Notes under the pieces: generated by a model
Database searches by the model: none
Told to the model about the DNA's origin: nothing
What the model saw: only the letters and a program-made list of their open reading frames with translations
NCBI RefSeq assembly: GCF_026339875.1
Contig: NZ_JAPEPZ010000001.1
Location: 1,426,001 to 1,490,000 of the forward strand
Direction of reading: 5' to 3'
Length of the DNA stretch: 64,000 nucleotides
Origin: Streptomyces sp. NBC_01571
GTDB taxonomy: Bacteria; Actinomycetota; Actinomycetes; Streptomycetales; Streptomycetaceae
Program-made: the position numbers and the translations under genes
In this document: piece by piece, positions 1 through 64,000 of the stretch
Layout of the letters: every line of letters starts with the position of its first letter
Numbering within the stretch: position 1 is the stretch's first letter

Positions 1-5
1 GGGCT

Positions 6-28
6 GCCCTCCGTGTCCTCCGGAGGGC
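6..28. terminator. Hairpin downstream of the DUF6986 gene
   Basis: GCCCTCCG (6-13) and CGGAGGGC (21-28) pair perfectly around a 7-nt loop. It lies about 75 bp past the stop codon of the minus-strand gene ending at 104. There is no T-run, as is usual for terminators in this GC range. Confidence 0.5.
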
Positions 29-103
29 GCCCCGTCGGCGGTTCCCCCCCCCCGTTGCCCGCGTTCCCCGCGCGGCCCGAGCCGGCGTAGCCCGCGGAAC
101 GCT

Positions 104-1408
104 CTACTTCGCCGAGGCGGTCAGGTCTCCGCGCCTCGGCGCGGCGAAACCCTCCAGGTCCGCCCGCGTCAGACCCGCCAGCCGGGCCACCTCCGCGATG
201 TTCAGGGCGCCGCAGTCCAGACCGCGCAGAAGGTAACCGCTGAGCGCCTTGGCGGTGGCGGGTTCGTCCATGACGTCGCCGTCGGTGCGGTTGGCGTAGC
301 GGGCCAGGCGCCCGGCGGCCTGCTCGAAGCCCTCGCGGTAGAAGGCGAACACGGCCGCGTAGCGGGTCGGGATGTGGCCCGGGTGCATGTCCCAGCCCTG
401 GTAGTAGGCGCGGGCCAGGGCGCGGCGGGTGAGGCCGTAGTGCAGTCGCCAGGCGTCGTGCACCTTCTCCGTCGGGCCGACCGGCAGCACGTTCGTGGAG
501 CCGTCCGAGACACGTACGCCGGTGCCGGCGGCGGCGACCTGCATAATCGCCTTGGCGTGGTCGGCGGCCGGGTGGTCACTGGCCTGGTGGGCGGCGCTGA
601 CGCCGAGGCAGGCGCTGTAGTCGAAGGTGCCGTAGTGCAGACCCGTGGCGCGGCCCTCGGCGGCCTGGATCATCCGGGCGACGGTCGCGGTGCCGTCGGT
701 CGCCAGGATCGACTGGCTGGTCTCGATCTGGATCTCGAAGCCGATCCGCCCGGGGGTGAGACCGCGCGCCTTCTCGAACTCCTCCAGCAGCCGCACCATC
801 GCGGTGACCTGCTCCGCGTACGTCACCTTGGGGAGGGTGAGGACCAGCCCGTCGGGCAGGCCGCCCGCGTCCATCAGACCGGTGAGGAAGACGTCGAGCG
901 TACGGATCCCCCGACGCCGGACCGATGCCTCCATGCACTTCATGCGGATACCCATGTACGGAGCCGCCGTACCGTCGGTGTACGCCTGTGCGATCAGCCG
1001 GGCCGCGCGCGCCGCCGCCTCGTCCTCCTCGGCGTCCGGACGCCGGCCGTAGCCGTCCTCGAAGTCGACGCGCAGGTCCTCGATGGGCTCCCGCTCCAGC
1101 TTGGCCCGTACCCGGTCGTACACGGGCCCGGCGAGGTCGTCCGCGAGGCCGAGGACCGCGGCGAAGGAGGCGGCGTCGGGGGCGTGCTCGTCGAGGGCCG
1201 CGAGTGCCCGGTCGCCCCAGGAGCGGACGGTCTCGGCGGTGAACGCGTCCGCGGGGACGTACACGGTGTGGACGGGCTGCCGGGTGCCGGGGTCTCCGGG
1301 GTAGCGGCGCTCCAGTTCGGCGTCGACCGGGGCGAGGGAGGCGCTGATCTCCTCGCTGACGGCGCCCGCGAGGCTCGTCGCCACGTTCTCCTGCTGGCCC
1401 TTGCCCAT
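104..1408 (-). CDS. DUF6986 family aldolase/citrate lyase-like protein
   Basis: A 434-residue protein of the DUF6986 family, related to HpcH/HpaI-type aldolases and CitE-like TIM barrels. Motifs consistent with the fold are a DFEDGYG stretch, a KCMEAS segment, and an EIQIETSQ segment that fits the metal-binding glutamate of this superfamily. In Streptomyces relatives this family is often found with allantoin/purine degradation genes, so a role in glyoxylate or ureido metabolism is possible but not shown here. The ATG at 1408 is chosen because AGGAGGG lies 7 bp before it. An in-frame ATG at 1435 is rejected because it sits inside the operator-like palindrome. The substrate is unknown. Confidence 0.8.
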   Translation of the reverse strand: MGKGQQENVATSLAGAVSEEISASLAPVDAELERRYPGDPGTRQPVHTVYVPADAFTAETVRSWGDRALAALDEHAPDAASFAAVLGLADDLAGPVYDRVRAKLEREPIEDLRVDFEDGYGRRPDAEEDEAAARAARLIAQAYTDGTAAPYMGIRMKCMEASVRRRGIRTLDVFLTGLMDAGGLPDGLVLTLPKVTYAEQVTAMVRLLEEFEKARGLTPGRIGFEIQIETSQSILATDGTATVARMIQAAEGRATGLHYGTFDYSACLGVSAAHQASDHPAADHAKAIMQVAAAGTGVRVSDGSTNVLPVGPTEKVHDAWRLHYGLTRRALARAYYQGWDMHPGHIPTRYAAVFAFYREGFEQAAGRLARYANRTDGDVMDEPATAKALSGYLLRGLDCGALNIAEVARLAGLTRADLEGFAAPRRGDLTASAK

Positions 1409-1424
1409 CCCGCACCCTCCTGTT

Positions 1425-1451
1425 TTCCGCTTCACGGAATCAACAATCCGT
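1425..1451. promoter_or_regulatory. Operator-like inverted repeats before the DUF6986 gene
   Basis: TTCCGCTTCACGGAA (1425-1439) is a perfect 5-5-5 inverted repeat. It is followed by ATCAACAATCCGT, whose TCCGT pairs with the ACGGA at 1434-1438, giving three alternating half-sites. It lies between the promoter and the ribosome binding site of the minus-strand gene, a good place for a repressor. TTCCG/CGGAA-type sites are typical of IclR-family regulators such as AllR, but no regulator gene is nearby. Confidence 0.5.
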
Positions 1452-1459
1452 AGAGCGAA

Positions 1460-1487
1460 GTTATCCGTGGCGCTTCCCGGTGGTCAA
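1460..1487 (-). promoter_or_regulatory. Candidate promoter of the DUF6986 gene
   Basis: On the minus strand TTGACC (1487-1482) is separated by 16 bp from GATAAC (1465-1460), a fair match to a housekeeping sigma promoter. The start codon is about 50 bp downstream. Confidence 0.4.
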
Positions 1488-1588
1488 CACCTGTCCGCAC
1501 CCTGGTCCGTCGCCTTCTCTCCTGCCCCGTGCCTTCTTTCGCGCACCGCCCCGCACCCCTCATGCTGGCCGTGCGGGGAGGGGATCAC

Positions 1589-2491
1589 ATGTCGAACATC
1601 CGCCGGGTGACCCGGCGACTGGGCCTGCGGACCGCGGTGGCCGCCGCGCTGACCGTGCCCCTGCTCGGGTCGGCGTCCGCGTCCGCCGGCCGCGGCGACG
1701 GTGGCGGTGGCCGGCGACTGGACGTCATGACGTTCAACCTGCGCTTCGCGAGCACCGCCGAGCCGCACAGCTGGGCCGCGCGCCGTCCGGTGATGCGCGA
1801 GCTGCTGCGCCGGGCGGCTCCGGACGTCATCGGCACCCAGGAGGGCCTCTTCCCGCAGTTGCGCGACATCGCGTCCGACCTCGGACGGCGTTACGACTGG
1901 ATCGGCACCGGCCGCGCGGGAGGCAGCCGTGACGAGTTCGCGGCGGTCTTCTACGACACCGAACGCCTCGCCCCGGCCGCGTACGACCACTTCTGGCTCT
2001 CCGACACACCCGAAGTGATCGCCTCGAACACCTGGGGCGGTTCCCACATCCGCATGGTCACCTGGGTCCGCTTCCGTGATCTGCACGCCGACGGGCGGGA
2101 GTTCTACGTCCTCAACACCCATCTGGACAGCGGGAGCCAGTACGCACGCGTGCGTGCCGCCGCGCTGATCGGGCAGCGGATCGCCGGTCTCGACCGCGCC
2201 CTGCCGCTCGTGGTGACCGGCGACTTCAACAGCGCCGCTCACAGGAACCCGGTCTACGGCGCGATGCTGGACGCCGGTCTCGTCGACACCTGGGACACCG
2301 CGGCCGAGCGCGGCGCCCCGTACGCCACCTTCCACGGCTACGGACCACTGCGGCCAGACGGCGACCGCATCGACTGGATCCTCGCCACGCCCGGCGTGCG
2401 CGCGGACCGGACGGAGGTCGACACCTTCTCCCTGAACGGGCGGTACCCGAGCGACCACCTGCCCGTGCGGGCGACACTGCGCCTGGGATGA
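1589..2491 (+). CDS. Secreted endonuclease/exonuclease/phosphatase family protein
   Basis: A 300-residue EEP-superfamily (DNase I-like) metal-dependent phosphoesterase. The N-terminus has an RRVTRRLGLR stretch, a hydrophobic core and an ASAGR region, so it looks exported, possibly by Tat. Family motifs are visible: MTFNLRF (metal-binding Asn), GTQEG (catalytic Glu), NTHLDSGS, VTGDFNS and the final PSDHLPV with catalytic Asp-His. Substrates in this family range from nucleic acids to phosphoinositides and sphingomyelin, and the sequence does not decide which. The ATG at 1589 follows GGGGAGGGG. The gene runs convergently toward etfA, with a long hairpin between them. Confidence 0.85.
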   Translation: MSNIRRVTRRLGLRTAVAAALTVPLLGSASASAGRGDGGGGRRLDVMTFNLRFASTAEPHSWAARRPVMRELLRRAAPDVIGTQEGLFPQLRDIASDLGRRYDWIGTGRAGGSRDEFAAVFYDTERLAPAAYDHFWLSDTPEVIASNTWGGSHIRMVTWVRFRDLHADGREFYVLNTHLDSGSQYARVRAAALIGQRIAGLDRALPLVVTGDFNSAAHRNPVYGAMLDAGLVDTWDTAAERGAPYATFHGYGPLRPDGDRIDWILATPGVRADRTEVDTFSLNGRYPSDHLPVRATLRLG

Positions 2492-2493
2492 AC

Positions 2494-2533
2494 CGAGGCC
2501 CCCGTGACCGCGCGGGCGGTCACGGGGGCCTCG
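2494..2533. terminator. Bidirectional terminator between nuclease and etfA
   Basis: An 18-bp perfect stem (2494-2511 with 2516-2533) closed by the 4-nt loop GCGG. It lies 2 bp after one stop codon and 16 bp from the stop of the convergent etfA gene, so it probably serves both transcripts. Confidence 0.9.
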
Positions 2534-2548
2534 TACGGCCGGACTCGA

Positions 2549-3511
2549 TCAGCCCTTGCGGGTCTTGATCTCGTCGGTGAGCTGGGGGACGACTTCGAAG
2601 AGGTCGCCGACGACGCCGTAGTCGACGAGGTCGAAGATCGGGGCTTCGGCGTCCTTGTTGATCGCGACGATCGTCTTCGACGTCTGCATGCCGGCGCGGT
2701 GCTGGATGGCCCCGGAGATACCGGAGGCGATGTACAGCTGCGGGGAGACGGACTTGCCGGTCTGGCCGACCTGGTTGGAGTGCGGGTACCAGCCGGCGTC
2801 CACCGCCGCGCGCGAGGCGCCCACGGCCGCGCCGAGGGAGTCGGCGAGGTTCTCGATGACCGAGAAGTTCTCGGCGCCGTTGACCCCACGGCCGCCGGAG
2901 ACCACGATCGCGGCCTCGGTCAGCTCGGGACGGCCCGTCGCCTCACGCGGCGTACGCGCGGTGACCTTGGTACCGGTGGCCTTCTCAGAGAACGACACCG
3001 TGAGGGCCTCGACCGCGCCGGCGGCCGGGGCGGCCTCCACAGCGGCGCTGTTGGGCTTGACCGTGATCACCGGGGTGCCCCTGGAGACACGGGACTTGGT
3101 GGTGAAGGAGGCGGCGAACGCGGACTGCGTGGCGACCGGACCCCCGTCACCGGCCTCCAGATCGACCGCGTCGGTGATGATGCCCGAGCCGACACGGACG
3201 GCGAGGCGGGCCGCGATCTCCTTGCCCTCGGCGGAGGACGGAACGAGGACGGCGGCCGGGGACACGGCCTCGTACGCGGCCTGCAGCGCGTCCACCTTCG
3301 GCACGACCAGGTAGTCGGCGTACTCGGCGGCATCATGCGTGAGGACCTTCACCGCGCCGTGCTCGGCGAGCACCGCGGCGGTGTTCTCGGCACCGGAGCC
3401 GAGGGCGACGGCGACGGGCTCGCCGATACGGCGGGCCAGCGTCAGCAGTTCCAGAGTGGGCTTGCGGACGGCGCCGTCCACGTGGTCGACGTAGACGAGA
3501 ACTTCAGCCAT
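2549..3511 (-). CDS. etfA: Electron transfer flavoprotein subunit alpha
   Basis: 320 residues, the usual EtfA length. The C-terminal FAD domain carries the family signature SNQVGQTGKSVSPQLYIA and then SGAIQHRAGM. The N-terminal part is the Rossmann-like domain I. ETF accepts electrons from acyl-CoA and other flavin dehydrogenases and passes them to the quinone pool through ETF:quinone oxidoreductase. It is the second gene of the etfB-etfA operon (75 bp gap) on the minus strand. The ATG at 3511 is preceded by AGGAGAGAAG. No residues appear to be missing. Confidence 0.95.
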   Translation of the reverse strand: MAEVLVYVDHVDGAVRKPTLELLTLARRIGEPVAVALGSGAENTAAVLAEHGAVKVLTHDAAEYADYLVVPKVDALQAAYEAVSPAAVLVPSSAEGKEIAARLAVRVGSGIITDAVDLEAGDGGPVATQSAFAASFTTKSRVSRGTPVITVKPNSAAVEAAPAAGAVEALTVSFSEKATGTKVTARTPREATGRPELTEAAIVVSGGRGVNGAENFSVIENLADSLGAAVGASRAAVDAGWYPHSNQVGQTGKSVSPQLYIASGISGAIQHRAGMQTSKTIVAINKDAEAPIFDLVDYGVVGDLFEVVPQLTDEIKTRKG

Positions 3512-3585
3512 GGGACTTCTTCTCTCCTGCTAACAAAGATGAGGGACGGTCGGCGTGTCGGGGTTCAGCGGGCCTCGAACGGGCC

Positions 3586-4371
3586 TCAGATGAACTTCTG
3601 GCCCGCGAGGAACTCGGCGAGCTGCTTGCCGCCCTCGCCCTCGTCCTTGACGATCGTGCCGGCGGTACGCGCCGGGCGCTCGGTGGCGGAGTCCACCTTC
3701 GTCCAGGAACCCCCGAGACCGACCTCGTCCGCCTCGATCTCCAGGTCCTCCAGATCCCAGGACTCCACCGGCTTCTTCTTCGCGGCCATGATGCCCTTGA
3801 ACGACGGGTAACGCGCCTCACCCGACTGGTCGGTCACCGACACCACCGCCGGCAGCGACGCCTCCAGCTGCTCGGAAGCGGCGTCACCGTCACGGCGGCC
3901 CCTGACCACCGCGTCCTCGACGGACACCTCGGACAGCAGCGTGACCTGCGGGACACCCAGACGCTCCGCGAGCAGCGCCGGCACGACACCGGCGGTGCCG
4001 TCGGTGGACGCCATACCGGAGATGACCAGGTCGTAACCGGCCTTCTCGATCGCCTTCGCCAGCACCAGCGACGTACCGATGACATCCGTGCCGTGCAGAC
4101 CGTCGTCCTCGACATGGATCGCCTTGTCCGCGCCCATCGACAACGCCTTGCGCAGCGCGTCCTTCGCGTCCTCGGGACCCACGGTCAGCACGGTGACCTC
4201 CGCGTCGTCCGCCTCGCCGGCGATCTGCAGCGCCTGCTCCACCGCGTACTCGTCGAGCTCCGAGAGCAGACCGTCCACATCGTCACGGTCGACGGTCAGG
4301 TCATCGGCGAAGTGCCGGTCGCCAGTGGCGTCGGGCACATACTTCACAGTGACAACGATCCTCAAGCTCAC
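3586..4371 (-). CDS. etfB: Electron transfer flavoprotein subunit beta
   Basis: 261 residues, typical of EtfB. It begins RIVVTVKYVPD and carries the AMP-binding/recognition-loop region around residues 120-140 (GMASTDGTAGVVPALLAE). It pairs with EtfA, encoded just downstream, to form the heterodimer that carries electrons between dehydrogenases and the respiratory chain. The start is GTG at 4371 with GGAG 7 bp upstream. It is the first gene of the operon. Confidence 0.95.
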   Translation of the reverse strand: MSLRIVVTVKYVPDATGDRHFADDLTVDRDDVDGLLSELDEYAVEQALQIAGEADDAEVTVLTVGPEDAKDALRKALSMGADKAIHVEDDGLHGTDVIGTSLVLAKAIEKAGYDLVISGMASTDGTAGVVPALLAERLGVPQVTLLSEVSVEDAVVRGRRDGDAASEQLEASLPAVVSVTDQSGEARYPSFKGIMAAKKKPVESWDLEDLEIEADEVGLGGSWTKVDSATERPARTAGTIVKDEGEGGKQLAEFLAGQKFI

Positions 4372-4580
4372 GCCGGCTCTCCTACTGCATCGTCATTTCT
4401 GGGCTGCCTTCTTTCAGGCAGCATAGGCGCCTGAAGCGGCCGATCCCGGTCGGGGCGGCCCGCGCTCCGAACGAAATATTACTCGCCAGTACATCCAGTT
4501 CCTGCCCACTGAGCAAGCGCTTTGCACTGTGACCTTGGCAACGCTGTGTAACCGACGAGTAGGTTCGAAAAGGGGCCGGG

Positions 4581-5090
4581 TCAGTCGCGCAGACCGTTGA
4601 ACCTGCCCTGGTGGTACAGGAGCGGGCGCCCGGCGCCCGAGGGGTCACCGAGGACGACCTCGGCCAGCACGATGCGGTGGTCCCCGGCCGGTACCCGAGC
4701 GACGATCCGGCACACGAGCCAGGCCAGCACGTCGTCGAGGACGGGAACGCGTTCGGGCCCCGCGCGCCACCGGGTGGGCGCGCCGAAGCGGTCCGCGCCG
4801 CTCCTGGCGAAGGTGGCGGCCAACTCCCGCTGGTGCTCGCCGAGTATGTGCACACCGACGTGGTCGGACTCGGAGATCGCGGGCCAGCTCGACGCGCCGG
4901 AGCCGACGCCGAAGGAGATGATCGGCGGTTCCGCCGAGACCGACGTGAGCGAGGTGGCGGTGAAACCGACCGGGCCCCCGCCGCCCTGGGCCGTGATCAC
5001 GGCGACACCGGCGGCGTGCCGCCGGAAGACGGAGCGCAGCAGTTCGGGCGAGGCGAGCTGATAGGTGCCGAGACCGGGCGTGGCCGTCAT
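4581..5090 (-). CDS. Flavin reductase family protein
   Basis: 169 residues of the flavin reductase-like FMN-binding split-barrel family. Recognisable parts are FRRHAAGVAVITA near the N-terminus, GFTATSLTSVSAEPP (the flavin-binding loop) and PIISFGV. Such enzymes reduce FMN/FAD with NAD(P)H or supply reduced flavin to two-component monooxygenases. The ATG at 5090 follows GAGGA. A tiny cysteine-rich leader ORF precedes it on the same strand, suggesting sulfur- or cysteine-responsive control and a link to sulfonate or sulfur metabolism. The exact partner oxygenase is not in the window. Confidence 0.85.
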   Translation of the reverse strand: MTATPGLGTYQLASPELLRSVFRRHAAGVAVITAQGGGGPVGFTATSLTSVSAEPPIISFGVGSGASSWPAISESDHVGVHILGEHQRELAATFARSGADRFGAPTRWRAGPERVPVLDDVLAWLVCRIVARVPAGDHRIVLAEVVLGDPSGAGRPLLYHQGRFNGLRD

Positions 5091-5119
5091 GGAGTTGTCC
5101 TCACTGCGAGAGGTGTCGT

Positions 5120-5130
5120 GGGGGTCCCCC
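5120..5130. promoter_or_regulatory. GC hairpin in the flavin reductase leader
   Basis: GGGGGTCCCCC, a short G5/C5 inverted repeat between the leader ORF stop and the flavin reductase start. It could be part of an attenuation structure. Confidence 0.3.
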
Positions 5131-5170
5131 GCTCGGACGGCGCCGAGGGCGGGAGAGGGTCCGCGGGTGC

Positions 5171-5251
5171 TCAACAGACCGGACAGCACGCACTGGCGGT
5201 GCGGGCCAGGTCCACGTGGACACGCTCGAAGAGAAGGAGTTCCGGGGGCAT
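5171..5251 (-). CDS. Cysteine-rich leader peptide upstream of flavin reductase
   Basis: A 26-residue ORF from ATG at 5251 to TGA at 5171. The central part reads ERVHVDLARTASACCPVC, ending directly after a cluster of three Cys codons in four to five positions (CCPVC). Short actinobacterial leader ORFs of this R-HVDLxR-SAxC style precede sulfur-metabolism genes, where ribosome stalling at Cys codons when cysteine is scarce is thought to raise downstream expression. Here it lies 80 bp upstream of the flavin reductase start on the same strand. The function is inferred from pattern and position only. Confidence 0.7.
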   Translation of the reverse strand: MPPELLLFERVHVDLARTASACCPVC

Positions 5252-5377
5252 ACGGTCAGGCTGACGATAGGTGGCCCGTGCAGTCAAGTGCGGTCGGGCC
5301 TTTGGGAGCTGTCTCACCGTCGCCTCACGGGTGGACGGAGTCGGTCCGGGCCGGCCGGGTCCCGGCGATCCGCCGGG

Positions 5378-5806
5378 TCACACGGCCTCACCGAGCGCCG
5401 CGATCACATCCGCCTTGCGCGGCTGGCCGGTCGCGCGGCGCACGATCCGTCCTTCGGCGTCCAGCACGAGCACGGTCGGCGTCTTGAGGATGTCCAGTTC
5501 GCGGACGAGGTCGAGGTGGTCCTCGGCGTCGATCTCGACATGGGACACGCCGGGCACCAGTCCGGCGACCTCGGCGAGCACCCTCCGGGTGGCCCGGCAG
5601 GGGGCACAGAAGGCGCTGGAGAACTGGACGAGCGTGGCCCGTTCGCCGAGCCCCTCCCCCAACTCCGCCGCGCCGAGACGCTTTCCGCCGTCGCGTCCGC
5701 GCACTCTCACCCTCCCGCTCCGCCGCCGGTGCAGCAGTCCGTATCCGCTCGCCGCGGCGAGCACCAAGAGGCACACCACAAGTCCGCTCATCATGTGCAC
5801 AAGCAT
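5378..5806 (-). CDS. Membrane-anchored thioredoxin-like protein
   Basis: 142 residues. An N-terminal hydrophobic helix (about 6-24) is followed by a basic stretch and a thioredoxin fold with the active-site motif CAPC (FSSAFCAPCRATRR) and the cis-proline region KTPTVLV. It probably acts on the outer face of the membrane as a disulfide oxidoreductase or thioredoxin-like reductant. No start has a good ribosome binding site; ATG at 5806 is given, with ATG at 5791 equally possible. It is divergent from a DUF4395 gene 60 bp away, a pairing common in actinobacteria where DUF4395 proteins occur with thioredoxins and rhodaneses. Confidence 0.85.
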   Translation of the reverse strand: MLVHMMSGLVVCLLVLAAASGYGLLHRRRSGRVRVRGRDGGKRLGAAELGEGLGERATLVQFSSAFCAPCRATRRVLAEVAGLVPGVSHVEIDAEDHLDLVRELDILKTPTVLVLDAEGRIVRRATGQPRKADVIAALGEAV

Positions 5807-5866
5807 TCATGAGACCGCAAAGATTCCCGGGGCCGCGGATCGCCCCGGCTGCGGAATGCTTGCTTC

Positions 5867-6283
5867 ATGGACATCGATGTGAGGGGGCCGCGGCTCGGCG
5901 CGGCCGTGACGGCCGTCGTCCTGGCGGTCGTGCTGATCACCGGCAGCGCCTGGCTACTGGCCTGGCAGACACTGGCGTTCGCGCTGGGCGCGGCGGGAGG
6001 CGTGGCGCGCTCGCCGTACGGCATGCTGTTCAAGACCGCCGTACGTCCCCGGATCGGGCCGCCGACGGAGTTCGAGGCGCCGGAGCCACCGCGGTTCGCC
6101 CAGGCGGTCGGGCTGGCGTTCGCGGCGGTGGGGCTGATCGGTTACACGGTGGGGCCCGACTGGCTGGGGCTCGCGGCGACCGGTTGCGCGCTGGCGGCCG
6201 CGTTTCTGAATGCGGCGTTCGGGTACTGCCTGGGGTGCGAGATGTACCTGCTCGTACGCCGGGTTTCCGTACGCGTGCAGTAA
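5867..6283 (+). CDS. DUF4395 family membrane protein
   Basis: 138 residues with about four hydrophobic segments and the family's C-terminal CLGCEMY motif (two cysteines in a CxxC arrangement). Between the helices is the loop RPRIGPPTEFEAPEPPRFAQ, typical of DUF4395. The function is unknown. The adjacent divergent thioredoxin gene and the CxxC motif suggest a role in membrane thiol or sulfur transfer, which is inference. Confidence 0.85.
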   Translation: MDIDVRGPRLGAAVTAVVLAVVLITGSAWLLAWQTLAFALGAAGGVARSPYGMLFKTAVRPRIGPPTEFEAPEPPRFAQAVGLAFAAVGLIGYTVGPDWLGLAATGCALAAAFLNAAFGYCLGCEMYLLVRRVSVRVQ

Positions 6284-6470
6284 AGGCGAGTTAAAAGACC
6301 GAGGTGGATCACGGGGACGACGTGACGAGGATCTCGCCGCCGCGTGGCACCAGGACTGGCCACTCGTCCGTTCTTCGGGCACGATCTGCGCAATGCCGTA
6401 AACCTACGGCTGCGTAACTTTCCCGCCGGGGGGACCCCTTCCCAGGCAGAGAGAAGGGTCCACCCCGTCC

Positions 6471-7199
6471 ATGGCAGAGCTTGTCTACCGTCCCGTCGTC
6501 GGTCTCGCCCACACGTTGTTCAGGGCCTGGGACCTCAAGATCGACTGCAAGGGATCGGAGAACATTCCGCGCTCGGGCGGCGCCGTGCTGGTCAGCAATC
6601 ACATCAGCTACCTGGACTTCATCTTCGACGGCCTGGCCGCCCTGCCGCAGAAGCGCCTGGTGCGTTTCATGGCGAAGGAGTCGGTGTTCCGGCACCGGAT
6701 CTCCGGTCCGCTGATGCGGGGCATGAAGCACATCCCGGTGGACCGGAAGCAGGGGGAGACGGCCTATCAGCACGCGCTGGACTCGCTGCGCTCGGGCGAG
6801 ATCGTCGGCGTCTTCCCCGAGGCGACCATCTCGCAGTCCTTCACACTGAAGAGCTTCAAGTCCGGTGCCGCGCGCATGGCTCAGGAGGCCGGCGTCCCGC
6901 TGATCCCGATGTCCCTGTGGGGCACCCAGCGCCTGTGGACCAAGGGCCACCCGCGCAACTTCAGGCGCAGCCACACCCCGATCACGATCCGGGTGGGCGA
7001 GCCGGTGGAGGCTCCGCAGGACCAGTACGCGGGCGCCATCACCCGGCGACTGCGCGAGCGTGTCCAGGAGCTCCTGGAGGCTGCGCAGCGCGCCTATCCC
7101 GTCCGCCCCAAGGGACCGGACGACACCTGGTGGATGCCCGCGCACCTCGGCGGCACGGCTCCGACCCCCGAAGAGGTCAAGGCGGCCGAGGCGCACTGA
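6471..7199 (+). CDS. PlsC-type 1-acylglycerol-3-phosphate acyltransferase
   Basis: 242 residues of the lysophospholipid acyltransferase (PlsC/LPLAT) family. Block I is NHISYLD, the NHxxxxD catalytic motif. Block III, normally EGTR, is changed to FPEATIS. Block IV, VPLIPMSLWG, is clear. Such enzymes acylate lysophosphatidic acid or related acceptors at the inner membrane face. The EAT(I)S variant is common among actinobacterial paralogs, and the acceptor is uncertain. The ATG at 6471 has AGAAGGG upstream. The stop is 4 bp from the stop of the convergent B3/B4 gene. Confidence 0.88.
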   Translation: MAELVYRPVVGLAHTLFRAWDLKIDCKGSENIPRSGGAVLVSNHISYLDFIFDGLAALPQKRLVRFMAKESVFRHRISGPLMRGMKHIPVDRKQGETAYQHALDSLRSGEIVGVFPEATISQSFTLKSFKSGAARMAQEAGVPLIPMSLWGTQRLWTKGHPRNFRRSHTPITIRVGEPVEAPQDQYAGAITRRLRERVQELLEAAQRAYPVRPKGPDDTWWMPAHLGGTAPTPEEVKAAEAH

Positions 7200-7203
7200 A
7201 TCG

Positions 7204-7896
7204 TCACTCCGGGGCGTGCACCGTGACGCGTGCCCCGGGGCTGAACTTCTCCAGCAGGTCGGCGAGTTCGGCGGCCGCCGCCTCGACCCCGGCCACCGGC
7301 ATCGGCGCGAGGCCTTCCAACAGGAAGATCGCGGAGGTGGACTCCTCCGTGAGACGGGTACGCGGCCCCTGGCGCCAGTTCCAGCGCCGGCAGGTCACAC
7401 CGACCCCGTCGCACCACACCACTTCGCCCGCGTCCGGGCGCTCGACGGTCCCGGTGCCGCCCGCGACGGTCACGAACTCCTCGTCGCCCGTGGCCCGTAC
7501 GAGCCGCATCCCGCCGCTGACGTGCTCGATGTCCTCACCGCCGACCGGGATCAGGTGGGCGACGCTGATCGCGTTGTAGAGGTCGACCAGCAGATTGATC
7601 CGGGGCAGTCCGGCGTCCGACAGGGCACGTCTGGCCAGTGCCTCCGCGGAGTTGCGGGTGCGCGAGGGCTTGGACCCGAAGGCCGTGTAGACCTCCCGCC
7701 AGGCCACCATGTGCGGGTCCTCGTGCGGGGCGCGGCCGCCCAGTCGCCCGGCCAGCCGGCGGGCAGCGTCGTCGAGCAGCGCCGAAGTCCCCTCGGTGCT
7801 CGGCCCGTTGGCGAGTCCGTACGCCTCGACGGCGACGTGGGTGAAGCCGGGCGCCAGGGCGCGCACCTCGTCGGACACGGTGAGCGTGAGAGTCAT
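7204..7896 (-). CDS. B3/B4 domain protein (tRNA synthetase beta-like)
   Basis: 230 residues with a B3/B4 domain as found in the phenylalanyl-tRNA synthetase beta subunit. Supporting segments are AFGSKPSRTRNSAEALARR, LVDLYNAISV and the EEST-IFLLEG region near the C-terminus. Free-standing copies may edit or bind misacylated tRNA or amino acids, but their role is not established. Transcription is on the minus strand, upstream of nothing recognisably linked. The transglutaminase-like gene reads in the same direction 22 bp away and may share a transcript. Confidence 0.8.
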   Translation of the reverse strand: MTLTLTVSDEVRALAPGFTHVAVEAYGLANGPSTEGTSALLDDAARRLAGRLGGRAPHEDPHMVAWREVYTAFGSKPSRTRNSAEALARRALSDAGLPRINLLVDLYNAISVAHLIPVGGEDIEHVSGGMRLVRATGDEEFVTVAGGTGTVERPDAGEVVWCDGVGVTCRRWNWRQGPRTRLTEESTSAIFLLEGLAPMPVAGVEAAAAELADLLEKFSPGARVTVHAPE

Positions 7897-7918
7897 GATC
7901 CGCGGTGCCTGCCTTGCC

Positions 7919-8491
7919 TCAGAGTGCGGTGGGGAGCGTCTTCCAGAGATACGGCCGGTCGGGGGCGGCCCTGAGGGCGCTCAGCACGACCGGATGCGGT
8001 TCAGCGTACAGGACTGGGTAGTCCAGCTCATTGAACTCCGGGTCGGGCGTGAAGGCGAGCCGTTCGCCGTCCAGGGAGAACTGTGCGTCCACTCCCGGCT
8101 TGTTGCCGCGGGGGTCCTGCCGGTGCCAGGCCCCGTGGAACCGGACGGCCACCAGCCCGTGCACCTCGTCGAACTTCTGGTAGCAGAACGCCGTCGGGAT
8201 GTCCTCGGCGCGCAACAGCGCGGCCAGGGCGTGCGCCTTCGCGTAGCAGATGCCGGTGCGCCGCTCCAGGACGTCGGAGGCGCGCCAGGTGACCCGCGGA
8301 TCACCGGTGTCGTGCGAGTGCGGGATGGTGTCGCGCACGAATTCGAAGGCCGCACGCGCATAGGCATACGAGTCCACGGCCTCCATCGCGAGCCGGGCAG
8401 CCGTCTCCCGTACGAGGGGATGGCGGTGGTCGATCACCTCGTCGTCGGCCAGATAGGCGGAGAGGTCGGGGTTTTCCTGGATGAGCTCCAT
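7919..8491 (-). CDS. Transglutaminase-like domain protein
   Basis: 190 residues with a papain-like transglutaminase fold. The catalytic triad can be placed: Cys in RTGICYAKAHALA, His in VHGLVAVRF and Asp in HRQDPRG. The N-terminal segment ADDEVIDHRHPLVRE is typical of the actinobacterial group. Such proteins are probably proteases or amidases rather than crosslinkers, and the substrate is unknown. ATG at 8491 is chosen over the longer frame because upstream residues are not family-like. The gene is followed after 22 bp by the B3/B4 gene on the same strand. Confidence 0.85.
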   Translation of the reverse strand: MELIQENPDLSAYLADDEVIDHRHPLVRETAARLAMEAVDSYAYARAAFEFVRDTIPHSHDTGDPRVTWRASDVLERRTGICYAKAHALAALLRAEDIPTAFCYQKFDEVHGLVAVRFHGAWHRQDPRGNKPGVDAQFSLDGERLAFTPDPEFNELDYPVLYAEPHPVVLSALRAAPDRPYLWKTLPTAL

Positions 8492-8587
8492 ACCCGCAGA
8501 GCATAGGAATACGGCCGACCGCGAGTCAATGACTTTCCGGTCGACCGTATATCTATGCAATTCCTCACGAGAGGAGCACGATGCGCT

Positions 8588-9679
8588 CTAGTGGTGGGCC
8601 ATCTCTTCCTTGAGCGCGGCCAGGAACCCGTCGACGTCGTCCTCGGTCGTGTCGAAGGAGCACATCCAGCGGACGTCGCCCGCGGCCTCGTCCCAGAAGT
8701 AGAAGCGGTACCGCTTCTGCAGCCGCTCGCTCACGTCGTGCGGGAGGCGGGCGAAGACCGCGTTGGCCTGGACCGGGTGGAGGATCTCCACGCCGTGCAC
8801 CGAGCGCACGCCCTCGGCCAGTCGCTGGGCCATCCCGTTGGAGTGGCGGGCGTTGCGCAGCCACAGGTCCTTGGCGAGCAGCGCCTCCAACTGCACGGAG
8901 ACGAAACGCATCTTGGAGGCCAGCTGCATGGAGAGCTTGCGCAGGTGCTTCATCTGCCGGACGGCGTCCTGGTTGAGGACGACGACCGCCTCCCCGTACA
9001 GCGCGCCGTTCTTCGTCCCGCCCAGGCTCAGGATGTCGACGCCGACCGCGTTGGTGAACGTCCGCATCGGGACGTCGAGGGAGGCGGCCGCGTTGGCTAT
9101 CCGGGACCCGTCCAGGTGCACCTTCATGCCGTGCGCGTGGGCGTGGTCGCAGATCTCACGGATCTCGTCGGGCGTGTAGAGCGTGCCCAGCTCGGTGCTC
9201 TGGGTGATCGAGACGACCTGCGGCATGGCGCGGTGCTCGTCGTCCCAGCCGTACGCCTGCCGGTCGATCAGGTCGGGGGTGAGCTTGCCGTCGGGCGTGG
9301 GAACGGTGAGCAGCTTGAGGCCGCCCATGCGCTCGGGCGCACCGCCCTCGTCGACGTTGATGTGCGCGCTCTCGGCGCAGATCACCGCGCCCCAGCGGTC
9401 GGTGACCGCCTGGAGCGCGACCACGTTGGCTCCGGTGCCGTTGAAGACCGGAAAGGCCTCCGCGGTGGCACCGAAGTGGCTGCGGATGATCCTCTGGAGG
9501 TTCGCCGTGTAGTCGTCCTCGCCGTACGCGACCTGGTGTCCGCCGTTGGCCAGCGCCACCGCGGCGAGCACCTCGGGATGGGCGCCCGCGTAGTTGTCGC
9601 TGGCGAAGCCGCGGACGGCCGGGTCGTGGTGACGCCGGGCGTCGGTCTTCGGAGGGTTCACGGCTTCTCGGTCAGCCAC
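8588..9679 (-). CDS. Low-specificity threonine aldolase / beta-eliminating lyase
   Basis: 363 residues, a fold-type I PLP enzyme of the threonine aldolase family. The PLP lysine is in LSLGGTKNGAL. FASDNYAG at the N-terminus and VHLDGSRIANA (PLP-binding Asp and neighbours) are diagnostic. It cleaves L-threonine or allo-threonine to glycine and acetaldehyde. Its start overlaps the end of the upstream SDR gene by 22 bp, so translation is probably coupled. It is the last gene of a DUF6421-SDR-aldolase operon on the minus strand. Confidence 0.9.
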   Translation of the reverse strand: MADREAVNPPKTDARRHHDPAVRGFASDNYAGAHPEVLAAVALANGGHQVAYGEDDYTANLQRIIRSHFGATAEAFPVFNGTGANVVALQAVTDRWGAVICAESAHINVDEGGAPERMGGLKLLTVPTPDGKLTPDLIDRQAYGWDDEHRAMPQVVSITQSTELGTLYTPDEIREICDHAHAHGMKVHLDGSRIANAAASLDVPMRTFTNAVGVDILSLGGTKNGALYGEAVVVLNQDAVRQMKHLRKLSMQLASKMRFVSVQLEALLAKDLWLRNARHSNGMAQRLAEGVRSVHGVEILHPVQANAVFARLPHDVSERLQKRYRFYFWDEAAGDVRWMCSFDTTEDDVDGFLAALKEEMAHH

Positions 9680-10404
9680 AGACGTTTTCCGTTCACTTCA
9701 CCGGCGGGCAGGTCCCAGACGCCTGCGATGGACTCGGCCAGCGCGTCGACGTCCGTGAAGCCCGCGAACTTCGCGTTCGGGCGCTCGGCGCGCATCGCGT
9801 CGTGCACCAGTGCCTTGACGACCAGGATGGCAGCCGCGGAGGTGGGACCCTCCTCGCCCCCCGCCTTACGGAAGAAGTCGGCCATGGCCAGCGTCCACGC
9901 CTCGGCTGCGGCCTTGCCCGCGGCGTAGGCGGCGTTGCCCGCGGTCGGCTTGCTCGCGGCCGCGGCGCTGATCAGGACGTACCGGCCGCGGTCGCTGCGC
10001 TGCAGCGCCTCGTGGAAGGCGAGGGAGGTGTGCTGCACGGTGCGGACGAGCAGCAGCTCCAGGAAGTCCCAGTCGTCGAGACTCGTCTTGGTGAAGGTCT
10101 CGCTGCCGCGCCAGCCGCCGACGAGGTGGACCAGACCGTCGACACGGCCGAAGTCCTTCTCGACGCGGGTGGCCCACTCGTGCGTCGACTGCAGGTCGAG
10201 CAGGTCGACGGTGTCCCCGACGACGGTGGCGCCGCCGTGCCCGTAGCGGGCCGCGTCCACGGCCTCCGCGAGCCGCTCGGGGTCGTTGTCCGAGCCGACG
10301 ACGGTCGCGCCCGCGTCGGCGAGCCGGGCCAGCGTCGCGCGTCCGGCGGGTCCACCCGCGCCGGCCACCGCGATCACCGCACCGCTGAGAGCTCCGTTCG
10401 CCAT
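9658..10404 (-). CDS. Short-chain dehydrogenase/reductase
   Basis: 248 residues of the SDR superfamily. The cofactor motif is AGAGGPAGRA, a variant of TGxxxGxG, and the catalytic YxxxK is in AAYAAGKAAAEAW. Substrate unknown. ATG at 10404 is supported by AGGAGG 8 bp upstream. It lies between the DUF6421 gene (gap of 35 bp) and the overlapping threonine aldolase gene, an arrangement that is recurrent in Streptomyces, so the three products may act on one pathway. Confidence 0.88.
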   Translation of the reverse strand: MANGALSGAVIAVAGAGGPAGRATLARLADAGATVVGSDNDPERLAEAVDAARYGHGGATVVGDTVDLLDLQSTHEWATRVEKDFGRVDGLVHLVGGWRGSETFTKTSLDDWDFLELLLVRTVQHTSLAFHEALQRSDRGRYVLISAAAASKPTAGNAAYAAGKAAAEAWTLAMADFFRKAGGEEGPTSAAAILVVKALVHDAMRAERPNAKFAGFTDVDALAESIAGVWDLPAGEVNGKRLWLTEKP

Positions 10405-10439
10405 CTTCTTCGCCTCCTGAGCGTCCTCGGCGCGGGCGC

Positions 10440-11837
10440 TCACGCGGCGGCCCGCTCGGCGCCGGCCGCGGTGATGCCCTTGGTGGAGGCGATCACGTTC
10501 TTCAGCTTCTTGGAGAGCGCCTCATAGAACATGCTCAGCGGAAACTCGTCCGGAAGCACGTCGTCCACGAGCTTACGCGGGGGCAGGCTCAGATCCAGGG
10601 CGTCCGGGCCCTTGGCCCAGCGCGATCCCGGGTGCGGGGCGAGGTAGGCGGAGACCAGCTCGTACGCCTTGAACCAGTGGACGAGCTTGGGGCGGTCGAT
10701 GCCGGCCCGGTACAGGTCCTCGATCTCGGCGCACAGCTGGTTGGTGACCTGCGGGGCGCGCTGCCAGTCGATGTGCAGCTTGTTGTCGGTCCAGCGGACG
10801 ACATCGTGCTTGTGCAGGTAGGCGAAGAGCAGCTGGCCGCCGAGGCCGTCGTAGTTGCGGACACGGTCACCGGTGACCGGGAAGCGGAACATCCGGTCGA
10901 AGAGCACCGCGTACTGCACGTCACGGCCGTGCTGGTGGTCCTCGGCCTCCAGTTTCACGGCCTCCTTGAAGGCGGTGAGGTCGCAGCGCAGCTCTTCGAG
11001 GCCGTACATCCAGAACGGCTGCCGCTGCTTGATCATGAACGGGTCGAAGGGCAGGTCGCCATGGCTGTGGGTGCGGTCGTGGACCATGTCCCACAGCACG
11101 AAGGCCTGCTCGCAGCGCTCCTGGTCGTCCACCATCGCGGCGATGTCCTCGGGCAGCTGGAGGCCCAGGACGTCCACGGCGGCCTCGGTGACGGCGCGGA
11201 AGCGGGCGGCCTCGCGGTCGCAGAAGATGCCGCCCCAGCTGAAGCGCGCCGGTGCCTCGCGCACGGCGATGGTCTCCGGGAAGAGGACGGCCGAGTTGGT
11301 GTCGTAGCCCGCCGTGAAGTCCTCGAAGGTGATCCCGCAGAACAGCGGGTTGTCGTAGCGGGTGCGCTCCAGCTCGGCCAGCCAGTCCGGCCAGACCATG
11401 CGCAGCACGACCGCCTCGAAATTGCGGTCCGGGTTGCCGTTCTGCGTGTACATCGGGAAGACCACCAGGTGCTGGAGGCCGTCCTCACGGTTCGCGGCGG
11501 GCTGGAAGGCGAGCAGCGAGTCCAGGAAGTCGGGAACCTGGAAGCCCCCGTCGGCCCAGCCGCGGAGATCCTTCACGAGCGCCTCGTGGTAGGCCGCGTC
11601 GTGCGGCAGCAGCGGGGCGAGCCGCTCGACGGCGTCTATCGCCCGGCGTACGGCGAGATCGACGTCGGCGGCATCCGGGGCGCCCTCCGCCTCGAAGTCG
11701 ATCGAGCCGTCCTTGGACTGCCATGGCCGGATCTCCTCCACGGCATCCTTGAGCACGGGCCAAGCCGGGTGCTCCACCACCCTGCCCACGGGAGGAACCT
11801 GCTCCTCCATACCCACCTGCACAAGAATTTCCGTCAT
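10440..11837 (-). CDS. DUF6421 family protein
   Basis: 465 residues, recognised as the actinobacterial DUF6421 family. It has many conserved acidic and aromatic residues (for example QAFVLWDMVHDRTHSHGDLPF and KQRQPFWMYGLEELRCDL) and no signal peptide or membrane segment. The DxxHDRTHSHGD and EELRCD patterns look like metal-ligand motifs but no enzyme activity is known to me. It is the first gene of a minus-strand operon with an SDR and a threonine aldolase. Confidence 0.75.
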   Translation of the reverse strand: MTEILVQVGMEEQVPPVGRVVEHPAWPVLKDAVEEIRPWQSKDGSIDFEAEGAPDAADVDLAVRRAIDAVERLAPLLPHDAAYHEALVKDLRGWADGGFQVPDFLDSLLAFQPAANREDGLQHLVVFPMYTQNGNPDRNFEAVVLRMVWPDWLAELERTRYDNPLFCGITFEDFTAGYDTNSAVLFPETIAVREAPARFSWGGIFCDREAARFRAVTEAAVDVLGLQLPEDIAAMVDDQERCEQAFVLWDMVHDRTHSHGDLPFDPFMIKQRQPFWMYGLEELRCDLTAFKEAVKLEAEDHQHGRDVQYAVLFDRMFRFPVTGDRVRNYDGLGGQLLFAYLHKHDVVRWTDNKLHIDWQRAPQVTNQLCAEIEDLYRAGIDRPKLVHWFKAYELVSAYLAPHPGSRWAKGPDALDLSLPPRKLVDDVLPDEFPLSMFYEALSKKLKNVIASTKGITAAGAERAAA

Positions 11838-11872
11838 GTCTCATCCTCCACGGGAGAACCTCGCGTATGCAC

Positions 11873-11902
11873 ACCGTATGTAAATGAGGTTCCTTCTCGC
11901 AA
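11873..11902 (-). promoter_or_regulatory. Candidate promoter of the DUF6421 operon
   Basis: Minus strand: TTGCGA (11902-11897), 18 bp, TACGGT (11878-11873), about 35 bp before the start codon. Modest match only. Confidence 0.3.
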
Positions 11903-12058
11903 GGGGAGTCTCGATAGATTATCCTGCGCTACCCCCACCTTCACCGCTCTTTTTCCTGCCATACACCGCGTGGGCAACCACTTCCGCCAAGCGGTGTCGA
12001 GCGTTCCGGGCATCCGCGCGACGCCGCGGCGGAGGGCGGCGCCACCTCGCGGGCCGGA

Positions 12059-12066
12059 GGATTGGA
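12059..12066. repeat. Left target-site duplication
   Basis: GGATTGGA, identical to 13548-13555 on the other side of the element. Confidence 0.95.
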
Positions 12067-12089
12067 GGGTCTTCGAAGTTAGGCGGGGT
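12067..12089. repeat. Left terminal inverted repeat of the ISL3 element
   Basis: 23 bp, perfectly complementary to 13525-13547. Confidence 0.95.
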
Positions 12090-12221
12090 GGGTGAGCCTT
12101 CGTCCTCCGGGGTTCTCACGGAGGGTAAGCGTGGGGGTGGTCGGCTCGTGGGTGCAGGGCGTCCGTGGTCATCGGCGATCATGACTGTTCTCCGGCAGTT
12201 TGATCACCAGAAACCACGGGC

Positions 12222-13535
12222 TTGGACAACGATACGGCGGTGCTGCTCGACTTGGACGGCCTTGCCGTCGAGAGCGTTGAGCGGCTGATGGACGGCACCC
12301 GGCGGGTGCATCTGACCACAGCGGACGAAGCCGCCCGGGCCTGTCCCTCCTGCGGCGTGTTCGCGTCACATGTGAAGGGCCTCGTGTACACCCGTCCACG
12401 TGATCTTCCTTACGGAGAACGGGGATTGGAGTTCGTGTGGTGCAAGCGGCGTTGGTATTGCCGGGAGTCCGGATGCGAGCGGAAGTCGTTCACCGAGCAG
12501 GTTCGGCAGATACCGGCCGGGGCCCGGATCACCGGCCGGCTGCGCCGGGCTGCCGCCCTGCGGGTGCGGGATGCTGCTTCCACCGTGGTCCAGGCCGCCC
12601 GTGACCTGCACGTGTCCTGGCCGACGGTGATGGACGCCTTCCGCGCGGCCGCCCGCGAGGTCACCGAGGCGCCGCTGCCGGAAGTGGAGGTGCTGGGCGT
12701 CGACGAGACCCGGCGCGGACGGCCGCGCTGGGAACAGGATGCGGACACCGGCAAGTGGCACCTGGTGCGCGAGAGGTGGCACACCGGGTTCGTCGACGCG
12801 CTCGGGGCCGGTGGCCTGCTCGGGCAGGTCGAGGGCCGTGCCGCCGCCGACGTCCTGGCCTGGCTGTCCACCACCCCTTTGGAGTGGAGAAAGAACATCC
12901 GCTACGTCGCCATCGACATGTCAGCCACCTACCGGGCCGCGATCCGCACCGGCCTGCCCGATGCCATCGTGGTCGTTGACCACTTCCACATCGTCCAGCT
13001 CGCGAACAAGATGCTCTCTGCTGTACGGCGTCGCACCACCGCCGAGATCCGGGGCCGGCGTGGACGCGCCACCGACCCGGAATGGAAGGCCCGTCGACGG
13101 CTGCTGCGCAACCGTGAGGACCTCACCGACCAGCAGTTCGCCACGATGTGGAACGCGCTGCTGGACGAGGGGCCGATCGGGCAGACGCTGCTGACCGCCT
13201 GGATCGCCAAGGAGAGCCTGCGCACCCTCCTCGCCCTGGCCCGAACCGGCGCCGACCGCGAAGAAGTAGGCCACGCCCGATGGAAGTTCCTCACCTGGTG
13301 CGCGGACTCAGACATCCCCGAAGCCTGCACCCTCGCCACCACCGTCGACCGCTGGTGGCCCGAGATCGCCGGGTTCATCGACACCGGCCACAGCAACGCC
13401 AAGAGCGAAGGCATCAACCGCGTCATCAAGCTCGTCGCCCGCAACGCATTCGGCTTCCGCAATGCCGACAGCCAGCGCCTACGCACACGCTGCGTCACCA
13501 CCCGCCGAGCCCGCGGACACCTCAACCCCGCCTAA
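12222..13535 (+). CDS. tnp: ISL3 family transposase
   Basis: 437 residues. An N-terminal zinc-binding cluster (Cys41, Cys44, Cys74, Cys80, Cys85) is followed by a helix-turn-helix around residues 119-140 and a DDE catalytic domain: Asp161 in VLGVDETRRG, Asp232 in YVAIDMSATY and Glu396 in NAKSEGINRVIK. It cuts and pastes the surrounding element. The start is TTG at 12222 (the frame is closed upstream at 12203), with GTG at 12240 as an alternative. The stop codon TAA (13533-13535) lies inside the right terminal repeat. The frame is intact, so the element may be active. Confidence 0.93.
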   Translation: MDNDTAVLLDLDGLAVESVERLMDGTRRVHLTTADEAARACPSCGVFASHVKGLVYTRPRDLPYGERGLEFVWCKRRWYCRESGCERKSFTEQVRQIPAGARITGRLRRAAALRVRDAASTVVQAARDLHVSWPTVMDAFRAAAREVTEAPLPEVEVLGVDETRRGRPRWEQDADTGKWHLVRERWHTGFVDALGAGGLLGQVEGRAAADVLAWLSTTPLEWRKNIRYVAIDMSATYRAAIRTGLPDAIVVVDHFHIVQLANKMLSAVRRRTTAEIRGRRGRATDPEWKARRRLLRNREDLTDQQFATMWNALLDEGPIGQTLLTAWIAKESLRTLLALARTGADREEVGHARWKFLTWCADSDIPEACTLATTVDRWWPEIAGFIDTGHSNAKSEGINRVIKLVARNAFGFRNADSQRLRTRCVTTRRARGHLNPA

Positions 13536-13547
13536 CTTCGAAGACCC
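13525..13547. repeat. Right terminal inverted repeat of the ISL3 element
   Basis: Perfect complement of the left end. It includes the transposase stop codon. Confidence 0.95.
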
Positions 13548-13555
13548 GGATTGGA
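13548..13555. repeat. Right target-site duplication
   Basis: GGATTGGA. With the following bases it forms the hairpin GGATTG-GATGCGT-CAATCC (13548-13566), which would have been the target before insertion. Confidence 0.95.
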
Positions 13556-13758
13556 TGCGTCAATCCGCACGGGACTCGCCCACCCCCGGGTGATCCGAAC
13601 CGGCCGGACAAGGCGTCCCCCGCCCGGCCGGGACACGCCCTGCCTGGCGTACGAGCGGGTACATCGCGGGGCCGGGCCACTAGGCTGCGGCCTTGCCGCG
13701 TGGGCGCCGCCGGGACCACGCGTGCGCAGAGCCGCCGTCGACGGAAGCGAGTCGCATC

Positions 13759-14442
13759 TTGAACTTCCTCACCATCGGTCATCGCGGAGTGATGGGTGTC
13801 GAGCCCGAGAACACCCTCCGTTCCTTCATCGCCGCCCAGAACGCGGGCCTCGACCTGATCGAACTCGATCTGCATCTGAGCAAGGACGGCGCGCTCGTCG
13901 TCATGCACGACGCGGACGTGGACCGTACGACCGACGGTTCGGGGCCGATCTCCGAAATGACGCTCGCGGAGCTGCGGGCCCTGGACGCCGGGTGCGGTGA
14001 GCGCGTACCCGTCTTCGAAGAGGTCCTGGACGCCGTCAGGGCACCGTTGCAGGCCGAGATCAAGGACACGGCCGCGGCGCGGGCGCTGGCCGACGTGATG
14101 CACCGGCGCGATCTCGTGGGGCGCGTCGAGGTGTCGTCGTTCCACGACGAGGCGATCGCCGAGGTCACCCGGCTCGTGCCGGGCGTCCGCACCGCGCTCA
14201 TCGCGAGCCGCTACGGCGTCGACGTCGTGGACCGCGCCGTGGAGGCCGGTGCCGCGACCGTCTGTCTGAACATCCGCCGACTGACCCTGGAGGTCGTCGA
14301 GCACGCCCGCAAGTCCGGTCTGAGGATCATCGGGTGGGTGGTGAACACCCAGGACCAGCTGCGGCTGGTGCGCGCGCTGGAGCTGGACGGCGCGACCACC
14401 GACTACCCCCAGATCAAACGCACCGGCCGTTTCACGGCGTGA
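13759..14442 (+). CDS. Glycerophosphodiester phosphodiesterase
   Basis: 227 residues of the GDPD family. Catalytic motifs are GHRG at the N-terminus, PENTLRSF, LIELDLHLSKDG (metal-binding Glu and Asp) and VVMHDADVDRTT. It hydrolyses glycerophosphodiesters to glycerol-3-phosphate and an alcohol. There is no signal peptide, so it is cytoplasmic. The start is set at TTG 13759 because the family begins two or three residues before the GHRG strand; GGAAG lies 11 bp upstream. It is the first gene right of the IS element and is not disrupted. Confidence 0.88.
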   Translation: MNFLTIGHRGVMGVEPENTLRSFIAAQNAGLDLIELDLHLSKDGALVVMHDADVDRTTDGSGPISEMTLAELRALDAGCGERVPVFEEVLDAVRAPLQAEIKDTAAARALADVMHRRDLVGRVEVSSFHDEAIAEVTRLVPGVRTALIASRYGVDVVDRAVEAGAATVCLNIRRLTLEVVEHARKSGLRIIGWVVNTQDQLRLVRALELDGATTDYPQIKRTGRFTA

Positions 14443-14523
14443 CGCCCGCGCCGACGGCCGGACCAGCGCACACGACGCCCGCGCACTCGACGCGTGCGCT
14501 CGCGCCCACGGCCTCGCCGGCCG

Positions 14524-15066
14524 TCAGGCCAGCGGCTTGACCAGCAGCTCGAATCGCAGGTCGTCGCGCTGCGGGACACCGAAGCGCTCGTCGCCGTACG
14601 GGAACGGGGTCATCCGTCCCGTACGGCGGTAGCCGCGCCGCTCGTACCAGGCGATGAGGTCGTCGCGTACGGAGATCACCGTCATGTGCATCTCCGCGAC
14701 CGCCCAGGTCTCGCGCGCGTACCGCTCCGCCTCGGCGAGGATCACCTTGCCGAGACCGCCGCCCTGGAGTGCCGGGCTGACCGCGAACATGCCGAAGTAG
14801 GCGTGGTCGCCGCGGTGCTCCAACTGACAGCAGGCGACGACGGCACCGTCCCGCTCGACGGTCAGCAGCCGGCTGTCGGGCGCCTTGATGACGGCGAGCA
14901 CGCCCTCCGGGTCGGTCCGCTGCCCCTCGAGGATGTCCGCCTCCGTGGTCCAGCCGGCCCGGCTGGAGTCACCGCGGTACGCCGACTCGATCAGCGCGAC
15001 GAGAACGTCCACGTCCGCGTCGGTGGCGTCGCGGAAGATCGGGCCGTGGGAGGGGGCGGTGTTCAT
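14524..15066 (-). CDS. GNAT family N-acetyltransferase
   Basis: 180 residues with the GNAT acetyl-CoA signature: FGMFAVSPALQGGGLGKVIL contains the Q/RxxGxG/A loop, here QGGGLG. The C-terminal half has WYERRGYRRTG, typical of the fold. The acceptor is unknown. ATG at 15066 has GAGGA 9 bp upstream. It stands alone on the minus strand. Confidence 0.85.
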   Translation of the reverse strand: MNTAPSHGPIFRDATDADVDVLVALIESAYRGDSSRAGWTTEADILEGQRTDPEGVLAVIKAPDSRLLTVERDGAVVACCQLEHRGDHAYFGMFAVSPALQGGGLGKVILAEAERYARETWAVAEMHMTVISVRDDLIAWYERRGYRRTGRMTPFPYGDERFGVPQRDDLRFELLVKPLA

Positions 15067-15317
15067 GGAGCGAGTCCTCGAATCTCTGGATCTCTGGCGC
15101 GGCTCGGGCCCCGCCGAGCGTAACGCCCCGGCCGAGCGCCGTTCCATGATCCCCGTCGGCGGACGAGGCCGGCCACGGCAGCTCGCCGCGTCGCCGGATC
15201 GCCCCGACAGGTCCCGCACGAGGACGGCCCTCGGACCCTCCGCCGTGCGACGCACCGCGGCCGACGCCGCGCGCTGATCCACCGGGGATCACGGCACAGC
15301 CTCTAGGCTCCGGGGCC

Positions 15318-15710
15318 ATGGTGCATGTACTGAGCAGCCGGACCCTTCTGCGCCCTGCCGACCCGGAGCGCTCGCGCGCCTTCTACGGCGGGCAACTGGG
15401 CCTCGCCGTCCACCGGGAGTTCGGCACGGGGCCGGAGCGCGGCACGGTCTACTTCCTCGGCGGCGGTTTCCTGGAGGTCTCCGGCCGCAGTGAGGTGCCG
15501 CCCTCGCCCGCCCTCAGGCTGTGGCTCCAGGTGGCCGACGCGGCCGCGGCGCACGAGGAGCTGACCGCCGCCGGCGTCGAGGTCCTGCGCCCGCCGGTGA
15601 AGGAACCCTGGGGGCTGATCGAGATGTGGATCGCGGATCCGGACGGCACCGAGATCGTGCTGGTGGAGATCCCGGCGGATCATCCCCTGCGCCACCGGCC
15701 CGGGATCTGA
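15318..15710 (+). CDS. VOC family glyoxalase-like protein
   Basis: 130 residues of the vicinal oxygen chelate superfamily (glyoxalase/bleomycin resistance/dioxygenase fold), single beta-alpha-beta-beta-beta pair. RTLLRPADPERSRAFY at the N-terminus and WGLIEMWIADPDGTEIVLVE at the C-terminus carry the expected metal-ligand Glu. Substrate unknown. The ribosome binding site is weak (GGGG). Confidence 0.85.
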   Translation: MVHVLSSRTLLRPADPERSRAFYGGQLGLAVHREFGTGPERGTVYFLGGGFLEVSGRSEVPPSPALRLWLQVADAAAAHEELTAAGVEVLRPPVKEPWGLIEMWIADPDGTEIVLVEIPADHPLRHRPGI

Positions 15711-15861
15711 GAGCACCCGGCGGACGGAGAACGGATCATCGGTGCCGCCGCCGTCCGGTCGAGGAGCGGCGGCGCGGGCGGACCCCGCGCCCGCGGAGCA
15801 CGGCCCGCCGGCACCGACGCCGATCACGCCGGGCGGAGTTGCGGCCGCCCCGCGAGTGCGC

Positions 15862-16425
15862 TCAGCCGCGCGCGGCCCCCAGACGCCCCTCCAGCTGGCC
15901 GAGCAACTCCCCCAGCAGAGAGGCGAGTTCACGCTGACGGACGGGGTCGATGCCGGACAGGGCCGTAGTCTCGTAGGCGAGCTGCTGGGGCAGGACGCCG
16001 TCGACGAGCTCGCGTCCCTCGTCGGTGAGCCGGACGTGCGCGACCCGGCGGTCACGGGTGTCGCCCCGGCGTTCGACCAGGCCGCGCTCGGTCAGCTGCT
16101 TGAGGCGCTTGGTGACGGCCGCGCCGGAGGAGAACGTCTCGCGGGCGATCTCACTGGGGGTCAGCTCGTGTCCGGTACGGCGCAGCGTCCCGAGGACGTC
16201 GAACTCGGGACGGGTCAGCCCGGCCCGGCGCAGCGGGGCGTCCTCGGCCTGCTGGAGGAGCGCCGCCGAGCGGTTGATCCGGCCGATGATCTCCATCGGT
16301 CCGGTGTCGATGTCGGGATGCACCGCCCGCCATTGCTGCACGACCGCGGCCATCGTGTCGCCGGGCACCGCCGCCCGTCCGGCGCCGGTGTCCCCGCCCG
16401 CCGCCCGCCCGTTCGCTGCCGTCAT
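15862..16425 (-). CDS. MarR family transcriptional regulator
   Basis: 187 residues with a winged helix typical of MarR: LTRPEFDVLGTLRRTG, then the recognition helix in TFSSGAAVTKRLKQLTERGLV and the wing RRGDTRDRRVAHVRLT. Its ATG overlaps the FUSC stop codon in ATGA, so the two are translationally coupled, and it probably represses this operon. A MarR-type palindrome lies just before the FUSC gene. Such repressors usually respond to phenolic or other small aromatic ligands; the ligand is unknown. Confidence 0.9.
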   Translation of the reverse strand: MTAANGRAAGGDTGAGRAAVPGDTMAAVVQQWRAVHPDIDTGPMEIIGRINRSAALLQQAEDAPLRRAGLTRPEFDVLGTLRRTGHELTPSEIARETFSSGAAVTKRLKQLTERGLVERRGDTRDRRVAHVRLTDEGRELVDGVLPQQLAYETTALSGIDPVRQRELASLLGELLGQLEGRLGAARG

Positions 16426-18101
16426 GCCTGTGCGCCCTCCACGGAGTGCAGTCCCTGCCGTCGTACCGTCGCGGCGAGCGTACGGTGTCCGGACCGTTCC
16501 ACCCGCATCACCCGCTCCTCCGGCAGGGCGCGTTGCCACCATTCGCCGGCCGCGGCGTCCGCGGTGGCACGCAGTTCGACGACGGCGCCGGCCAGGTCGC
16601 GGCGGGCGGACTCCAGGGCTCCGGGTGCGGGACCACCGGAGTCGAGGAGCCGCACGGCGCGGGCGTCGGCGCGCTCGACCGCGTCGAGGGCGTCCTCGAC
16701 GCGGTCGCCGGCCCGCCGGTTGGTGACGGCGACCGCCGCGGCGAAGCCGACCAGCGCGCCCACCAGGGTGTCCACGACCCGGTCGGTCATCAGCTCGCCG
16801 GGCCGCTGGAAGTGGGCGAACTCGGTGATGAGCAGGGCCATGGGCGTGACACAGACACTGCCGAGCCAGTAGTTGCGGCCGATCAGCGCCTCGGCTGCGA
16901 AGTTGAGGGCGAGACAGCACAGCACGAGGGCCGTCTGACCGAGGTGGGCGAGCGGGGCGAGAGCCGCGAAGACGAGTACGCCGACGAGGTTGCCGACCAC
17001 ACGCTGCACACCCCGGCTCCAGGTCAGGGTGACATTGGTCTGGTAGAGCGAGGCGGCGGTGACGAGGGCCCAGTAGGGACGGCCGACGCCGAGGGCGAGC
17101 GACGCGTACCCGGCCAGCGCGCAGCCGAGCGCGACACGCAGCGCGATCGGGGCGAGTGGCCCGAGCCGTCGCAGCAACGGCTCCTCCCCCAAGGCGAGTT
17201 CGGCCTCCACGCCCAGGAGCTCACCGGCGGCCTCCCCGAGGTCGTCCGGGTGCGGTACGGGGCCGGTGCCGCGCAGGTCGCGAGCCCAGCCGCGCAGCCG
17301 CTCGGGCTCCGTGTCGGCGGGCGCGGCGATCGCGACCTCGGCCCGTACGACGAGCCGTTCGAGGGCGCGCCGGGGCGCGGAGCGGGCGCCGGTGGAGAGC
17401 AGCGACTGCCACGCCCCGTGCACGGCGGCGGCCGCGGCGGCGCGGGCCCGGGCGGATCCGGCACCGGCGGCGCGCGTCCCGGCGTACGCCGCGGCGGCGT
17501 TGAGCGCGTGCGCGGTGGCCCGGCGCTCCGGTCCGTGCGGGCGGAGGAGTCCTGGGGCCATGCCGACGATCCAGGCCCAGACGCCCGCCGCGGCGCCGAG
17601 CGCGAGATGGCCGGGGACCTGGCCGAGCGTCTGCGGCACGAAGAGGGACGCGGAGCTGATGAAGCAGAGGACCACATGGCCGGGCGGTCCGACCCGGGTG
17701 GCGTCGCACAGCACCTTCTGCACGGCGGCCAGCAGGGCGCCGACCGTGACCAGCAGGACGGGGCTCGTGGTGAGGGAGGCCGCGGTCAGGGCTACGGCGA
17801 GTCCGGTGAGCATGCCCAGCACCACCAGGGCGAGGGTACGGGCGCGGGCGGCGTACGGGCGGTTGTGGGCGTAGAGCGCGCAGAGCGACCCGGCCATGGT
17901 GTACATCGCCAGGTCCAGCCGGCCGAGCGCCAGGAGAGCCAGGTTCGGCGGCGCCACCGAGACGACCACGCTCAGGGCGGGCTTGAACCAGATGTCGGAG
18001 GGCCGGCCGAGGCGGAGCACCCCGGCCAGCGGGAGGCGACGCGCGCCCGAAGGGGGGCGGGGGCGGCGCACGCGGGGTGTCCGGGGGGTCGCGGTGCTCA
18101 T
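16422..18101 (-). CDS. FUSC family membrane protein (putative exporter)
   Basis: 559 residues, fusaric acid resistance/aromatic acid exporter-like architecture: two blocks of hydrophobic helices (about 40-170 and 330-460) each followed by a cytoplasmic segment. The second block includes GRPYWALVTAASLYQTNVTL and GNLVGVLVFAALAPL, typical of FUSC. Substrates of the family are aromatic or hydrophobic acids. Transcribed with the downstream MarR gene (ATGA overlap). ATG at 18101 is about 20 bp from the operator. Confidence 0.88.
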   Translation of the reverse strand: MSTATPRTPRVRRPRPPSGARRLPLAGVLRLGRPSDIWFKPALSVVVSVAPPNLALLALGRLDLAMYTMAGSLCALYAHNRPYAARARTLALVVLGMLTGLAVALTAASLTTSPVLLVTVGALLAAVQKVLCDATRVGPPGHVVLCFISSASLFVPQTLGQVPGHLALGAAAGVWAWIVGMAPGLLRPHGPERRATAHALNAAAAYAGTRAAGAGSARARAAAAAAVHGAWQSLLSTGARSAPRRALERLVVRAEVAIAAPADTEPERLRGWARDLRGTGPVPHPDDLGEAAGELLGVEAELALGEEPLLRRLGPLAPIALRVALGCALAGYASLALGVGRPYWALVTAASLYQTNVTLTWSRGVQRVVGNLVGVLVFAALAPLAHLGQTALVLCCLALNFAAEALIGRNYWLGSVCVTPMALLITEFAHFQRPGELMTDRVVDTLVGALVGFAAAVAVTNRRAGDRVEDALDAVERADARAVRLLDSGGPAPGALESARRDLAGAVVELRATADAAAGEWWQRALPEERVMRVERSGHRTLAATVRRQGLHSVEGAQA

Positions 18102-18119
18102 ACGAAGAAGAGTAGCAGA

Positions 18120-18137
18120 TGCTTTACGAGTAAAACA
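18120..18137. promoter_or_regulatory. MarR-type operator before the FUSC-MarR operon
   Basis: TGCTTTACGAGTAAAACA, an 18-bp palindrome with one mismatched pair and a perfect core TTTAC-GA-GTAAA. It lies 19 bp upstream of the start codon, overlapping the expected -35 area, with TACTCT as a possible -10 on the minus strand. It is the likely autoregulatory site of the MarR protein. Confidence 0.7.
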
Positions 18138-18303
18138 CTCGTGCAGCATGTCGGCGCCGCGACACCTGCCCCTCCCCGCTGCGGCGCTCCCCGTACGCTC
18201 CCCCCGAATGCACCCTTGCGCCCGGCCGTCGCCGGCTTGCGCACCGCCGCGCGCGGGCATGCCCGGTCCGACGTCCGACAGCGTCGAGCGGGGGAGGTAC
18301 ACG

Positions 18304-18885
18304 GTGCACGGACCGGCTTCGCCCGGCTGGCTGCTCGTCGCGCTGTGCGCGGCGACCGGGGCCTACTGTCTGCTGCGGATGCGCAGCGCGGTCGAGGAAC
18401 AGCGCCGCACGGCGGGCGGTGAGGCGGTCATGGGGTTCGGCATGGCGGCGATGGCCGTGCCCGCGGCCGTCGCCGCTCCCCCGCACTGGGCCTGGCTCGG
18501 GTACGTCGGGGTGTTCGGTGCGGCCGCCCTGCGCGCGCTGTGGGCGGCCCGCAGCGGCCGGCATCACTTGCACCATCTGGTCGGGGCCTGCGCGATGGTC
18601 TACATGGCGGGCGTGATGGCCGCCTCCCCCGGACACCACCACGCGCACGGCGGTTCCGGGGTGCCGCTGGTGACCGGGGCGCTCCTTCTCTACTTCACCG
18701 GGTACGTGCTGCTCTCCGGGTTCCGGCTGCTGCCGGTCGCCGCCGTGGCCGCGGGCACCGGGAGCGCCGGGACGACGCTGCCCGGACCCGCCCGGCGCCC
18801 CGGCTGGGGCGATCGTCCCGAGCTGTCGCGGGCGTGCCGGCTGTCGATGGGGATCGCGATGCTCGCCATGCTGGTCACGCTCTGA
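18304..18885 (+). CDS. DUF5134 family membrane protein
   Basis: 193 residues, about five hydrophobic helices, with a histidine-rich loop (RHHLHHLVGACAMVYM, then SPGHHHAHGG) that may bind metal. This matches the actinobacterial DUF5134 family; function unknown. GTG at 18304 is chosen because GGGGAGG stands 6 bp upstream. The next gene, 119 bp further, encodes an M56 peptidase, a neighbourhood often seen in Streptomyces. Confidence 0.75.
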   Translation: MHGPASPGWLLVALCAATGAYCLLRMRSAVEEQRRTAGGEAVMGFGMAAMAVPAAVAAPPHWAWLGYVGVFGAAALRALWAARSGRHHLHHLVGACAMVYMAGVMAASPGHHHAHGGSGVPLVTGALLLYFTGYVLLSGFRLLPVAAVAAGTGSAGTTLPGPARRPGWGDRPELSRACRLSMGIAMLAMLVTL

Positions 18886-19004
18886 CACGTGCGCGCGCCG
18901 CACTGGTGGGACCGCTCCCGCCTCGCCCCACGAAACCGTGGTGTACGTCACTTTGCCGTCGCGGCCCGTATCCCCGGGCGACACTCCGCTCATAGGCTTC
19001 AGCC

Positions 19005-19940
19005 ATGATGGTCCCCGCGGCACTGTTGCTGCTCGGCGCCCTGGCGGCCGTGGTCGCTCCACGGCTGCTCGCCCGGGCGGACTGGCCGGAGCGCGAACCT
19101 GTGGTCGCCCTGTGGGTGTGGCAGTGCGTGGTGGCGGCCGTTCTGCTGTGCTGCGCGCTGTCCATGACGCTGAGTGCGGCCGCCGCGTGGATGGCGGTGC
19201 GCGGCCATGTGTTCGCTCCCGCGCCCCACTCGGTCGTGAACGCCTACGCGTTGGGCACCGGGGACACCTGGGCCGCGACGACCGCGGTGGCACTCGCGTG
19301 CGGCGGCGCCTGGACCGCGGCCATGCTGGTCCGTGAGGTGCTGGGCGCACGGTCGCGCCATCGCCACAGCCGAGCCGAACTTCGCCTGCGCGCACCGCTG
19401 TTGCCCGGCGAAGAGCCCGGCAGCGATCGACTGGTGGTACTGGAGGGCGAGCGTCCGGACGCCTGGTTCCTGCCCGGCCCCGCACCCCGACTCGTCATCA
19501 CCACGGCCGCGTTGCGCCGTCTCAAGGGCCGCCGCCTGGATGCCGTACTCGCCCATGAGCAGGGGCACGCGCGGGCCCGGCACGACTGGCTGCTGCACTG
19601 CTCGGCCGCCCTCGCCGTCGGCTTCCCTCGGGTCCCGGTCTTCGCCGCGTTCCGCGACGAGATGCACCGGCTGGTCGAACTGGCCGCGGACGACGTGGCG
19701 TCCCGCCGTTTCGGCCGTCTCACCATCGCCCTCGCGCTGGTGGAACTCAACGAGGACCGGGGCGTGTTCGGCCCCTGCCCGACCCCGCAGGCCCATCTCC
19801 CGGCGCGGGTGCGCCGCCTCCTCACCCCCCAGGTCCGGCTGACGCCGTCGCGGCGGCTGCGCCTGACCGCGGCGGCCACCCTGGTGCCGGTCGTTCCGCT
19901 GCTGGTGACGTTCGTACCGGCGCTACGGGCACTCGGCTGA
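19005..19940 (+). CDS. M56 family membrane metallopeptidase
   Basis: 311 residues. Transmembrane helices at the N-terminus and near the C-terminus flank a zinc protease domain with HEQGH (in LAHEQGHARARHDWL) and the downstream RLVELAADDVAS, whose Glu is the probable third ligand. M56 peptidases such as BlaR1/MecR1 sense extracellular compounds and cleave BlaI-type repressors. No BlaI gene adjoins this one, although BlaI-like palindromes occur at 44.7 and 45.6 kb. Confidence 0.88.
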   Translation: MMVPAALLLLGALAAVVAPRLLARADWPEREPVVALWVWQCVVAAVLLCCALSMTLSAAAAWMAVRGHVFAPAPHSVVNAYALGTGDTWAATTAVALACGGAWTAAMLVREVLGARSRHRHSRAELRLRAPLLPGEEPGSDRLVVLEGERPDAWFLPGPAPRLVITTAALRRLKGRRLDAVLAHEQGHARARHDWLLHCSAALAVGFPRVPVFAAFRDEMHRLVELAADDVASRRFGRLTIALALVELNEDRGVFGPCPTPQAHLPARVRRLLTPQVRLTPSRRLRLTAAATLVPVVPLLVTFVPALRALG

Positions 19941-20187
19941 GGCGTGCCCAGCGGCCCCCGCGCCCGCACCGCTCCGAACCGCTCGGAACGAGCCCCCGCC
20001 GACCGACCACCGGCTCACCGCTCACCGCGTACGGCTCGGGGTGCGCCGACTCCTCGGACGTCCGAGGCGGCCGAGGCGGCCGAGGCGGCGACGCGCCCGC
20101 GGTCGCGCGGGCGGTCGCCCGTCACGGGGCCGGTGCGGCTCGGTGCGCCCTTGACCCGTGCGGGCCGCGCCACGAAGGATCGCCCTC

Positions 20188-20886
20188 ATGACGATCAAGT
20201 GCGTGCTCTTCGACTTCTCCGGAACCCTGTTCCGCGTCGAGTCCACCGGGTCCTGGCTGCGTGCCGTGCTGGCGGAGGCCGAAGTCGCCCTTCCCGAGGA
20301 GGAGTTGACGCGGAAGGCGGCCGATCTGGAGGCCATCGGCGCGCTCGCCGGCGGCGCCGCTCCCGCACGGGCGCTGCCGACGGAACTGGCCGAGGTGTGG
20401 CGGCGGCGCGACGAGAGCGCCGCGTCCCACCGGGCCGCGTACACCGGCGCGTCCCGGCAGGTGCCACTGCCCGATCCCGCGCTGCACGAGGCGCTTTACG
20501 ACCGCCACATGAGGCCCGCAGCCTGGCGCCCCTATCCCGACGCGGCGGAGGTGCTCGCCGCGCTGCGCGGGCGCGGGGTCGCGGTGGGCGTGGTCAGCAA
20601 CATCGGCTGGGACCTGCGGCCCGTCTTCCGCGAGCACGGCCTCGACCCGTACGTCGGCGCCTACGCCCTGTCGTACGAGCACGGCATCCAGAAACCGGAC
20701 GCCCGGCTGTTCGCGTCCGCCTGCGAGGCGCTGGGGGTGGCGCCCGAGGACACGCTGATGGTCGGGGACGACCGCCGTGCCGACGGAGGCGCCGCGGCGC
20801 TGGGCTGCGCGGTGCACTTCGTGGACCACCTGCCGGTGGCCGCCCGGCCCGACGGGCTGCGGCCGGTCCTGGACCTGCTCGACTGA
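20188..20886 (+). CDS. HAD family hydrolase
   Basis: 232 residues, HAD superfamily with a subclass I cap (residues about 16-95). Motif I is DFSGTLF, motif II VVSNIGWD, motif III/IV KPDARLF and VGDDRRADGGAA. The second Asp of the usual DxD is Ser, so the general acid/base of classical phosphatases is absent. DxS/DxA/DxY variants occur in dehalogenases and phosphonatases, so the reaction is uncertain. ATG at 20188 follows GAAGGA. Confidence 0.83.
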   Translation: MTIKCVLFDFSGTLFRVESTGSWLRAVLAEAEVALPEEELTRKAADLEAIGALAGGAAPARALPTELAEVWRRRDESAASHRAAYTGASRQVPLPDPALHEALYDRHMRPAAWRPYPDAAEVLAALRGRGVAVGVVSNIGWDLRPVFREHGLDPYVGAYALSYEHGIQKPDARLFASACEALGVAPEDTLMVGDDRRADGGAAALGCAVHFVDHLPVAARPDGLRPVLDLLD

Positions 20887-20908
20887 CCGCCGGCCCGGCC
20901 CCCGCCTC

Positions 20909-21154
20909 TCAGCTCTGGTAGCCCTCGACCTGCGAGGACGGCCGTACGTGGGCCTCGTCCGGGTTCTCCCCGAACTCGGTCTTCGCACGCCGCTGACGCA
21001 GCAGGTCCCAGCACTGGTCGAGCTCGCGCTCCAACTGCCCGAGCCGCTGATGTTCGGTGTCGGAGTCGATCTGCCCTGACGACAGGGCGTCGCGGAGCTG
21101 TCGCTCGTCGTCCACCATCGCCGTGATCTTCGCCAGGATCTGCTCTTGGTTCAT
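20909..21154 (-). CDS. DUF2630 family small protein
   Basis: 81 residues, charged and helical: ILAKITAMVDDERQLRDAL and LERELDQCWDLLRQRRA. This is the DUF2630 family, common in actinobacteria, function unknown. Probably a small coiled-coil protein. GGAGG lies about 8 bp before the ATG at 21154. Confidence 0.85.
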   Translation of the reverse strand: MNQEQILAKITAMVDDERQLRDALSSGQIDSDTEHQRLGQLERELDQCWDLLRQRRAKTEFGENPDEAHVRPSSQVEGYQS

Positions 21155-21301
21155 GTCCGTAAGCCTCCTCGGGACTCGTGCCCACTGTAAGGAGATCCTC
21201 CCCCGCACCGCACGTCCGCCTGAGACGTTCCCCCGCGACGCCCCAGGCGGACGGCAGCCCGAAGCCGACCCCTGACGGGGTCGTGACCCGGACGGCCTGA
21301 G

Positions 21302-21325
21302 TATAGTTGGCTGGCAGCCAGTCAA
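21302..21325 (+). promoter_or_regulatory. TetR operator over the -10 region
   Basis: TTGGCTGGCAGCCAGTCAA (21307-21325) is a palindrome with 9-bp arms and one mismatched pair. A likely -10 box TATAGT (21302-21307) abuts it. It is 15 bp upstream of the TetR start codon, so autorepression is likely. Confidence 0.7.
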
Positions 21326-21340
21326 CACAGGAGTTACAGG

Positions 21341-22015
21341 ATGTCCCCGCGCAGCCCGTCGGTCAATGAAGAGCTGCGGCGGCGTTCCCGGGAGCGACTT
21401 CTTCAGGCCGCGCTGGAGCTGGTGAGCGAGCGCGGGTACGACGCGGCGACGCTCGGGGACATAGCGGATCGCGCGGGATCCGCACGCGGGCTGGTGTCGT
21501 ACTACTTCCCCGGAAAGCGTCAGCTCGTGCAGTCCGCGGTGCACCGGCTGATGCACCGCACGCTGGAAGAGGGGCTGGAGCGCGAGCCGCGCACCACGGA
21601 CGGCCGGGAACGGATGGCGCGGGCCATCGACGCGGTCCTCGGCCTGGCCCGGGACAGACCGGTCCTCATGCGGCAGCACATGGCCGGGATCCTGCAGGAC
21701 GAGGGGTTCGTGCAGTGCCCCGAACAGCAGCGGCTGGCGCAGCTCCTGCGGGAGACCGTCGCCGGCCACGGCTCGCCGGACGCGGCCACCGACTACCCGA
21801 TGCTGCGCGCGCTGCTCATGGGCGCGGTGTACGCGGCTCTGGTGCCGGGTGCCCCGATGCCGGTGCCGACGCTGCGGGCGGAGCTGTTCGAGCGCTACCA
21901 CCTCGACTGGGAGATGGGGGTCCCGCCGGACACCGAGGTGCCCGGCGGGACGAACGGGGCGGACCTGTCACGGTTCTTCGCGACCGGCCGCCTGCCGGAC
22001 GATCAGTCGAAGTAG
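21341..22015 (+). CDS. TetR family transcriptional regulator
   Basis: 224 residues. The N-terminal DNA-binding domain is clear: RERLLQAALELVSERGYDAAT then GDIADRAGSARGLVSYYFPGKRQLV. The C-terminal ligand domain is not classifiable. AGGAG precedes the ATG. The end overlaps the stop of the convergent LVIVD gene by 13 bp. The regulated gene is probably itself and something unlinked, since the neighbours read the other way. Confidence 0.9.
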   Translation: MSPRSPSVNEELRRRSRERLLQAALELVSERGYDAATLGDIADRAGSARGLVSYYFPGKRQLVQSAVHRLMHRTLEEGLEREPRTTDGRERMARAIDAVLGLARDRPVLMRQHMAGILQDEGFVQCPEQQRLAQLLRETVAGHGSPDAATDYPMLRALLMGAVYAALVPGAPMPVPTLRAELFERYHLDWEMGVPPDTEVPGGTNGADLSRFFATGRLPDDQSK

Positions 22016-23505
22016 TCCGGCTGGGTCTGGACGTTGAGCTCGCGCAGGTGGACCCGCTTGGCCGGGTCGGTGCGCCGGTCGCTGAGCTTCAGGACGTCGA
22101 AGCCCTTGGCGATGTCGTTCGAGTAGATGTAGCCGTTGTAGTAGTACGCCGACCAGGAGCCGCCGACCTGGAGCGTGTCGGTGCTCAGCGGGCCGCGCTC
22201 GAAGTAGGCGATCTCCTTCGGGTGGACGGAGTCGGTGAAGTCCCAGACGGAGACGCCGCCCTGGTACCAGGCCTGGACCATCAGGTCCTTGCCCTTGACC
22301 GGGATCAGCGAGCCGTTGTGGGCCACGCAGTTCTCGGTGTCCGCCTGGTGGCGGGGGATCTTGTAGTAGCTCCGGAAGACCAGCTTGCGCCGGTCGCCCT
22401 TGCCGACGATGTCGTAGATGCCGTCGGCACCGCGGTTCGGACCGATGGCCGCGTTGCAGGTGGCCGCGCCGCCGCCGCCCAGCTCATCGGTGAACACGAC
22501 CTTGTCGGCCTTCTGGTTGAAGGTCGCCGAGTGCCAGAACGCGAAGTTGACGTTGTCCTCGACCTGGTCGATGACCTTGGGGTGTTCGGGGTCCTTGATG
22601 GAGAACAGGATGCCGTCGCCCATGCAGGCGCCCGCCGCGAGGTCCTTGGAGGGCAGCACGGTGATGTCGTGGCAGCCGGTGGTCTTGGAGACGCCCGGGT
22701 TGGTGGGCGAGCCCGGGTTGCCGCCGCCGTCGGATCCCTCACCCGGGAAGAGCACCGGGAAGTTCACCACCGCGGCCTTCTCCGGCGCGTTGCGCGGCAC
22801 CTTGATGACCGAGATGCCGTCGTGCGGGGGCTGGCAGTCGGGGAACGTGGCGCTCGGCGAGTACGAGGACACGTAGATGTAGACGTTCTTGCGCTCCGGC
22901 ACCAGCGAGTGGGTGTGCGAGCCACACGCGGTCTCGACGGCGGCGACGTACTTCGGGTTCGCCTTGTCGGTTATGTCGAAGACCTTCATGCCCTCCCACG
23001 AGGACTTCTCGGTCGCGGGCTGCGTGGTGCTGTTGCAGGAGTCGTCGCTGCGCGAGGAGTCGGTGGACAGGAAGAGCAGGTTTCCGGAGACGGAGATGTC
23101 GTTCTGCGATCCCGGGCACAGCACCTGGGAGACCGTCCTCGGGGCCTTCGGGTTGCTGATGTCGAGGATGCGGAAGCCGTCGTAGTTGCCGGCGAACGCG
23201 TACTTGCCCTGGAAGGCGAGATCCGAATTGATCCCGGGCAGGGCGTCCTTGGGGATGTTGGTGAGGTGCTGGACGTTGTCGGAGTGGACGATCTCGTCCT
23301 GTCCGGGTATCTCGCCGCTCGCCACCGCCGCCTTCACCTCGGCCGCGTCGCTCCGGGAGACCTTCTCCCGTACGGCGGGGCCGTCCCCGGGGTCGGGGGT
23401 CGCGGCCGCCGGGCCGGCCGTGAGCAGTGCGGCCAGGAGCCCGGCCGCGACGGCGGCAACTCCCAGGCGTCTGTGCCGCGTTCGGGGGTCGTTCAACAGG
23501 GTCAC
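22003..23505 (-). CDS. Secreted LVIVD repeat protein
   Basis: 500 residues with a signal peptide (LGVAAVAAGLLAALLTAGPA). The body contains LVIVD-type beta-propeller repeats, seen as YDGFRILDISNPKAP, MKVFDITDKANPKYV and VSVWDFTDSVHPKEI. Several cysteines suggest extracellular disulfides. Function unknown; likely a surface or secreted binding protein. It is divergent from a DUF305 lipoprotein gene, and this pair recurs in Streptomyces genomes. Confidence 0.85.
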   Translation of the reverse strand: MTLLNDPRTRHRRLGVAAVAAGLLAALLTAGPAAATPDPGDGPAVREKVSRSDAAEVKAAVASGEIPGQDEIVHSDNVQHLTNIPKDALPGINSDLAFQGKYAFAGNYDGFRILDISNPKAPRTVSQVLCPGSQNDISVSGNLLFLSTDSSRSDDSCNSTTQPATEKSSWEGMKVFDITDKANPKYVAAVETACGSHTHSLVPERKNVYIYVSSYSPSATFPDCQPPHDGISVIKVPRNAPEKAAVVNFPVLFPGEGSDGGGNPGSPTNPGVSKTTGCHDITVLPSKDLAAGACMGDGILFSIKDPEHPKVIDQVEDNVNFAFWHSATFNQKADKVVFTDELGGGGAATCNAAIGPNRGADGIYDIVGKGDRRKLVFRSYYKIPRHQADTENCVAHNGSLIPVKGKDLMVQAWYQGGVSVWDFTDSVHPKEIAYFERGPLSTDTLQVGGSWSAYYYNGYIYSNDIAKGFDVLKLSDRRTDPAKRVHLRELNVQTQPDYFD

Positions 23506-23698
23506 TGCGTCCTCCCTTGTAGCCGTTCGCAGAGGAACGGTTCACGGACCCCAGAAGTATCGTCCGTCCCATGCGCTGATCAACAGATGGCAACGTACTC
23601 GTAATGAGAGTTTTTGATCAGACACGTTCGGAAGCGTGCTAGGACGGTCATGAACACCCGTGAGGTGTAAGCCGATCCGCGTGTCCCAGGAGGTCGCC

Positions 23699-24352
23699 GT
23701 GCTGTTCCGCCGTTCACCCCGTGCTTCCCTGGTCACGGCTTCGCTGGTGGTCGCCGTACTCGCGCTCGGGGCCTGCGACGGCTCGGACGCTCCGGCCAAG
23801 TCCGGTAAGGCGGGCGGGCCTTCGGTGATCGCGCCCGGTAAACCCGGCGAGGCGGCCGAAACGCTCTCCGCCGACGATGCCGCGAAGCAGCGCACCGAGG
23901 ACGACTCCCCCAACTCGGCGGACTTCGCCTACGCCCGGATGATGATCGAACACCACACCCAGGCACTGGAGATGACCCGGCTCGCCCCGCGGCAGGCCGA
24001 GTCCGGCCGGGTGAAGGCACTCGCGGCACGCATCGCGGCCTCCCAGGGACCCGAGATCAGCACGATGAAGGGCTGGCTAGACGCGCACGACGGGGACGGG
24101 CACGCCACGGAGCACCGGCACGAGGCGATGCCCGGCATGGCGACCGAGGCCCAGCTCAAGGCGTTGCGCGTGGCCCGGGGCAAGGTCTTCGACCGGCTCT
24201 TCCTTAAGCTGATGATCACGCACCACGACGGGGCGATCTCGATGGCCACGGACGTGAAGGCCCAGGGCAACAACATCCAGATCGAGGAGATGGCCGACGA
24301 CGTGATCGCCCAGCAGACCAGCGAGATCGGCAGGATGCGCGCGATGTCGTGA
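23699..24352 (+). CDS. DUF305 domain lipoprotein
   Basis: 217 residues. A signal peptide ends in the lipobox LGAC, so it is membrane-anchored outside. The DUF305 domain has two copies of the HH motif: ARMMIEHHTQALEMT and LKLMITHHDGAISMA, with many His and Met that could bind copper or another metal. GTG at 23699 is chosen because AGGAGG stands 5 bp upstream. It is divergent from the LVIVD gene, suggesting shared control. Confidence 0.88.
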   Translation: MLFRRSPRASLVTASLVVAVLALGACDGSDAPAKSGKAGGPSVIAPGKPGEAAETLSADDAAKQRTEDDSPNSADFAYARMMIEHHTQALEMTRLAPRQAESGRVKALAARIAASQGPEISTMKGWLDAHDGDGHATEHRHEAMPGMATEAQLKALRVARGKVFDRLFLKLMITHHDGAISMATDVKAQGNNIQIEEMADDVIAQQTSEIGRMRAMS

Positions 24353-24389
24353 CGGTCTCCGGCCTTCGGAGGTGCCCCCGGCGGCCTGT

Positions 24390-24908
24390 TCAGCGACGCA
24401 CATGACGGGGGGTCAGGAACCCCTCGTCGCGCGCCCCGGCGATCAGCCGCAGTGACCTGCGCCGGCTGTGACCGGTGGCGCACATGACCGCCAGGACCGG
24501 ATCCGCCCCGTCCTGCTGCGCGGCCCGGTACTCCTCGGCGACCAGCCGCCGCCCCTCGACTCCACCCGGCCACGCGGGGCGGGCACGGCCGGACAGCGGC
24601 TCCGCGGCGGCGGCCTGCGGCGCGGCACCACCGCCGCACGCCTCGACGAGGGGCTCCTCGATCCAGTCCGCGAGCGCCGTGAGGTCGTCCAGGGACAGCG
24701 GCGGCTGGGCCCGGACGTCCTCGATGGAGACGCCCTCACCGGCCGTCACCGCGAGCACGTCGACCCGGGCGCCGTCCGCGAAGTCGATCCGGACGGAGAA
24801 CCACCGCGTGACGCTCTCGTGCTCCCGCACCTCCCACGCGGGCCACACGGACACCGAGCCCTCCGGCCGATCACGATCAGAAAGACTGAGAAAGGATGCT
24901 TCCAGCAC
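24390..24908 (-). CDS. DUF6214 family protein
   Basis: 172 residues, soluble. It starts with WPAWEVREHESVTRWFSVR and ends with a conserved VMCATGHSRRRSLRLIAGARD segment. This matches the Streptomyces DUF6214 family as I remember it; no function is known. The start could be a few codons further in. Part of the middle (98-115) is Ala/Gly-rich and variable. Confidence 0.65.
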   Translation of the reverse strand: MLEASFLSLSDRDRPEGSVSVWPAWEVREHESVTRWFSVRIDFADGARVDVLAVTAGEGVSIEDVRAQPPLSLDDLTALADWIEEPLVEACGGGAAPQAAAAEPLSGRARPAWPGGVEGRRLVAEEYRAAQQDGADPVLAVMCATGHSRRRSLRLIAGARDEGFLTPRHVRR

Positions 24909-25061
24909 CCGCAGAACGTAACCGCGTGATCACACTCCATACGAACGGACACGCACATGTGTGCCGCGCGCCGCACCCTGTCAGCGGGCCATGAGTGGTG
25001 CGATGCTGGAGCCATCAGCGATCTCCTCGGGATGTCCGGGTTTCGGGTTGGGAGTTCCGCC

Positions 25062-26441
25062 GTGCTGCATGTCGCCGTTGTCGGCTCGGGGCCCAGCGGG
25101 GTCTACACCGCACAGAGCCTCGTACAGAGCGGTCTGCCCGACATCCGGGTGGACGTCCTCGACCGGCTGCCGTGCCCGTACGGCCTGGTCCGCTACGGCG
25201 TGGCCCCCGACCACGAGAAGATCAAGTCGCTCCAGAACAATCTGCGCGCCGTCCTGGAGGACGAGCGGGTGCGGTTCCTCGGCGGTGTCCAGGTGGGCCC
25301 CGGCGGCGTGCCGGCCGCGCGACTGCACGAGCTGTACCACGCGGTGGTGTACTGCGTGGGAGCCGCCACCGACCGGCACCTCTCAGTCCCCGGCGAGGAG
25401 CTGTCCGGCAGCTGGTCGGCGACCGAGTTCGTGTCCTGGTACAGCGCGCACCCGGACTCCGTGGCCGACGGAGCCGCCGGATTCGTGGACGGCACCCGCT
25501 CGGCCGTGGTCATCGGCGTCGGCAATGTCGCGGTCGACGTGACCCGGATCCTGGCGCGCGGCGCGGCCGAGCTGAGCCCCACCGACATGCCGCAGGCGGC
25601 GCTCACCGCGCTGGCCGCCAGCAGGGTGACGGAGATCAGCATGGTCGGGCGGCGCGGTCCGTCGCAGGCCCGCTTCACCACCAAGGAACTGCGCGAGCTG
25701 GGCGGGCTGCCGGACACCGACGTCGTGGTGGACCCCGAGGAGCTGGCGCTCGATCCGCAGTATGTCGACCCGTCGGCGCTGCCGGCCGCCCAGCGCCGCA
25801 ACGTGGAGGTGCTGCGCGGGTGGGCCGCCACCCCGGCGCGGGGCCTTCCGCGCCGGATCCGGCTCCGTTTCTTCCTGCGCCCCGTCGCGCTGCTCCCCCG
25901 CGTCGGCGAGCCGGACGGCGCCGGCGGCCGGGTGGGCGCGGTGCGCTTCGAACGGACGGTGCCCGACGGGCAGGGCGGGGTGACGGGCACGGGTCGCCAC
26001 GAGGACATCGCGGCGGAGCTGGTGCTGCGCTCGGTGGGCTATCGCGGGGTTCCGCTCGAAGGGCTGCCGTTCGACGCGGAGCACGGCACGGTGCCGCATC
26101 TCGCGGGGCGGGTGCTGCGGGACGGCGCCGTCGCTCCCGGCGAGTACGTGGCGGGCTGGATCAAGCGCGGCCCGACGGGCGTCATCGGCACCAACCGGCC
26201 GTGCGCGAAGGAGACGGTGACCTCGCTGCTGGAGGACGCGCCCGATCTCGTACGGCGCGAGGTGTCCGACGACCCGCTCGCGGCACTGCGGGCGGACGGC
26301 CTCGCGCCGGTCGAATGGGCCGGCTGGGAGGCGATCGAGCGGGCGGAGGCGGAGCTCGGGGCCTCCCTCGGGCGGCGTGTCGTGAAGCTGCCCGACTGGG
26401 CGTCGCTGATGACGGCGGCGGCGCGGACGACGACCTCCTGA
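25062..26441 (+). CDS. Ferredoxin-NADP reductase (adrenodoxin reductase type)
   Basis: 459 residues, FprA/adrenodoxin reductase-like. The FAD motif is VVGSGPSGVYTA, CPYGLVRYGVAPDHEKIK is diagnostic of the family, and the NADP motif is VIGVGNVAVDVTRIL. C-terminal GWIKRGPTGVIGTNR is also conserved. It passes electrons from NADPH to ferredoxin, for example for cytochromes P450. GTG at 25062 is chosen (GGGAG 7 bp upstream); ATG at 25032 would add ten residues. It is monocistronic. Confidence 0.92.
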   Translation: MLHVAVVGSGPSGVYTAQSLVQSGLPDIRVDVLDRLPCPYGLVRYGVAPDHEKIKSLQNNLRAVLEDERVRFLGGVQVGPGGVPAARLHELYHAVVYCVGAATDRHLSVPGEELSGSWSATEFVSWYSAHPDSVADGAAGFVDGTRSAVVIGVGNVAVDVTRILARGAAELSPTDMPQAALTALAASRVTEISMVGRRGPSQARFTTKELRELGGLPDTDVVVDPEELALDPQYVDPSALPAAQRRNVEVLRGWAATPARGLPRRIRLRFFLRPVALLPRVGEPDGAGGRVGAVRFERTVPDGQGGVTGTGRHEDIAAELVLRSVGYRGVPLEGLPFDAEHGTVPHLAGRVLRDGAVAPGEYVAGWIKRGPTGVIGTNRPCAKETVTSLLEDAPDLVRREVSDDPLAALRADGLAPVEWAGWEAIERAEAELGASLGRRVVKLPDWASLMTAAARTTTS

Positions 26442-26633
26442 GGGCTGTCGGCATCCTCCGTCCGCCCCTGCCGCGGGTCCGGCGGAGTCGCTCGGGGTAG
26501 TTCCGTGGGCATGACACACACCGGCAACAGACCGGAAATCAACAAACTGTTCAAGCCCCCTACGGTCTCGTGCTGTTCGGAGGTTCCCCACACCGTCCGG
26601 CCGCCCCGATCCGCCGCCGTCCCTGGAGTGCCC

Positions 26634-27989
26634 ATGGCAGCAACCGCACCCGTGCATCCCGTCGACGAGGTCCCGCCGGTACGCAGTCTGGCCGCCTTCG
26701 GGCTTCAGCACGTGCTCGCGATGTACGCGGGAGCCGTGGCCGTTCCGCTGATCGTGGGCGGCGCGATGAAGCTCTCGCCGGCCGATCTGGCGTATCTGAT
26801 CACCGCCGACCTGCTGGTCTGCGGCATCGCGACCCTCATCCAGTGCGTGGGTTTCTGGCGCTTCGGCGTCCGTCTGCCGATCATGCAGGGCTGCACCTTC
26901 GCGGCGGTCTCACCGATGGTGCTCATCGGAACCACCGGCGGCGGACTGCCCGCGATCTACGGCTCGGTGATCGTCGCGGGCCTCGCGATCATGCTGCTGG
27001 CGCCGGTCTTCGGCAGGCTGCTGCGCTTCTTCCCGCCGCTCGTCACGGGCACCGTCATCCTGATCATCGGGGTCTCCCTGCTGCCGGTCGCGGGCAACTG
27101 GGCCGCCGGCGGTGTGGGCGCCAAGGACTTCGGCGAGCCGAAGAACCTCGCGCTCGCGGGCTTCGTCCTGGCCGTCGTCGTGGGGGTGCAGCGGTTCGCG
27201 CCGCCCTTCCTGAGCCGGATCGCGGTGCTGATCGGCATCGCGGTGGGCCTCGCCGTGGCGGTGCCCTTCGGGTCCACGAACTTCGGTGGCGTCGATGACG
27301 CCGACTGGCTGGGGATCAGCACTCCCTTCCACTTCGGCGCGCCCGCCTTCCACGCCTCCGCGATCGTCTCGATGCTGGTGGTGGCGCTGGTGACGATGAC
27401 GGAGACGACGGGCGACCTCATCGCGGTGGGCGAGATGACCGATCGCGGGGTCGAGCCGCGCACGCTGGCCGACGGGCTGCGCGCCGACGGGCTCTCCACG
27501 GTCCTCGGCGGCGTCTTCAACACCTTTCCGTACACGGCGTTCGCGCAGAACGTGGGTCTGGTCGGCATGACCCGGGTACGCAGCCGCTGGGTGGTCGCCG
27601 CCGCGGGCGGCATCCTCGTGCTGCTCGGCCTGCTGCCCAAGCTGGGTGCGGTGGTCGCGGCGGTACCCGCGCCGGTGCTGGGCGGCGCGGGTCTGGTGAT
27701 GTTCGGGACGGTCGCCGCGAGCGGGCTGCGCACCCTGGCCGAGGTGGACTTCAGGGGCAACGACAACCTCACCGTCGTGGCCGTCTCGGTCGCCGTGGGC
27801 GTCCTGCCCGTCGGGGTGCCGACGGTCTACGAGAAGTTCCCCGACTGGTTCCAGACGGTGATGAACAGCGGGATCAGCGCGGGTTGCCTGACGGCGATCG
27901 TCCTGAACCTGCTCTTCAACCATCTGCCGGGCAGGCCGGGTGCGCAGGACGGCGCCGCCGCTCCGGAGGCACCCCCGGTCAGCGCGTAG
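26634..27989 (+). CDS. NCS2 family nucleobase:cation symporter
   Basis: 451 residues, about 12-14 transmembrane helices. FGLQHVLAMYAGAVAVPLIVG, the QCVGF segment, a MTETTGDLIA motif with the family Glu, and NTFPYTAFAQNVGLV identify the uracil/xanthine permease (NCS2) family. It imports purines or pyrimidines with protons. Which base is moved cannot be told. The ATG at 26634 has GGAG 5 bp upstream. Confidence 0.9.
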   Translation: MAATAPVHPVDEVPPVRSLAAFGLQHVLAMYAGAVAVPLIVGGAMKLSPADLAYLITADLLVCGIATLIQCVGFWRFGVRLPIMQGCTFAAVSPMVLIGTTGGGLPAIYGSVIVAGLAIMLLAPVFGRLLRFFPPLVTGTVILIIGVSLLPVAGNWAAGGVGAKDFGEPKNLALAGFVLAVVVGVQRFAPPFLSRIAVLIGIAVGLAVAVPFGSTNFGGVDDADWLGISTPFHFGAPAFHASAIVSMLVVALVTMTETTGDLIAVGEMTDRGVEPRTLADGLRADGLSTVLGGVFNTFPYTAFAQNVGLVGMTRVRSRWVVAAAGGILVLLGLLPKLGAVVAAVPAPVLGGAGLVMFGTVAASGLRTLAEVDFRGNDNLTVVAVSVAVGVLPVGVPTVYEKFPDWFQTVMNSGISAGCLTAIVLNLLFNHLPGRPGAQDGAAAPEAPPVSA

Positions 27990-28036
27990 ACAGCGCTCCC
28001 GGGGCACCCGCGGTCACCGCCCGGGCAGAAGGGACC

Positions 28037-28468
28037 TCAGCGGTCGGCCCGCTCCGACTCCTGGCGGGCCGCCGCGGCGAGGATGCAGCCGATGAGTCCC
28101 GGGAACAGCGTGTCGAGGTCGTCCGCGCGCAGCCCGTTCATCTTGGCCGTGCCGCGGTAGACCTGCCGGATCACCCCGCTCTCACGGAGCACCCGGAAGT
28201 GGTGCGTGGTGGTGGACTTGGTGACCGGCAGGTCGAAGTGCGAACAGGACAGCTCGTCGCCGTCGGCGGCGAGCTCCCGCACGATCCGCAGCCGCATCGG
28301 ATCGGACAGCGCGTGCAGCACGCCCTCCAGGCGGATCTCCGCACACGCGGGGTGCGCGAGATCCCGGCTGCTGCCGGCGGGGGCGGCGGTCGTCACGGCG
28401 GCTCCAGTCCTCGGGGCGGGCCCTCGTCCGGCGTCGTCTCCGGCCGGCTGGGCTCCACCGGTTCCCAT
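28037..28468 (-). CDS. ArsR family transcriptional regulator
   Basis: 143 residues. A winged helix of ArsR type runs from LEGVLHALSDPMRLRIVREL to the recognition helix in VTKSTTTHHFRVLRESGVI. It has no clear metal-binding cysteine pair on the recognition helix (ELSCSHF has one Cys), so it may not be a metal sensor. GTG at 28396 is an alternative start. It is divergent from the ene-reductase gene and two copies of its likely operator lie between the two. Confidence 0.85.
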   Translation of the reverse strand: MGTGGAQPAGDDAGRGPAPRTGAAVTTAAPAGSSRDLAHPACAEIRLEGVLHALSDPMRLRIVRELAADGDELSCSHFDLPVTKSTTTHHFRVLRESGVIRQVYRGTAKMNGLRADDLDTLFPGLIGCILAAAARQESERADR

Positions 28469-28470
28469 TG

Positions 28471-28486
28471 TACGAGACCTGTCGTA
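28471..28486. promoter_or_regulatory. ArsR operator copy 1
   Basis: TACGAGACCTGTCGTA, matching TACGA-N6-TCGTA. It lies 2 bp upstream of the regulator's start codon. Confidence 0.65.
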
Positions 28487-28488
28487 GT

Positions 28489-28517
28489 TTGACACTTCCC
28501 GTACTACGATGTTTATC
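28489..28517 (+). promoter_or_regulatory. Promoter of the ene-reductase gene
   Basis: TTGACA (28489-28494), 17 bp, TTTATC (28512-28517). The -35 is a consensus match. The -10 is covered by ArsR operator copy 2. Confidence 0.65.
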
Positions 28518-28523
28518 GTAATA
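28502..28523. promoter_or_regulatory. ArsR operator copy 2
   Basis: TACTACGAT-GTTT-ATCGTAATA, a palindrome with one mismatched pair and a perfect core TACGAT-GTTT-ATCGTA. It shares TACGA-N6-TCGTA with copy 1, and the centres are 34 bp apart. Confidence 0.7.
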
Positions 28524-28558
28524 GCCGCAGCCCGGTCCCGCGACGAATGGAGTCCTCC

Positions 28559-29638
28559 GTGAGCGCGCTCTTCGAGCCCATCACCCTGCGCGGCCTGACC
28601 ATCCCCAACCGGGTGTGGATGCCCCCGATGTGCCAGTACTCGGCCGCGCCGGAAGGACCTGCGACGGGCGCTCCGAACGACTGGCACTTCGCGCACTACG
28701 CCGCCCGCGCCACCGGCGGCACGGGCCTGATCGTCGTCGAGGCCACCGCCGTCTCCCCCGAGGGCCGGATCAGCCCGTACGACCTCGGCATCTGGAACGA
28801 CACCCAGGTGGAGGCGTTCCGTCGCATCACGGGCTTCCTGCGCGGCCAGGGCACCGTGCCCGGGATCCAGCTCGCGCACGCCGGGCGCAAGGCGTCGACC
28901 GACCGCCCCTGGACGGGCGGCGCACCGGTCGGCGAGGACGCGTACGGATGGCAGCCGCTGGCCCCGAGCGCGCTGGCCTTCGACGAGCGCCATCCGGTAC
29001 CGGCCGAACTCACCGTGGACCGGATACGGGAGATCGTCGGCCAGTTCGCGGACGCGGCCCGGCGCGCCCTGGACGCCGGATTCGAGATCGTGGAGATCCA
29101 CGGCGCCCACGGCTACCTCGTCAACGAGTTCCTCTCCCCGCACTCCAACCGGCGCACCGACGAGTACGGCGGCTCCTACGAGAACCGCATCCGCTTCGCC
29201 CTCGAAGTCGTCGACGCCGTCCGCGAGGTCTGGCCCGAGGACAAGCCGCTCTTCTTCCGCGTCTCCGCCACCGACTGGCTGGACGAGGGCGGCTGGAGCG
29301 CCGACGACACCGTCCGCCTGGCCGCCCGGCTCCGGGAGCACGGCGTGGACCTGCTGGACGTCTCGACGGGCGGCAACGCCTCGGGCGTACACATCCCGGT
29401 CGGGCCCGGTTACCAGGTCCCCTTCGCCGCACGGGTGAAGGCGGAGACCGGGCTGCCCGTCGCCGCCGTCGGCCTGATCACCGACGCCGAGCAGGCCGAG
29501 AAGATCATCGCCAACGACGAGGCCGACGCGGTGCTGCTGGGCCGCGAACTGCTGCGCAACCCGTCGTTCGCCCGCCTCGCGGGACGTGAGCTCGGCTCGG
29601 ACGTGCACGTACCCGAGCAGTACCACCGCTCCGTCTAG
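28559..29638 (+). CDS. NADH:flavin oxidoreductase / ene-reductase (YqjM type)
   Basis: 359 residues of the Old Yellow Enzyme family, thermophilic-like/YqjM subgroup: MPPMCQYSA carries the Cys that tunes FMN, HGAHGYLVNEFLSP is diagnostic, and VGLITDAEQAEKI plus LGRELLRNPSF form the phosphate-binding end. It reduces activated C=C bonds with NAD(P)H. GTG at 28559 (GGAG 6 bp upstream) fits better than ATG at 28547. It is divergent from an ArsR gene that probably represses it. Confidence 0.92.
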   Translation: MSALFEPITLRGLTIPNRVWMPPMCQYSAAPEGPATGAPNDWHFAHYAARATGGTGLIVVEATAVSPEGRISPYDLGIWNDTQVEAFRRITGFLRGQGTVPGIQLAHAGRKASTDRPWTGGAPVGEDAYGWQPLAPSALAFDERHPVPAELTVDRIREIVGQFADAARRALDAGFEIVEIHGAHGYLVNEFLSPHSNRRTDEYGGSYENRIRFALEVVDAVREVWPEDKPLFFRVSATDWLDEGGWSADDTVRLAARLREHGVDLLDVSTGGNASGVHIPVGPGYQVPFAARVKAETGLPVAAVGLITDAEQAEKIIANDEADAVLLGRELLRNPSFARLAGRELGSDVHVPEQYHRSV

Positions 29639-29687
29639 ATCGTGCGCGTGTCCGGCCCTCCACGGGGTGAGCGGCCTCCCGGTCCGG

Positions 29688-30701
29688 TCAGTTCCCCAGC
29701 AGCCGGCGCAGCCACCGCAGGCGGGCCGCCTTGGTGTCCTGGGACAGGGCGGCGCGCGGCGCCAGCTGGTCGTACCCGTGGAAGCCGCCCGGCCAGACGT
29801 GCAGTTCGGCACGGCCGCCCGCCTGCCACATCCGCGTCGCGTACGCGACGGCCTCGTCGCGGAAGGTCTCGGCCGAACCGACGTCGATGAAGGCCGGGGG
29901 CAGTCCGGTGAGGTCCTCGGCGCGCGCCGGGGCGGCGTAGGGGGAGACGTCCGGGCCGCCGCGCGCGTCGCCGAGCAGCGCCGTCCAACCGGTGTCGTTC
30001 GCCGTGCGGTCCCACATGCCCACCCCGGCCATCTGGTGGCTGGACGGGGTGTCGTTGCGGTCGTCGAGCATCGGGCAGAGCAGTACCTGCCCCAGCAGCG
30101 CCGGGCCGCCGCGGTCCCGGGCGAGCAGGGCGAGGGCCGCGGTCAGGCCACCACCGGCACTGCCGCCGGCGACGATGATCCGGCCCGCGTCGAAACCCAG
30201 TTCCGTGGCGTGCCCGGCCGTCCACACCAGTCCCGCGTAGCAGTCCTCGACGGGCGCCGGGTGCGGGTTCTCGGGAGCGAGGCGGTACTCCACGGACACC
30301 ACCGCCGTGCCCAGTTCCCGCGCCCAGTCGAGCATCTCCACGACCCCGGTGCGGCGGTCGCCGACCACCATCCCGCCACCGTGCGTGTGGTAGATGACCG
30401 GCACCGGAGCATCGGTCCCCGTGGGCCGGCAGACGAGCAGCGAGACGTCCGGGGCGCCCTGCGGCCCGGGAACCGTGCGGTCCTCGACCTCGAAGGCACC
30501 GTCCCCGGTCAGGTCCGACTCCGCTTCCTCGAACGCCGCCATGCTCTCGCGCAGGGCCGGGATCATCTCGGGGTGCAGGGCGGGCGGCATCTCGTCGGCG
30601 ACGACTTCGAGGGCGGCGGCGAGTTCCGGGTCGAACGGCGGGGGCGGCCCCACCCGGAAGCGCTCGTTCCCGGCGGAGGGTGCGGAAGGTACGGCGGTCA
30701 T
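29688..30701 (-). CDS. Alpha/beta hydrolase (HSL/family IV esterase)
   Basis: 337 residues. The oxyanion-hole motif HTHGGGM, the nucleophile elbow GGSAGGG, then Asp in FIDVGSAE and His in GGFHGYD place it in the hormone-sensitive lipase family (bacterial family IV). It has a cap region at the N-terminus and no signal peptide. It probably hydrolyses short-chain esters. ATG at 30701 has GGGAGA upstream. It is convergent with the ene-reductase gene, 50 bp apart. Confidence 0.9.
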   Translation of the reverse strand: MTAVPSAPSAGNERFRVGPPPPFDPELAAALEVVADEMPPALHPEMIPALRESMAAFEEAESDLTGDGAFEVEDRTVPGPQGAPDVSLLVCRPTGTDAPVPVIYHTHGGGMVVGDRRTGVVEMLDWARELGTAVVSVEYRLAPENPHPAPVEDCYAGLVWTAGHATELGFDAGRIIVAGGSAGGGLTAALALLARDRGGPALLGQVLLCPMLDDRNDTPSSHQMAGVGMWDRTANDTGWTALLGDARGGPDVSPYAAPARAEDLTGLPPAFIDVGSAETFRDEAVAYATRMWQAGGRAELHVWPGGFHGYDQLAPRAALSQDTKAARLRWLRRLLGN

Positions 30702-30930
30702 CGGCTCTCCCTGCGTCACGGTCACGCCCCTGTGACCACTGTCGTCATGGTGCTCCCGGCCGGCGGTACGACGGGAGCGACATACGGCGGGGAACTCCCG
30801 CCGCACGGTGGGGCTGCTCCACGGACACGGCGGCGGTGCCCGCGCCTCCGGGCGTTCGTGGTTCGCGGTGCCGGAGAACAGTGATGCGCGACCCACCGGG
30901 GTGGCACGAGATCCAGGTCACCCCGGCCCC

Positions 30931-30958
30931 TGTCACACATCGCCCCGCCACCCCGGTC
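30931..30958 (+). promoter_or_regulatory. ECF41-type promoter P1 (AhpD-like gene)
   Basis: TGTCACA (30931-30937), 17 bp, GGTC (30955-30958) in the context CCCCGGTCAT, 45 bp before the start codon. It is one of seven matching motifs between 30.9 and 44.6 kb; this copy has a spacer one base longer than the rest. Confidence 0.65.
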
Positions 30959-31002
30959 ATAGGTGTGTACCCACAACCGTCGTCGATCGTCAGGAGATCA
31001 CC

Positions 31003-31476
31003 GTGGAATCGCGTCTCAACTACTTCGGCCACCCCCTCGCCGGCAAGGTGCTGAAGCACATCAACACGGCCGGCAAGGCGGTTTCGGACACGACGCTGCC
31101 GCTCACGGTCCAGGAACTCGTGAAGATCCGCGCGAGCCAGATCAACGGCTGTGGCTTCTGCACCGACATGCACACCAAGGACGCCGCCGCGGCGGGTGAG
31201 ACCGCGCAGCGGCTCCACCTGGTCGCGGCCTGGCGTGAGGCCACGGTCTTCACCGACGCCGAACGCGCCGCACTGGAACTGGCCGAGCAGGGCACCCGCA
31301 TCGCCGACGCCGCCGGCGGTGTGACCGACGAGGCGTGGGCCGCCGCGGCCAAGCACTACGACGAGGAACAGCTCGTCGCCCTGATCTCCCTCATCGCCAT
31401 CATCAACGCCTACAACCGCATCAACGTCATCAACCAGCAGCCCGCCGGGAGCTACCAGCCCGGCCAGTTCGGCTGA
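31003..31476 (+). CDS. Carboxymuconolactone decarboxylase/AhpD-like protein
   Basis: 157 residues of the CMD/AhpD superfamily. The redox motif C-x2-C-x3-H is complete (Cys50, Cys53, His57 in INGCGFCTDMH), so it is likely an alkylhydroperoxidase-type thiol reductant rather than a decarboxylase. CMD proteins are the commonest partners of ECF41 sigma factors. An ECF41-type promoter motif stands in front, and an ECF41 gene lies 4 kb downstream. GTG at 31003 has AGGAG 6 bp upstream. Confidence 0.9.
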   Translation: MESRLNYFGHPLAGKVLKHINTAGKAVSDTTLPLTVQELVKIRASQINGCGFCTDMHTKDAAAAGETAQRLHLVAAWREATVFTDAERAALELAEQGTRIADAAGGVTDEAWAAAAKHYDEEQLVALISLIAIINAYNRINVINQQPAGSYQPGQFG

Positions 31477-31688
31477 TCGACGCCCGCACGCCGGGCACGA
31501 CCGGTCCGTCTCCACGTCGCCCCGACCCACGACGAGGAGACGGACCACCGGCGTTGAGCGGTTGCCCGGCCGGGGGGTCTTCACCACGACGACAACGTCC
31601 GGTGCGCGAACCGGTCTTCTCACTCGACGGCACACGCGCCCGCGGACGCCTGCTTCTCTGTCCCACGCACATCGAAAAGGGGAAACCC

Positions 31689-32453
31689 ATGCCCAGCTCA
31701 GCCACCCCCCGCTTCACCGACCGAGTCGCCATCGTCACGGGGGCGGGGTCGGGCATCGGCCGCGCCACCGCGATCGCCCTCGCCGAGTCGGGGGCACACG
31801 TCCTCGGTGTGGGACGCCGGAAGGACGCCCTGGAGGAGACGGCTCGCGCCCACTCCCGCATCGCGGTCCTGCCGCTCGACATCCGCGAGGAGAACGCCGC
31901 GGACACGGTGGTCGCCACCGCGGTGGAGCGATGGGGCCGGATCGACGTGCTGGTGAACAACGCCGGCGCCACGGCCGTGATGCCTCTCGCGGAGAGCGAC
32001 CGGTCGGTCATCACCAGCCTGTTCGACCTCAACGTGACAGCGCCGAGCATGCTCGCCCACGCCGCCCTGCCCCACCTGCGCGACTCCTCGGGTTCCATCG
32101 TCAACGTCTCCAGCACCTACGGGCACCGCCCCCTGGCCGGCGGAGCCCACTACGCCGCCACCAAGAGCGCCCTGGAGCAACTGACGAGGAGCTGGGCCCT
32201 CGAGCTCGCGTCCGACGGGGTACGGGTCAACGCGATCGCCCCCGGACCCACCAGGACGGACGTCCTGGTCGCGGCGGGCCTCTCCCAGGACACCATCGAC
32301 GAGCTGCGCGCCCACGAACGCGACCGCATCCCGACCGGCCGTCTCGGCGACGCGGAGGACGTCGCGGACTGGATCCTGCGCGTCGCCGATCCCCTGAGCA
32401 CGCACCTGACCGGTCAAGTGCTCACCATCGACGGGGGACTTGAGCTCGTCTGA
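31689..32453 (+). CDS. SDR family oxidoreductase
   Basis: 254 residues. Cofactor motif TGAGSGIG, NNAG, catalytic Ser in VNVSSTYG and YAATK; the C-terminus LTGQVLTIDGGLEL is standard for classical SDRs. Substrate unknown. It follows the AhpD-like gene by 212 bp on the same strand and could be read from P1, but it may have its own promoter. AGGGGA precedes the ATG at 31689. Confidence 0.9.
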   Translation: MPSSATPRFTDRVAIVTGAGSGIGRATAIALAESGAHVLGVGRRKDALEETARAHSRIAVLPLDIREENAADTVVATAVERWGRIDVLVNNAGATAVMPLAESDRSVITSLFDLNVTAPSMLAHAALPHLRDSSGSIVNVSSTYGHRPLAGGAHYAATKSALEQLTRSWALELASDGVRVNAIAPGPTRTDVLVAAGLSQDTIDELRAHERDRIPTGRLGDAEDVADWILRVADPLSTHLTGQVLTIDGGLELV

Positions 32454-32510
32454 CCGGCGGCGCGACCACCACGGGCGGCACACCGCCTCCTGGCCCGGCG
32501 AAGTCCGCCC

Positions 32511-32562
32511 GGCCCGTCTCCCCGGCTCGTCTCCCCGGCTCGTCTCCCCGGCTCGTCTCCCC
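32511..32562. repeat. 13-bp tandem repeat, four copies
   Basis: Unit GGCYCGTCTCCCC repeated four times in a row between the stops of two convergent SDR genes. Copies 2-4 are identical and copy 1 has C for T at position 4. The 244-bp gap holds no gene. Confidence 0.9.
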
Positions 32563-32697
32563 GGCCCGGCGCGGGCCGGACCCCGCCCGGTCCGTCGCCC
32601 GTGACCGGAGCGGGGCCGCGCCGATCACCCGGCACCGGACCACCGGGCGAGCTGCGCGGTCCGACGCCGGGCCCGAGGGGCGGGAGGGTGACCGGAC

Positions 32698-33423
32698 TCA
32701 GCGGGTCTGGTCGGTCGGCCGGATCAGGATCTCGTTGACGGCGACGTGCTCCGGCTGGGAGAGCGCGTACAGAACGGCAGCGGCGATGTCCTCCGCCTGG
32801 AGCGTCCGCATGGACTCGGCCATGTTCTTCGCCATGGTCCGTATGGCCGGGTCGGTGATGTGCGTGGCCACGAAGCCGGGCTCCACGACGACGACCCGCA
32901 CGCCCTGCTCGGTGACCTCCTGGCGCAACGCCTCGGAGAAGGCGGTGATGCCGAACTTGGTGGCCGAGTACACCCCGCTCGCGGCCGATGAAGCCCGCCC
33001 CGACGTCGAGGAGATCTGCACCACCGCCCCCTTGCTGCGGAGCAGGTGCGGCAGGGCGGAGTGGACGGCGTACATCGATCCGAGCAGGTTGGTCTCCACC
33101 ATGCGCGTCCACTCCGTGGTGTCCGCGCCCAGGATCTGCCCGCTGAGCATCACGCCCGCGTTGTTCACCAGCACGTCGAGGGCTCCGAAGCGCTCGACGG
33201 TCGCCTCGACCGCGTCGCGCACCGACTGCGGGTCGGTGACGTCGAGTTCGAGGGCCAGCATCTCGCCGGGGGCGTCCGCCGCGAGGAACCGCACCCGGTC
33301 GGCCCGCCGGGCGCCCGCCGCGACCCGGGCTCCCGCCTTCGACAGGGCGATCGCGATGGCCCGTCCGATGCCCGATGACGCACCGGTGACGAGGACGACT
33401 CTGCCTTCCAGGGTGTTGCTCAC
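32698..33423 (-). CDS. SDR family oxidoreductase, TetR-controlled
   Basis: 241 residues. Motifs TGASSGIG, NNAG, VQISSTSG and YSATK place it among classical SDRs. The C-terminal region with ALSQPEHVAVNEILIRPT resembles the YdfG/3-oxoacyl-type group. GTG at 33423 is chosen with GGAG 6 bp upstream. The gene is divergent from a TetR gene, with two operator copies between them, so it is very likely that regulator's target. Substrate unknown. Confidence 0.9.
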   Translation of the reverse strand: MSNTLEGRVVLVTGASSGIGRAIAIALSKAGARVAAGARRADRVRFLAADAPGEMLALELDVTDPQSVRDAVEATVERFGALDVLVNNAGVMLSGQILGADTTEWTRMVETNLLGSMYAVHSALPHLLRSKGAVVQISSTSGRASSAASGVYSATKFGITAFSEALRQEVTEQGVRVVVVEPGFVATHITDPAIRTMAKNMAESMRTLQAEDIAAAVLYALSQPEHVAVNEILIRPTDQTR

Positions 33424-33505
33424 AGGGTTCTCCAAGAAGTTCGTGGTTCGCAGTACCGGACCCGCCGAGGACCCTCAGGCCGGCCGGGAAGAGGCGGCCC
33501 AGAAG

Positions 33506-33521
33506 ATGACCGCCCGGTCAT
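33506..33521. promoter_or_regulatory. TetR operator, SDR side
   Basis: ATGACCGCCCGGTCAT, a perfect palindrome (ATGACCG-CC-CGGTCAT). Confidence 0.75.
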
Positions 33522-33542
33522 GTTTGAACCGTAGCAGCTAAA

Positions 33543-33558
33543 ATGACCCTGCGGTCAT
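33543..33558. promoter_or_regulatory. TetR operator, TetR side
   Basis: ATGACCCTGCGGTCAT, matching the other copy as ATGACC-N4-GGTCAT; centres are 37 bp apart. It is 35 bp before the TetR start codon. Confidence 0.75.
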
Positions 33559-33593
33559 GTTGGTGGTAGTCTTCTCGTCGTGAGGAGGCACAC

Positions 33594-34217
33594 ATGACCG
33601 GGACGACGGCCGCCACCGGCCAGCGGGCGGACATGGTGCGCAATCGACGCCTGCTGCTGGAGGCCGCGACGGCGGCGTTCGCGGAGCGCGGGGTCGAGGT
33701 GTCGATCGGCGAGATCGCCCAACGCGCCGGCCTCGCCAAGGGCACCGTGTTCCGGCACTTCGCCTCCAAGGAGGAACTGCTCGCGGCGATCACGCTCCAG
33801 ATGCTCGACCAGCTCATCCGCGCGGCGAAGCGGCTGCTGGCAGCCGACGACGCGGCAGCGGCGCTACGGGAATTCATGACCGACGGGGTCGAACTGCTCG
33901 CCGCCGACCGCGCGTTCTGCGAAGTGATCGGACGTCCCTCGCTCCAGCATTCCGGCGTGCGGGACACGATCGGCGATCTCTGCGAGGCGGCCGAGGCACT
34001 CACCGCCCGGGCGCGCGAGCAGGGCGCCGTCCGCGGCGACGTCACGGGAACGGACGTGGTGCTGCTCCTCGGCGGCATCCACCAGACCGCGGCGCCCCTG
34101 CTGGCCACGCAGCCACAGGCGTGGCGCCGCTACCTCGAACTGGCTCTCGACGGCCTGCGGGCCACCGACGCCGGCCCCCTGCCACAGCCACCGCCCGGAC
34201 GCCCGCGCCTCACCTGA
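33594..34217 (+). CDS. TetR family transcriptional regulator
   Basis: 207 residues. The DNA-binding domain spans RRLLLEAATAAFAERGVEV and GEIAQRAGLAKGTVFRHFASKEELL. The C-terminal domain is of the TetR_C type seen in actinobacteria and has no recognisable ligand signature. GAGGAGG precedes the ATG. The twin ATGACC-N4-GGTCAT sites in the divergent gap make autoregulation and control of the neighbouring SDR likely. Confidence 0.92.
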   Translation: MTGTTAATGQRADMVRNRRLLLEAATAAFAERGVEVSIGEIAQRAGLAKGTVFRHFASKEELLAAITLQMLDQLIRAAKRLLAADDAAAALREFMTDGVELLAADRAFCEVIGRPSLQHSGVRDTIGDLCEAAEALTARAREQGAVRGDVTGTDVVLLLGGIHQTAAPLLATQPQAWRRYLELALDGLRATDAGPLPQPPPGRPRLT

Positions 34218-34253
34218 CCCGCGGCGCCCGGTCCTGATCCGGAGCCGGGAACG

Positions 34254-34280
34254 TGTCACATACACCGGTGGTGTCCGGTC
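34254..34280 (+). promoter_or_regulatory. ECF41-type promoter P2 (cupin gene)
   Basis: TGTCACA (34254-34260), 16 bp, GGTC (34277-34280), preceded by CC. The start codon is 47 bp downstream. Confidence 0.75.
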
Positions 34281-34327
34281 TCTCCTGTGGGACGTAGCGC
34301 AACCAACGTGGGAAAGGGATGGTCGGC

Positions 34328-34816
34328 ATGTCGTACCCGAAGCAGGTGTACATGGGAGATGACGGCGAGATCAACGCGGACTTCCGATCGGCGAAGACTC
34401 CACCGAACGTCGGCACGGCCGGCGGTGACGCCATCCACTACCTGGCGACCACGGCCACCACGCACGGCGAATTCGGACTGTACCGAGTCGAGATGCGCCC
34501 GCACGCGGGTGGACCCAGGACCCACTTCCACAAGACCATCTCGGAGTCCTTCTTCATCCTCAACGGCACGGTTCGTCTCTTCGACGGCGCGCGGTGGACC
34601 GACGCCCGGCAGGGCGACTTCCTCCATGTGCCGCAGGGCGGACTGCACGCGTTCCGCAACGACTCCGACTCACCGGCCGACATGCTCCTGCTCTTCACCC
34701 CGGGAGCACCGCGCGAGGAGTACTTCGAGAAACTCTCGCAGCTCGCGGACGCCACGGACGAGGAGCGCGCCGAGTTCCTCGTCGAGCACGACTCGTACTT
34801 CGTGGAACAGCCGTAG
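34328..34816 (+). CDS. Cupin domain protein (P2 regulon member)
   Basis: 162 residues. The first cupin motif is GGPRTHFHKTISESFFILNG (two His and a Glu as metal ligands) and the second QGDFLHVPQGGLHAFRND. Probably a metal-dependent cytoplasmic enzyme or sensor, substrate unknown. ATG at 34328 and ATG at 34319 are both possible; GGGA is 8 bp before the former. An ECF41-type promoter stands in front. Confidence 0.87.
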   Translation: MSYPKQVYMGDDGEINADFRSAKTPPNVGTAGGDAIHYLATTATTHGEFGLYRVEMRPHAGGPRTHFHKTISESFFILNGTVRLFDGARWTDARQGDFLHVPQGGLHAFRNDSDSPADMLLLFTPGAPREEYFEKLSQLADATDEERAEFLVEHDSYFVEQP

Positions 34817-34850
34817 GAGCCGTCCCCGGCCCTCGCCGCCCCGCCGCGGA

Positions 34851-35294
34851 TCAGCCCCCGGGGCGCGGTGCGCGCAGGTGAGCCCGCCGCGCCAGTTCCT
34901 CCTCGTCGACCAGCGTGAGCATCGGCATGCCCGGCGCGCAGAGCATGGTCACGACGAAACGGCACGGCGCGTCCGTGCGGGCGTTTCCGTCCTGGTAATG
35001 GATGACGTCTCCGCCCGGCTCCCAGAACGTCTCGCCGGCCTTGACGACCCGCTCCGGTTCGCCTTCGAGCTCGAAGCGCACCTCGCCCTCGATCGCGTAG
35101 CCGAAGGCCGGTCCCGAGTGGCGGTGCGGAGGGGTACCGGGGTCACCGGGCGGCCACTGGACGAGGATCGTCATCCCCGAGGCGCCCTCGGGGATGTGGG
35201 GCGGTTCGACGTCCTGCAGGACCGTCACCGCCGTCTTCCACGCCTCGGAACGCGGGCTGTCCGGCGTCTCGCCCGACGAGTCGTTGTTCGACAC
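34851..35294 (-). CDS. Cupin domain protein
   Basis: 147 residues. Cupin motif 1 is TPPHRHSGPAFGYAIEGEV and motif 2 is FWEPGGDVIHYQD, the standard metal-binding layout. GTG at 35294 fits a GGGGGT site. It is divergent from the ECF41 sigma gene (173 bp) and convergent with the other cupin gene. No TGTCACA motif precedes it. Confidence 0.85.
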   Translation of the reverse strand: MSNNDSSGETPDSPRSEAWKTAVTVLQDVEPPHIPEGASGMTILVQWPPGDPGTPPHRHSGPAFGYAIEGEVRFELEGEPERVVKAGETFWEPGGDVIHYQDGNARTDAPCRFVVTMLCAPGMPMLTLVDEEELARRAHLRAPRPGG

Positions 35295-35467
35295 TCCGAC
35301 CCCCTCCGTGCTGGTCCGCGGTGACGGTGACCGTCGCTGATCAAGCGTGCACGGGTCCGATGGGGAGCACAACACGAGGCGTAGGCGGCAGGGCAGGACG
35401 CGTGGCTCCACCACGCGCCCCGCGGTGCCGGCCGGTAAAATGGGGGACCCGAACCTGAAGGAGATCC

Positions 35468-36364
35468 ATGTCCGCCGGGGATGACGCAGACTCCCTCGAC
35501 CGGGCGACGAGGGATTTCGTCGCGGCCCGTCCCCAGCTCTTCGGGATCGCGTACCGCGTGCTCGGCAGCGCCGTGGAGGCCGAGGACATCGTGCAGGAGG
35601 CCTGGCTGCGGTGGCAGAGCACCGACCGCACCGACATCCGCGAGCCGGCGGCCTTCCTGGCCACGGTCACCGCCCGCCTGGCCATCAACCTCGCGCAGTC
35701 CGCCAGGGTACGGCGTGAGACGTACATCGGGCCCTGGCTGCCGGAACCGGTAGACACCAGCCTCGACCCCCAACTGGGCGCGGAACGGGCCGAGGCACTC
35801 GACCTGGCCGTCCTCTTCCTCCTGGAGAAACTGAACCCGGTGGAACGGGCCGCCTACGTCCTGCGGGAAGCCTTCGCCTACCCGTACGGACAGATCGCCG
35901 ACATCCTCGAGACCAGCGAGGCCAACACGCGACAACTGGTCAGCCGCGCCCGCAAACACCTCTCCGCGGAACGCAAGGAGCCCGTCAGTCCCGACGCCCA
36001 CCGCAGGCTGCTGGAGGTCTTCCTCGTCGCGGCACAGACCGGCAGCCTCTCGGCGCTCGAGGAAGTACTCAGCGCCGACGTGGTCAGCTACGCCGACGGC
36101 GGAGGCATCCGCGGGGCCTCCAAGATCCCGGTCGTCGGCCGCCCCCACGTCAGCAAATACCTCGTCGCCTTCGCCCCGCGGTTCTGGCCCGGGACGGACA
36201 TCCGCTGGGTCGAGAGCAACGGCAGCCCGGCCGTCCTCGTCTCCTCCCACGGAAACCCCGTCGTCCTGCTCTCCGTGGACGCCTCGGAACACGGCATCGA
36301 ACGCATCATGTGGGTCATGAACCCCGACAAACTCGGCCCCTACGCGGCTTCGTTGAGCGCCTGA
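35468..36364 (+). CDS. ECF41 family RNA polymerase sigma factor (SigJ-like)
   Basis: 298 residues. Sigma-2 lies at about 17-80 (FGIAYRVLGSAVEAEDIVQEAWLRW) and sigma-4 at about 108-165 (NPVERAAYVLREAF, YGQIADILETSEANTRQLVSRAR). Between and after them are the ECF41 signatures: WLPEP at 90-94, DGGG at 210-213 and NPDKL near the end, in a SnoaL-like C-terminal domain that both activates and restrains the sigma in this family. No anti-sigma gene is needed. It is the probable driver of the seven TGTCACA-N16-GGTC promoters nearby. Its own upstream region has no such motif. Confidence 0.93.
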   Translation: MSAGDDADSLDRATRDFVAARPQLFGIAYRVLGSAVEAEDIVQEAWLRWQSTDRTDIREPAAFLATVTARLAINLAQSARVRRETYIGPWLPEPVDTSLDPQLGAERAEALDLAVLFLLEKLNPVERAAYVLREAFAYPYGQIADILETSEANTRQLVSRARKHLSAERKEPVSPDAHRRLLEVFLVAAQTGSLSALEEVLSADVVSYADGGGIRGASKIPVVGRPHVSKYLVAFAPRFWPGTDIRWVESNGSPAVLVSSHGNPVVLLSVDASEHGIERIMWVMNPDKLGPYAASLSA

Positions 36365-36393
36365 AGACGTTCTGTCACAAGCCTCCCCACGGG

Positions 36394-36420
36394 TGTCACA
36401 AGCGGGGTGGGCTCTCGGTC
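36394..36420 (+). promoter_or_regulatory. ECF41-type promoter P3 (Ohr gene)
   Basis: TGTCACA (36394-36400), 16 bp, GGTC (36417-36420), preceded by C. A second TGTCACA at 36373 has no matching -10. The predicted leader before the Ohr start codon is about 200 nt. Confidence 0.7.
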
Positions 36421-36627
36421 AACCCACTGGCGGAGACCTGGGGCTTGCCCATGACACAAAGGCGCGGGACACATGGCACTTGGCGCATCCGGCTCGTCGG
36501 GCTCCGCCCGGGGCCGGACCTCTCGCACGGGCCCTCGGCACGAGGTGACCCCGGCGTGCACCCGCCCTCCCGCGACGGTGCCGACTCCACGTCCGGCGGC
36601 GTACGACGACGTCCACGGAGCCATGCG

Positions 36628-37125
36628 GTGACCGACGGATTCCGGTTGCCCCCGCCGTCCGCCGCCGAGGAGTTCGACGGGGAGTCCTTCGCTCCCCTCT
36701 ACACCACGACGGTGACCGCGAGTGGGGGGACAGCCCGTCACGGACGGGTCTCGGGAAGGGCCCGCTCGGCCGACGGGGTGCTGGACCTCGATCTCCGCAT
36801 GCCCGCCGAGCTGGGAGGAGACGGCCGGGGAACGAACCCCGAGCAGTTGTTCGCCGCAGCCTTCGCCGTCTGCTTCCACGGCGCGCTCAGCCTGGTGGCA
36901 CGCCACGCGGCGATCGACCCCGCCGCGATCTCCGTGGAGGCGACCGTCGCCCTCGGGCGGGACCCGGGGGACATCGGCTACCTGCTCCACGTCGACCTCG
37001 TGGTGAGGTGGCCCGGCGTCGACCCCGAGGCGGCCGCTCCGCTGCTCGCGAAGGCCGATTCCCTGTGTCCCTACACGAAGATGGCCTGGCGGGGGACGCC
37101 GACATCCATCACCTTCTCGTCATAG
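36628..37125 (+). CDS. Ohr/OsmC family peroxiredoxin
   Basis: 165 residues. The two catalytic cysteines of the Ohr type are Cys82 (AFAVCFHGAL) and Cys147 (SLCPYTKM), and Glu72 sits in TNPEQLFAAAF. It reduces organic hydroperoxides, probably with lipoyl or other dithiols. GTG at 36628 is chosen (GGAG 7 bp upstream), leaving a short N-terminal extension; an in-frame ATG at 36451 would add a Arg/Pro-rich 59-residue stretch not typical of the family. P3 stands before it. Confidence 0.88.
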   Translation: MTDGFRLPPPSAAEEFDGESFAPLYTTTVTASGGTARHGRVSGRARSADGVLDLDLRMPAELGGDGRGTNPEQLFAAAFAVCFHGALSLVARHAAIDPAAISVEATVALGRDPGDIGYLLHVDLVVRWPGVDPEAAAPLLAKADSLCPYTKMAWRGTPTSITFSS

Positions 37126-37241
37126 CCGGGACATCGGCCGCCTGTTCGGCACCACCGCCGGCCCCGGGTTCCTCATACGATGCGCGTCGCGTGTGGTGAC
37201 CGTCTGCGCGCGACCCGCTGCAGGGCCCGGACGAATGAAGG

Positions 37242-37268
37242 TGTCACAAACTCCGGGACGGCCTGGTC
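37242..37268 (+). promoter_or_regulatory. ECF41-type promoter P4 (flavoprotein gene)
   Basis: TGTCACA (37242-37248), 16 bp, GGTC (37265-37268), 34 bp before the start codon. The base before GGTC is T rather than C. Confidence 0.75.
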
Positions 37269-37302
37269 GTAGTGATGACACCCCAGGCGATCGGAGCAAA
37301 CC

Positions 37303-39033
37303 GTGGTCATCACCGAACGACGTCTCTCCACCATGGTGCTGGTGATCGGCACCGGAGGAGCCGGACTGCGAGCGGCCATCGAACTGGCCGAGGCCGGCGT
37401 CGACGTCCTCGCGGTCGGCAAGCGTCCGAAGGAGGACGCCCACACGGCACTCGCGGCCGGAGGGATCAACGCGGCGCTGTCCACGATGGATCCCGAGGAC
37501 AGCTGGCAGCAGCACGCGGCGGACACCCTCAAGGAGAGCTATCTTCTCGCCGATCCTCGGACGACCCGGATCGTCACCCAGGGCGCCGCCCGGGGAATCG
37601 ACGATCTGGAACGCTACGGCATGGCCTTCGCCAGGGAAGAGGACGGCCGGATCAGCCAACGCTTCTTCGGCGCCCACAAGTTCCGGCGGACCGCCTTCGC
37701 CGGCGACTACACCGGCCTGGAGATCCAGCGCACCCTCATCAGACGCGCCGACCAGCTCGGCATCCCCGTACTCGACGGCGTGTACATCACCCGGCTCCTG
37801 GTCCACGACGGCGCCGTCTTCGGCGCCTACGGCTTCGACCTCACCGACGGAACGCGCTACCTGATCCACGCCGACGCCGTCATTCTCGCCGCGGGCGGTC
37901 ACACCCGCATCTGGCGTCGTACGTCGTCACGGCGCGACGAGAACACGGGCGACTCCTTCCGTCTGGCGGTGGAGGCAGGGGCCCGTCTGCGCGACCCCGA
38001 GCTGGTCCAGTTCCACCCGTCCGGGATCATCGAACCGGAGAACGCGGCCGGCACCCTGGTCAGCGAGGCCGCTCGGGGCGAGGGCGGAATACTGCGCAAC
38101 GCGCTCGGAGAGCGGTTCATGTCCCGCTACGACCCCGTCCGTATGGAGCTGTCCACCCGCGACCGTGTCGCCCTGGCCTCCTACACGGAGATCAAGGAAG
38201 GGCGAGGGACACCCAGCGGAGGGGTGTGGCTCGACGTCTCCCATCTGCCCCGGCAGACGATCATGACGCGGCTCCCCCGCGTCTACCAGACCCTGCTGGA
38301 TCTGCAGATGCTGGACATCACCCGTGAGCCGATCGAGATCGCGCCCACGGCGCACTACTCGATGGGCGGGGTGTGGGTGCGCCCCGAGGACCACAGCACC
38401 GACGTCCGCGGCCTGTACGCCATCGGCGAGGCGTCGAGCGGGCTGCACGGCGCCAACCGCCTGGGCGGCAACAGTCTCATCGAGCTGCTGGTCTTCGGCC
38501 GCATCACGGGGCAGGCGGCCGCCGCCTACTCGCGATCGCTCACCGCGCACACGCGGTCGGCGACTGCCACCGCGCACGCCCGCGCGGAGATCGACGACCT
38601 CCTCGCCGCCGACGGGCCGGAGAACGTCCGCGCCCTGCAGCGTGCCGTCCGCAACACCATGACCGAGCACGCGGGAGTCGTACGCGACGAAGAAGGCCTG
38701 CGGGCCGGGCTGGCGGAGCTCGCGGCGATCGAGGAGAGGATGGAGAAGGTCGGCGTCCACCCGGACATTGCCGGCTACCAGGACCTCGCGCACGCCTTCG
38801 ACCTCATGTCCGCCGCCCTGGCGGCCCGTGCCACCCTCGAGGCGGCACTGGAGCGTCGCGAGACACGCGGCTGTCACAACCGCAGTGACTATCCCGACCT
38901 CGATCCCGCTCTGCAGGTCAATCTCGTGTGGTCGCCGACGACCGGCATCACCCACGAGAGCATTCCGGCCATCCCTGAAGAGATCTCCTCTCTGATGGAG
39001 GAGGTCTCGACCGAGGGAAAGCTCGCCGAATGA
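37303..39033 (+). CDS. Stand-alone fumarate reductase/succinate dehydrogenase-type flavoprotein
   Basis: 576 residues. The FAD site is VIGTGGAGLRAAIELAE; His47 in AHTALAAGG matches the residue that carries covalent FAD in SdhA/FrdA, unlike L-aspartate oxidase. Further motifs are HPSGI, TAHYSMGGVWV and GANRLGGNSLIELLVFG. The C-terminal helical part is also present. It would interconvert fumarate and succinate or a similar pair. There is no iron-sulfur or membrane subunit gene beside it, so its electron partner is unclear. GTG at 37303 has GGAG 7 bp upstream. A 56-aa ORF overlaps its stop. Confidence 0.87.
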   Translation: MVITERRLSTMVLVIGTGGAGLRAAIELAEAGVDVLAVGKRPKEDAHTALAAGGINAALSTMDPEDSWQQHAADTLKESYLLADPRTTRIVTQGAARGIDDLERYGMAFAREEDGRISQRFFGAHKFRRTAFAGDYTGLEIQRTLIRRADQLGIPVLDGVYITRLLVHDGAVFGAYGFDLTDGTRYLIHADAVILAAGGHTRIWRRTSSRRDENTGDSFRLAVEAGARLRDPELVQFHPSGIIEPENAAGTLVSEAARGEGGILRNALGERFMSRYDPVRMELSTRDRVALASYTEIKEGRGTPSGGVWLDVSHLPRQTIMTRLPRVYQTLLDLQMLDITREPIEIAPTAHYSMGGVWVRPEDHSTDVRGLYAIGEASSGLHGANRLGGNSLIELLVFGRITGQAAAAYSRSLTAHTRSATATAHARAEIDDLLAADGPENVRALQRAVRNTMTEHAGVVRDEEGLRAGLAELAAIEERMEKVGVHPDIAGYQDLAHAFDLMSAALAARATLEAALERRETRGCHNRSDYPDLDPALQVNLVWSPTTGITHESIPAIPEEISSLMEEVSTEGKLAE

Positions 39034-39200
39034 CAGGTGAGGGCCTGGCCGGGGCACGGGAGGGCGCGTCGGTGGTGATCGACGTGTCCGTGTCCGACTC
39101 CCCCTTGGGCGCCCCCTTCGAGGAGACCACACTCGTGCCCGGGTCCGACGCGGAGAACGCCGGGACGCGCTTCGTCGAACGGCCCCCGCACCAGCGGTGA
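39030..39200 (+). CDS. Small ORF coupled to the flavoprotein gene
   Basis: 56 residues, from ATG at 39030, which overlaps the flavoprotein stop as ATGA, to TGA at 39198-39200, directly before a strong terminator. It is acidic with no cysteines or membrane segment, and includes VVIDVSVSDSPLGAPFEETT. I do not recognise a family. Overlap and terminator position support it being real and translated together with the flavoprotein; it could be a small accessory subunit. Unverified. Confidence 0.5.
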   Translation: MTGEGLAGAREGASVVIDVSVSDSPLGAPFEETTLVPGSDAENAGTRFVERPPHQR

Positions 39201-39207
39201 TTCCAGT

Positions 39208-39234
39208 GGGCCCCTGTCGACAAGACAGGGGCCC
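39208..39234 (+). terminator. Terminator of the flavoprotein operon
   Basis: GGGCCCCTGTC (39208-39218) pairs perfectly with GACAGGGGCCC (39224-39234) around the loop GACAA. It lies 7 bp after the small ORF stop. Confidence 0.9.
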
Positions 39235-39341
39235 CGCCCTTGCCGCGGCAGCCTCACCCCACGCAGGCACGGACCCTGTCTGAGCCCTCCTTTTCCGAAT
39301 CGCCCCCCTACGAGATCCCCGCGCGGAAGAATCGGCACGAC

Positions 39342-39938
39342 ATGTTCCACCCCAAGGAAGCCACCGTTTTCCGTCCCGCTCCCCACGAGGAGCCGACCGG
39401 CGTCTACCTCATCGACCCGGTCCGCAGTGCGATCGGCTTCTCCGCCCGACGCGCCATGATCGCCGACGTACGCGGGCACTTCACCGCGTTCGAGGGGCTC
39501 CTCAAGCTCGACGGAGCCCGTCCCACCCGCTCCGAGGCCTACCTCAGTGTCCAGACGGGCAGCGTGGACACGGGGTCCCGGGAGCGCGACGCACACGTCA
39601 CCGGACCGGAGTTCCTGGACGCCGAGACGTTTCCTCTCATGAGCTTCCGTTCCACCGGAGTCCTCGACGCCGGTGACGATCGGCTCCGGCTGGCGGGGTG
39701 CCTCCGGATCAAGGACGGCGAGCTCCCTGTCCATCTCGACCTCGAGTTCCGTGCGCCGAGCCGGGACGCGTACGGACGCGACCGAGTCGGCTGCGAAGGT
39801 ACGGTCACCCCGCGGCGCTCCGCCCCTGGCCCCGACGGCAATCCCGCTCCGGGACCAGGGGGACTCCTGATCAGCGACAGGGTGCGGCTGATCCTCGACC
39901 TCTCCGCCGTACGGACACGGCCGTGTCAGCCTCTGTGA
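39342..39938 (+). CDS. YceI family protein
   Basis: 198 residues with the YceI lipocalin-like barrel: YLIDPVRSAIGFSARRAMIADVRGHFTAF at the start, HVTGPEFLDAETFPLMSF in the middle and a hydrophobic final strand. YceI-like proteins bind polyprenyl chains and may carry isoprenoid quinones. No signal peptide is seen. It sits between respiratory-type genes, so a quinone-related role is attractive but inferred. No clear promoter was found. The end overlaps the convergent cytochrome b gene by 13 bp. Confidence 0.85.
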   Translation: MFHPKEATVFRPAPHEEPTGVYLIDPVRSAIGFSARRAMIADVRGHFTAFEGLLKLDGARPTRSEAYLSVQTGSVDTGSRERDAHVTGPEFLDAETFPLMSFRSTGVLDAGDDRLRLAGCLRIKDGELPVHLDLEFRAPSRDAYGRDRVGCEGTVTPRRSAPGPDGNPAPGPGGLLISDRVRLILDLSAVRTRPCQPL

Positions 39939-41551
39939 TCACCGGTGAGCGCCTTGTACTCCTGCGCCGTCGGCTTGGTGATCTGCGCGCCCTCGCCGTA
40001 GAAACGCCGGCTGAGCCGGGCGCGCAGTCGCTGGGCCGGGCGCGATCCGGCAGCAGGCTCTTCCCCGTCGCCCGTTCCGCCGGGACCGATCGGCCGGTAC
40101 TGCTCGTGCTGGGTGAGGACGTGCAGTCGTTCTTGGCTGAGCGGCTCGTGCACCTCGACGAACTCACCGTGCGGCAGACGCCTGATCGTGCCGGTCTCGC
40201 GTCCGTGCAGGACTTCGTCGCGGTCCGCGCGCTGGAGACCCAGCGCCCACCGTCGTGCTACGGCGTAGGCGGCGGGGGGCACGACGAACAGGGCGATGCG
40301 CACCGCCCACGTCACTGATTCGACCCCGACGTGCAGGCGAACGGCGATGATGTCGTTCGCGGCTCCGACGAGGGCCACCAGATAGAAGCTGATCCATGCC
40401 ACGCCGAGGCCCGCTCGCACCGGGCGGTTGCGCGGCCTGTCGAGGACGTGCTGGTCACGATCGTCGCCCGTCACCCATGCCTCGAGGAACGGGTACGCGC
40501 CCATGGCGACGAAGAGTCCGGCTCCCACCAGCAGCGGGACCAGGTTGTCGAGAGCCAGTGTGTGGCCCCAGAAGTCGACTTCCCAGCCCGGCATGACGCG
40601 CAGGAGCCCGTCGGCCACACCCATGTACCAGTCGGGTTGGGACCCCGCCGAGACCTGGTCGGCGCGATGGGGGCCGTACTGCCAGACGGGGTTGATCTGC
40701 GCGAAGGCGGCGACGAGGAGTATGCCGCCGGCGACCAGGAAGAAGAATCCCGCGGACTTCACGGCACGCACCTTGAACGGAAGGCCCACGACGTTCCGGT
40801 TGTCGCGCCCCGCACCCGGATACTGGGTGTGCCTGTGGCGGAGGGCCAGGACCACATGCGCGACGACCAGCCCCACCATGAGGGCAGGGATGATCAGCAC
40901 GTGAAGGGTGTTGAAACGCGCGACCAGGTCGTCGCCCGGGAACTCACCCCCGAAAAGGAACATCGAGAGATACGTTCCGACGATGGGCACGGAGAGAATG
41001 GTTCCGTTCACGACCGCGAGGCCGGTCCCGGACAGCAGATCGTCCGGAAGGTCGTACCCTGTCAGGCCCGCGAACATTCCCAGGACCAACAGCAGGAAAC
41101 CGAAAACCCAGTTGAGCTCACGAGGCTTTCGGAACGCTCCGGTGAAGAACACCCGCAACATGTGGACCAGCATCGCGGCGACGAAGACCAGCGCCGCCCA
41201 GTGGTGGACCTGTCGGATGAGCAGGCCACCGCGTACGTCGAAGGAGATGTGCAGGGTCGAGTCGAACGCGTCCGACACCGTCTGCCCGCGCAGCGGGGCG
41301 TAACTGCCCTGATACGTCACCTCCTTCATCGACGGATGGAAGTACAGCGTGAGATACACGCCTGTGACGACGATGACGAGAAAGCTGTAGAGGCATATCT
41401 CGCCGAGCAGGAACGACCAGTGGTCCGGGAACGCTCTTCGCGCTCTCTCCCTGAGCCGACCGTGCACACCCAGGCGCCCGGAGGCCCAGTCGGCGATCCT
41501 TTCTCCTGCGGGACCTCGCCGCGCGGGCTTTTCCCGGCTCCCGTCGCTCAT
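39926..41551 (-). CDS. Solitary QcrB-type cytochrome b
   Basis: 541 residues, cytochrome b of the actinobacterial bc1 (bcc) type with 8-9 transmembrane helices. Heme ligand candidates are His116/117 and His130 in RQVHHWAALVFVAAMLVHML, and His217 and His232 in the fourth-helix region. The quinol-site motif is PDWY (306-309), as usual in actinobacteria. A hydrophilic C-terminal tail of about 130 residues follows. No QcrA (Rieske) or QcrC gene is near, so it is a paralog outside the main qcrCAB operon. An ECF41-type promoter reads into it. ATG at 41551. Confidence 0.9.
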   Translation of the reverse strand: MSDGSREKPARRGPAGERIADWASGRLGVHGRLRERARRAFPDHWSFLLGEICLYSFLVIVVTGVYLTLYFHPSMKEVTYQGSYAPLRGQTVSDAFDSTLHISFDVRGGLLIRQVHHWAALVFVAAMLVHMLRVFFTGAFRKPRELNWVFGFLLLVLGMFAGLTGYDLPDDLLSGTGLAVVNGTILSVPIVGTYLSMFLFGGEFPGDDLVARFNTLHVLIIPALMVGLVVAHVVLALRHRHTQYPGAGRDNRNVVGLPFKVRAVKSAGFFFLVAGGILLVAAFAQINPVWQYGPHRADQVSAGSQPDWYMGVADGLLRVMPGWEVDFWGHTLALDNLVPLLVGAGLFVAMGAYPFLEAWVTGDDRDQHVLDRPRNRPVRAGLGVAWISFYLVALVGAANDIIAVRLHVGVESVTWAVRIALFVVPPAAYAVARRWALGLQRADRDEVLHGRETGTIRRLPHGEFVEVHEPLSQERLHVLTQHEQYRPIGPGGTGDGEEPAAGSRPAQRLRARLSRRFYGEGAQITKPTAQEYKALTGDHRG

Positions 41552-41734
41552 GCCTCTACCACCGTTCACACATCGTTCAGGAGAATCGCGTTCGCCCCGG
41601 CGCGCTTCCCGTCTCCCAGGCAGCCGAGGACCTCGGCGAAGAGGGTCGGAGAATCCGGCGCGACCGGGTGCGAGAACGGGTCTCGTCACCGCACTTCCGG
41701 GATCGGCGGACACCCGGCCCGCTCCCACCCGTAT

Positions 41735-41761
41735 GACCGGGCGAGAAGCGTGGATGTGACA
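41735..41761 (-). promoter_or_regulatory. ECF41-type promoter P5 (cytochrome b)
   Basis: Minus strand: TGTCACA (41761-41755), 16 bp, GGTC (41738-41735), context CCGGTCAT. It points to the cytochrome b gene; the leader is about 175 nt. Confidence 0.72.
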
Positions 41762-41775
41762 CGCACGGAGGCTCA

Positions 41776-41802
41776 TGTCACAAGATCCGGGCCTGCCCGG
41801 TC
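41776..41802 (+). promoter_or_regulatory. ECF41-type promoter P6 (ECF41-like gene)
   Basis: TGTCACA (41776-41782), 16 bp, GGTC (41799-41802), context CCGGTCAG. It reads toward the truncated ECF41-like gene. Confidence 0.72.
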
Positions 41803-42003
41803 AGAAGGTTGAGCCGAGAAATGAGAAATGGCGTGTCATTCACCAGGACTCCGCTGCCGGCCACCGAAATCACCGTCCGGGCACAGGCGTGTACGTGCCG
41901 GCCCCGAACCATCGGGCCGGAGATACCGCTCAAGGCCTCCGGAACCGCGAGGAGAAATTCTGTGCGGCCGTGTGACACGGCCGTCCGTGAGGGAGAATGC
42001 CGT

Positions 42004-42783
42004 ATGGATCGTGTCGCTGCGGTGCCGCTCGCGGAGTTGCTGGACGAGCGTCGGTATCTGCTGGACGTGGCCTGCTGGATGCTGGGCAGCGCCGGTGCGG
42101 CGGAGGGCGTGGTCGACGAGACGTACCGCCGGTGGTACGGGCTCCCGGACGCGACGCGTGGCCGTATCGAGGTGCCCCGGTCCTGGCTGGCGAAGACCGC
42201 GGGCGGTATCTGTCTCGGCCGGCTCACCGGTCCCGGCCCGGTGGACGACACCGCCGGCACCGCCGGAACGGCGGACCGCCACCAGAATGCCGAACGCCCC
42301 GCCGCCACGCTGGTCGTCGACCGGGCACGTCATGGCGTTCGCGTGCCACGCCCGCACCCCGTCTCGGCGTACCAGCACGATGTCCTCGCCCGAGCCGTCC
42401 GCGAGGCCTGTGCGGCGCAGGACGGCGAACGGCTCGCCTCGCTCCTCGCCCCGGACGCCACGGCGCTCTTCGACGGCGGCGGCAAGGTCCGGGCCCTGGC
42501 CGGCCCCGTACACGGCTGCCGGCAGGTCGCCGCCAGCCTGTTGACGCTCCTGGCCCTCCGGCCGCGCACCACGCTGACCGCCCACTCGGTCAACGGCCGC
42601 ACCGGTCTCGTGGCCCGCTACGACCACCAGGTCGCCGCCGTCATCAGCCTCGCCGTCGCCGATCGGCGCATCACGCGGATCTCGATCGTCCTCAACCCCG
42701 ACAAACTCCGCCTCTGGAACCACCCGCCGATCGTCCGCGGCGCACCGGAGCGTCCGTCGCCGCGGAGTGACGGCCGGCTCTGA
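42004..42783 (+). CDS. Truncated ECF41-like protein lacking sigma-4
   Basis: 259 residues. The first 75 resemble a sigma-2 region (LLDERRYLLDVACWMLGSAG...VVDETYRRWYGL). Residues 128-259 match the ECF41 C-terminal SnoaL-like domain, with DGGGK at 157-161 and NPDKL at 231-235. Between them only about 50 residues remain, with no WLPEP motif and no sigma-4 helix-turn-helix, only what looks like its last helix (VDRARHGVR). It cannot read a -35 box in the normal way. It may be a decaying paralog or a regulator of the intact ECF41 factor. ATG at 42004 follows GGGAGAA. Confidence 0.78.
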   Translation: MDRVAAVPLAELLDERRYLLDVACWMLGSAGAAEGVVDETYRRWYGLPDATRGRIEVPRSWLAKTAGGICLGRLTGPGPVDDTAGTAGTADRHQNAERPAATLVVDRARHGVRVPRPHPVSAYQHDVLARAVREACAAQDGERLASLLAPDATALFDGGGKVRALAGPVHGCRQVAASLLTLLALRPRTTLTAHSVNGRTGLVARYDHQVAAVISLAVADRRITRISIVLNPDKLRLWNHPPIVRGAPERPSPRSDGRL

Positions 42784-42805
42784 TCACCTGCCGTCCCGCC
42801 GGGTC

Positions 42806-43192
42806 TCAGGCCGACGCTCCGACGACCAGCACGACGCTGACCACGACCATCACCGCGGTGATGAGAGCCATCGCGGCCAGCGTTCCCCGGAGCCATCGCC
42901 CGAAGCGCACGTGGTGCTGCTTCTCCACCACGCTGATGCTGTCGGCGATGTGCTCGGTCACCATTCGAGCGACGTGTCTCTGCTCCTCGACGTACCACTC
43001 CTCGATATCGATCCTCTGCTGCCGGGTCAGGCCGGGCACACGTGCGGTGAAATCCGCCGCGCGTCGGTGGGCCGCTCCCAGGTGGGACTCCCGGTACAGG
43101 AAGTTCTCGATGTCGGTCAGGCCGCGTGCGGCCTCCTCACTCGCGTCCAAGGTGCCCTCCAGAGGGGTAGGCGCATCCCTGCCACCCGGCAC
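42806..43192 (-). CDS. Small C-tail-anchored membrane protein
   Basis: 128 residues. The N-terminal 95 are helical and rich in Glu, His and Arg (IENFLYRESHLGAAHRRAAD, IEEWYVEEQRHVARMVTEH), then one transmembrane helix (about 104-125) ends the protein. The ExxR/H-rich helices could bind metal but no known family is certain. It follows the NDH-2 gene by 45 bp on the same strand, so it is probably co-transcribed from P7 and may bind or anchor that dehydrogenase. The start is GTG at 43192. Confidence 0.65.
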   Translation of the reverse strand: MPGGRDAPTPLEGTLDASEEAARGLTDIENFLYRESHLGAAHRRAADFTARVPGLTRQQRIDIEEWYVEEQRHVARMVTEHIADSISVVEKQHHVRFGRWLRGTLAAMALITAVMVVVSVVLVVGASA

Positions 43193-43237
43193 CGGCCGAA
43201 TGCTCCGGCCCGCGCGTGTGGCCCCGTCCCCCGTCGC

Positions 43238-44575
43238 TCACCCGGCTCCCCCGCCGGAGCGTCGCGGCTCGCCGCTCGCGAGGAACGCGTCCCGCGGATG
43301 CTGGACGGAGGCCAGGGAGACGAGATCGCGGCCGAACAGCGCGGCGGTGAGCCAGACGGCGAGCACGCGGACCTTCCGCTCCCAGGTGGGAACGGCCAGG
43401 ACGTGATAGCCGCGGTGCATCAGCCAGGCGGGAAGACCCTTGATGACGATGCCCTTGTACTGGAAGACGCCCCGTCCAAGACCCAGTGTCGCCACCACTC
43501 CCAGGCTGCTGTGACGGTAGTCCCGGATCCTGCCTCCGTGCAGGTCGGCCGCGATGTTCTTCGCGAGGCGCCTGCCCTGCCGCACGGCGTGCTGGGCGTT
43601 CGGTACCGTGTGCGCCCCCGGTACCGGAGAGGCCAGGTCCGGAACGGCCGCGTCGTCTCCGGCCGCCCACACGTCCGGCACGGGCTCGTCGGCCGTACCC
43701 ACGCGAAGGTCGGGGCGGACGATGACCAGACCCCGCTCGTCGACCGGCAGATCCGTGTGGTTGTGCACGACCGGGTTGGAGGCGTTGCCGGCGGTCCAGA
43801 CGATCAGCGCCGAATCGAACTCCTCCCCGCTGGACAGCACGACGTGCCCGTCCTCGGCGGAGACCAGCTGGGTGTTCAGATGGACGTGCGCGCCCCGGCG
43901 TTCCAGATCGCGAACGACCCAGGCGCCGGGCTTGTCACCCACCTCGGGCAGGATGCGCCCCCGGGCCTCGACCAGGTGGAAGGAGAGGTCCTCGAAGCTC
44001 AGTTCCGGATACGACGCGAGCATCGCGGTCGCCAGCGACAGCAGCTCGCCGAAGCCCTCGACCCCGGAGAATCCGCCACCCACGAACGTGACGGTGAGCA
44101 GTTTCCGCCGCTCGGCCCCGGGCGGCGTCGACGCCGCCTGGTCGAACGCGGTCATCAGCCGGTCGCGAATCGCGACGGCCTCCTCGACGTGCTTCAGGCC
44201 GATCGCCTGCTGCGCCAGGCCCGGTATGGGGAAGGTGCGGGTCACGGCGCCGGCGGTGACCACGAGGGTGTCGTAGCGGAGTTCGTGGTCGTTTCCGTCG
44301 GCGGACCGCACGGTGACCGCCCGGTCCGCGTGGCTTATCCCGGTCACGCTCCCCGCGATCAGCCGGGTGCCGCGCAGATGCCTCCGCAAGGACACGGCGG
44401 CGTGCCGCGCCTCGACCGAGCCGGCCGTCACCTCCGGAAGGAACGGCTGGTACGTCATATAGGGACGCGGGTCGACGACCGTCACCCGAGCCTCGCCCGT
44501 ACGCAGCGCCTTCTCGAGGCCCCACGCGGTGTAGAAGCCCGCGTAGCCGCCACCGACGATCACAATCTCGCGCAT
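43238..44575 (-). CDS. Type II NADH dehydrogenase (NDH-2)
   Basis: 445 residues. The FAD motif is IVIVGGGYAGFYTAWGLE and the NADH-binding motif TVTFVGGGFSGVEGFGEL. DVWAAGDDAAVPD near the C-terminus is the FAD pyrimidine site, and HAVRQGRRLAKNI follows. It moves electrons from NADH to the quinone pool without proton pumping, at the inner membrane face; a C-terminal amphipathic region (WLMHRGYHVLAVPTWERK) may attach it. ATG at 44575 is 28 bp after the predicted P7 start. Related to Ndh paralogs of actinobacteria rather than to respiratory complex I. Confidence 0.9.
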   Translation of the reverse strand: MREIVIVGGGYAGFYTAWGLEKALRTGEARVTVVDPRPYMTYQPFLPEVTAGSVEARHAAVSLRRHLRGTRLIAGSVTGISHADRAVTVRSADGNDHELRYDTLVVTAGAVTRTFPIPGLAQQAIGLKHVEEAVAIRDRLMTAFDQAASTPPGAERRKLLTVTFVGGGFSGVEGFGELLSLATAMLASYPELSFEDLSFHLVEARGRILPEVGDKPGAWVVRDLERRGAHVHLNTQLVSAEDGHVVLSSGEEFDSALIVWTAGNASNPVVHNHTDLPVDERGLVIVRPDLRVGTADEPVPDVWAAGDDAAVPDLASPVPGAHTVPNAQHAVRQGRRLAKNIAADLHGGRIRDYRHSSLGVVATLGLGRGVFQYKGIVIKGLPAWLMHRGYHVLAVPTWERKVRVLAVWLTAALFGRDLVSLASVQHPRDAFLASGEPRRSGGGAG

Positions 44576-44608
44576 GATTCCCTCTGTCCGTTGTTCGACA
44601 CCGGAATA

Positions 44609-44635
44609 GACCGGGTGGGGCCGGGTGGTGTGACA
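44609..44635 (-). promoter_or_regulatory. ECF41-type promoter P7 (NDH-2 operon)
   Basis: Minus strand: TGTCACA (44635-44629), 16 bp, GGTC (44612-44609), context CCGGTCTA. The start codon is 34 bp downstream. Confidence 0.78.
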
Positions 44636-44675
44636 GACACGGCAGCGGAAACGAGGCAAGGGGTACGTCGTGGTC

Positions 44676-44693
44676 CGGGGCCCATGGGCCCCG
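44676..44693. promoter_or_regulatory. 18-bp GC palindrome before the NDH-2 promoter
   Basis: CGGGGCCCATGGGCCCCG, a perfect palindrome between the divergent NDH-2 and membrane protein genes. GGG-CC-N4-GG-CCC-like palindromes recall DevR/OsdR-type sites, but the match is loose. Confidence 0.4.
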
Positions 44694-44695
44694 TC

Positions 44696-44730
44696 GGACG
44701 CAAACCCTACATACTGTAGGGTTTGCGTCC
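44696..44730. promoter_or_regulatory. 35-bp perfect inverted repeat with CTACA-N3-TGTAG core
   Basis: Arms of 15 bp (GGACGCAAACCCTAC with GTAGGGTTTGCGTCC) separated by ATACT. The core CTACA-TAC-TGTAG (44707-44719) resembles BlaI/CopY-type operators. It lies 43 bp before the GTG start of the membrane protein gene. A related site precedes the lysyltransferase gene at 45639-45659. Confidence 0.65.
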
Positions 44731-44772
44731 TCATGAGTTCGTCATGAGCCTCTTACGTCTCGGGGGATCCCT

Positions 44773-45462
44773 GTGAAGGAACGTGACGCCGATCGGACGG
44801 CGCCGGGCGACGGCACCTTCGAGCGGGTCCTGGACCGGGCGCTGCACTCCCCCGAGATCATGGCAGCGATGGAGCACTCCGGCGCCGCGGACACGCGCGA
44901 GCGCCTGCGCGACGAGGCACTGAAGGCGCGCGCCGCCCTCTCCCGGACCGCCGCCGCCGAGTACGGCCGCTACCTCGGACTGCGGGCCCCCGCCGGGGGC
45001 CTCGCACACCCGGGCGGACATGACGGCCCCTCAGATGCCGTCGTGTGCACGGAGGAGAGCTCCGTCTCCGTGTCCGCGTTGCTTCTGCCCAGCCTCGGTG
45101 TCGTCGCGGCCGGCGTCTACGTGCTGAGCGGGTTCGACCTGCGCGCCCTGGACGTACGCCCGCATCTGAACGACGGCCTGATCATGGTGGTCGTGATCCT
45201 GGCCGCCGTGACGGCGGGGGCGGCGCTGGGTGATCTGGTCTGGTCGCTGGCGACCCGCCGCCGTCCTGCCCCGGAAGAGCGTGAGCCCGGCGGCGCCGAG
45301 CTGAGACAGGCCCATCTGGACTGGCAACTGGCCCTTCTGGAGCGGAGCTTGATCCCGTTCCTGCTCGGGCGCCTGGACGGGCCGGAGCCGGTTCAGCCCG
45401 CAGGGAAGGAACGGCCGAACCGGTCCGAGCGGTCCTTCACACCGGGCAGCGCGAAGAAGTAG
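44773..45462 (+). CDS. Hypothetical membrane protein
   Basis: 229 residues with two transmembrane helices (about 98-120 and 135-157) and otherwise charged, helical termini. The N-terminal part (FERVLDRALHSPEIMAAMEHSG) and long cytoplasmic tail do not match a family I know. GTG at 44773 follows GGGGGA. A strong inverted repeat stands directly upstream, and the same half-site occurs before the following MprF-like gene, so the two may be co-regulated in a membrane stress response. Confidence 0.65.
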   Translation: MKERDADRTAPGDGTFERVLDRALHSPEIMAAMEHSGAADTRERLRDEALKARAALSRTAAAEYGRYLGLRAPAGGLAHPGGHDGPSDAVVCTEESSVSVSALLLPSLGVVAAGVYVLSGFDLRALDVRPHLNDGLIMVVVILAAVTAGAALGDLVWSLATRRRPAPEEREPGGAELRQAHLDWQLALLERSLIPFLLGRLDGPEPVQPAGKERPNRSERSFTPGSAKK

Positions 45463-45638
45463 CCGCCCCGGTCCCGCCGAGGCGGTAGCCCGGCGGCTCG
45501 CGACCCGCCCCCGGATTCACACCACTCCCTTACCCCGTGACACCGCGCGGACCAGGCACCCTTGCCGTACGAGGCCCGCCGGCAGCCGCTCGTCGAGATC
45601 TCCGGCGTCCGTCCTCACCGTGGACACAACTCACCTTT

Positions 45639-45659
45639 CCTTACAGGATGTAGGGTTTC
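45639..45659. promoter_or_regulatory. Second CTACA/TGTAG-type operator
   Basis: TTACA-GGA-TGTAG (45641-45653) with the flank TGTAGGGTTT, identical to the half-site TGTAGGGTTT at 44715-44724. About 95 bp before the lysyltransferase start codon. Confidence 0.55.
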
Positions 45660-45749
45660 CCCGCTCTGCGGTTCCCAGGAACCGCACAGGTTCACCGGCC
45701 CGTCCCCACGGCTTTCTTCCACCCCCTCTCCCCAAGGTGATGCTGCACC

Positions 45750-47648
45750 GTGTCTGCACAACAGCCTGCGCTCGTCCCCGAACAACGGAACTCGACGTCG
45801 CGGCGGACCGCTCCCGCCGAAGGGTCCGCCGGCGGCGCAGGGCCACGACTGCGGCTACGGGCCGCCGCGGCCACCGTCTGGTACCTGCGGCTGCTCGCGC
45901 TGCTCAACCTCGTGGCAGTCGTCTCGCTGCCGTTCCGCGAGGAGGTGCACGAGCACAACGCGGGTCAGTTCTTCACCCCGTACCTGGCCACCGCCGGGTT
46001 GATCTCGGCGGCCCTGGCACTGTTCCTGGCCCTGGTGATGAGGCGCCGCAAGCGGGCGGCGTGGATCTTCAACATGCTGCTGGCCGGGCCGCTCTTCGGG
46101 CTGTACGTGCTGGCCCTGACCCAGGCCCCGTACCGACGCCACGGTTTCAACTGGTTCTCGACCCTGTTCACCGGACTGTTCGTGCTCGCGCTGCTGCTGG
46201 GACGCTCGGAGTTCCGGGCCGTCGGGGACCGCTCGAACCCCCGGCTGGCACTCGCCGTCGGCGCCGGCGGCGTCCTCGTGAGCGGGACCCTCGGAATCCT
46301 GCTGGTGAGCGCCACCAACAAGGTGTCCGGGGCGCCGCTGAGCGACCGGATCGCCTACACCCTGCTGCGCGGAGTCAGCGTCGGCCCGCTCGCCGACCGC
46401 CTCGACTCCGTCGTCGCGCCCCGTTGGGTGGACGTCCTCATCAACGCCCTGATCGCCGCCACCTTCCTGCTCGTTCTCTACGCGTGCTTCCGCGCCCCCC
46501 GCGGCAGTGAACTCCTCGGCGAGGACGACGAGAAGCGACTGCGCGCGCTCCTGGCCAAACACGGCGAGCGGGATTCGCTGGGCTACTTCTCGCTGCGCCG
46601 CGACAAGGCCGTCATGTGGTCGCCGAGCGGCAAGGCGGCGATCGCCTACCGCGTGGTCGGTGGCGTGACCCTGGCCTCGGGCGACCCGATCGGTGACCCG
46701 GAGGCGTGGCCCGGCGCGATCGAGGAGTGGCTGCGCGAGGCGCGCCGGCACGCGTGGACACCGGCCGTGATGGGCGCCGGCGAGGAGGCCGGCACCATCT
46801 ACGCCCGGCACGGCCTCGACGCGCTCGAACTCGGCGACGAAGCCATCGTGGAGCGGGCGGACTTCACCCTCGAAGGACGTGCGATGCGCGGAGTGCGCCA
46901 GGCGCACAACCGGATCCGCCGGGCCGGGTACACCGTCCGAATCCGCCGCCACGCCGACATTCCCGAGGCCGAGATGGCCACTCTGATCGACAAGGCGGAC
47001 CACTGGCGGGACGGCGAGACCGAACGCGGCTTCTCCATGGCGCTGGGACGGCTCGGCGACCCGGACGACGGCCGCTGCGTCATGCTGGAGTGCCACGACA
47101 GCCGTGCCGAGCCGCGGGCGGTACTGAGCTTCGTGCCCTGGGGAGAGAAGGGGCTGTCGCTCGACCTGATGCGCCGTGACCGGAACTCCGAGAACGGGCT
47201 GATGGAGTTCATGGTCATCGAACTTCTGCTGCGCGCACAGGAGTTCGGGGTACAGCGGCTGTCGCTGAACTTCGCCATGTTCCGATCGGTCTTCGACCGG
47301 GGTTCCCGGCTCGGCGCCGGGCCCGTGCTCCGGCTCTGGTGCACCGTGCTGACCTTCCTCTCCCGCTGGTGGCAGCTCGAGTCGCTCTACCGGGCCAACG
47401 CCAAGTACCGGCCGGTGTGGGAGCCCCGCTACCTGCTGTTCGAGAAGAGCAGCGACCTGCCCCGCATCGGTATCGCCACGGCCCGCGCGGAAGGCTTCCT
47501 CAACCGGCCCGCGCTGCCGGCCCTCGGCCGTCGCGGACGCCCGCGGACACCGGAGGGAACGACCCGACCGCCCCACGGCGGTGCGCCGTCGAGCTCGACG
47601 GCGAGTTCGCCTTCAGGTTCGCCTTCCGGTTCATCGTCCGCCGGGTGA
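45750..47648 (+). CDS. MprF-like phosphatidylglycerol lysyltransferase domain protein
   Basis: 632 residues. Five to six transmembrane helices in the N-terminal third are followed by the cytosolic DUF2156 (LPG synthetase C-terminal) domain from about residue 270: GRSEF... then GDPIGDPEAW, MRGVRQAHNRIRRAGY, and FVPWGEKGLSLDLMRRD with the FMVIELLLRAQEFGV and LNFAMFRSVF segments. Such proteins transfer an amino acid from aminoacyl-tRNA to phosphatidylglycerol and change surface charge, protecting against cationic peptides. The start is GTG at 45750. The region before it carries the shared operator. Confidence 0.88.
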   Translation: MSAQQPALVPEQRNSTSRRTAPAEGSAGGAGPRLRLRAAAATVWYLRLLALLNLVAVVSLPFREEVHEHNAGQFFTPYLATAGLISAALALFLALVMRRRKRAAWIFNMLLAGPLFGLYVLALTQAPYRRHGFNWFSTLFTGLFVLALLLGRSEFRAVGDRSNPRLALAVGAGGVLVSGTLGILLVSATNKVSGAPLSDRIAYTLLRGVSVGPLADRLDSVVAPRWVDVLINALIAATFLLVLYACFRAPRGSELLGEDDEKRLRALLAKHGERDSLGYFSLRRDKAVMWSPSGKAAIAYRVVGGVTLASGDPIGDPEAWPGAIEEWLREARRHAWTPAVMGAGEEAGTIYARHGLDALELGDEAIVERADFTLEGRAMRGVRQAHNRIRRAGYTVRIRRHADIPEAEMATLIDKADHWRDGETERGFSMALGRLGDPDDGRCVMLECHDSRAEPRAVLSFVPWGEKGLSLDLMRRDRNSENGLMEFMVIELLLRAQEFGVQRLSLNFAMFRSVFDRGSRLGAGPVLRLWCTVLTFLSRWWQLESLYRANAKYRPVWEPRYLLFEKSSDLPRIGIATARAEGFLNRPALPALGRRGRPRTPEGTTRPPHGGAPSSSTASSPSGSPSGSSSAG

Positions 47649-47800
47649 CGCGATGTGCCCGGCCGGCACAGGACCGCCTCTCGGCTCCGGTGCCTGCCGG
47701 GCACCCGTCCCCCCGCCATTCCCCGGTCACCAGGCGTTCACGTCCCCCGGCGACGATGCGGCCGATCACCCGAGCCCGCTCCGGAGGAATCGACCACCCC

Positions 47801-49150
47801 ATGAAACGCGTCGCGGCCGCCCCCGCCCTGGTCCTCGCGCTCTCCGCCCTCCTGACCTCCGCCCTCCCGGCAGGAGCGACGGCAGGACCGGCCGGCTCCT
47901 ACGGGACGAAGACCCCGTACGCCCCGCAGCAGGACGCCCGTTCGTATCAGCGGGCACCGAAGGGGTTCGTCCCGGTGTTCACGGAGAACGTGTCCCGGCA
48001 CGGCTCCCGCGCGGCGACGAGCGGTGAGGACGCGGAGTTGATCCTCCAGCTGTGGGACAGGGCCGCGGACGAGGGTGAACTCACGCGTGCCGGCGCGGAG
48101 TTCGGTCCCCAGGTACGGTCACTGACCGCCGCGATGGAGAAGGTCGGGTACGGCAGTCTCAGTGGCCGGGGGCAACGGGAGATCCAGGGCGCCGCGGTCC
48201 GCATGGAGCGGCGGCTGCCCGGGCTGTTCGCGCGGATCGCCCGGGACGGCGAACCGATCGACGTCGTCAGTTCGGGCCAGGGCCGCGCCGTCGACAGCGG
48301 CCGGCTCTTCGCCTCCGCGCTCGCCGACGCCGACCCCGCCCTCGGCCCCCTCATCGGCCCCGCGCGGGCCGACGCCGACCTCCTCTATTTCCACAAGTCC
48401 GCGGGGGGCGCCGCCTATCGCGACTACATAGCCAACGACCAGCGACTGGCGACCACGCTCAAGAACATCACCGAGCAGCCCGCCACCCGTCGCGCGGCCC
48501 GCGGCATCCTGGAGAAGATCTTCACCCCGGCCTTCGTCCGGCGGATCTCGGCGGGCGAGTTCTCCTCGATCGGCTCCGAAGTGGACGCGGCACAGGCGGT
48601 CTACAACCTGTACAGCATCGCCCCGGCCATGAGCGACGAGGGCGACTGGCACCTGGAGCGCTACCTCGCCCCGCGCGACGCCGCCTGGTTCGCCTATCTC
48701 AGCGACACCGAGGACTTCTACGAGAAGGGGCCCGGCTTCGCGGACAGCGACATCACGTACAAGATGGCGGACGTCCTGCTCGACGACTTCTTCAAGAAGG
48801 TCGAGGCCAGACGCGCGGGGACCAGCGACCTGGGCGCGGAGCTGCGCTTCACCCACGCGGAGGAGATCATCCCGCTCGCCGCGCTGATGCGGCTGCCGGG
48901 CAGCACCGAGCCGGTGACGGAGAGCCGCCCCTACACCTACGCGGACAACTCCTGGCGGGGCGGCTCGGTGGCCCCGATGGCCGCGAACATCCAGTGGGAC
49001 GTGTTCCGCAAGGGGAACTCCTATCTGGTGCGGATGCTCTACAACGAGAAGGAGACCGCGTTCAAGCGTGGCTGTGAGCCCGTGCGGAAGGGCAGCTCGT
49101 TCTACGACCTGGACGAACTGGAGCGCTGCTTCGGCCGCGAGGTGTCGTGA
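47801..49150 (+). CDS. Secreted histidine acid phosphatase family protein
   Basis: 449 residues with a signal peptide (VLALSALLTSALPAGATA). The catalytic motif is SRHGSRAATS (RHGxR; the usual Pro is Ala) and the partner motif is THAEEII (HAE). This is the clade-2 histidine phosphatase family (phytase or multiple inositol-polyphosphate phosphatase-like). It would release phosphate from organic phosphates outside the cell. ATG at 47801 is 12 bp after GGAGGAA. A terminator follows. Confidence 0.88.
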   Translation: MKRVAAAPALVLALSALLTSALPAGATAGPAGSYGTKTPYAPQQDARSYQRAPKGFVPVFTENVSRHGSRAATSGEDAELILQLWDRAADEGELTRAGAEFGPQVRSLTAAMEKVGYGSLSGRGQREIQGAAVRMERRLPGLFARIARDGEPIDVVSSGQGRAVDSGRLFASALADADPALGPLIGPARADADLLYFHKSAGGAAYRDYIANDQRLATTLKNITEQPATRRAARGILEKIFTPAFVRRISAGEFSSIGSEVDAAQAVYNLYSIAPAMSDEGDWHLERYLAPRDAAWFAYLSDTEDFYEKGPGFADSDITYKMADVLLDDFFKKVEARRAGTSDLGAELRFTHAEEIIPLAALMRLPGSTEPVTESRPYTYADNSWRGGSVAPMAANIQWDVFRKGNSYLVRMLYNEKETAFKRGCEPVRKGSSFYDLDELERCFGREVS

Positions 49151-49210
49151 ACGCCACCTCCGACCGGGTGACCTGGGAACTTCTCCGCCCACACCGTCAG
49201 TTCTGACGAG

Positions 49211-49240
49211 ACCGGCCCGGCGCGCGAGCGTCGGGCCGGT
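49211..49240 (+). terminator. Terminator after the histidine phosphatase gene
   Basis: ACCGGCCCG (49211-49219) pairs with CGGGCCGGT (49232-49240). The loop contains a further CGC/GCG stem. Confidence 0.8.
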
Positions 49241-49280
49241 TCGGAACGACGAGTGCGATCAGTGAAGGAGCCACAGCGGC

Positions 49281-50300
49281 ATGGTGTTCAAGAGGCTGCT
49301 CGGGGCGATGGGCGCAGGCGGCCCCTCGGTGGACACGGTTCTCGACGGCGGCGCGGTGGCGCCCGGCGGAATCCTGTCGGGACAGGTCCATCTCCGAGGC
49401 GGCGACGCGGACGTGGCGATCGAGCACATCGGGCTCGATCTGATCGCCCGGGTCGAGGCGGAGCACGAGGACGGGGAGAGCGAAGGCGCCGTCGTCTTCG
49501 AGCGGTTCACCGTCGGCGGCGGTTTCCGCCTCGCCGGGGAGGAGCGGCGCAGCATCCCGTTCAGTGTGCCGCTGCCGTGGGAGACGCCGGTCAGTGAGTT
49601 GTACGGGCAGCCGCTGGGCATCGTGCTCGGGGTGCGGACCGAACTCGCCGTGGCCGGCGCGAGGGACAAGGGAGACCTCGATCCGCTCACCGTGCGGCCG
49701 CTGCCGGTCCAGGAAGCGGTTCTGGAGGCTCTGGGCCAGTTGGGATTCGGCTTCCGGTCGGCCGACCTCGAGTACGGCCACATCGGGGGCACGGGGCAGC
49801 GGTTGCCCTTCTACCAGGAGATCGAGCTGACCCCGGCGCCGCAGTACGCGCACGCGGTGAACGAGATCGAGCTGACCTTCCTCGCCACCCCCGCAGGCAT
49901 GGAGGTCGTGCTGGAGGCCGACAAGCGCGGCGGCCTGTTCGAGTCGGGGCACGACGCCCTCACCCGTTTCACGGTGAGCCATCAGGACGCGCACACGCTC
50001 GACTGGAACAGCGAAGTCGACGGCTGGATGAGGGAGTTGGTCGAGCACCGGGCCTCGTACGGCTCGCACGCCTCGTACGGCCACGAAGATCCGTACGCCG
50101 CCGGGAGCGCGTACGGGCACGCGCCGGGCCATGGCGGCCACGAGGGCCGTCACTCCGGTCCCGGCGTGGGGACCGCGATCGCGGCCGGTGCGGCGGGACT
50201 CGCGGTGGGTGTGGTCGGCGGGCTGGTCGCGGCCGAAGTCGTCGATGAGGTGGGCGACTTCTTCGAGGGCGACGATGACGAGGAGGGCGAGGAGGACTGA
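49281..50300 (+). CDS. Sporulation protein Spo0M family
   Basis: 339 residues. The N-terminal 240 residues form the arrestin-like Spo0M fold (FKRLLGAMGAGGPSVDTVL, then YLPF-type strands such as TPAPQYAHAVNEIELTFLA). The C-terminal 90 residues are low-complexity (His/Tyr/Gly-rich) with a Gly/Ala helix and an acidic tail (FFEGDDDEEGEED). Spo0M proteins affect sporulation or cell-shape control in Bacillus and are common in Streptomyces. AAGGAG precedes the ATG. Confidence 0.87.
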   Translation: MVFKRLLGAMGAGGPSVDTVLDGGAVAPGGILSGQVHLRGGDADVAIEHIGLDLIARVEAEHEDGESEGAVVFERFTVGGGFRLAGEERRSIPFSVPLPWETPVSELYGQPLGIVLGVRTELAVAGARDKGDLDPLTVRPLPVQEAVLEALGQLGFGFRSADLEYGHIGGTGQRLPFYQEIELTPAPQYAHAVNEIELTFLATPAGMEVVLEADKRGGLFESGHDALTRFTVSHQDAHTLDWNSEVDGWMRELVEHRASYGSHASYGHEDPYAAGSAYGHAPGHGGHEGRHSGPGVGTAIAAGAAGLAVGVVGGLVAAEVVDEVGDFFEGDDDEEGEED

Positions 50301-50362
50301 GTCCCGCGCGGTGTCCGTACCGGGCGGCCCTGTGCGCCGACCCGGTGGGGACACCGGGAGCG

Positions 50363-50635
50363 TCAGTGCGCGGTGCCCGGGACGTCGGCCGTCGTGCGCG
50401 GGGCGGCCTGCCCGGCGGTGTTCCGGAGGGCGTCCCCGGTCGTGCCCGGGTGGGTGCCCGCCTCGGTGGTGGCCGCGGGATTCCCGTCCTTCATCGCCTT
50501 GGCCTCGCTCTTGAGGATGCGCATGGACTTGCCGAGCGCGCGGGCGGTGTCCGGCAGCTTCTTCGAACCGAACAGCACGACGAGCACGATCGCCACGATC
50601 AGCAGGTGCCAGGGTTCCAGGCCGTTGCGGAGCAT
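50363..50635 (-). CDS. tatA: TatA/E family twin-arginine translocase protein
   Basis: 90 residues. An N-terminal transmembrane helix (about 9-23, [15 protein letters not shown]), the hinge [16 protein letters not shown] and an amphipathic helix are typical of TatA. The tail is low-complexity. TatA forms the protein-conducting part of the Tat pathway. It stands alone here rather than with tatC, so it is probably a second or paralogous TatA. It is encoded on the minus strand with the ATG at 50635. Confidence 0.9.
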
Positions 50636-50867
50636 CGTGCGCCCGCCCTTCCTCGCATCGGTCGAGGGAGCGTCCCGTGGTCCGCCGCCCCCAAGAAGAT
50701 TGCCACTTTGCGCAACTGTACAACCGGTGACCGATGACCGGGTCAGGACCGGCGGGCTCTGCGGGCTCTGCGGGCTCTGCGAACAGGATGAACTCGATGT
50801 CCTGGACGGGCTCGGCACGCTCGACTGGCTCGGCACGCTGGACGTGCTGGGGAAAGTCGCGTCGCCT

Positions 50868-51242
50868 TCAGGCGCCGAAGCCGCGCAGCCGCCGACCCGC
50901 CGCCTGGGCGGGCAGCCCGGACCGGTCGGCCCGGTCCGTCAGTTGTCCGACCATGAGGCGTACGACGGTCACCACGTCCGGGTCGTCGACGAAGTAGACC
51001 TGTCGCCGGCCCTCGCGCCGGGACCGTACGAGGCCGGCGAGCTTCAGCTTGGTGAGGTGCTGGCTCACCGCGGGCAGCGCACCGCCGACCCGCTCGGAGA
51101 GTCCGGTCACGTCGCTCTCGCCCTGCGCCAGCGCCCACACGATGTGCAGCCGTGCCGACGACGCGAGCAGCCCGAAGGCGGCGGCCGCCTCCGCCAGCAC
51201 CTCGGCGGACGGATCGTCGAAGCCGCCGACCTCCGTCGCCAC
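50868..51242 (-). CDS. ArsR family transcriptional regulator
   Basis: 124 residues. Winged helix: [20 protein letters not shown], recognition helix [17 protein letters not shown] and wing [14 protein letters not shown]. No clear cysteine pair for metal binding. GTG at 51242 is chosen with GGAGGG 6 bp upstream. The target is not obvious, since the neighbour TatA is not a usual ArsR target and the HEAT-repeat gene is divergent. Confidence 0.85.
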
Positions 51243-51412
51243 CGTGTTCCCTCCCCCTCGCCGCGATCGTCCCGCGCGAACCGCCCCGGCCGCCATGTGA
51301 ACCGTCCCAGTCTAGGGAGCCCCGCCGGCCGAGGGGACGGGACGCGGCCCGACCGGGCCGGCTCGGACGGAAACGGGCTCCTGGCGGCCGGACGCCGACT
51401 GTCAGTGCCGTG

Positions 51413-53599
51413 GTGCACACTCGCGCTCAGTTGCCGAATGTCCCGGAGGGCACCGTGTTCACGGGGATCGACGAGGTCGCCTGGGCCTCGATGAAGCATG
51501 CCTACGGAAGCGCGGAGGAAGTACCGCGCCTGCTGCGGGGACTGGCTTCGCCCAGCCCCCAGGAGCGTGAGAGGGCGCTCGACGGCATGTACGGAGCCGT
51601 GCACCACCAGGGCGACGTGTACGACTCGACACTCGCGTGCATCCCGTTCCTCTTCGCGCTCGTCGCTCGGGCGGAACTCCCCGACCGGAGCGGCGTCGTG
51701 GAGCTGCTCGTCAGCATCGGGGGAGGAGCGACCGCCGACGAACAGCCGCTCGAGGACGCGGATCCCGTCGGGGAGCGACCGGCCGAAGGGGCGGATCCCG
51801 CCGACGACAACCACGCGATGGCCCGGACCGCGGTAGGGGCGGGTGCCGCGGTCTTCGCCCAGCTGGTCGGGGACCGGGACCCGGAGGTGCGCCGGGCGGC
51901 GGCGCCGGCGCTGACGCGCTTCCTCGACGAACCGGAGCGGGTGCTCGGGCTGTTGGCGGAGCGACTCGACGAGGAACAGGAGGACCGAGTCCGCCCGGCC
52001 CTCGCCGAGGCCCTCGGTCTCTTCGCGCGCCTGCGTCCCTCGGTCGGCGCCGCGGCGGTGGACCGTCTGGTCGCGCTCTGTTCCGCACCGCACGACCCGG
52101 GGCTGCGGCTCGCCGCGCTCGGCCAACTCGCCGGCTGCGCCCCCGATCGCCTGCCCATCGACCTCGTGTCCACCGTCGTCGCGCTCCTCAGGGCCAGATC
52201 CCGGTGGCCCCGGGTCGAGGACCTGCCCGAGCGGCCCGACACGGACACACTCATCGGTCGGCTGCGACGCCTGCGCCCGGCCGACGAGGAGGGCTCTCAG
52301 CTCCTGCGGACGCTGCACACCGCGCTCGGTGGGCGGACGGCCGACCGGATCGCCCTGCTCAACGGGCAGTTGACCTGTGACGCGGCCACCGACCGGTGCA
52401 ACGCCGTGTGGATGTCGGCGGGGCTGTTCTGCGAATGGCGCGGATCGTACGAGGAACCGGTCGCCTTGATCGGCGAGCAACTCCTGCTGGGGGACGGGCG
52501 GTTGCGTGACGCGGCCGTCTCGGTCCTGGGGGATCTCTTCACCCTGGCCCGACCGGCCGCCGACCACCTCGCCGAGCTGGTGGCCACCGGTCCCGAGCAC
52601 TCGACACGCCGGTGGGAGCGCGGGGCACCGACGCTGGGCGGAGCGCTCAAGGCGCTGGCCAGGGCCGGGGACCGGCGAGCGGTACCCGCGCTCGCCGAAG
52701 TACTGGGCGGACCGGTCGTACCGTACGACGCCGGATACACCATCAAGTACCTGGGCGCGGCGGCGGAACCGCTCGGCCCGCTGCTGCGCGCACGGCTCGG
52801 CGAGGTGCCCCTCGACTCGCCCGACGCGTACGACCACGCCTCGCCGCTGCTGTCCGCCCTGGGCGGGCTGCGGCACACCGACGCGCTGCCGGAGGTGCTG
52901 CGGCTGCTGCGCGGCATGACGGCCGAACTACGCGGCCGGGAACGGCTGGTGAAGGCGGCCACGCAGACCCTGGGCGCGTTCGGACCTGCGGCGCGGGAGG
53001 CACTGCCGGTCCTGCGCGAGCTGCTGGACGGCGAGTACGCGGTGGCGGCGGCGTCCGCGCTCTGGTCGGTGGAGGGGGACGCCGGGGCCGTACTGCCGGT
53101 GCTTCGGCGGGAGTTGACGCGAGGGAAGCACGCCCGCGCGAGCGCCGAAGCACTGGGGCGGTTGGGTCCCGCGGCGGGCGCCGCGGTGCCCGACCTGCGC
53201 CGCATGGCAGCGTCGGAGGACGTCTGGAAACAGGCGGCGGCCGCGGGGGCCCTGTGGGACGTCGCCGGGGAGCCGGATCCGGTCCTCACGGCGCTCCGTT
53301 CGGCCTGGGGACGGAACGTGCACACGCGTGGCACGCTGGCCGCGTGTCTGGGCCGAATGGGTCCGGCGGGTACACCCGCCCACGCTCTGCTCCGTACGGA
53401 ACTCGCCGCACCGCGACGGCACCAGGCGCGGTCCGCCGGGCACGGCAGCCACGACATCGTCGAGGACGAACAACTGCTGCGCCTCTGCCGGACCGCCCTG
53501 GAGAGCGCCCGGCCGGGGCCGCGGCAGGCGACGTTCGCCCCGCCGCGAGGCCCGGCACGCACCCTCGCCGCACCGGAAGGGAGTGACGAGCCGTGCTGA
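51413..53599 (+). CDS. HEAT-repeat protein
   Basis: 728 residues of repeated two-helix units (for example DRDPEVRRAAAPALTRFLD, RVRPALAEALGLFARL and RLAALGQLAGCAPD), matching HEAT/PBS-lyase-type repeats through most of the length. Such proteins serve as scaffolds, and no enzymatic motif is seen. Probably cytoplasmic. GTG at 51413 or 51410 gives a sensible start, but the ribosome binding site is weak, so the N-terminus is uncertain. Confidence 0.8.
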   Translation: MHTRAQLPNVPEGTVFTGIDEVAWASMKHAYGSAEEVPRLLRGLASPSPQERERALDGMYGAVHHQGDVYDSTLACIPFLFALVARAELPDRSGVVELLVSIGGGATADEQPLEDADPVGERPAEGADPADDNHAMARTAVGAGAAVFAQLVGDRDPEVRRAAAPALTRFLDEPERVLGLLAERLDEEQEDRVRPALAEALGLFARLRPSVGAAAVDRLVALCSAPHDPGLRLAALGQLAGCAPDRLPIDLVSTVVALLRARSRWPRVEDLPERPDTDTLIGRLRRLRPADEEGSQLLRTLHTALGGRTADRIALLNGQLTCDAATDRCNAVWMSAGLFCEWRGSYEEPVALIGEQLLLGDGRLRDAAVSVLGDLFTLARPAADHLAELVATGPEHSTRRWERGAPTLGGALKALARAGDRRAVPALAEVLGGPVVPYDAGYTIKYLGAAAEPLGPLLRARLGEVPLDSPDAYDHASPLLSALGGLRHTDALPEVLRLLRGMTAELRGRERLVKAATQTLGAFGPAAREALPVLRELLDGEYAVAAASALWSVEGDAGAVLPVLRRELTRGKHARASAEALGRLGPAAGAAVPDLRRMAASEDVWKQAAAAGALWDVAGEPDPVLTALRSAWGRNVHTRGTLAACLGRMGPAGTPAHALLRTELAAPRRHQARSAGHGSHDIVEDEQLLRLCRTALESARPGPRQATFAPPRGPARTLAAPEGSDEPC

Positions 53600-53622
53600 G
53601 TGGCGCGTCGAGGACATCGTCC

Positions 53623-54210
53623 TCAGCCGGTCTTCCGTCCCCACAGTGGCCCGATCCGCTGCCACTCCTCGTCCCACTGCTCCATACGGCGCCGCTCCAT
53701 GTGTCCGCGCACGAGCCGCCCGCCCATGAACGGCACGCCCGCGGCGCTCACCCCCATCAGGATCCCTACCAGCGAGGCGCGCAGCCGGGACTCGGAAGGT
53801 GAGGCGGGCTTGATAACGAGCCGGCCGTCGTCGTCCGTCCACACGGTGACCGGGGTGCCCGCGTGACTGCCGACGGAGACCCGCGCCCGGCCGGCACGCG
53901 GTGAGCCGTCCGCCGCGGTCCAGCGGACCTTCGCCCACACCATGTCGGCGCCGGTCGCCGACGCGGTCGTCTTCGGTACGTCGTCGGCGAGCAGCGCGAG
54001 GACGGAGTGCCGCTCGGCGCGCTGTCGGGCGAGGCCGTGCTCCACGGACTGCGTCGCCAGCAGGCCGGCGAGCACCCCGCCGACCACGGTGAGCGCTCCG
54101 GCGACGAGCACGATCCAGGCCTCCAGGGCGTCGCTGCGCCGCCGCAACGGGTTGCGCCGCCATCTCCACAGCCACCCGTTCGGAACCTTCGGACCACGGA
54201 ATGCCGCCAT
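53623..54210 (-). CDS. Rv1733c-like membrane protein
   Basis: 195 residues: an N-terminal WLWRWRRNPLRRRSD segment, a transmembrane helix (about 30-52), an extracellular domain, and a second helix near residue 150. This matches the actinobacterial Rv1733c family of conserved membrane proteins. No function is established. ATG at 54210 follows AGGAGG; an upstream GTG is less likely. It is convergent with the HEAT-repeat gene. Confidence 0.82.
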   Translation of the reverse strand: MAAFRGPKVPNGWLWRWRRNPLRRRSDALEAWIVLVAGALTVVGGVLAGLLATQSVEHGLARQRAERHSVLALLADDVPKTTASATGADMVWAKVRWTAADGSPRAGRARVSVGSHAGTPVTVWTDDDGRLVIKPASPSESRLRASLVGILMGVSAAGVPFMGGRLVRGHMERRRMEQWDEEWQRIGPLWGRKTG

Positions 54211-54619
54211 CAACGGCGTCCTCCTCACGACCGCACGGACATGTCACGTCGCCCTCCCATACGGGCCCGGTCCCTCCGATGCTCACGAGGAGCCCGGGGA
54301 CGCGTCCGTTCCGGCACTCCCTTCGCTCTCCGCCCGATGCCCTCCGCCCCGCCCTCCGCGGACGGACCGTCGGCGGACATCGTCAACGGGCCCCACCGAC
54401 CGGCACGTGCTGCCGTTCAGTCCCGTGAGGTCGCCGGGGTGTGCTCGGTGATGGTGCAGTCGCGCCGACATCGGAGCTGACATCGGAGCTGACAGCGAAG
54501 AGGCAGAGCCCCTGTCGCGCGGCAGGGGCCGACCTCGTGACAGGTACCCGCGCGACGGGTACCCGTGCGACATGCGCGTCCATCTGTGCGGCCCGGTGGG
54601 TCTCCGCGAGGGCCGCGGC
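54211..54619. other. 409-bp gene-free gap with repeats and hairpins
   Basis: Between two minus-strand genes. It holds a 12-bp tandem duplication (GACATCGGAGCT at 54467-54478 and 54479-54490), a hairpin GGTACCCG-CGCGA-CGGGTACC (54543-54563) that overlaps the palindrome ACGGGTACCCGT, and the terminator-like stem at 54508-54529. I see no convincing gene. Confidence 0.7.
54508..54529 (-). terminator. Terminator of the uracil-DNA glycosylase gene
   Basis: GCCCCTG (54508-54514) pairs with CAGGGGC (54523-54529) around an 8-nt GC-rich loop. It is about 90 bp past the stop. Confidence 0.6.
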
Positions 54620-55297
54620 CTACGGCAGCTGCCAGTCCACCGGTTGGGCGTCCTGCCGCAGCAGCAGGTCGTTGGCCCGGCTGAACGGCCGCGAGCCGAA
54701 GAAGCCCCGGTCCGCCGACATCGGAGACGGGTGCGCGGACTCGATCGCCGGAAGATCCCCCAGCAACGGGCGCAGATTACGCGCGTCACGCCCCCACAGG
54801 ATCGACACCAGTGGTTTGCCGCGAGCGGCCAACGCCCGGATGGCCTGCTCCGTGACCTCCTCCCACCCCTTGCCCCGGTGCGCGGCGGGCTTGCGCGGGG
54901 CCGTCGTCAGTGCCCTGTTGAGCAGCAGCACGCCCTGCCGCGTCCACGGCGTCAGATCGCCGTTCGACGGCCTGGGCAGCCCGAGGTCGGAGTGCATCTC
55001 CCGGAAGATGTTCTCCAGACTGCCCGGCAGCGAACGCACCTCGGGCGAGACCGCGAAACTCAGCCCGACCGCCATACCCGGTGTGGGGTAGGGATCCTGA
55101 CCCACGATCAGGACCCGCACGTCGTCGAAGGGCTGCTGGAAGGCCCTCAGGACGTTCGCGCCGGACGGCAGGTAGGTCCGGCCCGCCGCTATCTCGGCCC
55201 GAAGGAAGTCACCCATGGCCGCGATGCGTTCGGCCGCAGGCTCGAGGGCCTTCGCCCAGCCTGCTTCAACAAGTTCGTACAGAGGTCGTGGTGCCAC
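54620..55297 (-). CDS. ung: Uracil-DNA glycosylase
   Basis: 225 residues, family 1 UDG. The water-activating motif is [16 protein letters not shown], and the DNA-intercalation loop is [16 protein letters not shown]. It removes uracil from DNA in base excision repair. The start is GTG at 55297. Length and motifs are complete. Confidence 0.95.
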
Positions 55298-55528
55298 GGT
55301 GCGTCACTCTACTGGCACACACGGACGCCCCGCATACGCACCGAAGCCCGCCGGACCAGCGCAGTTGACACTCGCCCCGGCCTCCACGGTCCCGCACAGC
55401 GCGGGCATGTCCGGCATTACTGATCAATTCTGATCCACGCGTAACTCATCCGACAAAACCGGACGGATACCGCTCACCTGCACCCTCCCCGAACAGGGGA
55501 GCCCAAGAAACCAGTAACATGCGGCGCC

Positions 55529-56452
55529 ATGAGCTCCCCCACTGGGCCCGCGTCCGGCCTGCCAGTACGAATGCCGCGACCCCGCCAGCCCGGGCGGCAC
55601 CGCCGTCCGGAGCCCCTGGCGGCTCCCGAGGGCGCGCCCGCGCTCGTCCTCGCGGTGCCGGGCACCTCCAGCGCGGCCACGCGCAGCCTCGCCGAGGAGG
55701 TCGTGAGCATCGCGCGCTCCGAGCTGCCCGGCCTCGACGCCCGCATCGGGTATCTCGACGGGGACGACTCCGAGTTCCCCACGCTGCAGTCCGTGCTCGC
55801 GCGCGCCGCCGAGGAGCGCACCGCCCGCTTCGAGCAGGCCCGTGCCGCCGGTGCCGACGTGTCCGAGCCCGACGGCCCCGTCGCCGTCGTGGTGCCGCTG
55901 CTCGCCGGTCCTGACAACGCGCTGCTGCGCCGCATCCGCCAGGCCGTCATGGACAGCCGTGTCGCGGCCGACCTGACCGATTCCCTCGGTCCCCACCCGC
56001 TGCTCGCCGAGGCGCTGCACGTACGCCTGTCCGAGGCGGGTCTGGCGCGCGCCGACCGCGCCCGGCTGTTCACCGTGGCCACGGCCGCCGACGGCATCAT
56101 CCTCGCCTCCGTGGGCGGCGAGGAGGCCGTGCAGGCGGCCGGTATCACCGGCATGCTGCTCGCCGCGCGCCTCGCCGTGCCGGTGATGGCGGCGGCACTC
56201 GACGAGGAGGGCGCGATCGCGGCCACCGCCGAGCAGCTGCGCGGTTCCGGTTCCCAGCAGCTGGCGCTCGCCCCGTACCTGATCGGCCCGGAGATCGACG
56301 CCGGCCTGCTGGACGAGGCCGCCAAGGAGGCGGGCTGCTCCGCCGCCGAGGCGCTCGGCCCGTACCCGGCGATCGGCAAGCTCGCGCTGGCCAAGTACAC
56401 GGCGGCGCTGGGCATCGCTCCGCAGCAGCCGCAGGGCGCGCCGGTCCGCTGA
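55529..56452 (+). CDS. CbiX/sirohydrochlorin chelatase-like protein without metal histidines
   Basis: 307 residues of the CbiX/SirB chelatase-like family, two-domain form. The usual N-terminal HGS motif is replaced: LAVPGTSSAA instead of a VAHGSR-type motif. The second expected His region reads LLAGPDNALLRR. The fold-level pattern (ALVLAV, DARIGYLDGD, VAVVVPLLAGPDNALL) is clear. Without the metal-binding histidines it is unlikely to insert iron or cobalt. It is therefore a diverged paralog of unknown role. A terminator follows. Confidence 0.7.
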   Translation: MSSPTGPASGLPVRMPRPRQPGRHRRPEPLAAPEGAPALVLAVPGTSSAATRSLAEEVVSIARSELPGLDARIGYLDGDDSEFPTLQSVLARAAEERTARFEQARAAGADVSEPDGPVAVVVPLLAGPDNALLRRIRQAVMDSRVAADLTDSLGPHPLLAEALHVRLSEAGLARADRARLFTVATAADGIILASVGGEEAVQAAGITGMLLAARLAVPVMAAALDEEGAIAATAEQLRGSGSQQLALAPYLIGPEIDAGLLDEAAKEAGCSAAEALGPYPAIGKLALAKYTAALGIAPQQPQGAPVR

Positions 56453-56480
56453 CCGGCCCCGCACCCCCTCTCGCACTCCG

Positions 56481-56514
56481 AAGGGCCCGCTCCTGATCCC
56501 AGGAACGGGCCCTT
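56481..56514 (+). terminator. Terminator after the CbiX-like gene
   Basis: AAGGGCCCG (56481-56489) pairs with CGGGCCCTT (56506-56514), with an inner TCCTG/CAGGA stem and the loop ATCC. Confidence 0.88.
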
Positions 56515-56518
56515 CCGC

Positions 56519-56560
56519 CTCTGCCCTCTGCCCTCTGCCCTCTGCCCTCTGCTTTCTGCC
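56519..56560. repeat. 7-bp tandem repeat, six units
   Basis: Four exact CTCTGCC units, then two degenerate ones (CTCTGCT, TTCTGCC). It lies between the CbiX-like and lactonase genes. Confidence 0.9.
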
Positions 56561-56611
56561 CTCACAGGCTGCCGCGGGTCCTCGCGCCCGGCCGCACGGC
56601 CGGTGGCGCAC

Positions 56612-57658
56612 TCAGCCGAAGACCACGCAGGACGCCGCCGGAACCGGCATCGATCCGCTCCGCCGCGGCACCCCCGTGTCCGGGGCGACGGCGAACCAGG
56701 TCACGTCCCCCGAGCGCTCGTTGGCGACGTAGAGGAAGCGTCCGGAGGGGCCGACGGCCAGCGCCCGTGGCCAGGCGCCTCCACAGGGCACCGTGGCGAC
56801 CAGCCGCAGGCCCTCACCCGTCGCGTCGGGCGTCAGGACGGAGACGACGTCCTGGCCCCGCGTGGCGGTCCACACGAAGCGGCCGTCGGGCGACACCACG
56901 ATGCCCGAGGGGTACGCGTCGCCGTCCGGGACACCCGAGAGCACCGACGTCTCGCCGACGGGCCGCAGCGAGCCCTCCAGGGCGTTCCAGCGGCACACGG
57001 TGACGGTGGGCGCGAGCTCATTGAGCACGTACGCGTGTTCGCCCCGGGGATGAAAGGCGAGGTGGCGGGGTCCGGAGCCGGGGCGCAGCGCGATCTCGCG
57101 GTGCAGCGCGAGCCTGCCGCCCTCCAGCGTGCACACCCGCACCGAGTCCGTACCGAGGTCGACGCTCACCGCCCAGCGCCCGCTCGGGTCGGACTGCACC
57201 TGATGGGCGTGCGGGTTCTTCTGGCGCCGGGTGTGCGGCCCGGAACCGGTGTGCTGGAGCACGCTCGTGGCGGCGCGGGCCAGCGTGCCGTCGGCGCGGA
57301 CGGGCACGGCGGTGACGCTTCCGGAGCCGTAGTTGGCGGTGAGGACGTGTCCGGCGAAGACACTGAGATGTGTGGGACCGCTGCCGCCGACCGGCACCGG
57401 GGGCCCGGCCGGCTCCGGCTTGTCGCCGCCCACACGGTACGCGGCCACCGCGCCGTCGGCCGTCTCGCTGACCGCGTAGAGCATGTCGCGGGCGGGTGAC
57501 AGCGCGAGGTACGAGGGGTCGGCCACCCCGCCCACCGTGCTCAGGAGGGTCAGCGCACCGCTGTCGCGGTCCACGGCGGCGGTGAGGACTCCTGGGCCCC
57601 CCGCCGCCGTGAACGAGCCGATGAACGCCCGCTGTTCCCGCCTGCCACCGTCTGCCAC
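56612..57658 (-). CDS. Lactonase family beta-propeller protein
   Basis: 348 residues of the lactonase (6-phosphogluconolactonase-type, seven-bladed propeller) family. Blades appear as DPSYLALSPARDMLYAVSE, GPHTRRQKNPHAHQVQSD, GPRHLAFHPRGEHAYVLNE and WPRALAVGPSGRFLYVANE. The QNPHAHQV-like segment (KNPHAHQV) is typical of the family. It hydrolyses sugar lactones or related compounds. GTG at 57658 with GAGGGG 6 bp upstream is preferred to ATG at 57709. Confidence 0.88.
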   Translation of the reverse strand: MADGGRREQRAFIGSFTAAGGPGVLTAAVDRDSGALTLLSTVGGVADPSYLALSPARDMLYAVSETADGAVAAYRVGGDKPEPAGPPVPVGGSGPTHLSVFAGHVLTANYGSGSVTAVPVRADGTLARAATSVLQHTGSGPHTRRQKNPHAHQVQSDPSGRWAVSVDLGTDSVRVCTLEGGRLALHREIALRPGSGPRHLAFHPRGEHAYVLNELAPTVTVCRWNALEGSLRPVGETSVLSGVPDGDAYPSGIVVSPDGRFVWTATRGQDVVSVLTPDATGEGLRLVATVPCGGAWPRALAVGPSGRFLYVANERSGDVTWFAVAPDTGVPRRSGSMPVPAASCVVFG

Positions 57659-57720
57659 TGCCGACCCCTCTCGGTCCCCGCGTTGCTCGGGGCCGACGGT
57701 AGCAGCCATCGGTCTGCGGT

Positions 57721-59511
57721 CTAGACCAGGACCTCCCCACTGCCGCCGCGCGCCCGTTCGTGCGCCTCGGGGTGGTGCACGTAAGCGGGTCGCTGGTCCA
57801 GCGTTTCGTAGGTGCGGTGGAAGACGGGTGTGGCGCTGCCGGAGATGGGCGGCACGATCCACGACCAGTCGGCGCCGACGCGGCGGCCCTTGCGCTCCTC
57901 GCGGCCGAGATGGGTGAGGAAGTGCCGGGACTCGGTGTGGTGGTCGGTGACGGTGACGCCCGCGCGGTCGAACGAGTACAGGACCGAACGGTTGAGTTCG
58001 ACGAGCGTCCGGTCCTTCCACAGGGAGCGGTCGGTACGGGTGTCGAGGCCGAGGCGCTCGGCGAGGAACGGGAGGAGGTCGTAGCGGTCGGCGTCGGCGA
58101 GGTTGCGGGCGCCGATCTCGGTGCCCATGTACCAGCCGTTGAAGGGGGCCGTCGGGTAGCAGATGCCGCCGATCTCCAGGCACATGTTGGCCAGCGCGGG
58201 CACGGCGTGCCAGCGCAGTCCGAGCGAACGCCACCAGGTGTACTCGGGATGGTCCAGCCTCACTTCGAGCACCGCGTCGTCCGGCAGCGTGAACCAGCGG
58301 GGCCCCTCACCGGCGCCCTGCACCACCAGGGGCAGGACGTCGAAGGGGGTGCCCGGGCCGCCGGGCCAGCCCAGCCGCCGGGCGAGCGCGGTGAGGCCGA
58401 CGTTGCGCGGATCGCCGGTCACGCTCCCGTCGGGGCGCGCGTAACCGGCGTACCGGATGAGCTGTTCGTTCCAGATCCGCGGGCCGGGGCGGCCCGGCTC
58501 GTCCGGCGCGAAGACCGTGATGAGCGCTCGGATGCGGCCGTCACGGGTGGCCTCCCGCAGGTGGTCCGCGGAGGCGTCGGCGACCTCCCGTGCCGTCCGC
58601 ACCTCCCTGCGGTCGCGGACCCGCAGCGAGTGCCAGTACAGGCGCCCGATGCACCGGTTGGCGTTGCGCCAGGCGACACGCGCGCCGAAGACCAGTTCCT
58701 CGGTGGTGTGACGGTATGTGCCCGTCTCCGTTATCTCCGCCCGTGCGGCGGCGATGCGCCGGGACGGGTCGCCGAGACGCTGCTCGGTGTGATGGAGGGT
58801 GAGGAACTCGGCGGCGGCGCGGAGCAGCTCGTACGCCCTCCGCCGCGGACTCCTGAGGGCCGGTTCCGTCCCACCGGGTGTCCCGGGGCCGGTCCACGGC
58901 ACGGCGTCGGGCACGTCGGGGCCGGTCCAGGACACGGTCCGGTCCGGGCGGGGTGCCTGCACGGGGCAGGACCGCGCCTCGGCCGCCGGCCCTCCGTCCG
59001 GCAGCCGGCCCTGGAGGTCCGGCACCGGCACCGGCAGCGGGCCATGGGCCGGGGCCGGTGCCGGGACCTGAAGCGTGACAGCCGGGTCCGGGCGGGTACG
59101 AGGCTCCGTGCCGGCACGCGCGCGCGGCGGACGGGACTCCGCAGGTTCCGTCCGGTGACCGCCCGCCTGTTGTTCCCGGGGGCCGGTCAGCAGGTGATCC
59201 CGGTGGCCGCCGGAGCGCTGCTCCGGGCAGCCGTCCGAGGGCTGGTCCCGGGGGGCGTCCCCGTACTGGCCCCCCGGCTGGTCCCCGCGGCCGTCCCGGC
59301 GCCGGTCCTGGCGCTCGTCGGGACGCTGGTCCCGGCGGTCGTCGGGGAGCCGGCCCCGGTGGTCGTCGGAGTCGTCGTCGGGCTCGTCGTCGTCCCGCAG
59401 GGGTCCGACCATGAGCCGGTCGAGCCATCCACCCGGCCCGCCGGGCCACGGCGCGCTCCCCTCGTCCGCGAAGCGCTCACCGTGTCCGGTTCCGCGCGAC
59501 ATGTTCCGCAT
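57721..59511 (-). CDS. nos: Nitric oxide synthase oxygenase with a long N-terminal extension
   Basis: 596 residues. The bacterial NOS core runs from about 221 to the end: heme-ligating Cys287 in AWRNANRCIGRLYW, arginine-site segment GWYMGTEIGARNLAD, and WSWIVPPISGSATPVFH at the tetrahydrobiopterin/dimer side. It makes NO from L-arginine using an unlinked reductase. The first 220 residues are disordered, rich in Asp, Arg, Gln and Pro, unlike most bacterial NOS (about 360-400 residues). ATG at 59511 has GGGGGTGG upstream. Internal starts lack good sites, so the extension is probably real. Confidence 0.88.
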   Translation of the reverse strand: MRNMSRGTGHGERFADEGSAPWPGGPGGWLDRLMVGPLRDDDEPDDDSDDHRGRLPDDRRDQRPDERQDRRRDGRGDQPGGQYGDAPRDQPSDGCPEQRSGGHRDHLLTGPREQQAGGHRTEPAESRPPRARAGTEPRTRPDPAVTLQVPAPAPAHGPLPVPVPDLQGRLPDGGPAAEARSCPVQAPRPDRTVSWTGPDVPDAVPWTGPGTPGGTEPALRSPRRRAYELLRAAAEFLTLHHTEQRLGDPSRRIAAARAEITETGTYRHTTEELVFGARVAWRNANRCIGRLYWHSLRVRDRREVRTAREVADASADHLREATRDGRIRALITVFAPDEPGRPGPRIWNEQLIRYAGYARPDGSVTGDPRNVGLTALARRLGWPGGPGTPFDVLPLVVQGAGEGPRWFTLPDDAVLEVRLDHPEYTWWRSLGLRWHAVPALANMCLEIGGICYPTAPFNGWYMGTEIGARNLADADRYDLLPFLAERLGLDTRTDRSLWKDRTLVELNRSVLYSFDRAGVTVTDHHTESRHFLTHLGREERKGRRVGADWSWIVPPISGSATPVFHRTYETLDQRPAYVHHPEAHERARGGSGEVLV

Positions 59512-59691
59512 GGCGCCACCCCCAGCGGCTCAGTCCGCGGGCCGCTCCCGCACGGTCCCGCGGCTTCCGTGCGTCTGATAGCCGCGGGGTTACCCCGCCC
59601 ACGCGGTGATCCACCATCCACGTGGCCCATACATCCGTCACACCCACGGAGCGGATTGCCCCTGGCCCATGCCGGACGCACACGCCGGCCG

Positions 59692-61173
59692 TCAGACACG
59701 CATGAGCCGGGAGCCGCGCAGCGGCGCGGCCAGCGCGACCAGTGCCCGTTCCAGGCCGTGCAGGTGGGCGAGTGCCTGCTCGGCGCCGGGGTGCCGGCCC
59801 GGCACCCCCGCGTGGGCCGTCAGGGCGCCCTCCGGCACCGCTCCGACCAGGGACTCCACCGCTGCTTCCACGCGTCGGCAGGCGGCCGTCAGCCGGGCGT
59901 CGTGGGAGGCATCGGGGTCCCCGGCGACGGCCACGAGACCGTGGGCCTCCCGGGCGCAGTCGTCCAGGAGCGCGAGCACCTGACGGGCTCGCGCCTTGCG
60001 CGCCCGCAACGGGTTGAGGGGATGCACCAGGGGCGCGAGCGCCATCCGTACGCGCCCCAGAAGTGCTTCGAGCTCCCCCGCACGGGGTGCGGGGTCCGCG
60101 GCCTCGTCCCCCGCGAGCCGTGCGGCCGCCGCCGCGGTGCAGCCGTGCACCGCGTGCAGGGCCCGCTCGACCCAGCGGTCGGTGACCGCGTGCGTGGTGA
60201 GGGGCAGGACCAGTACGACGGCGAGCGCCGCGCCGAGCGCGCCGACGCCGGTCTCCGCGAGCCGCAGCACGATCAGACCGGGGTCCAGCACACCGAGCAG
60301 ACCGTAGAGCGACTCGGCCATCAGCGTCACCGCGAGCATCATCCAGGTGTACGAGACGGCTGCCGTGTAGAAGATCCCGAAGACGCAGACCGCGACGAGA
60401 ACGGCGCTGGGGACCGGCGCGCCGTGCAGGGGCACCGCTATGACGAGGCCCAGGGCCATGCCGAGCACCGTGCCGAGAACCCGGCGGAAGCCACGCACCA
60501 GTGTCTCGCCGCGCGAGGCGGTGTTCACGAAGATCCACCAGGTGGCGCCCACGGCCCAGTACCAGCGGTCCTCGGACAGCCACTGGCCCACCACCAGCGC
60601 GAAGGCGCCGCCCACCGTCGCCTGGAGCGCCTGGCGGGTGGTCGGCCTGTCCCAGCCCCTTCCGTGCGGTGCGGGGGGCGTCGCGCCGGGCGGCAGCCGC
60701 CCCTCGAAGCACCACAGGGCGAAGCGCACCAGCGAGGACGCCAGCAGCGAGAGCAGCACCGCGGCGTACAGCCCGGGCACCTGGCGGGGGACGGCGTGCA
60801 GGAACTGCGTCATGAAGAAGGTCATGAACGCGAACACACCCAGGGAATGACCCCGCGGCCCCCAGCGCCGCGCGTACACGCCGGCGCCGACGACCGCCAG
60901 GAAGGCCAGGTCCCTCGCGACCGGCTGGTCGTGCAGCCGGGCGGCGAGGGCCAGGACGGGCAAGCCCACGGCGGGGAGCAGGGCCGTGGTGACGGCCTGC
61001 CCCCGGACGGTCGCGTCGGTCACCGTGAAGAGGGCGAGCAGCGCGGCGAGGCCGCCGGCCACGGCGCCCACGAGTCCCCGGCCTGCGAGGCCGCACAGGG
61101 CCACCGCCAGACCGATGCCGAGGACGGCCCGGGAGGCGTTGCGCAGCCGCAGCCGCCCCGGATCCGGCGCCAT
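59692..61173 (-). CDS. FUSC family membrane protein
   Basis: 493 residues. Two transmembrane blocks (about 15-150 and 175-300) with the typical ATWWIFVNTASRGETLVRGFRRVLGT segment, and a C-terminal cytosolic helical domain. It belongs to the FUSC/aromatic acid exporter-like group; substrates are unknown. ATG at 61173 has AGAGGG 6 bp upstream; an upstream GTG (61191) is possible. No regulator gene adjoins it, unlike the FUSC-MarR operon at 16-18 kb. Confidence 0.88.
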   Translation of the reverse strand: MAPDPGRLRLRNASRAVLGIGLAVALCGLAGRGLVGAVAGGLAALLALFTVTDATVRGQAVTTALLPAVGLPVLALAARLHDQPVARDLAFLAVVGAGVYARRWGPRGHSLGVFAFMTFFMTQFLHAVPRQVPGLYAAVLLSLLASSLVRFALWCFEGRLPPGATPPAPHGRGWDRPTTRQALQATVGGAFALVVGQWLSEDRWYWAVGATWWIFVNTASRGETLVRGFRRVLGTVLGMALGLVIAVPLHGAPVPSAVLVAVCVFGIFYTAAVSYTWMMLAVTLMAESLYGLLGVLDPGLIVLRLAETGVGALGAALAVVLVLPLTTHAVTDRWVERALHAVHGCTAAAAARLAGDEAADPAPRAGELEALLGRVRMALAPLVHPLNPLRARKARARQVLALLDDCAREAHGLVAVAGDPDASHDARLTAACRRVEAAVESLVGAVPEGALTAHAGVPGRHPGAEQALAHLHGLERALVALAAPLRGSRLMRV

Positions 61174-61230
61174 GAACACCCTCTTGAGCACTGCCCCGCC
61201 CTCTCACCACCGCCCGGCCGAACCGGCATG

Positions 61231-61260
61231 AAAAAGGCGCCGCGGGAGTCCGCAGCGCCG
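61231..61260 (-). terminator. Intrinsic terminator with T-run after arcC
   Basis: On the minus strand GGCGC-TG-CGG-ACTC-CCG-CG-GCGCC is followed by TTTTT. A T-run is rare in this genome type, so this is a strong Rho-independent site. It ends the carbamate kinase transcript before the FUSC gene. Confidence 0.85.
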
Positions 61261-61439
61261 TCGATGGGGACATCACACCATCCGCGGCCCACCTGGCTCA
61301 ACAGAGGTCGCTCCCGGTGCGCCATTGGCTCATCTCGGCTGGCTCGGGCTGTGCCATGAATGAGCCAACGGACCACTCATGGGGACCGCCGGTCCGGAAC
61401 ACCCGCCGCTCCGGTGGTCCGCTCCCGGTGGACGACGCG

Positions 61440-62363
61440 TCACTCGACGGGCAGGTCCGGTCGGACGAGGGTGCCCGACCTGCCGTGGACGATCTCGTAG
61501 GCCGCGTCCAGGGCGCCGATCGCGGCCGGTCCGCCGGTGCGCTCGACGAAGCGCGCGGCGGCCTCGGCCTTGGGCCCCATGGATCCGTCGGTGAAGCCGC
61601 CCCGGCGCAGCTCGGCGGGTGTGACGCCGAGGAGCGGCCGCTGCCCGGGGGTGCGGTACCCGGTGTAGACGCAGGGCACGTCGGTGAGGATGAGCAGGAA
61701 GTCGGCCTCCAGGTCCTCGGCGAGCAGCGCCGCGGTGAGGTCCTTGTCGACGACGGCCTCCACGCCGGTCAGCGCGCCGGTGTCGCGGTCGGCGGTGACG
61801 GGGACGCCTCCGCCGCCGGCGCAGATGACGAGGGTGCCGCCCGTCAGCAGCTCATGGACGGTGTCGGTCTCCCACACCCGCTCGGGCTCCGGGGAGGGCA
61901 CGACGCGTCGCCGGCCCGTGCCCTCCGCGGCGAAGCGCCAGCCGCACCCGGCGGCGAGAGACGACGCCACGTCCCGTGGGTACACCTGGCCGACGCGCTT
62001 CGTTGGGTGGTCGAAGGCCGGGTCGTCGGCGCGCACGAGAGTGTGGGTGACCAGGGCTACGATCCGACGACCGGGCAGGGCGTCGTGCAGGCTGCGGGCC
62101 AGCAGGGAGCCGATCAGTCCCTGGGTCTGGGCACCGAGGAGGTCCAGCGGGCAGGGGGCGCTCAGGGCCGAGTCGGCCGCGCTCTCGCCGGCGAGCAGGC
62201 CGAGCTGCGGCCCGTTGCCGTGCGTGATGACGATCTCGTGCTCGTGGGCGAGGGCGGCGATGGCGGTGGTGACCCGGTCGACGTTGGCTTCCTGAACGGC
62301 CGCGTCGGGGCGTTCACCCCGGTGCAGCAGGGCGTTGCCGCCGAGCGCCACGACGATGCGCAT
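61440..62363 (-). CDS. arcC: Carbamate kinase
   Basis: 307 residues. N-terminal IVVALGGNALL, ITHGNGPQLGLLA and the VDKDLTAALLAEDL region fit the amino acid kinase fold of carbamate kinase. It makes ATP from carbamoyl phosphate in fermentative arginine use. No arcA or arcB is seen here. The ATG at 62363 is preceded by two exact copies of a 16-bp segment that each carries AAGGA. It lies downstream of two PPOX genes on the same strand, a grouping like oxygen-limitation clusters in Streptomyces. Confidence 0.92.
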   Translation of the reverse strand: MRIVVALGGNALLHRGERPDAAVQEANVDRVTTAIAALAHEHEIVITHGNGPQLGLLAGESAADSALSAPCPLDLLGAQTQGLIGSLLARSLHDALPGRRIVALVTHTLVRADDPAFDHPTKRVGQVYPRDVASSLAAGCGWRFAAEGTGRRRVVPSPEPERVWETDTVHELLTGGTLVICAGGGGVPVTADRDTGALTGVEAVVDKDLTAALLAEDLEADFLLILTDVPCVYTGYRTPGQRPLLGVTPAELRRGGFTDGSMGPKAEAAARFVERTGGPAAIGALDAAYEIVHGRSGTLVRPDLPVE

Positions 62364-62364
62364 G

Positions 62365-62396
62365 GGTCGGTCCTTCTCGGGGTCGGTCCTTCTCGG
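62365..62396. repeat. 16-bp tandem duplication over the arcC ribosome binding site
   Basis: GGTCGGTCCTTCTCGG occurs twice in a row (62365-62380, 62381-62396). On the minus strand each copy carries AAGGA, so arcC has two potential ribosome binding sites. Confidence 0.85.
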
Positions 62397-62464
62397 GGGA
62401 GCCGGGTTCTCGAGGGAGCAGGGTTCGCGGACGGGCGGGGACGTTCTCCGGGGGCGCGCAGTTC

Positions 62465-62905
62465 TCAGAGGGAGAGGTCGACTCCGTACGCCGTGCGTCC
62501 GGCGACCAGTTCACGGCCGGTCACCAGTTCGGGTTCGATGCGGATGAAGACGTCGCGGGGCGAGGTGACCCAGGAGCGGGGGCCGGTGCGGGACAGCCTG
62601 CCGTGCTCGGCGGGGTCGGTGACCACCGTCGCGCGGCCGGTGACGACGACGCTCCAGCCGGAGTGCGCGCGGGCGTCGACCTCGTCCGCCTCGAAGGCCA
62701 CGACCACGCCGTCGACCGAACGGGCCAGGTCCGAGTCCGCCGCCGTCCGCAGCAGTACGGCGGAGTCGGCGTCCAGACAGAAGTTCAGCGGCAGCACCGC
62801 GGGCAGGGCGTGACGCGTGTGCACGATACGGCCGACCGGCGCCCGGACCAGCAGGACGAGACACTCCTGCCGGTCGAGTTCACGGAAACCGTCGTCGGGA
62901 TACAT
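62465..62905 (-). CDS. Pyridoxamine 5'-phosphate oxidase-like (PPOX) protein
   Basis: 146 residues, PPOX-like split barrel (FMN or F420 binding): LLVRAPVGRIVHTRHALPAVLPLNF, then VVAFEADEVDARAHSGWSVVVTGRA. Such proteins in actinobacteria reduce or sense redox substrates, and the cofactor cannot be told. Its ATG at 62905 shares one base with the stop of the upstream HTH-PPOX gene in TGATG, so translation is coupled. Confidence 0.85.
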   Translation of the reverse strand: MYPDDGFRELDRQECLVLLVRAPVGRIVHTRHALPAVLPLNFCLDADSAVLLRTAADSDLARSVDGVVVAFEADEVDARAHSGWSVVVTGRATVVTDPAEHGRLSRTGPRSWVTSPRDVFIRIEPELVTGRELVAGRTAYGVDLSL

Positions 62906-63594
62906 CACCGGTCGACTTTGATCCGGCGTCCGGAGATCTCGGCGGTGTCGATGGACAGCCACGTCAGGCCCTCGCCGCCCGCCCAGGGAGCACTGTACGA
63001 GAGCTCCTCCAGCCGTCGTACGGCGGCCGGGTCCGTCACGGCGCGGGCCCGACCGCGTACGAGCACGCTCCAGCCCTGGCTCAGCGCCTCGTCGAGGTGG
63101 TCGACCTCGAAGGCGACCCGGGCTCCGTCGGCAGCGGCCGGTGTCGAGCCCGGTGCCGTCCTGCAGACCACCGCGCCGTCCACGACGCTGTAGTTCAACG
63201 GACCGATGTACGGACCGCTGGGCGTGTCCATGGCCAGCCTTCCGACACCGTGCGTCGACAGCCGCGCCCGGCACTCGTCGGTGTCGAGCACCAGCAGTTC
63301 GGGGTGGCGGGCGGCCCGGCCGACGCCGGGCGGCAGGTCGGCGTCACCGCCGCGCAGGGCCGCCACGCTGGTCTCCAGGACGTCGGCGAGCCGAATGAGC
63401 ACACCGACGCCCGGGGTGGCCGTGGGCTGTTCCTCGATGTACCGGATGTAGCCGGGAGCCGTGCCCGCCCGGTCGGCCGTCTCCTCCCTGGTCAGGCCCA
63501 GTTCCTCACGTCGTTGGGCGATACGGCGCCCGATGTCGCCCTGTGCGCGGTCCACCGCCGGGTCCACCGTGTTCGGCGGGATCTGTCGGGACAT
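62905..63594 (-). CDS. HTH-PPOX fusion protein
   Basis: 229 residues. An N-terminal XRE-type helix-turn-helix (IAQRREELGLTREETADRAGTAPGYI) is fused to a PPOX-like split barrel (LLVLDTDECRARLSTHGVGRLAMDT, then VAFEVDHLDEALSQGWSVLVRGRA). This domain pair probably senses a flavin, redox state or ligand and controls transcription. It is the first gene of a coupled pair with a second PPOX protein, and arcC follows. ATG at 63594. Confidence 0.87.
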   Translation of the reverse strand: MSRQIPPNTVDPAVDRAQGDIGRRIAQRREELGLTREETADRAGTAPGYIRYIEEQPTATPGVGVLIRLADVLETSVAALRGGDADLPPGVGRAARHPELLVLDTDECRARLSTHGVGRLAMDTPSGPYIGPLNYSVVDGAVVCRTAPGSTPAAADGARVAFEVDHLDEALSQGWSVLVRGRARAVTDPAAVRRLEELSYSAPWAGGEGLTWLSIDTAEISGRRIKVDR

Positions 63595-64000
63595 GGCCCT
63601 CACTTCTTCCTGTCGGGAGGCCCGGGTCCTCGTCCTGCGGGGCCCTTGGTCGTCGTCCTGCGGGATTCCCCGGTCGTCGTCCTGTCCGAGGGCGCGATCC
63701 TCGCGGCCGGCCGGGCGGGGCACTCGTACGAAGCGGCCTGGTACGTCCAGCGTGACCGCGGTGGACGCGGTCCGCTTGGGCCGGTCGGGCCCTTCGCCGG
63801 ACCGGACGGGGCAGGACGGCCCGCGGTACGGGGTGCGCGGACGGACCGTGGTGGCCGTCCCGGCAGATGCCATGCGGCCCGGTCCTCGGGGCCGGGTGGC
63901 CCCTGGCCCCATTCGCCGGACGGGGAGAGTGTGGATGCGGCAGGGCCCCGCGTCAGGAAGAGACAGGGACATGAACGCCTCCCCCACATTCACCAGGCTG
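63595..64000. other. Upstream region of the HTH-PPOX operon
   Basis: About 400 bp with no convincing gene; open frames here have unnatural Pro/Arg/Thr-rich composition. It holds a repeated GGTCGTCGTCCTG (63647-63688 area) and a GC palindrome GGGGCC-GGGT-GGCCCC (63888-63903). This is probably the control region and leader of the operon. Confidence 0.6.
63888..63903. promoter_or_regulatory. GGGGCC-N4-GGCCCC palindrome before HTH-PPOX
   Basis: Perfect 6-4-6 palindrome. It loosely resembles DevR/OsdR dormancy-type sites and a similar palindrome at 44676-44693. About 295 bp from the start codon. Confidence 0.35.

Follow-up and report, generated by a model that had tools for sequence, protein, structure and literature searches.

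Comparison of loci and genomes indicates that an ECF41 sigma factor of Streptomyces sp. NBC_01571 (sigma-A) is quite probably the master regulator of a local multi-promoter redox and respiratory regulon, which would include a feedback regulator, SIG2. The window is a stretch of 64,000 nucleotides (contig NZ_JAPEPZ010000001.1, positions 1,426,001 to 1,490,000), and coordinates are given within it. A pattern scan of the window revealed seven TGTCACA-N16/17-GGTC sites within 13.7 kb:

30931..30958, + strand: P1, TGTCACA-N17-GGTC (off-spacing), 5' of the CMD/AhpD-like gene
34254..34280, + strand: P2, N16, 5' of the Cupin_2 gene
36394..36420, + strand: P3, N16, 30 bp 3' of the sigma-A gene and 5' of the Ohr/OsmC gene
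37242..37268, + strand: P4, N16, reading TGGTC, 5' of the SdhA/FrdA-like flavoprotein gene
41735..41761, - strand: P5, N16, 5' of the QcrB-like gene
41776..41802, + strand: P6, N16, 5' of SIG2, divergent from P5
44609..44635, - strand: P7, N16, 5' of the NDH-2-like gene

All seven sites were recovered at the positions and on the strands given in the initial annotation, as were the spacer of 17 bp in P1 against 16 bp in the other six and the form CGGTC in six of seven sites, the exception being P4. The -35 element TGTCACA is of the ECF41 type and stands at the ECF41 spacing N16 in 6/7 sites (N17 in P1), and the -10 element reads GGTC throughout in place of the canonical CGTC. The initial reading of the -10 element as a specific variant, CGGTC, was retained as to the variant and amended to GGTC at the canonical N16; G replaces C as the initial base of CGTC, with no insertion. 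Canonical CGTC sites, of which the whole genome holds seven, were discarded as a local signal because none was present at N16 in the window.

Shuffling of the window gave a mean of 0.13 matches, and none of 100 shuffles gave seven. A scan of the genome (11.54 Mb), as proposed in the initial annotation, and of related genomes showed that sites cluster here and in sigma-carrying relatives and are not evenly frequent elsewhere. The looser pattern TGTCACA-N15..18-GGTC matched 19 times, seven of them in the window, where 0.023 were expected (Poisson probability of at least seven, 6e-16). Since the reversed pattern gave nine matches genome-wide, most of the 12 sites outside the window are at chance level. 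For the strict form TGTCACA-N15-CGGTC, nine matches were found, five of them in the window, with two for the reversed control. A function for all 12 outside sites was rejected, as a convincing setting was found for only three: two flank a second sigma-A copy, and one, on another contig, lies 59 bp 5' of a nitroreductase gene that shares 75% identity with a gene following a site in the related locus L062. Most of the remaining sites depart from the usual spacing or lack a called gene a short way downstream.

The genes of the region are:

31003..31476, + strand: CMD/AhpD-like gene (PF02627, TIGR00778), a classical ECF41 target type
34319..34816, + strand: Cupin_2 gene (PF07883)
34851..35300, - strand: CUP2, a further cupin gene (start approximate), transcribed divergently from the sigma-A gene
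35468..36364, + strand: ECF41 sigma gene (sigma-A), regions 2 and 4, YIGPWLPEP linker, ADGGG and NPDKL
36628..37125, + strand: Ohr/OsmC gene (start approximate; TIGR03561 above cut-off, PF02566)
37303..39033, + strand: SdhA/FrdA-like flavoprotein (PF00890, PF02910)
39030..39203, + strand: short ORF, probable remnant of an NmrA-like COE gene
39926..41551, - strand: QcrB-type cytochrome b (NF050120, 715 bits, cut-off 500)
42004..42783, + strand: SIG2, degenerate ECF41, putative region 2 and SnoaL/NTF2-like domain, region 4 undetected
43238..44575, - strand: NDH-2-like FAD/NAD oxidoreductase (PF07992; start MREIVIVGG chosen by eye)

About 180-210 nt separate P3, P5 and P6 from the probable starts of their genes, and the Ohr/OsmC gene has another in-frame ATG at 36451. 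An iron-sulfur subunit was not among the called genes flanking the flavoprotein, the neighbours being Ohr and YceI. The NmrA-like COE gene is the commonest target in relatives; the short ORF matches it over 24 aa at 71% identity. The E value of 2.6e-4 was obtained with composition correction off; with the correction on, there was no match at 1e-3. A palindrome was seen upstream of the NDH-2-like gene, and the genome was searched for it.

Translation bore out the annotated intact ECF41 sigma gene in the middle of the region, with WLPEP, DGGG and NPDKL. Sigma-A comprises regions 2 and 4 (PF04542, PF08281) without region 3, followed by a SnoaL-like C-terminal extension, and scores 340 bits with TIGR02957 (SigX4, cut-off 323) and 272 bits with NF007214 (SigJ, cut-off 271). 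It gave no Pfam SnoaL match of its own at E 1e-3 and was aligned to SigJ over 15-243. COE-type genes lie near it (CMD at 31003, the cupins and, at 39030, what is probably the NmrA-like remnant). That sigma-A regulates its own gene was rejected: no site precedes its own gene in 34280-36394 (N16, up to two mismatches), and among homologues of at least 70% identity a site was found before 3/35, two of these being short second-tier sigmas. At E<=0.001, sigma-A has 21 matches in the genome, among them a 99% identical copy near 9.38 Mb (98.9% in DNA), which lies between two more sites.

Elsewhere, homologues of the seven target families carry a site in 58/94 cases versus 62/1412 for other genes (Fisher 8e-46, treating genes from related species as independent). 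By family, a site precedes 20/24 homologues of the SdhA/FrdA-like flavoprotein, 13/18 of CMD, 7/10 of Ohr, 10/20 of SIG2, 6/14 of NDH-2, 1/3 of QcrB at the identity threshold used, and 1/5 of Cupin_2, the P2 target and the weakest footprint. Other QcrB-like genes beyond this threshold set are also preceded by sites. CUP2 is without a promoter site in the window, and its homologues elsewhere have one in 10/17 cases.

The form of the motif was compared in 99 related loci, really 98 distinct ones, since L062 and L140 are one contig; the "two loci" with a nitroreductase behind a site are likewise one. In this set N15-CGGTC occurs 188 times, in 185 distinct sequences, versus eight occurrences at the remaining spacings between 10 and 23 taken together, and N16-GGTC occurs 205 times versus two for N17-GGTC, marking the P1 spacer as rare. 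Canonical CGTC at N16 was found twice. The bases 3' of the -10 element are A/T-rich with G as the seventh base in 60%, as expected of a promoter, and the sites lie at a median of 45 bp from called starts. Judging from these counts, TGTCACA-N16-GGTC represents an ECF41 promoter form specific to this clade.

Across 199 genomes of the genus, strict sites average 8.75 with sigma-A (n = 36) versus 0.59 without (n = 155; Mann-Whitney 1.6e-21, relatedness ignored). All 36 sigma-A genomes have at least one strict site, 23 having at least five and 13 only one to four. Clustering recurs: all seven strict sites of G011 fall inside 17 kb, 14/18 of G020 lie on one contig, and 16/17 (G196) and 15/20 (G165) lie within 65 kb of sigma-A. 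Among 33 sigma-A loci (the window and L050 not counted), no site was found in two (L058, L085) and fewer than two in nine; L083 spans only 3 kb. From the co-occurrence we infer that the sites depend on sigma-A. It would not be their sole reader, because G129, which lacks sigma-A, has seven clustered sites around a sigma of 53% identity that has no SnoaL-like domain.

This cluster also bears on the possibility that the sites are real ECF promoters read mainly by another ECF41 paralogue, the window sigma being minor or redundant. The 21 sigma-A matches in the genome and the second copy between two sites point the same way. We nevertheless regard this as unlikely, since site number tracks sigma-A in the 199 genomes, whereas ECF41-like genes are general (match at E<1e-53 in 37/37 genus genomes of a smaller set), and since canonical CGTC sites are present in 53/61 genomes, yet occur only twice in the 99 loci. 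That the motif is a transcription-factor operator would fit a conserved, directional element upstream of genes, but is very improbable: the -35 element and spacing match mapped ECF41 promoters (PMC3426412), and the motif is asymmetric, with one fixed spacing, the A/T-rich flank with its G and the short distance to starts. A functionless motif, arisen by chance or through duplicated DNA, could appeal to the duplication of one gene, the sigma itself; against the shuffles, the differing spacers of the seven sites and the many distinct sequences in related loci, its probability is close to nil.

The initial annotation had placed each site before a gene of redox or sigma type. The families stand, but the P6 target, SIG2, appears to be a degenerate protein without region 4 and probably not a second, working sigma factor. 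The window SIG2 gave no PF08281 match at E<1, and region 4 was undetectable at that threshold (Pfam) in 14/24 SIG2-clade members scanned, the window SIG2 included, 2/24 passing the Pfam cut-off. Region 4 was scored manually, as present where E did not exceed 0.05, so that L092 (0.049) counts as present and L056_10338 (0.18) as absent. For region 2, four helices are predicted at 9-75, and PF04542 scores 16.5 bits, under its cut-off of 24. In the structure model, confidence is low at 88-112, between the two domains. The SIG2 proteins form one side of a tree branch (23 rows, SH-aLRT 99), and SIG2 matches at E<1e-40 were found in 6/9 genomes with sigma-A versus 0/52 without (61 genomes; Fisher 1.5e-6). 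Genes of SIG2 type with no sigma-A close by are present as well, in G103, in L117 and in several further families of actinobacteria.

In 30 SIG2-type genes, which include L111 (region 4 above the Pfam cut-off) and L133 (grouping with full-length relatives), NP.K[LI] is kept in 29 and WLPE in one. Loss of WLPE was rejected as a SIG2-specific mark, as only 2/11 full-length relatives have it. An ECF41 gene lies within 360 bp in 19/30 cases, a count inflated because most loci were fetched for holding a sigma. In second-tier sigmas next to SIG2, the WLPEP linker is retained in most cases, with NPDKL degenerate or the SnoaL-like domain absent. NP.K[LI] is kept in 7/20 sigmas adjoining SIG2 versus 75/111 others, and its loss was rejected as their mark, being weak (p = 0.01) for a motif that varies widely across the GGTC clade. 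No sigma gene adjoins SIG2 in the window, so its partner there is a guess.

We propose that SIG2 may be a trans-acting regulator under feedback. That it is instead a decaying sigma paralogue carried along, or still a sigma factor, is doubtful, though the uneven loss of region 4 and a linker evolving without visible constraint (dN/dS 1.15) would suit it. Against it, region 2 (0.35) and the SnoaL domain (0.38) evolve more slowly at replacement sites, region 4 standing at 0.51; NP.K[LI] is nearly always kept, a sigma gene is often close, and half of the SIG2 homologues have the regulon site.

In the proposed mechanism, sigma-A holoenzyme would recognise TGTCACA-N16-GGTC and start seven transcripts here, those of CMD, cupin, Ohr, the SdhA/FrdA-like flavoprotein, cytochrome b, SIG2 and NDH-2, as well as up to two beside the second sigma copy and probably that of the nitroreductase on another contig. 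The genes would form a redox/electrophile-stress and electron-transfer module, with the SnoaL-like domain of sigma-A perhaps sensing a redox-active or electrophilic small molecule. SIG2 appears to have kept region 2, which binds core enzyme, and the SnoaL-like domain with its NPDKL, and to have lost region 4, which reads DNA. It may compete for core RNA polymerase or else bind in trans to the sigma's WLPEP linker, and would so damp or tune the response. A split ECF41, in which the fused sensor came apart and acts in trans as a sigma-derived regulator under a regulon promoter, is a tentative reading, held at somewhat less than even confidence; across SIG2 proteins, region 4 is lost or eroded and the SnoaL/NPDKL domain almost invariant. 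If true, as many as about 16 redox promoters of an island would be regulated together under this feedback.

ECF41 factors account for 13/45 ECF sigmas of S. coelicolor. The initial annotation held that they usually control one nearby gene, which agrees with reports on B. licheniformis and R. sphaeroides, with one target transcript each and no phenotype (Wecke 2012, PMC3426412), and on S. meliloti RpoE9, also single-target (PMC6180224). One A. brasilense ECF41, cited by title as controlling motility genes (reference in PMC8999054), differs and points to possibly broader regulons among other members of the group. As far as those two reports describe them, the single-target systems share with sigma-A the fused SnoaL-like C-terminus, WLPEP and NPDKL, the -35 TGTCACA at N16, targets of CMD, oxidoreductase or epimerase type, and no obvious anti-sigma gene. 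They differ in a -10 of CGTC or TGTT and one transcript, as against GGTC and seven local promoters; the regulon here also holds respiratory genes and a degenerate sigma paralogue, and the sigma-A gene itself lacks such a site. By site count, a single target transcript does not apply here, and, in contrast to the ECF41s found described with one target, this clade seems to stand at the head of a modular redox/respiratory island with many promoters. Titles and abstract starts of open-licence PMC papers yielded no multi-promoter ECF41 island, GGTC variant or region-4-less ECF41 regulator. With its distinct -10 and many local promoters, the clade would offer a tractable multi-target ECF41 with readable outputs (NDH-2, cytochrome b, flavoprotein, Ohr) and would link ECF41 factors with respiration and redox stress. 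Cases in which sigma core and sensor domain are naturally apart could serve to test the control of a sigma by its fused SnoaL-like domain.

The regulon proposed here is, to our knowledge, larger than anything known for M. tuberculosis SigJ. Among solved structures, SigJ (PDB 5xe7) is nearest both to sigma-A (E 7e-46) and to the SIG2 profile (E 8e-41), whose alignment, A1, contains the window sigma-A as one row and was also used for the SIG2 model, and it ranks first in Foldseek for that model; SIG2 differs in having no region 4. Sigma-like proteins or parts serve as regulators or partners in PhyR and the split sigma SigO-RsoA, which have another domain make-up than SIG2 and are not known to carry a SnoaL-like domain. 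A SnoaL-fused ECF sigma with a neighbouring regulator is found in ECF56 SigG1-RsfG of S. tsukubaensis, where RsfG is described as having no conserved Pfam domains, whereas SIG2 is sigma-derived with its own SnoaL-like domain (PMC7730460). The SigJ and SCO3450 iModulons of S. coelicolor also tie sigma factors to gene clusters at one locus; they are inferred from expression modules, and the likeness is one of locus clustering alone (PMC11538686).

The seven TGTCACA-N16/17-GGTC sites reported in the initial annotation were all confirmed at their positions; they are given here with the genes concerned (window positions).

P1, 30931, site before a CMD/AhpD-like gene
P2, 34254, site before a Cupin_2 gene
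P3, 36394, site before an Ohr/OsmC gene
P4, 37242, site before an SdhA/FrdA-like flavoprotein gene
P5, 41761 (-), site before a QcrB-type cytochrome b gene
P6, 41776, site before SIG2
P7, 44635 (-), site before an NDH-2-like gene
34851-35300 (-), second cupin
35468-36364 (+), sigma-A, ECF41 sigma gene
42004-42783 (+), SIG2, degenerate ECF41-like gene

Shuffled windows contained a mean of 0.13 sites, and none of 100 shuffles reached seven. The genome-wide scan for clustering, suggested earlier as a check, revealed 19 sites TGTCACA-N15..18-GGTC in the 11.54 Mb of the own genome versus nine matches to the reversed pattern; seven of the 19 lie in the window, where 0.023 would be expected for the 13.7-kb stretch (Poisson P(at least 7) = 6e-16). 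One outlying site lies on contig C2, 59 bp ahead of a nitroreductase gene. At N16, no site was detected before the sigma-A gene or the second cupin, even with two mismatches allowed. In the P3 region (36373-36420), the TGTCACA element occurs twice, 21 bp apart, with GGTC at N16 only after the second.

The mapped ECF41 promoter reads TGTCACA-N16-CGTC, with a logo from 285 sequences, in Wecke 2012 (PMC3426412). The window sites share its -35 and spacing; their -10 begins with G where the mapped one has C. The earlier description of the local -10 as a variant holds in that it departs from CGTC, but its form is GGTC, a first-base change at the canonical N16. For comparison, 99 loci around sigma relatives were fetched in sets of 20 and 79 (98 distinct, L062 and L140 being one contig). 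Here, n = 15 accounts for 188 occurrences of TGTCACA-Nn-CGGTC (185 distinct sequences), against 8 for the other values of n between 10 and 23 taken together; canonical CGTC at N16 occurred twice, and the P1 form N17-GGTC twice versus 205 at N16. Sites with a downstream gene are A/T-rich after GGTC, with G as the seventh base in 60%, a pattern as expected of a putative start region. Among 61 genomes (own included), strict sites (TGTCACA-N15-CGGTC) were found in 30, often clustered, and canonical CGTC sites in 53, scattered among the matches listed.

A sigma-A homologue (at least 70% identity, E below 1e-130) was identified in 36 of the 199 genus genomes searched; in 8 there is just a relative at 57-61%, and 155 have neither at E 1e-90. 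Each of the 36 has at least one strict site, with five or more in 23 and one to four in 13, amounting to 315 sites (mean 8.75) versus 11 for the reversed pattern; the 8 genomes with the relative have 19, and the 155 have 92 (mean 0.59). The association of site number with sigma-A status gave a Mann-Whitney value of 1.6e-21, relatedness of genomes being ignored. All strict sites cluster within 17 kb in G011 (7/7) and within 6 kb in G050 (5/5), 14 of 18 lie on a single 63-kb contig in G020, and 16 of 17 in G196 and 15 of 20 in G165 lie at most 65 kb from sigma-A. These last two are much larger islands, at G165:C2:2964182-3029150 (15 strict sites, ~65 kb) and G196:C1:899142-960604 (16, ~61 kb). 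A site is present in 31 of the 33 other sigma-A loci fetched (all but L058 and L085), and two or more in 24; L083 spans just 3 kb. Two genomes are exceptions: G103 (78% complete), in which sigma-A was not found, has 9 of 10 sites within 29 kb, along with the usual targets; in G129 7 of 8 lie in 23 kb around a sigma of ~197 aa that is 53% identical and without SnoaL-like domain.

The 99 loci and the window gave 226 site rows (TGTCAC[AG], N16/17), 187 of them with a called downstream gene.

Table. Target proteins in the 99 loci plus window; homologues with a site outside the window. Clusters without window counterpart are named from one representative each.
NmrA-like oxidoreductase (commonest COE type): 44
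Flavoprotein: 22; 20/24
ECF41 sigma: 19
CMD: 14; 13/18
SIG2: 11; 10/20
Second cupin: 10
Ohr: 8; 7/10
NDH-2: 7; 6/14
Alpha/beta hydrolase: 5
QcrB: 5; 1/3
Cupin: homologues 1/5
Ferredoxin, ferredoxin-reductase-like, ferritin-like, methyltransferase: 3 each
Nitroreductase: L062/L140, a single contig
WhiB: 1

Outside the window, a site precedes 58 of 94 homologues of the seven window families versus 62 of 1412 other genes (Fisher 8e-46, related species taken as independent), the latter with the defined family sets and the NmrA cluster removed and second-tier sigmas retained. By the per-family counts, P3, P4 and P6 are footprinted well, P7 moderately and P5 and P2 weakly; the CMD count implies that P1 is also footprinted as a target, though its spacer is off. 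The island is modular, the promoter being constant while gene order and content vary. A short ORF after the flavoprotein (39030-39203) matches a portion of the NmrA-like gene that relatives most often have as a target, and is probably a deletion remnant of it. WhiB genes follow sites at L072:6189-6482, L169:11673-11975, L170:2714-3007 and L172:3969-4235, three beyond the tabulated one being from G129 and G103; a second regulatory layer is possible.

Of 35 sigma-A homologues with at least 70% identity, just 3 are preceded by a site, two of these being short second-tier sigmas, and sigma-A seems not to be driven by its own promoter type. A second-tier sigma (55-70% identical) stands behind a site in nine fetched islands (L055, L082, L084, L086, L087, L088, L089, L092, L094). 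This genome carries the sigma gene a second time, at 9.38 Mb (G000:C1:9381448-9382338; L050:8456-9352), and this copy shares 98.9% DNA identity with window 35455-36351, over the reading frame only. Apart from a separate 80% match in the cupin, its flanks lack similarity to the window flanks, pointing to recent gene conversion or a gene-sized duplication. Two further sites (cupin; amidase) flank this copy. ECF41-type sigmas of ~195-235 aa without SnoaL-like domain occur in or near site clusters (L056, L057, L077, L081, L084, L087, L089, L117, L160, L169, L172), where assembly errors are possible.

The gene behind P6 had been called ECF41-like; ECF41 models do match the 259-aa SIG2 product, in two separate stretches, and these lie outside region 4. 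In an alignment with 22 homologues, region 2 and a SnoaL-like part (DGGGK, NGRTG, NPDKLR) are recognisable, the latter conserved, and the linker varies. Pfam region 4 was undetected at E<1 in 14 of 24 members scanned (window's included, L111 left out) and passed the cut-off in 2. When a tree was built from the remaining columns, 6 changes were needed to explain where region 4 is present, at least two of them going by well-supported branches (hand labels). SIG2 forms one side of a branch with SH-aLRT 99, adjoining full-length ECF41s found in the genus. Median dN/dS of 19 sequences was 0.35 for region 2, 1.15 for the linker, 0.51 for region 4 and 0.38 for SnoaL, for relative use only, as dS may be saturated. 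The predicted model (mean pLDDT 82.5) has a helical region 2, a low-confidence segment (88-112) and an NTF2-like domain, with SigJ and SigG1 as best PDB matches. In the set of 61 genomes, SIG2 matches at E<1e-40 were obtained in 6 of 9 with sigma-A versus 0 of 52 without; SIG2-type genes without close sigma-A also exist (G103, L117, other families).

An ECF41 sigma gene lies at most 360 bp from 19 of 30 SIG2-type genes, a count biased upward by most loci having been fetched for a sigma; in the window, SIG2 has no adjacent sigma partner. In Nonomuraea (two cases), Actinoplanes and Actinophytocola, a sigma gene is followed on its own strand by a form without detectable region 4 (gaps 224, 105, -4 and 16 bp). 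NP.K[LI] is kept in 29 of 30 SIG2. Among 20 adjoining sigmas, WLPE is present in 19, NP.K[LI] in 7 and a length below 240 aa (without SnoaL-like domain) in 5, versus 98, 75 and 8 of 111 other sigmas; the NP.K[LI] difference is modest (p = 0.01). In PMC7730460, NPDKL is reported as linking the SnoaL-like domain and the WLPEP linker, and in Wecke 2012 (PMC3426412), ECF41 is strongly active once its C-terminus is partly removed. We therefore read SIG2 as a regulator that acts in trans, most likely as a feedback brake, a reading to which we give about an even chance.

On the observed sites, their clustering, spacing and conservation, the co-occurrence and the SIG2 anatomy, a mechanism may be proposed in which a ligand of the SnoaL-like domain of sigma-A, probably a redox-active or electrophilic compound, would relieve inhibition and let sigma-A bind core enzyme. 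The seven promoters would then raise peroxide- and quinone-handling enzymes and alternative electron-transfer parts, and SIG2 would build up and damp the response. The initial statement that ECF41s usually run one nearby gene is borne out by PMC3426412 (B. licheniformis, R. sphaeroides) and PMC6180224 (S. meliloti), with one target each, in contrast to the seven sites of the island. A literature search of partial coverage found neither a multi-promoter ECF41 island nor a sigma-derived ECF41 regulator. The closest parallel in type is the SigJ iModulon of S. coelicolor, which PMC11538686 ties to SCO1265-SCO1288; no link by sequence was found. Going by locus numbers, SCO7112 (298 aa, PMC2631018) and qcrB2 SCO7120 (PMC7931247) of S. 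coelicolor are candidate counterparts. Upstream of NDH-2 and P7 lies a palindrome, GGACGCAAACCCTACA-TAC-TGTAGGGTTTGCGTCC (44697-44731), the core of which has its sole other genome match, with 2 mismatches, at C1:8098035.
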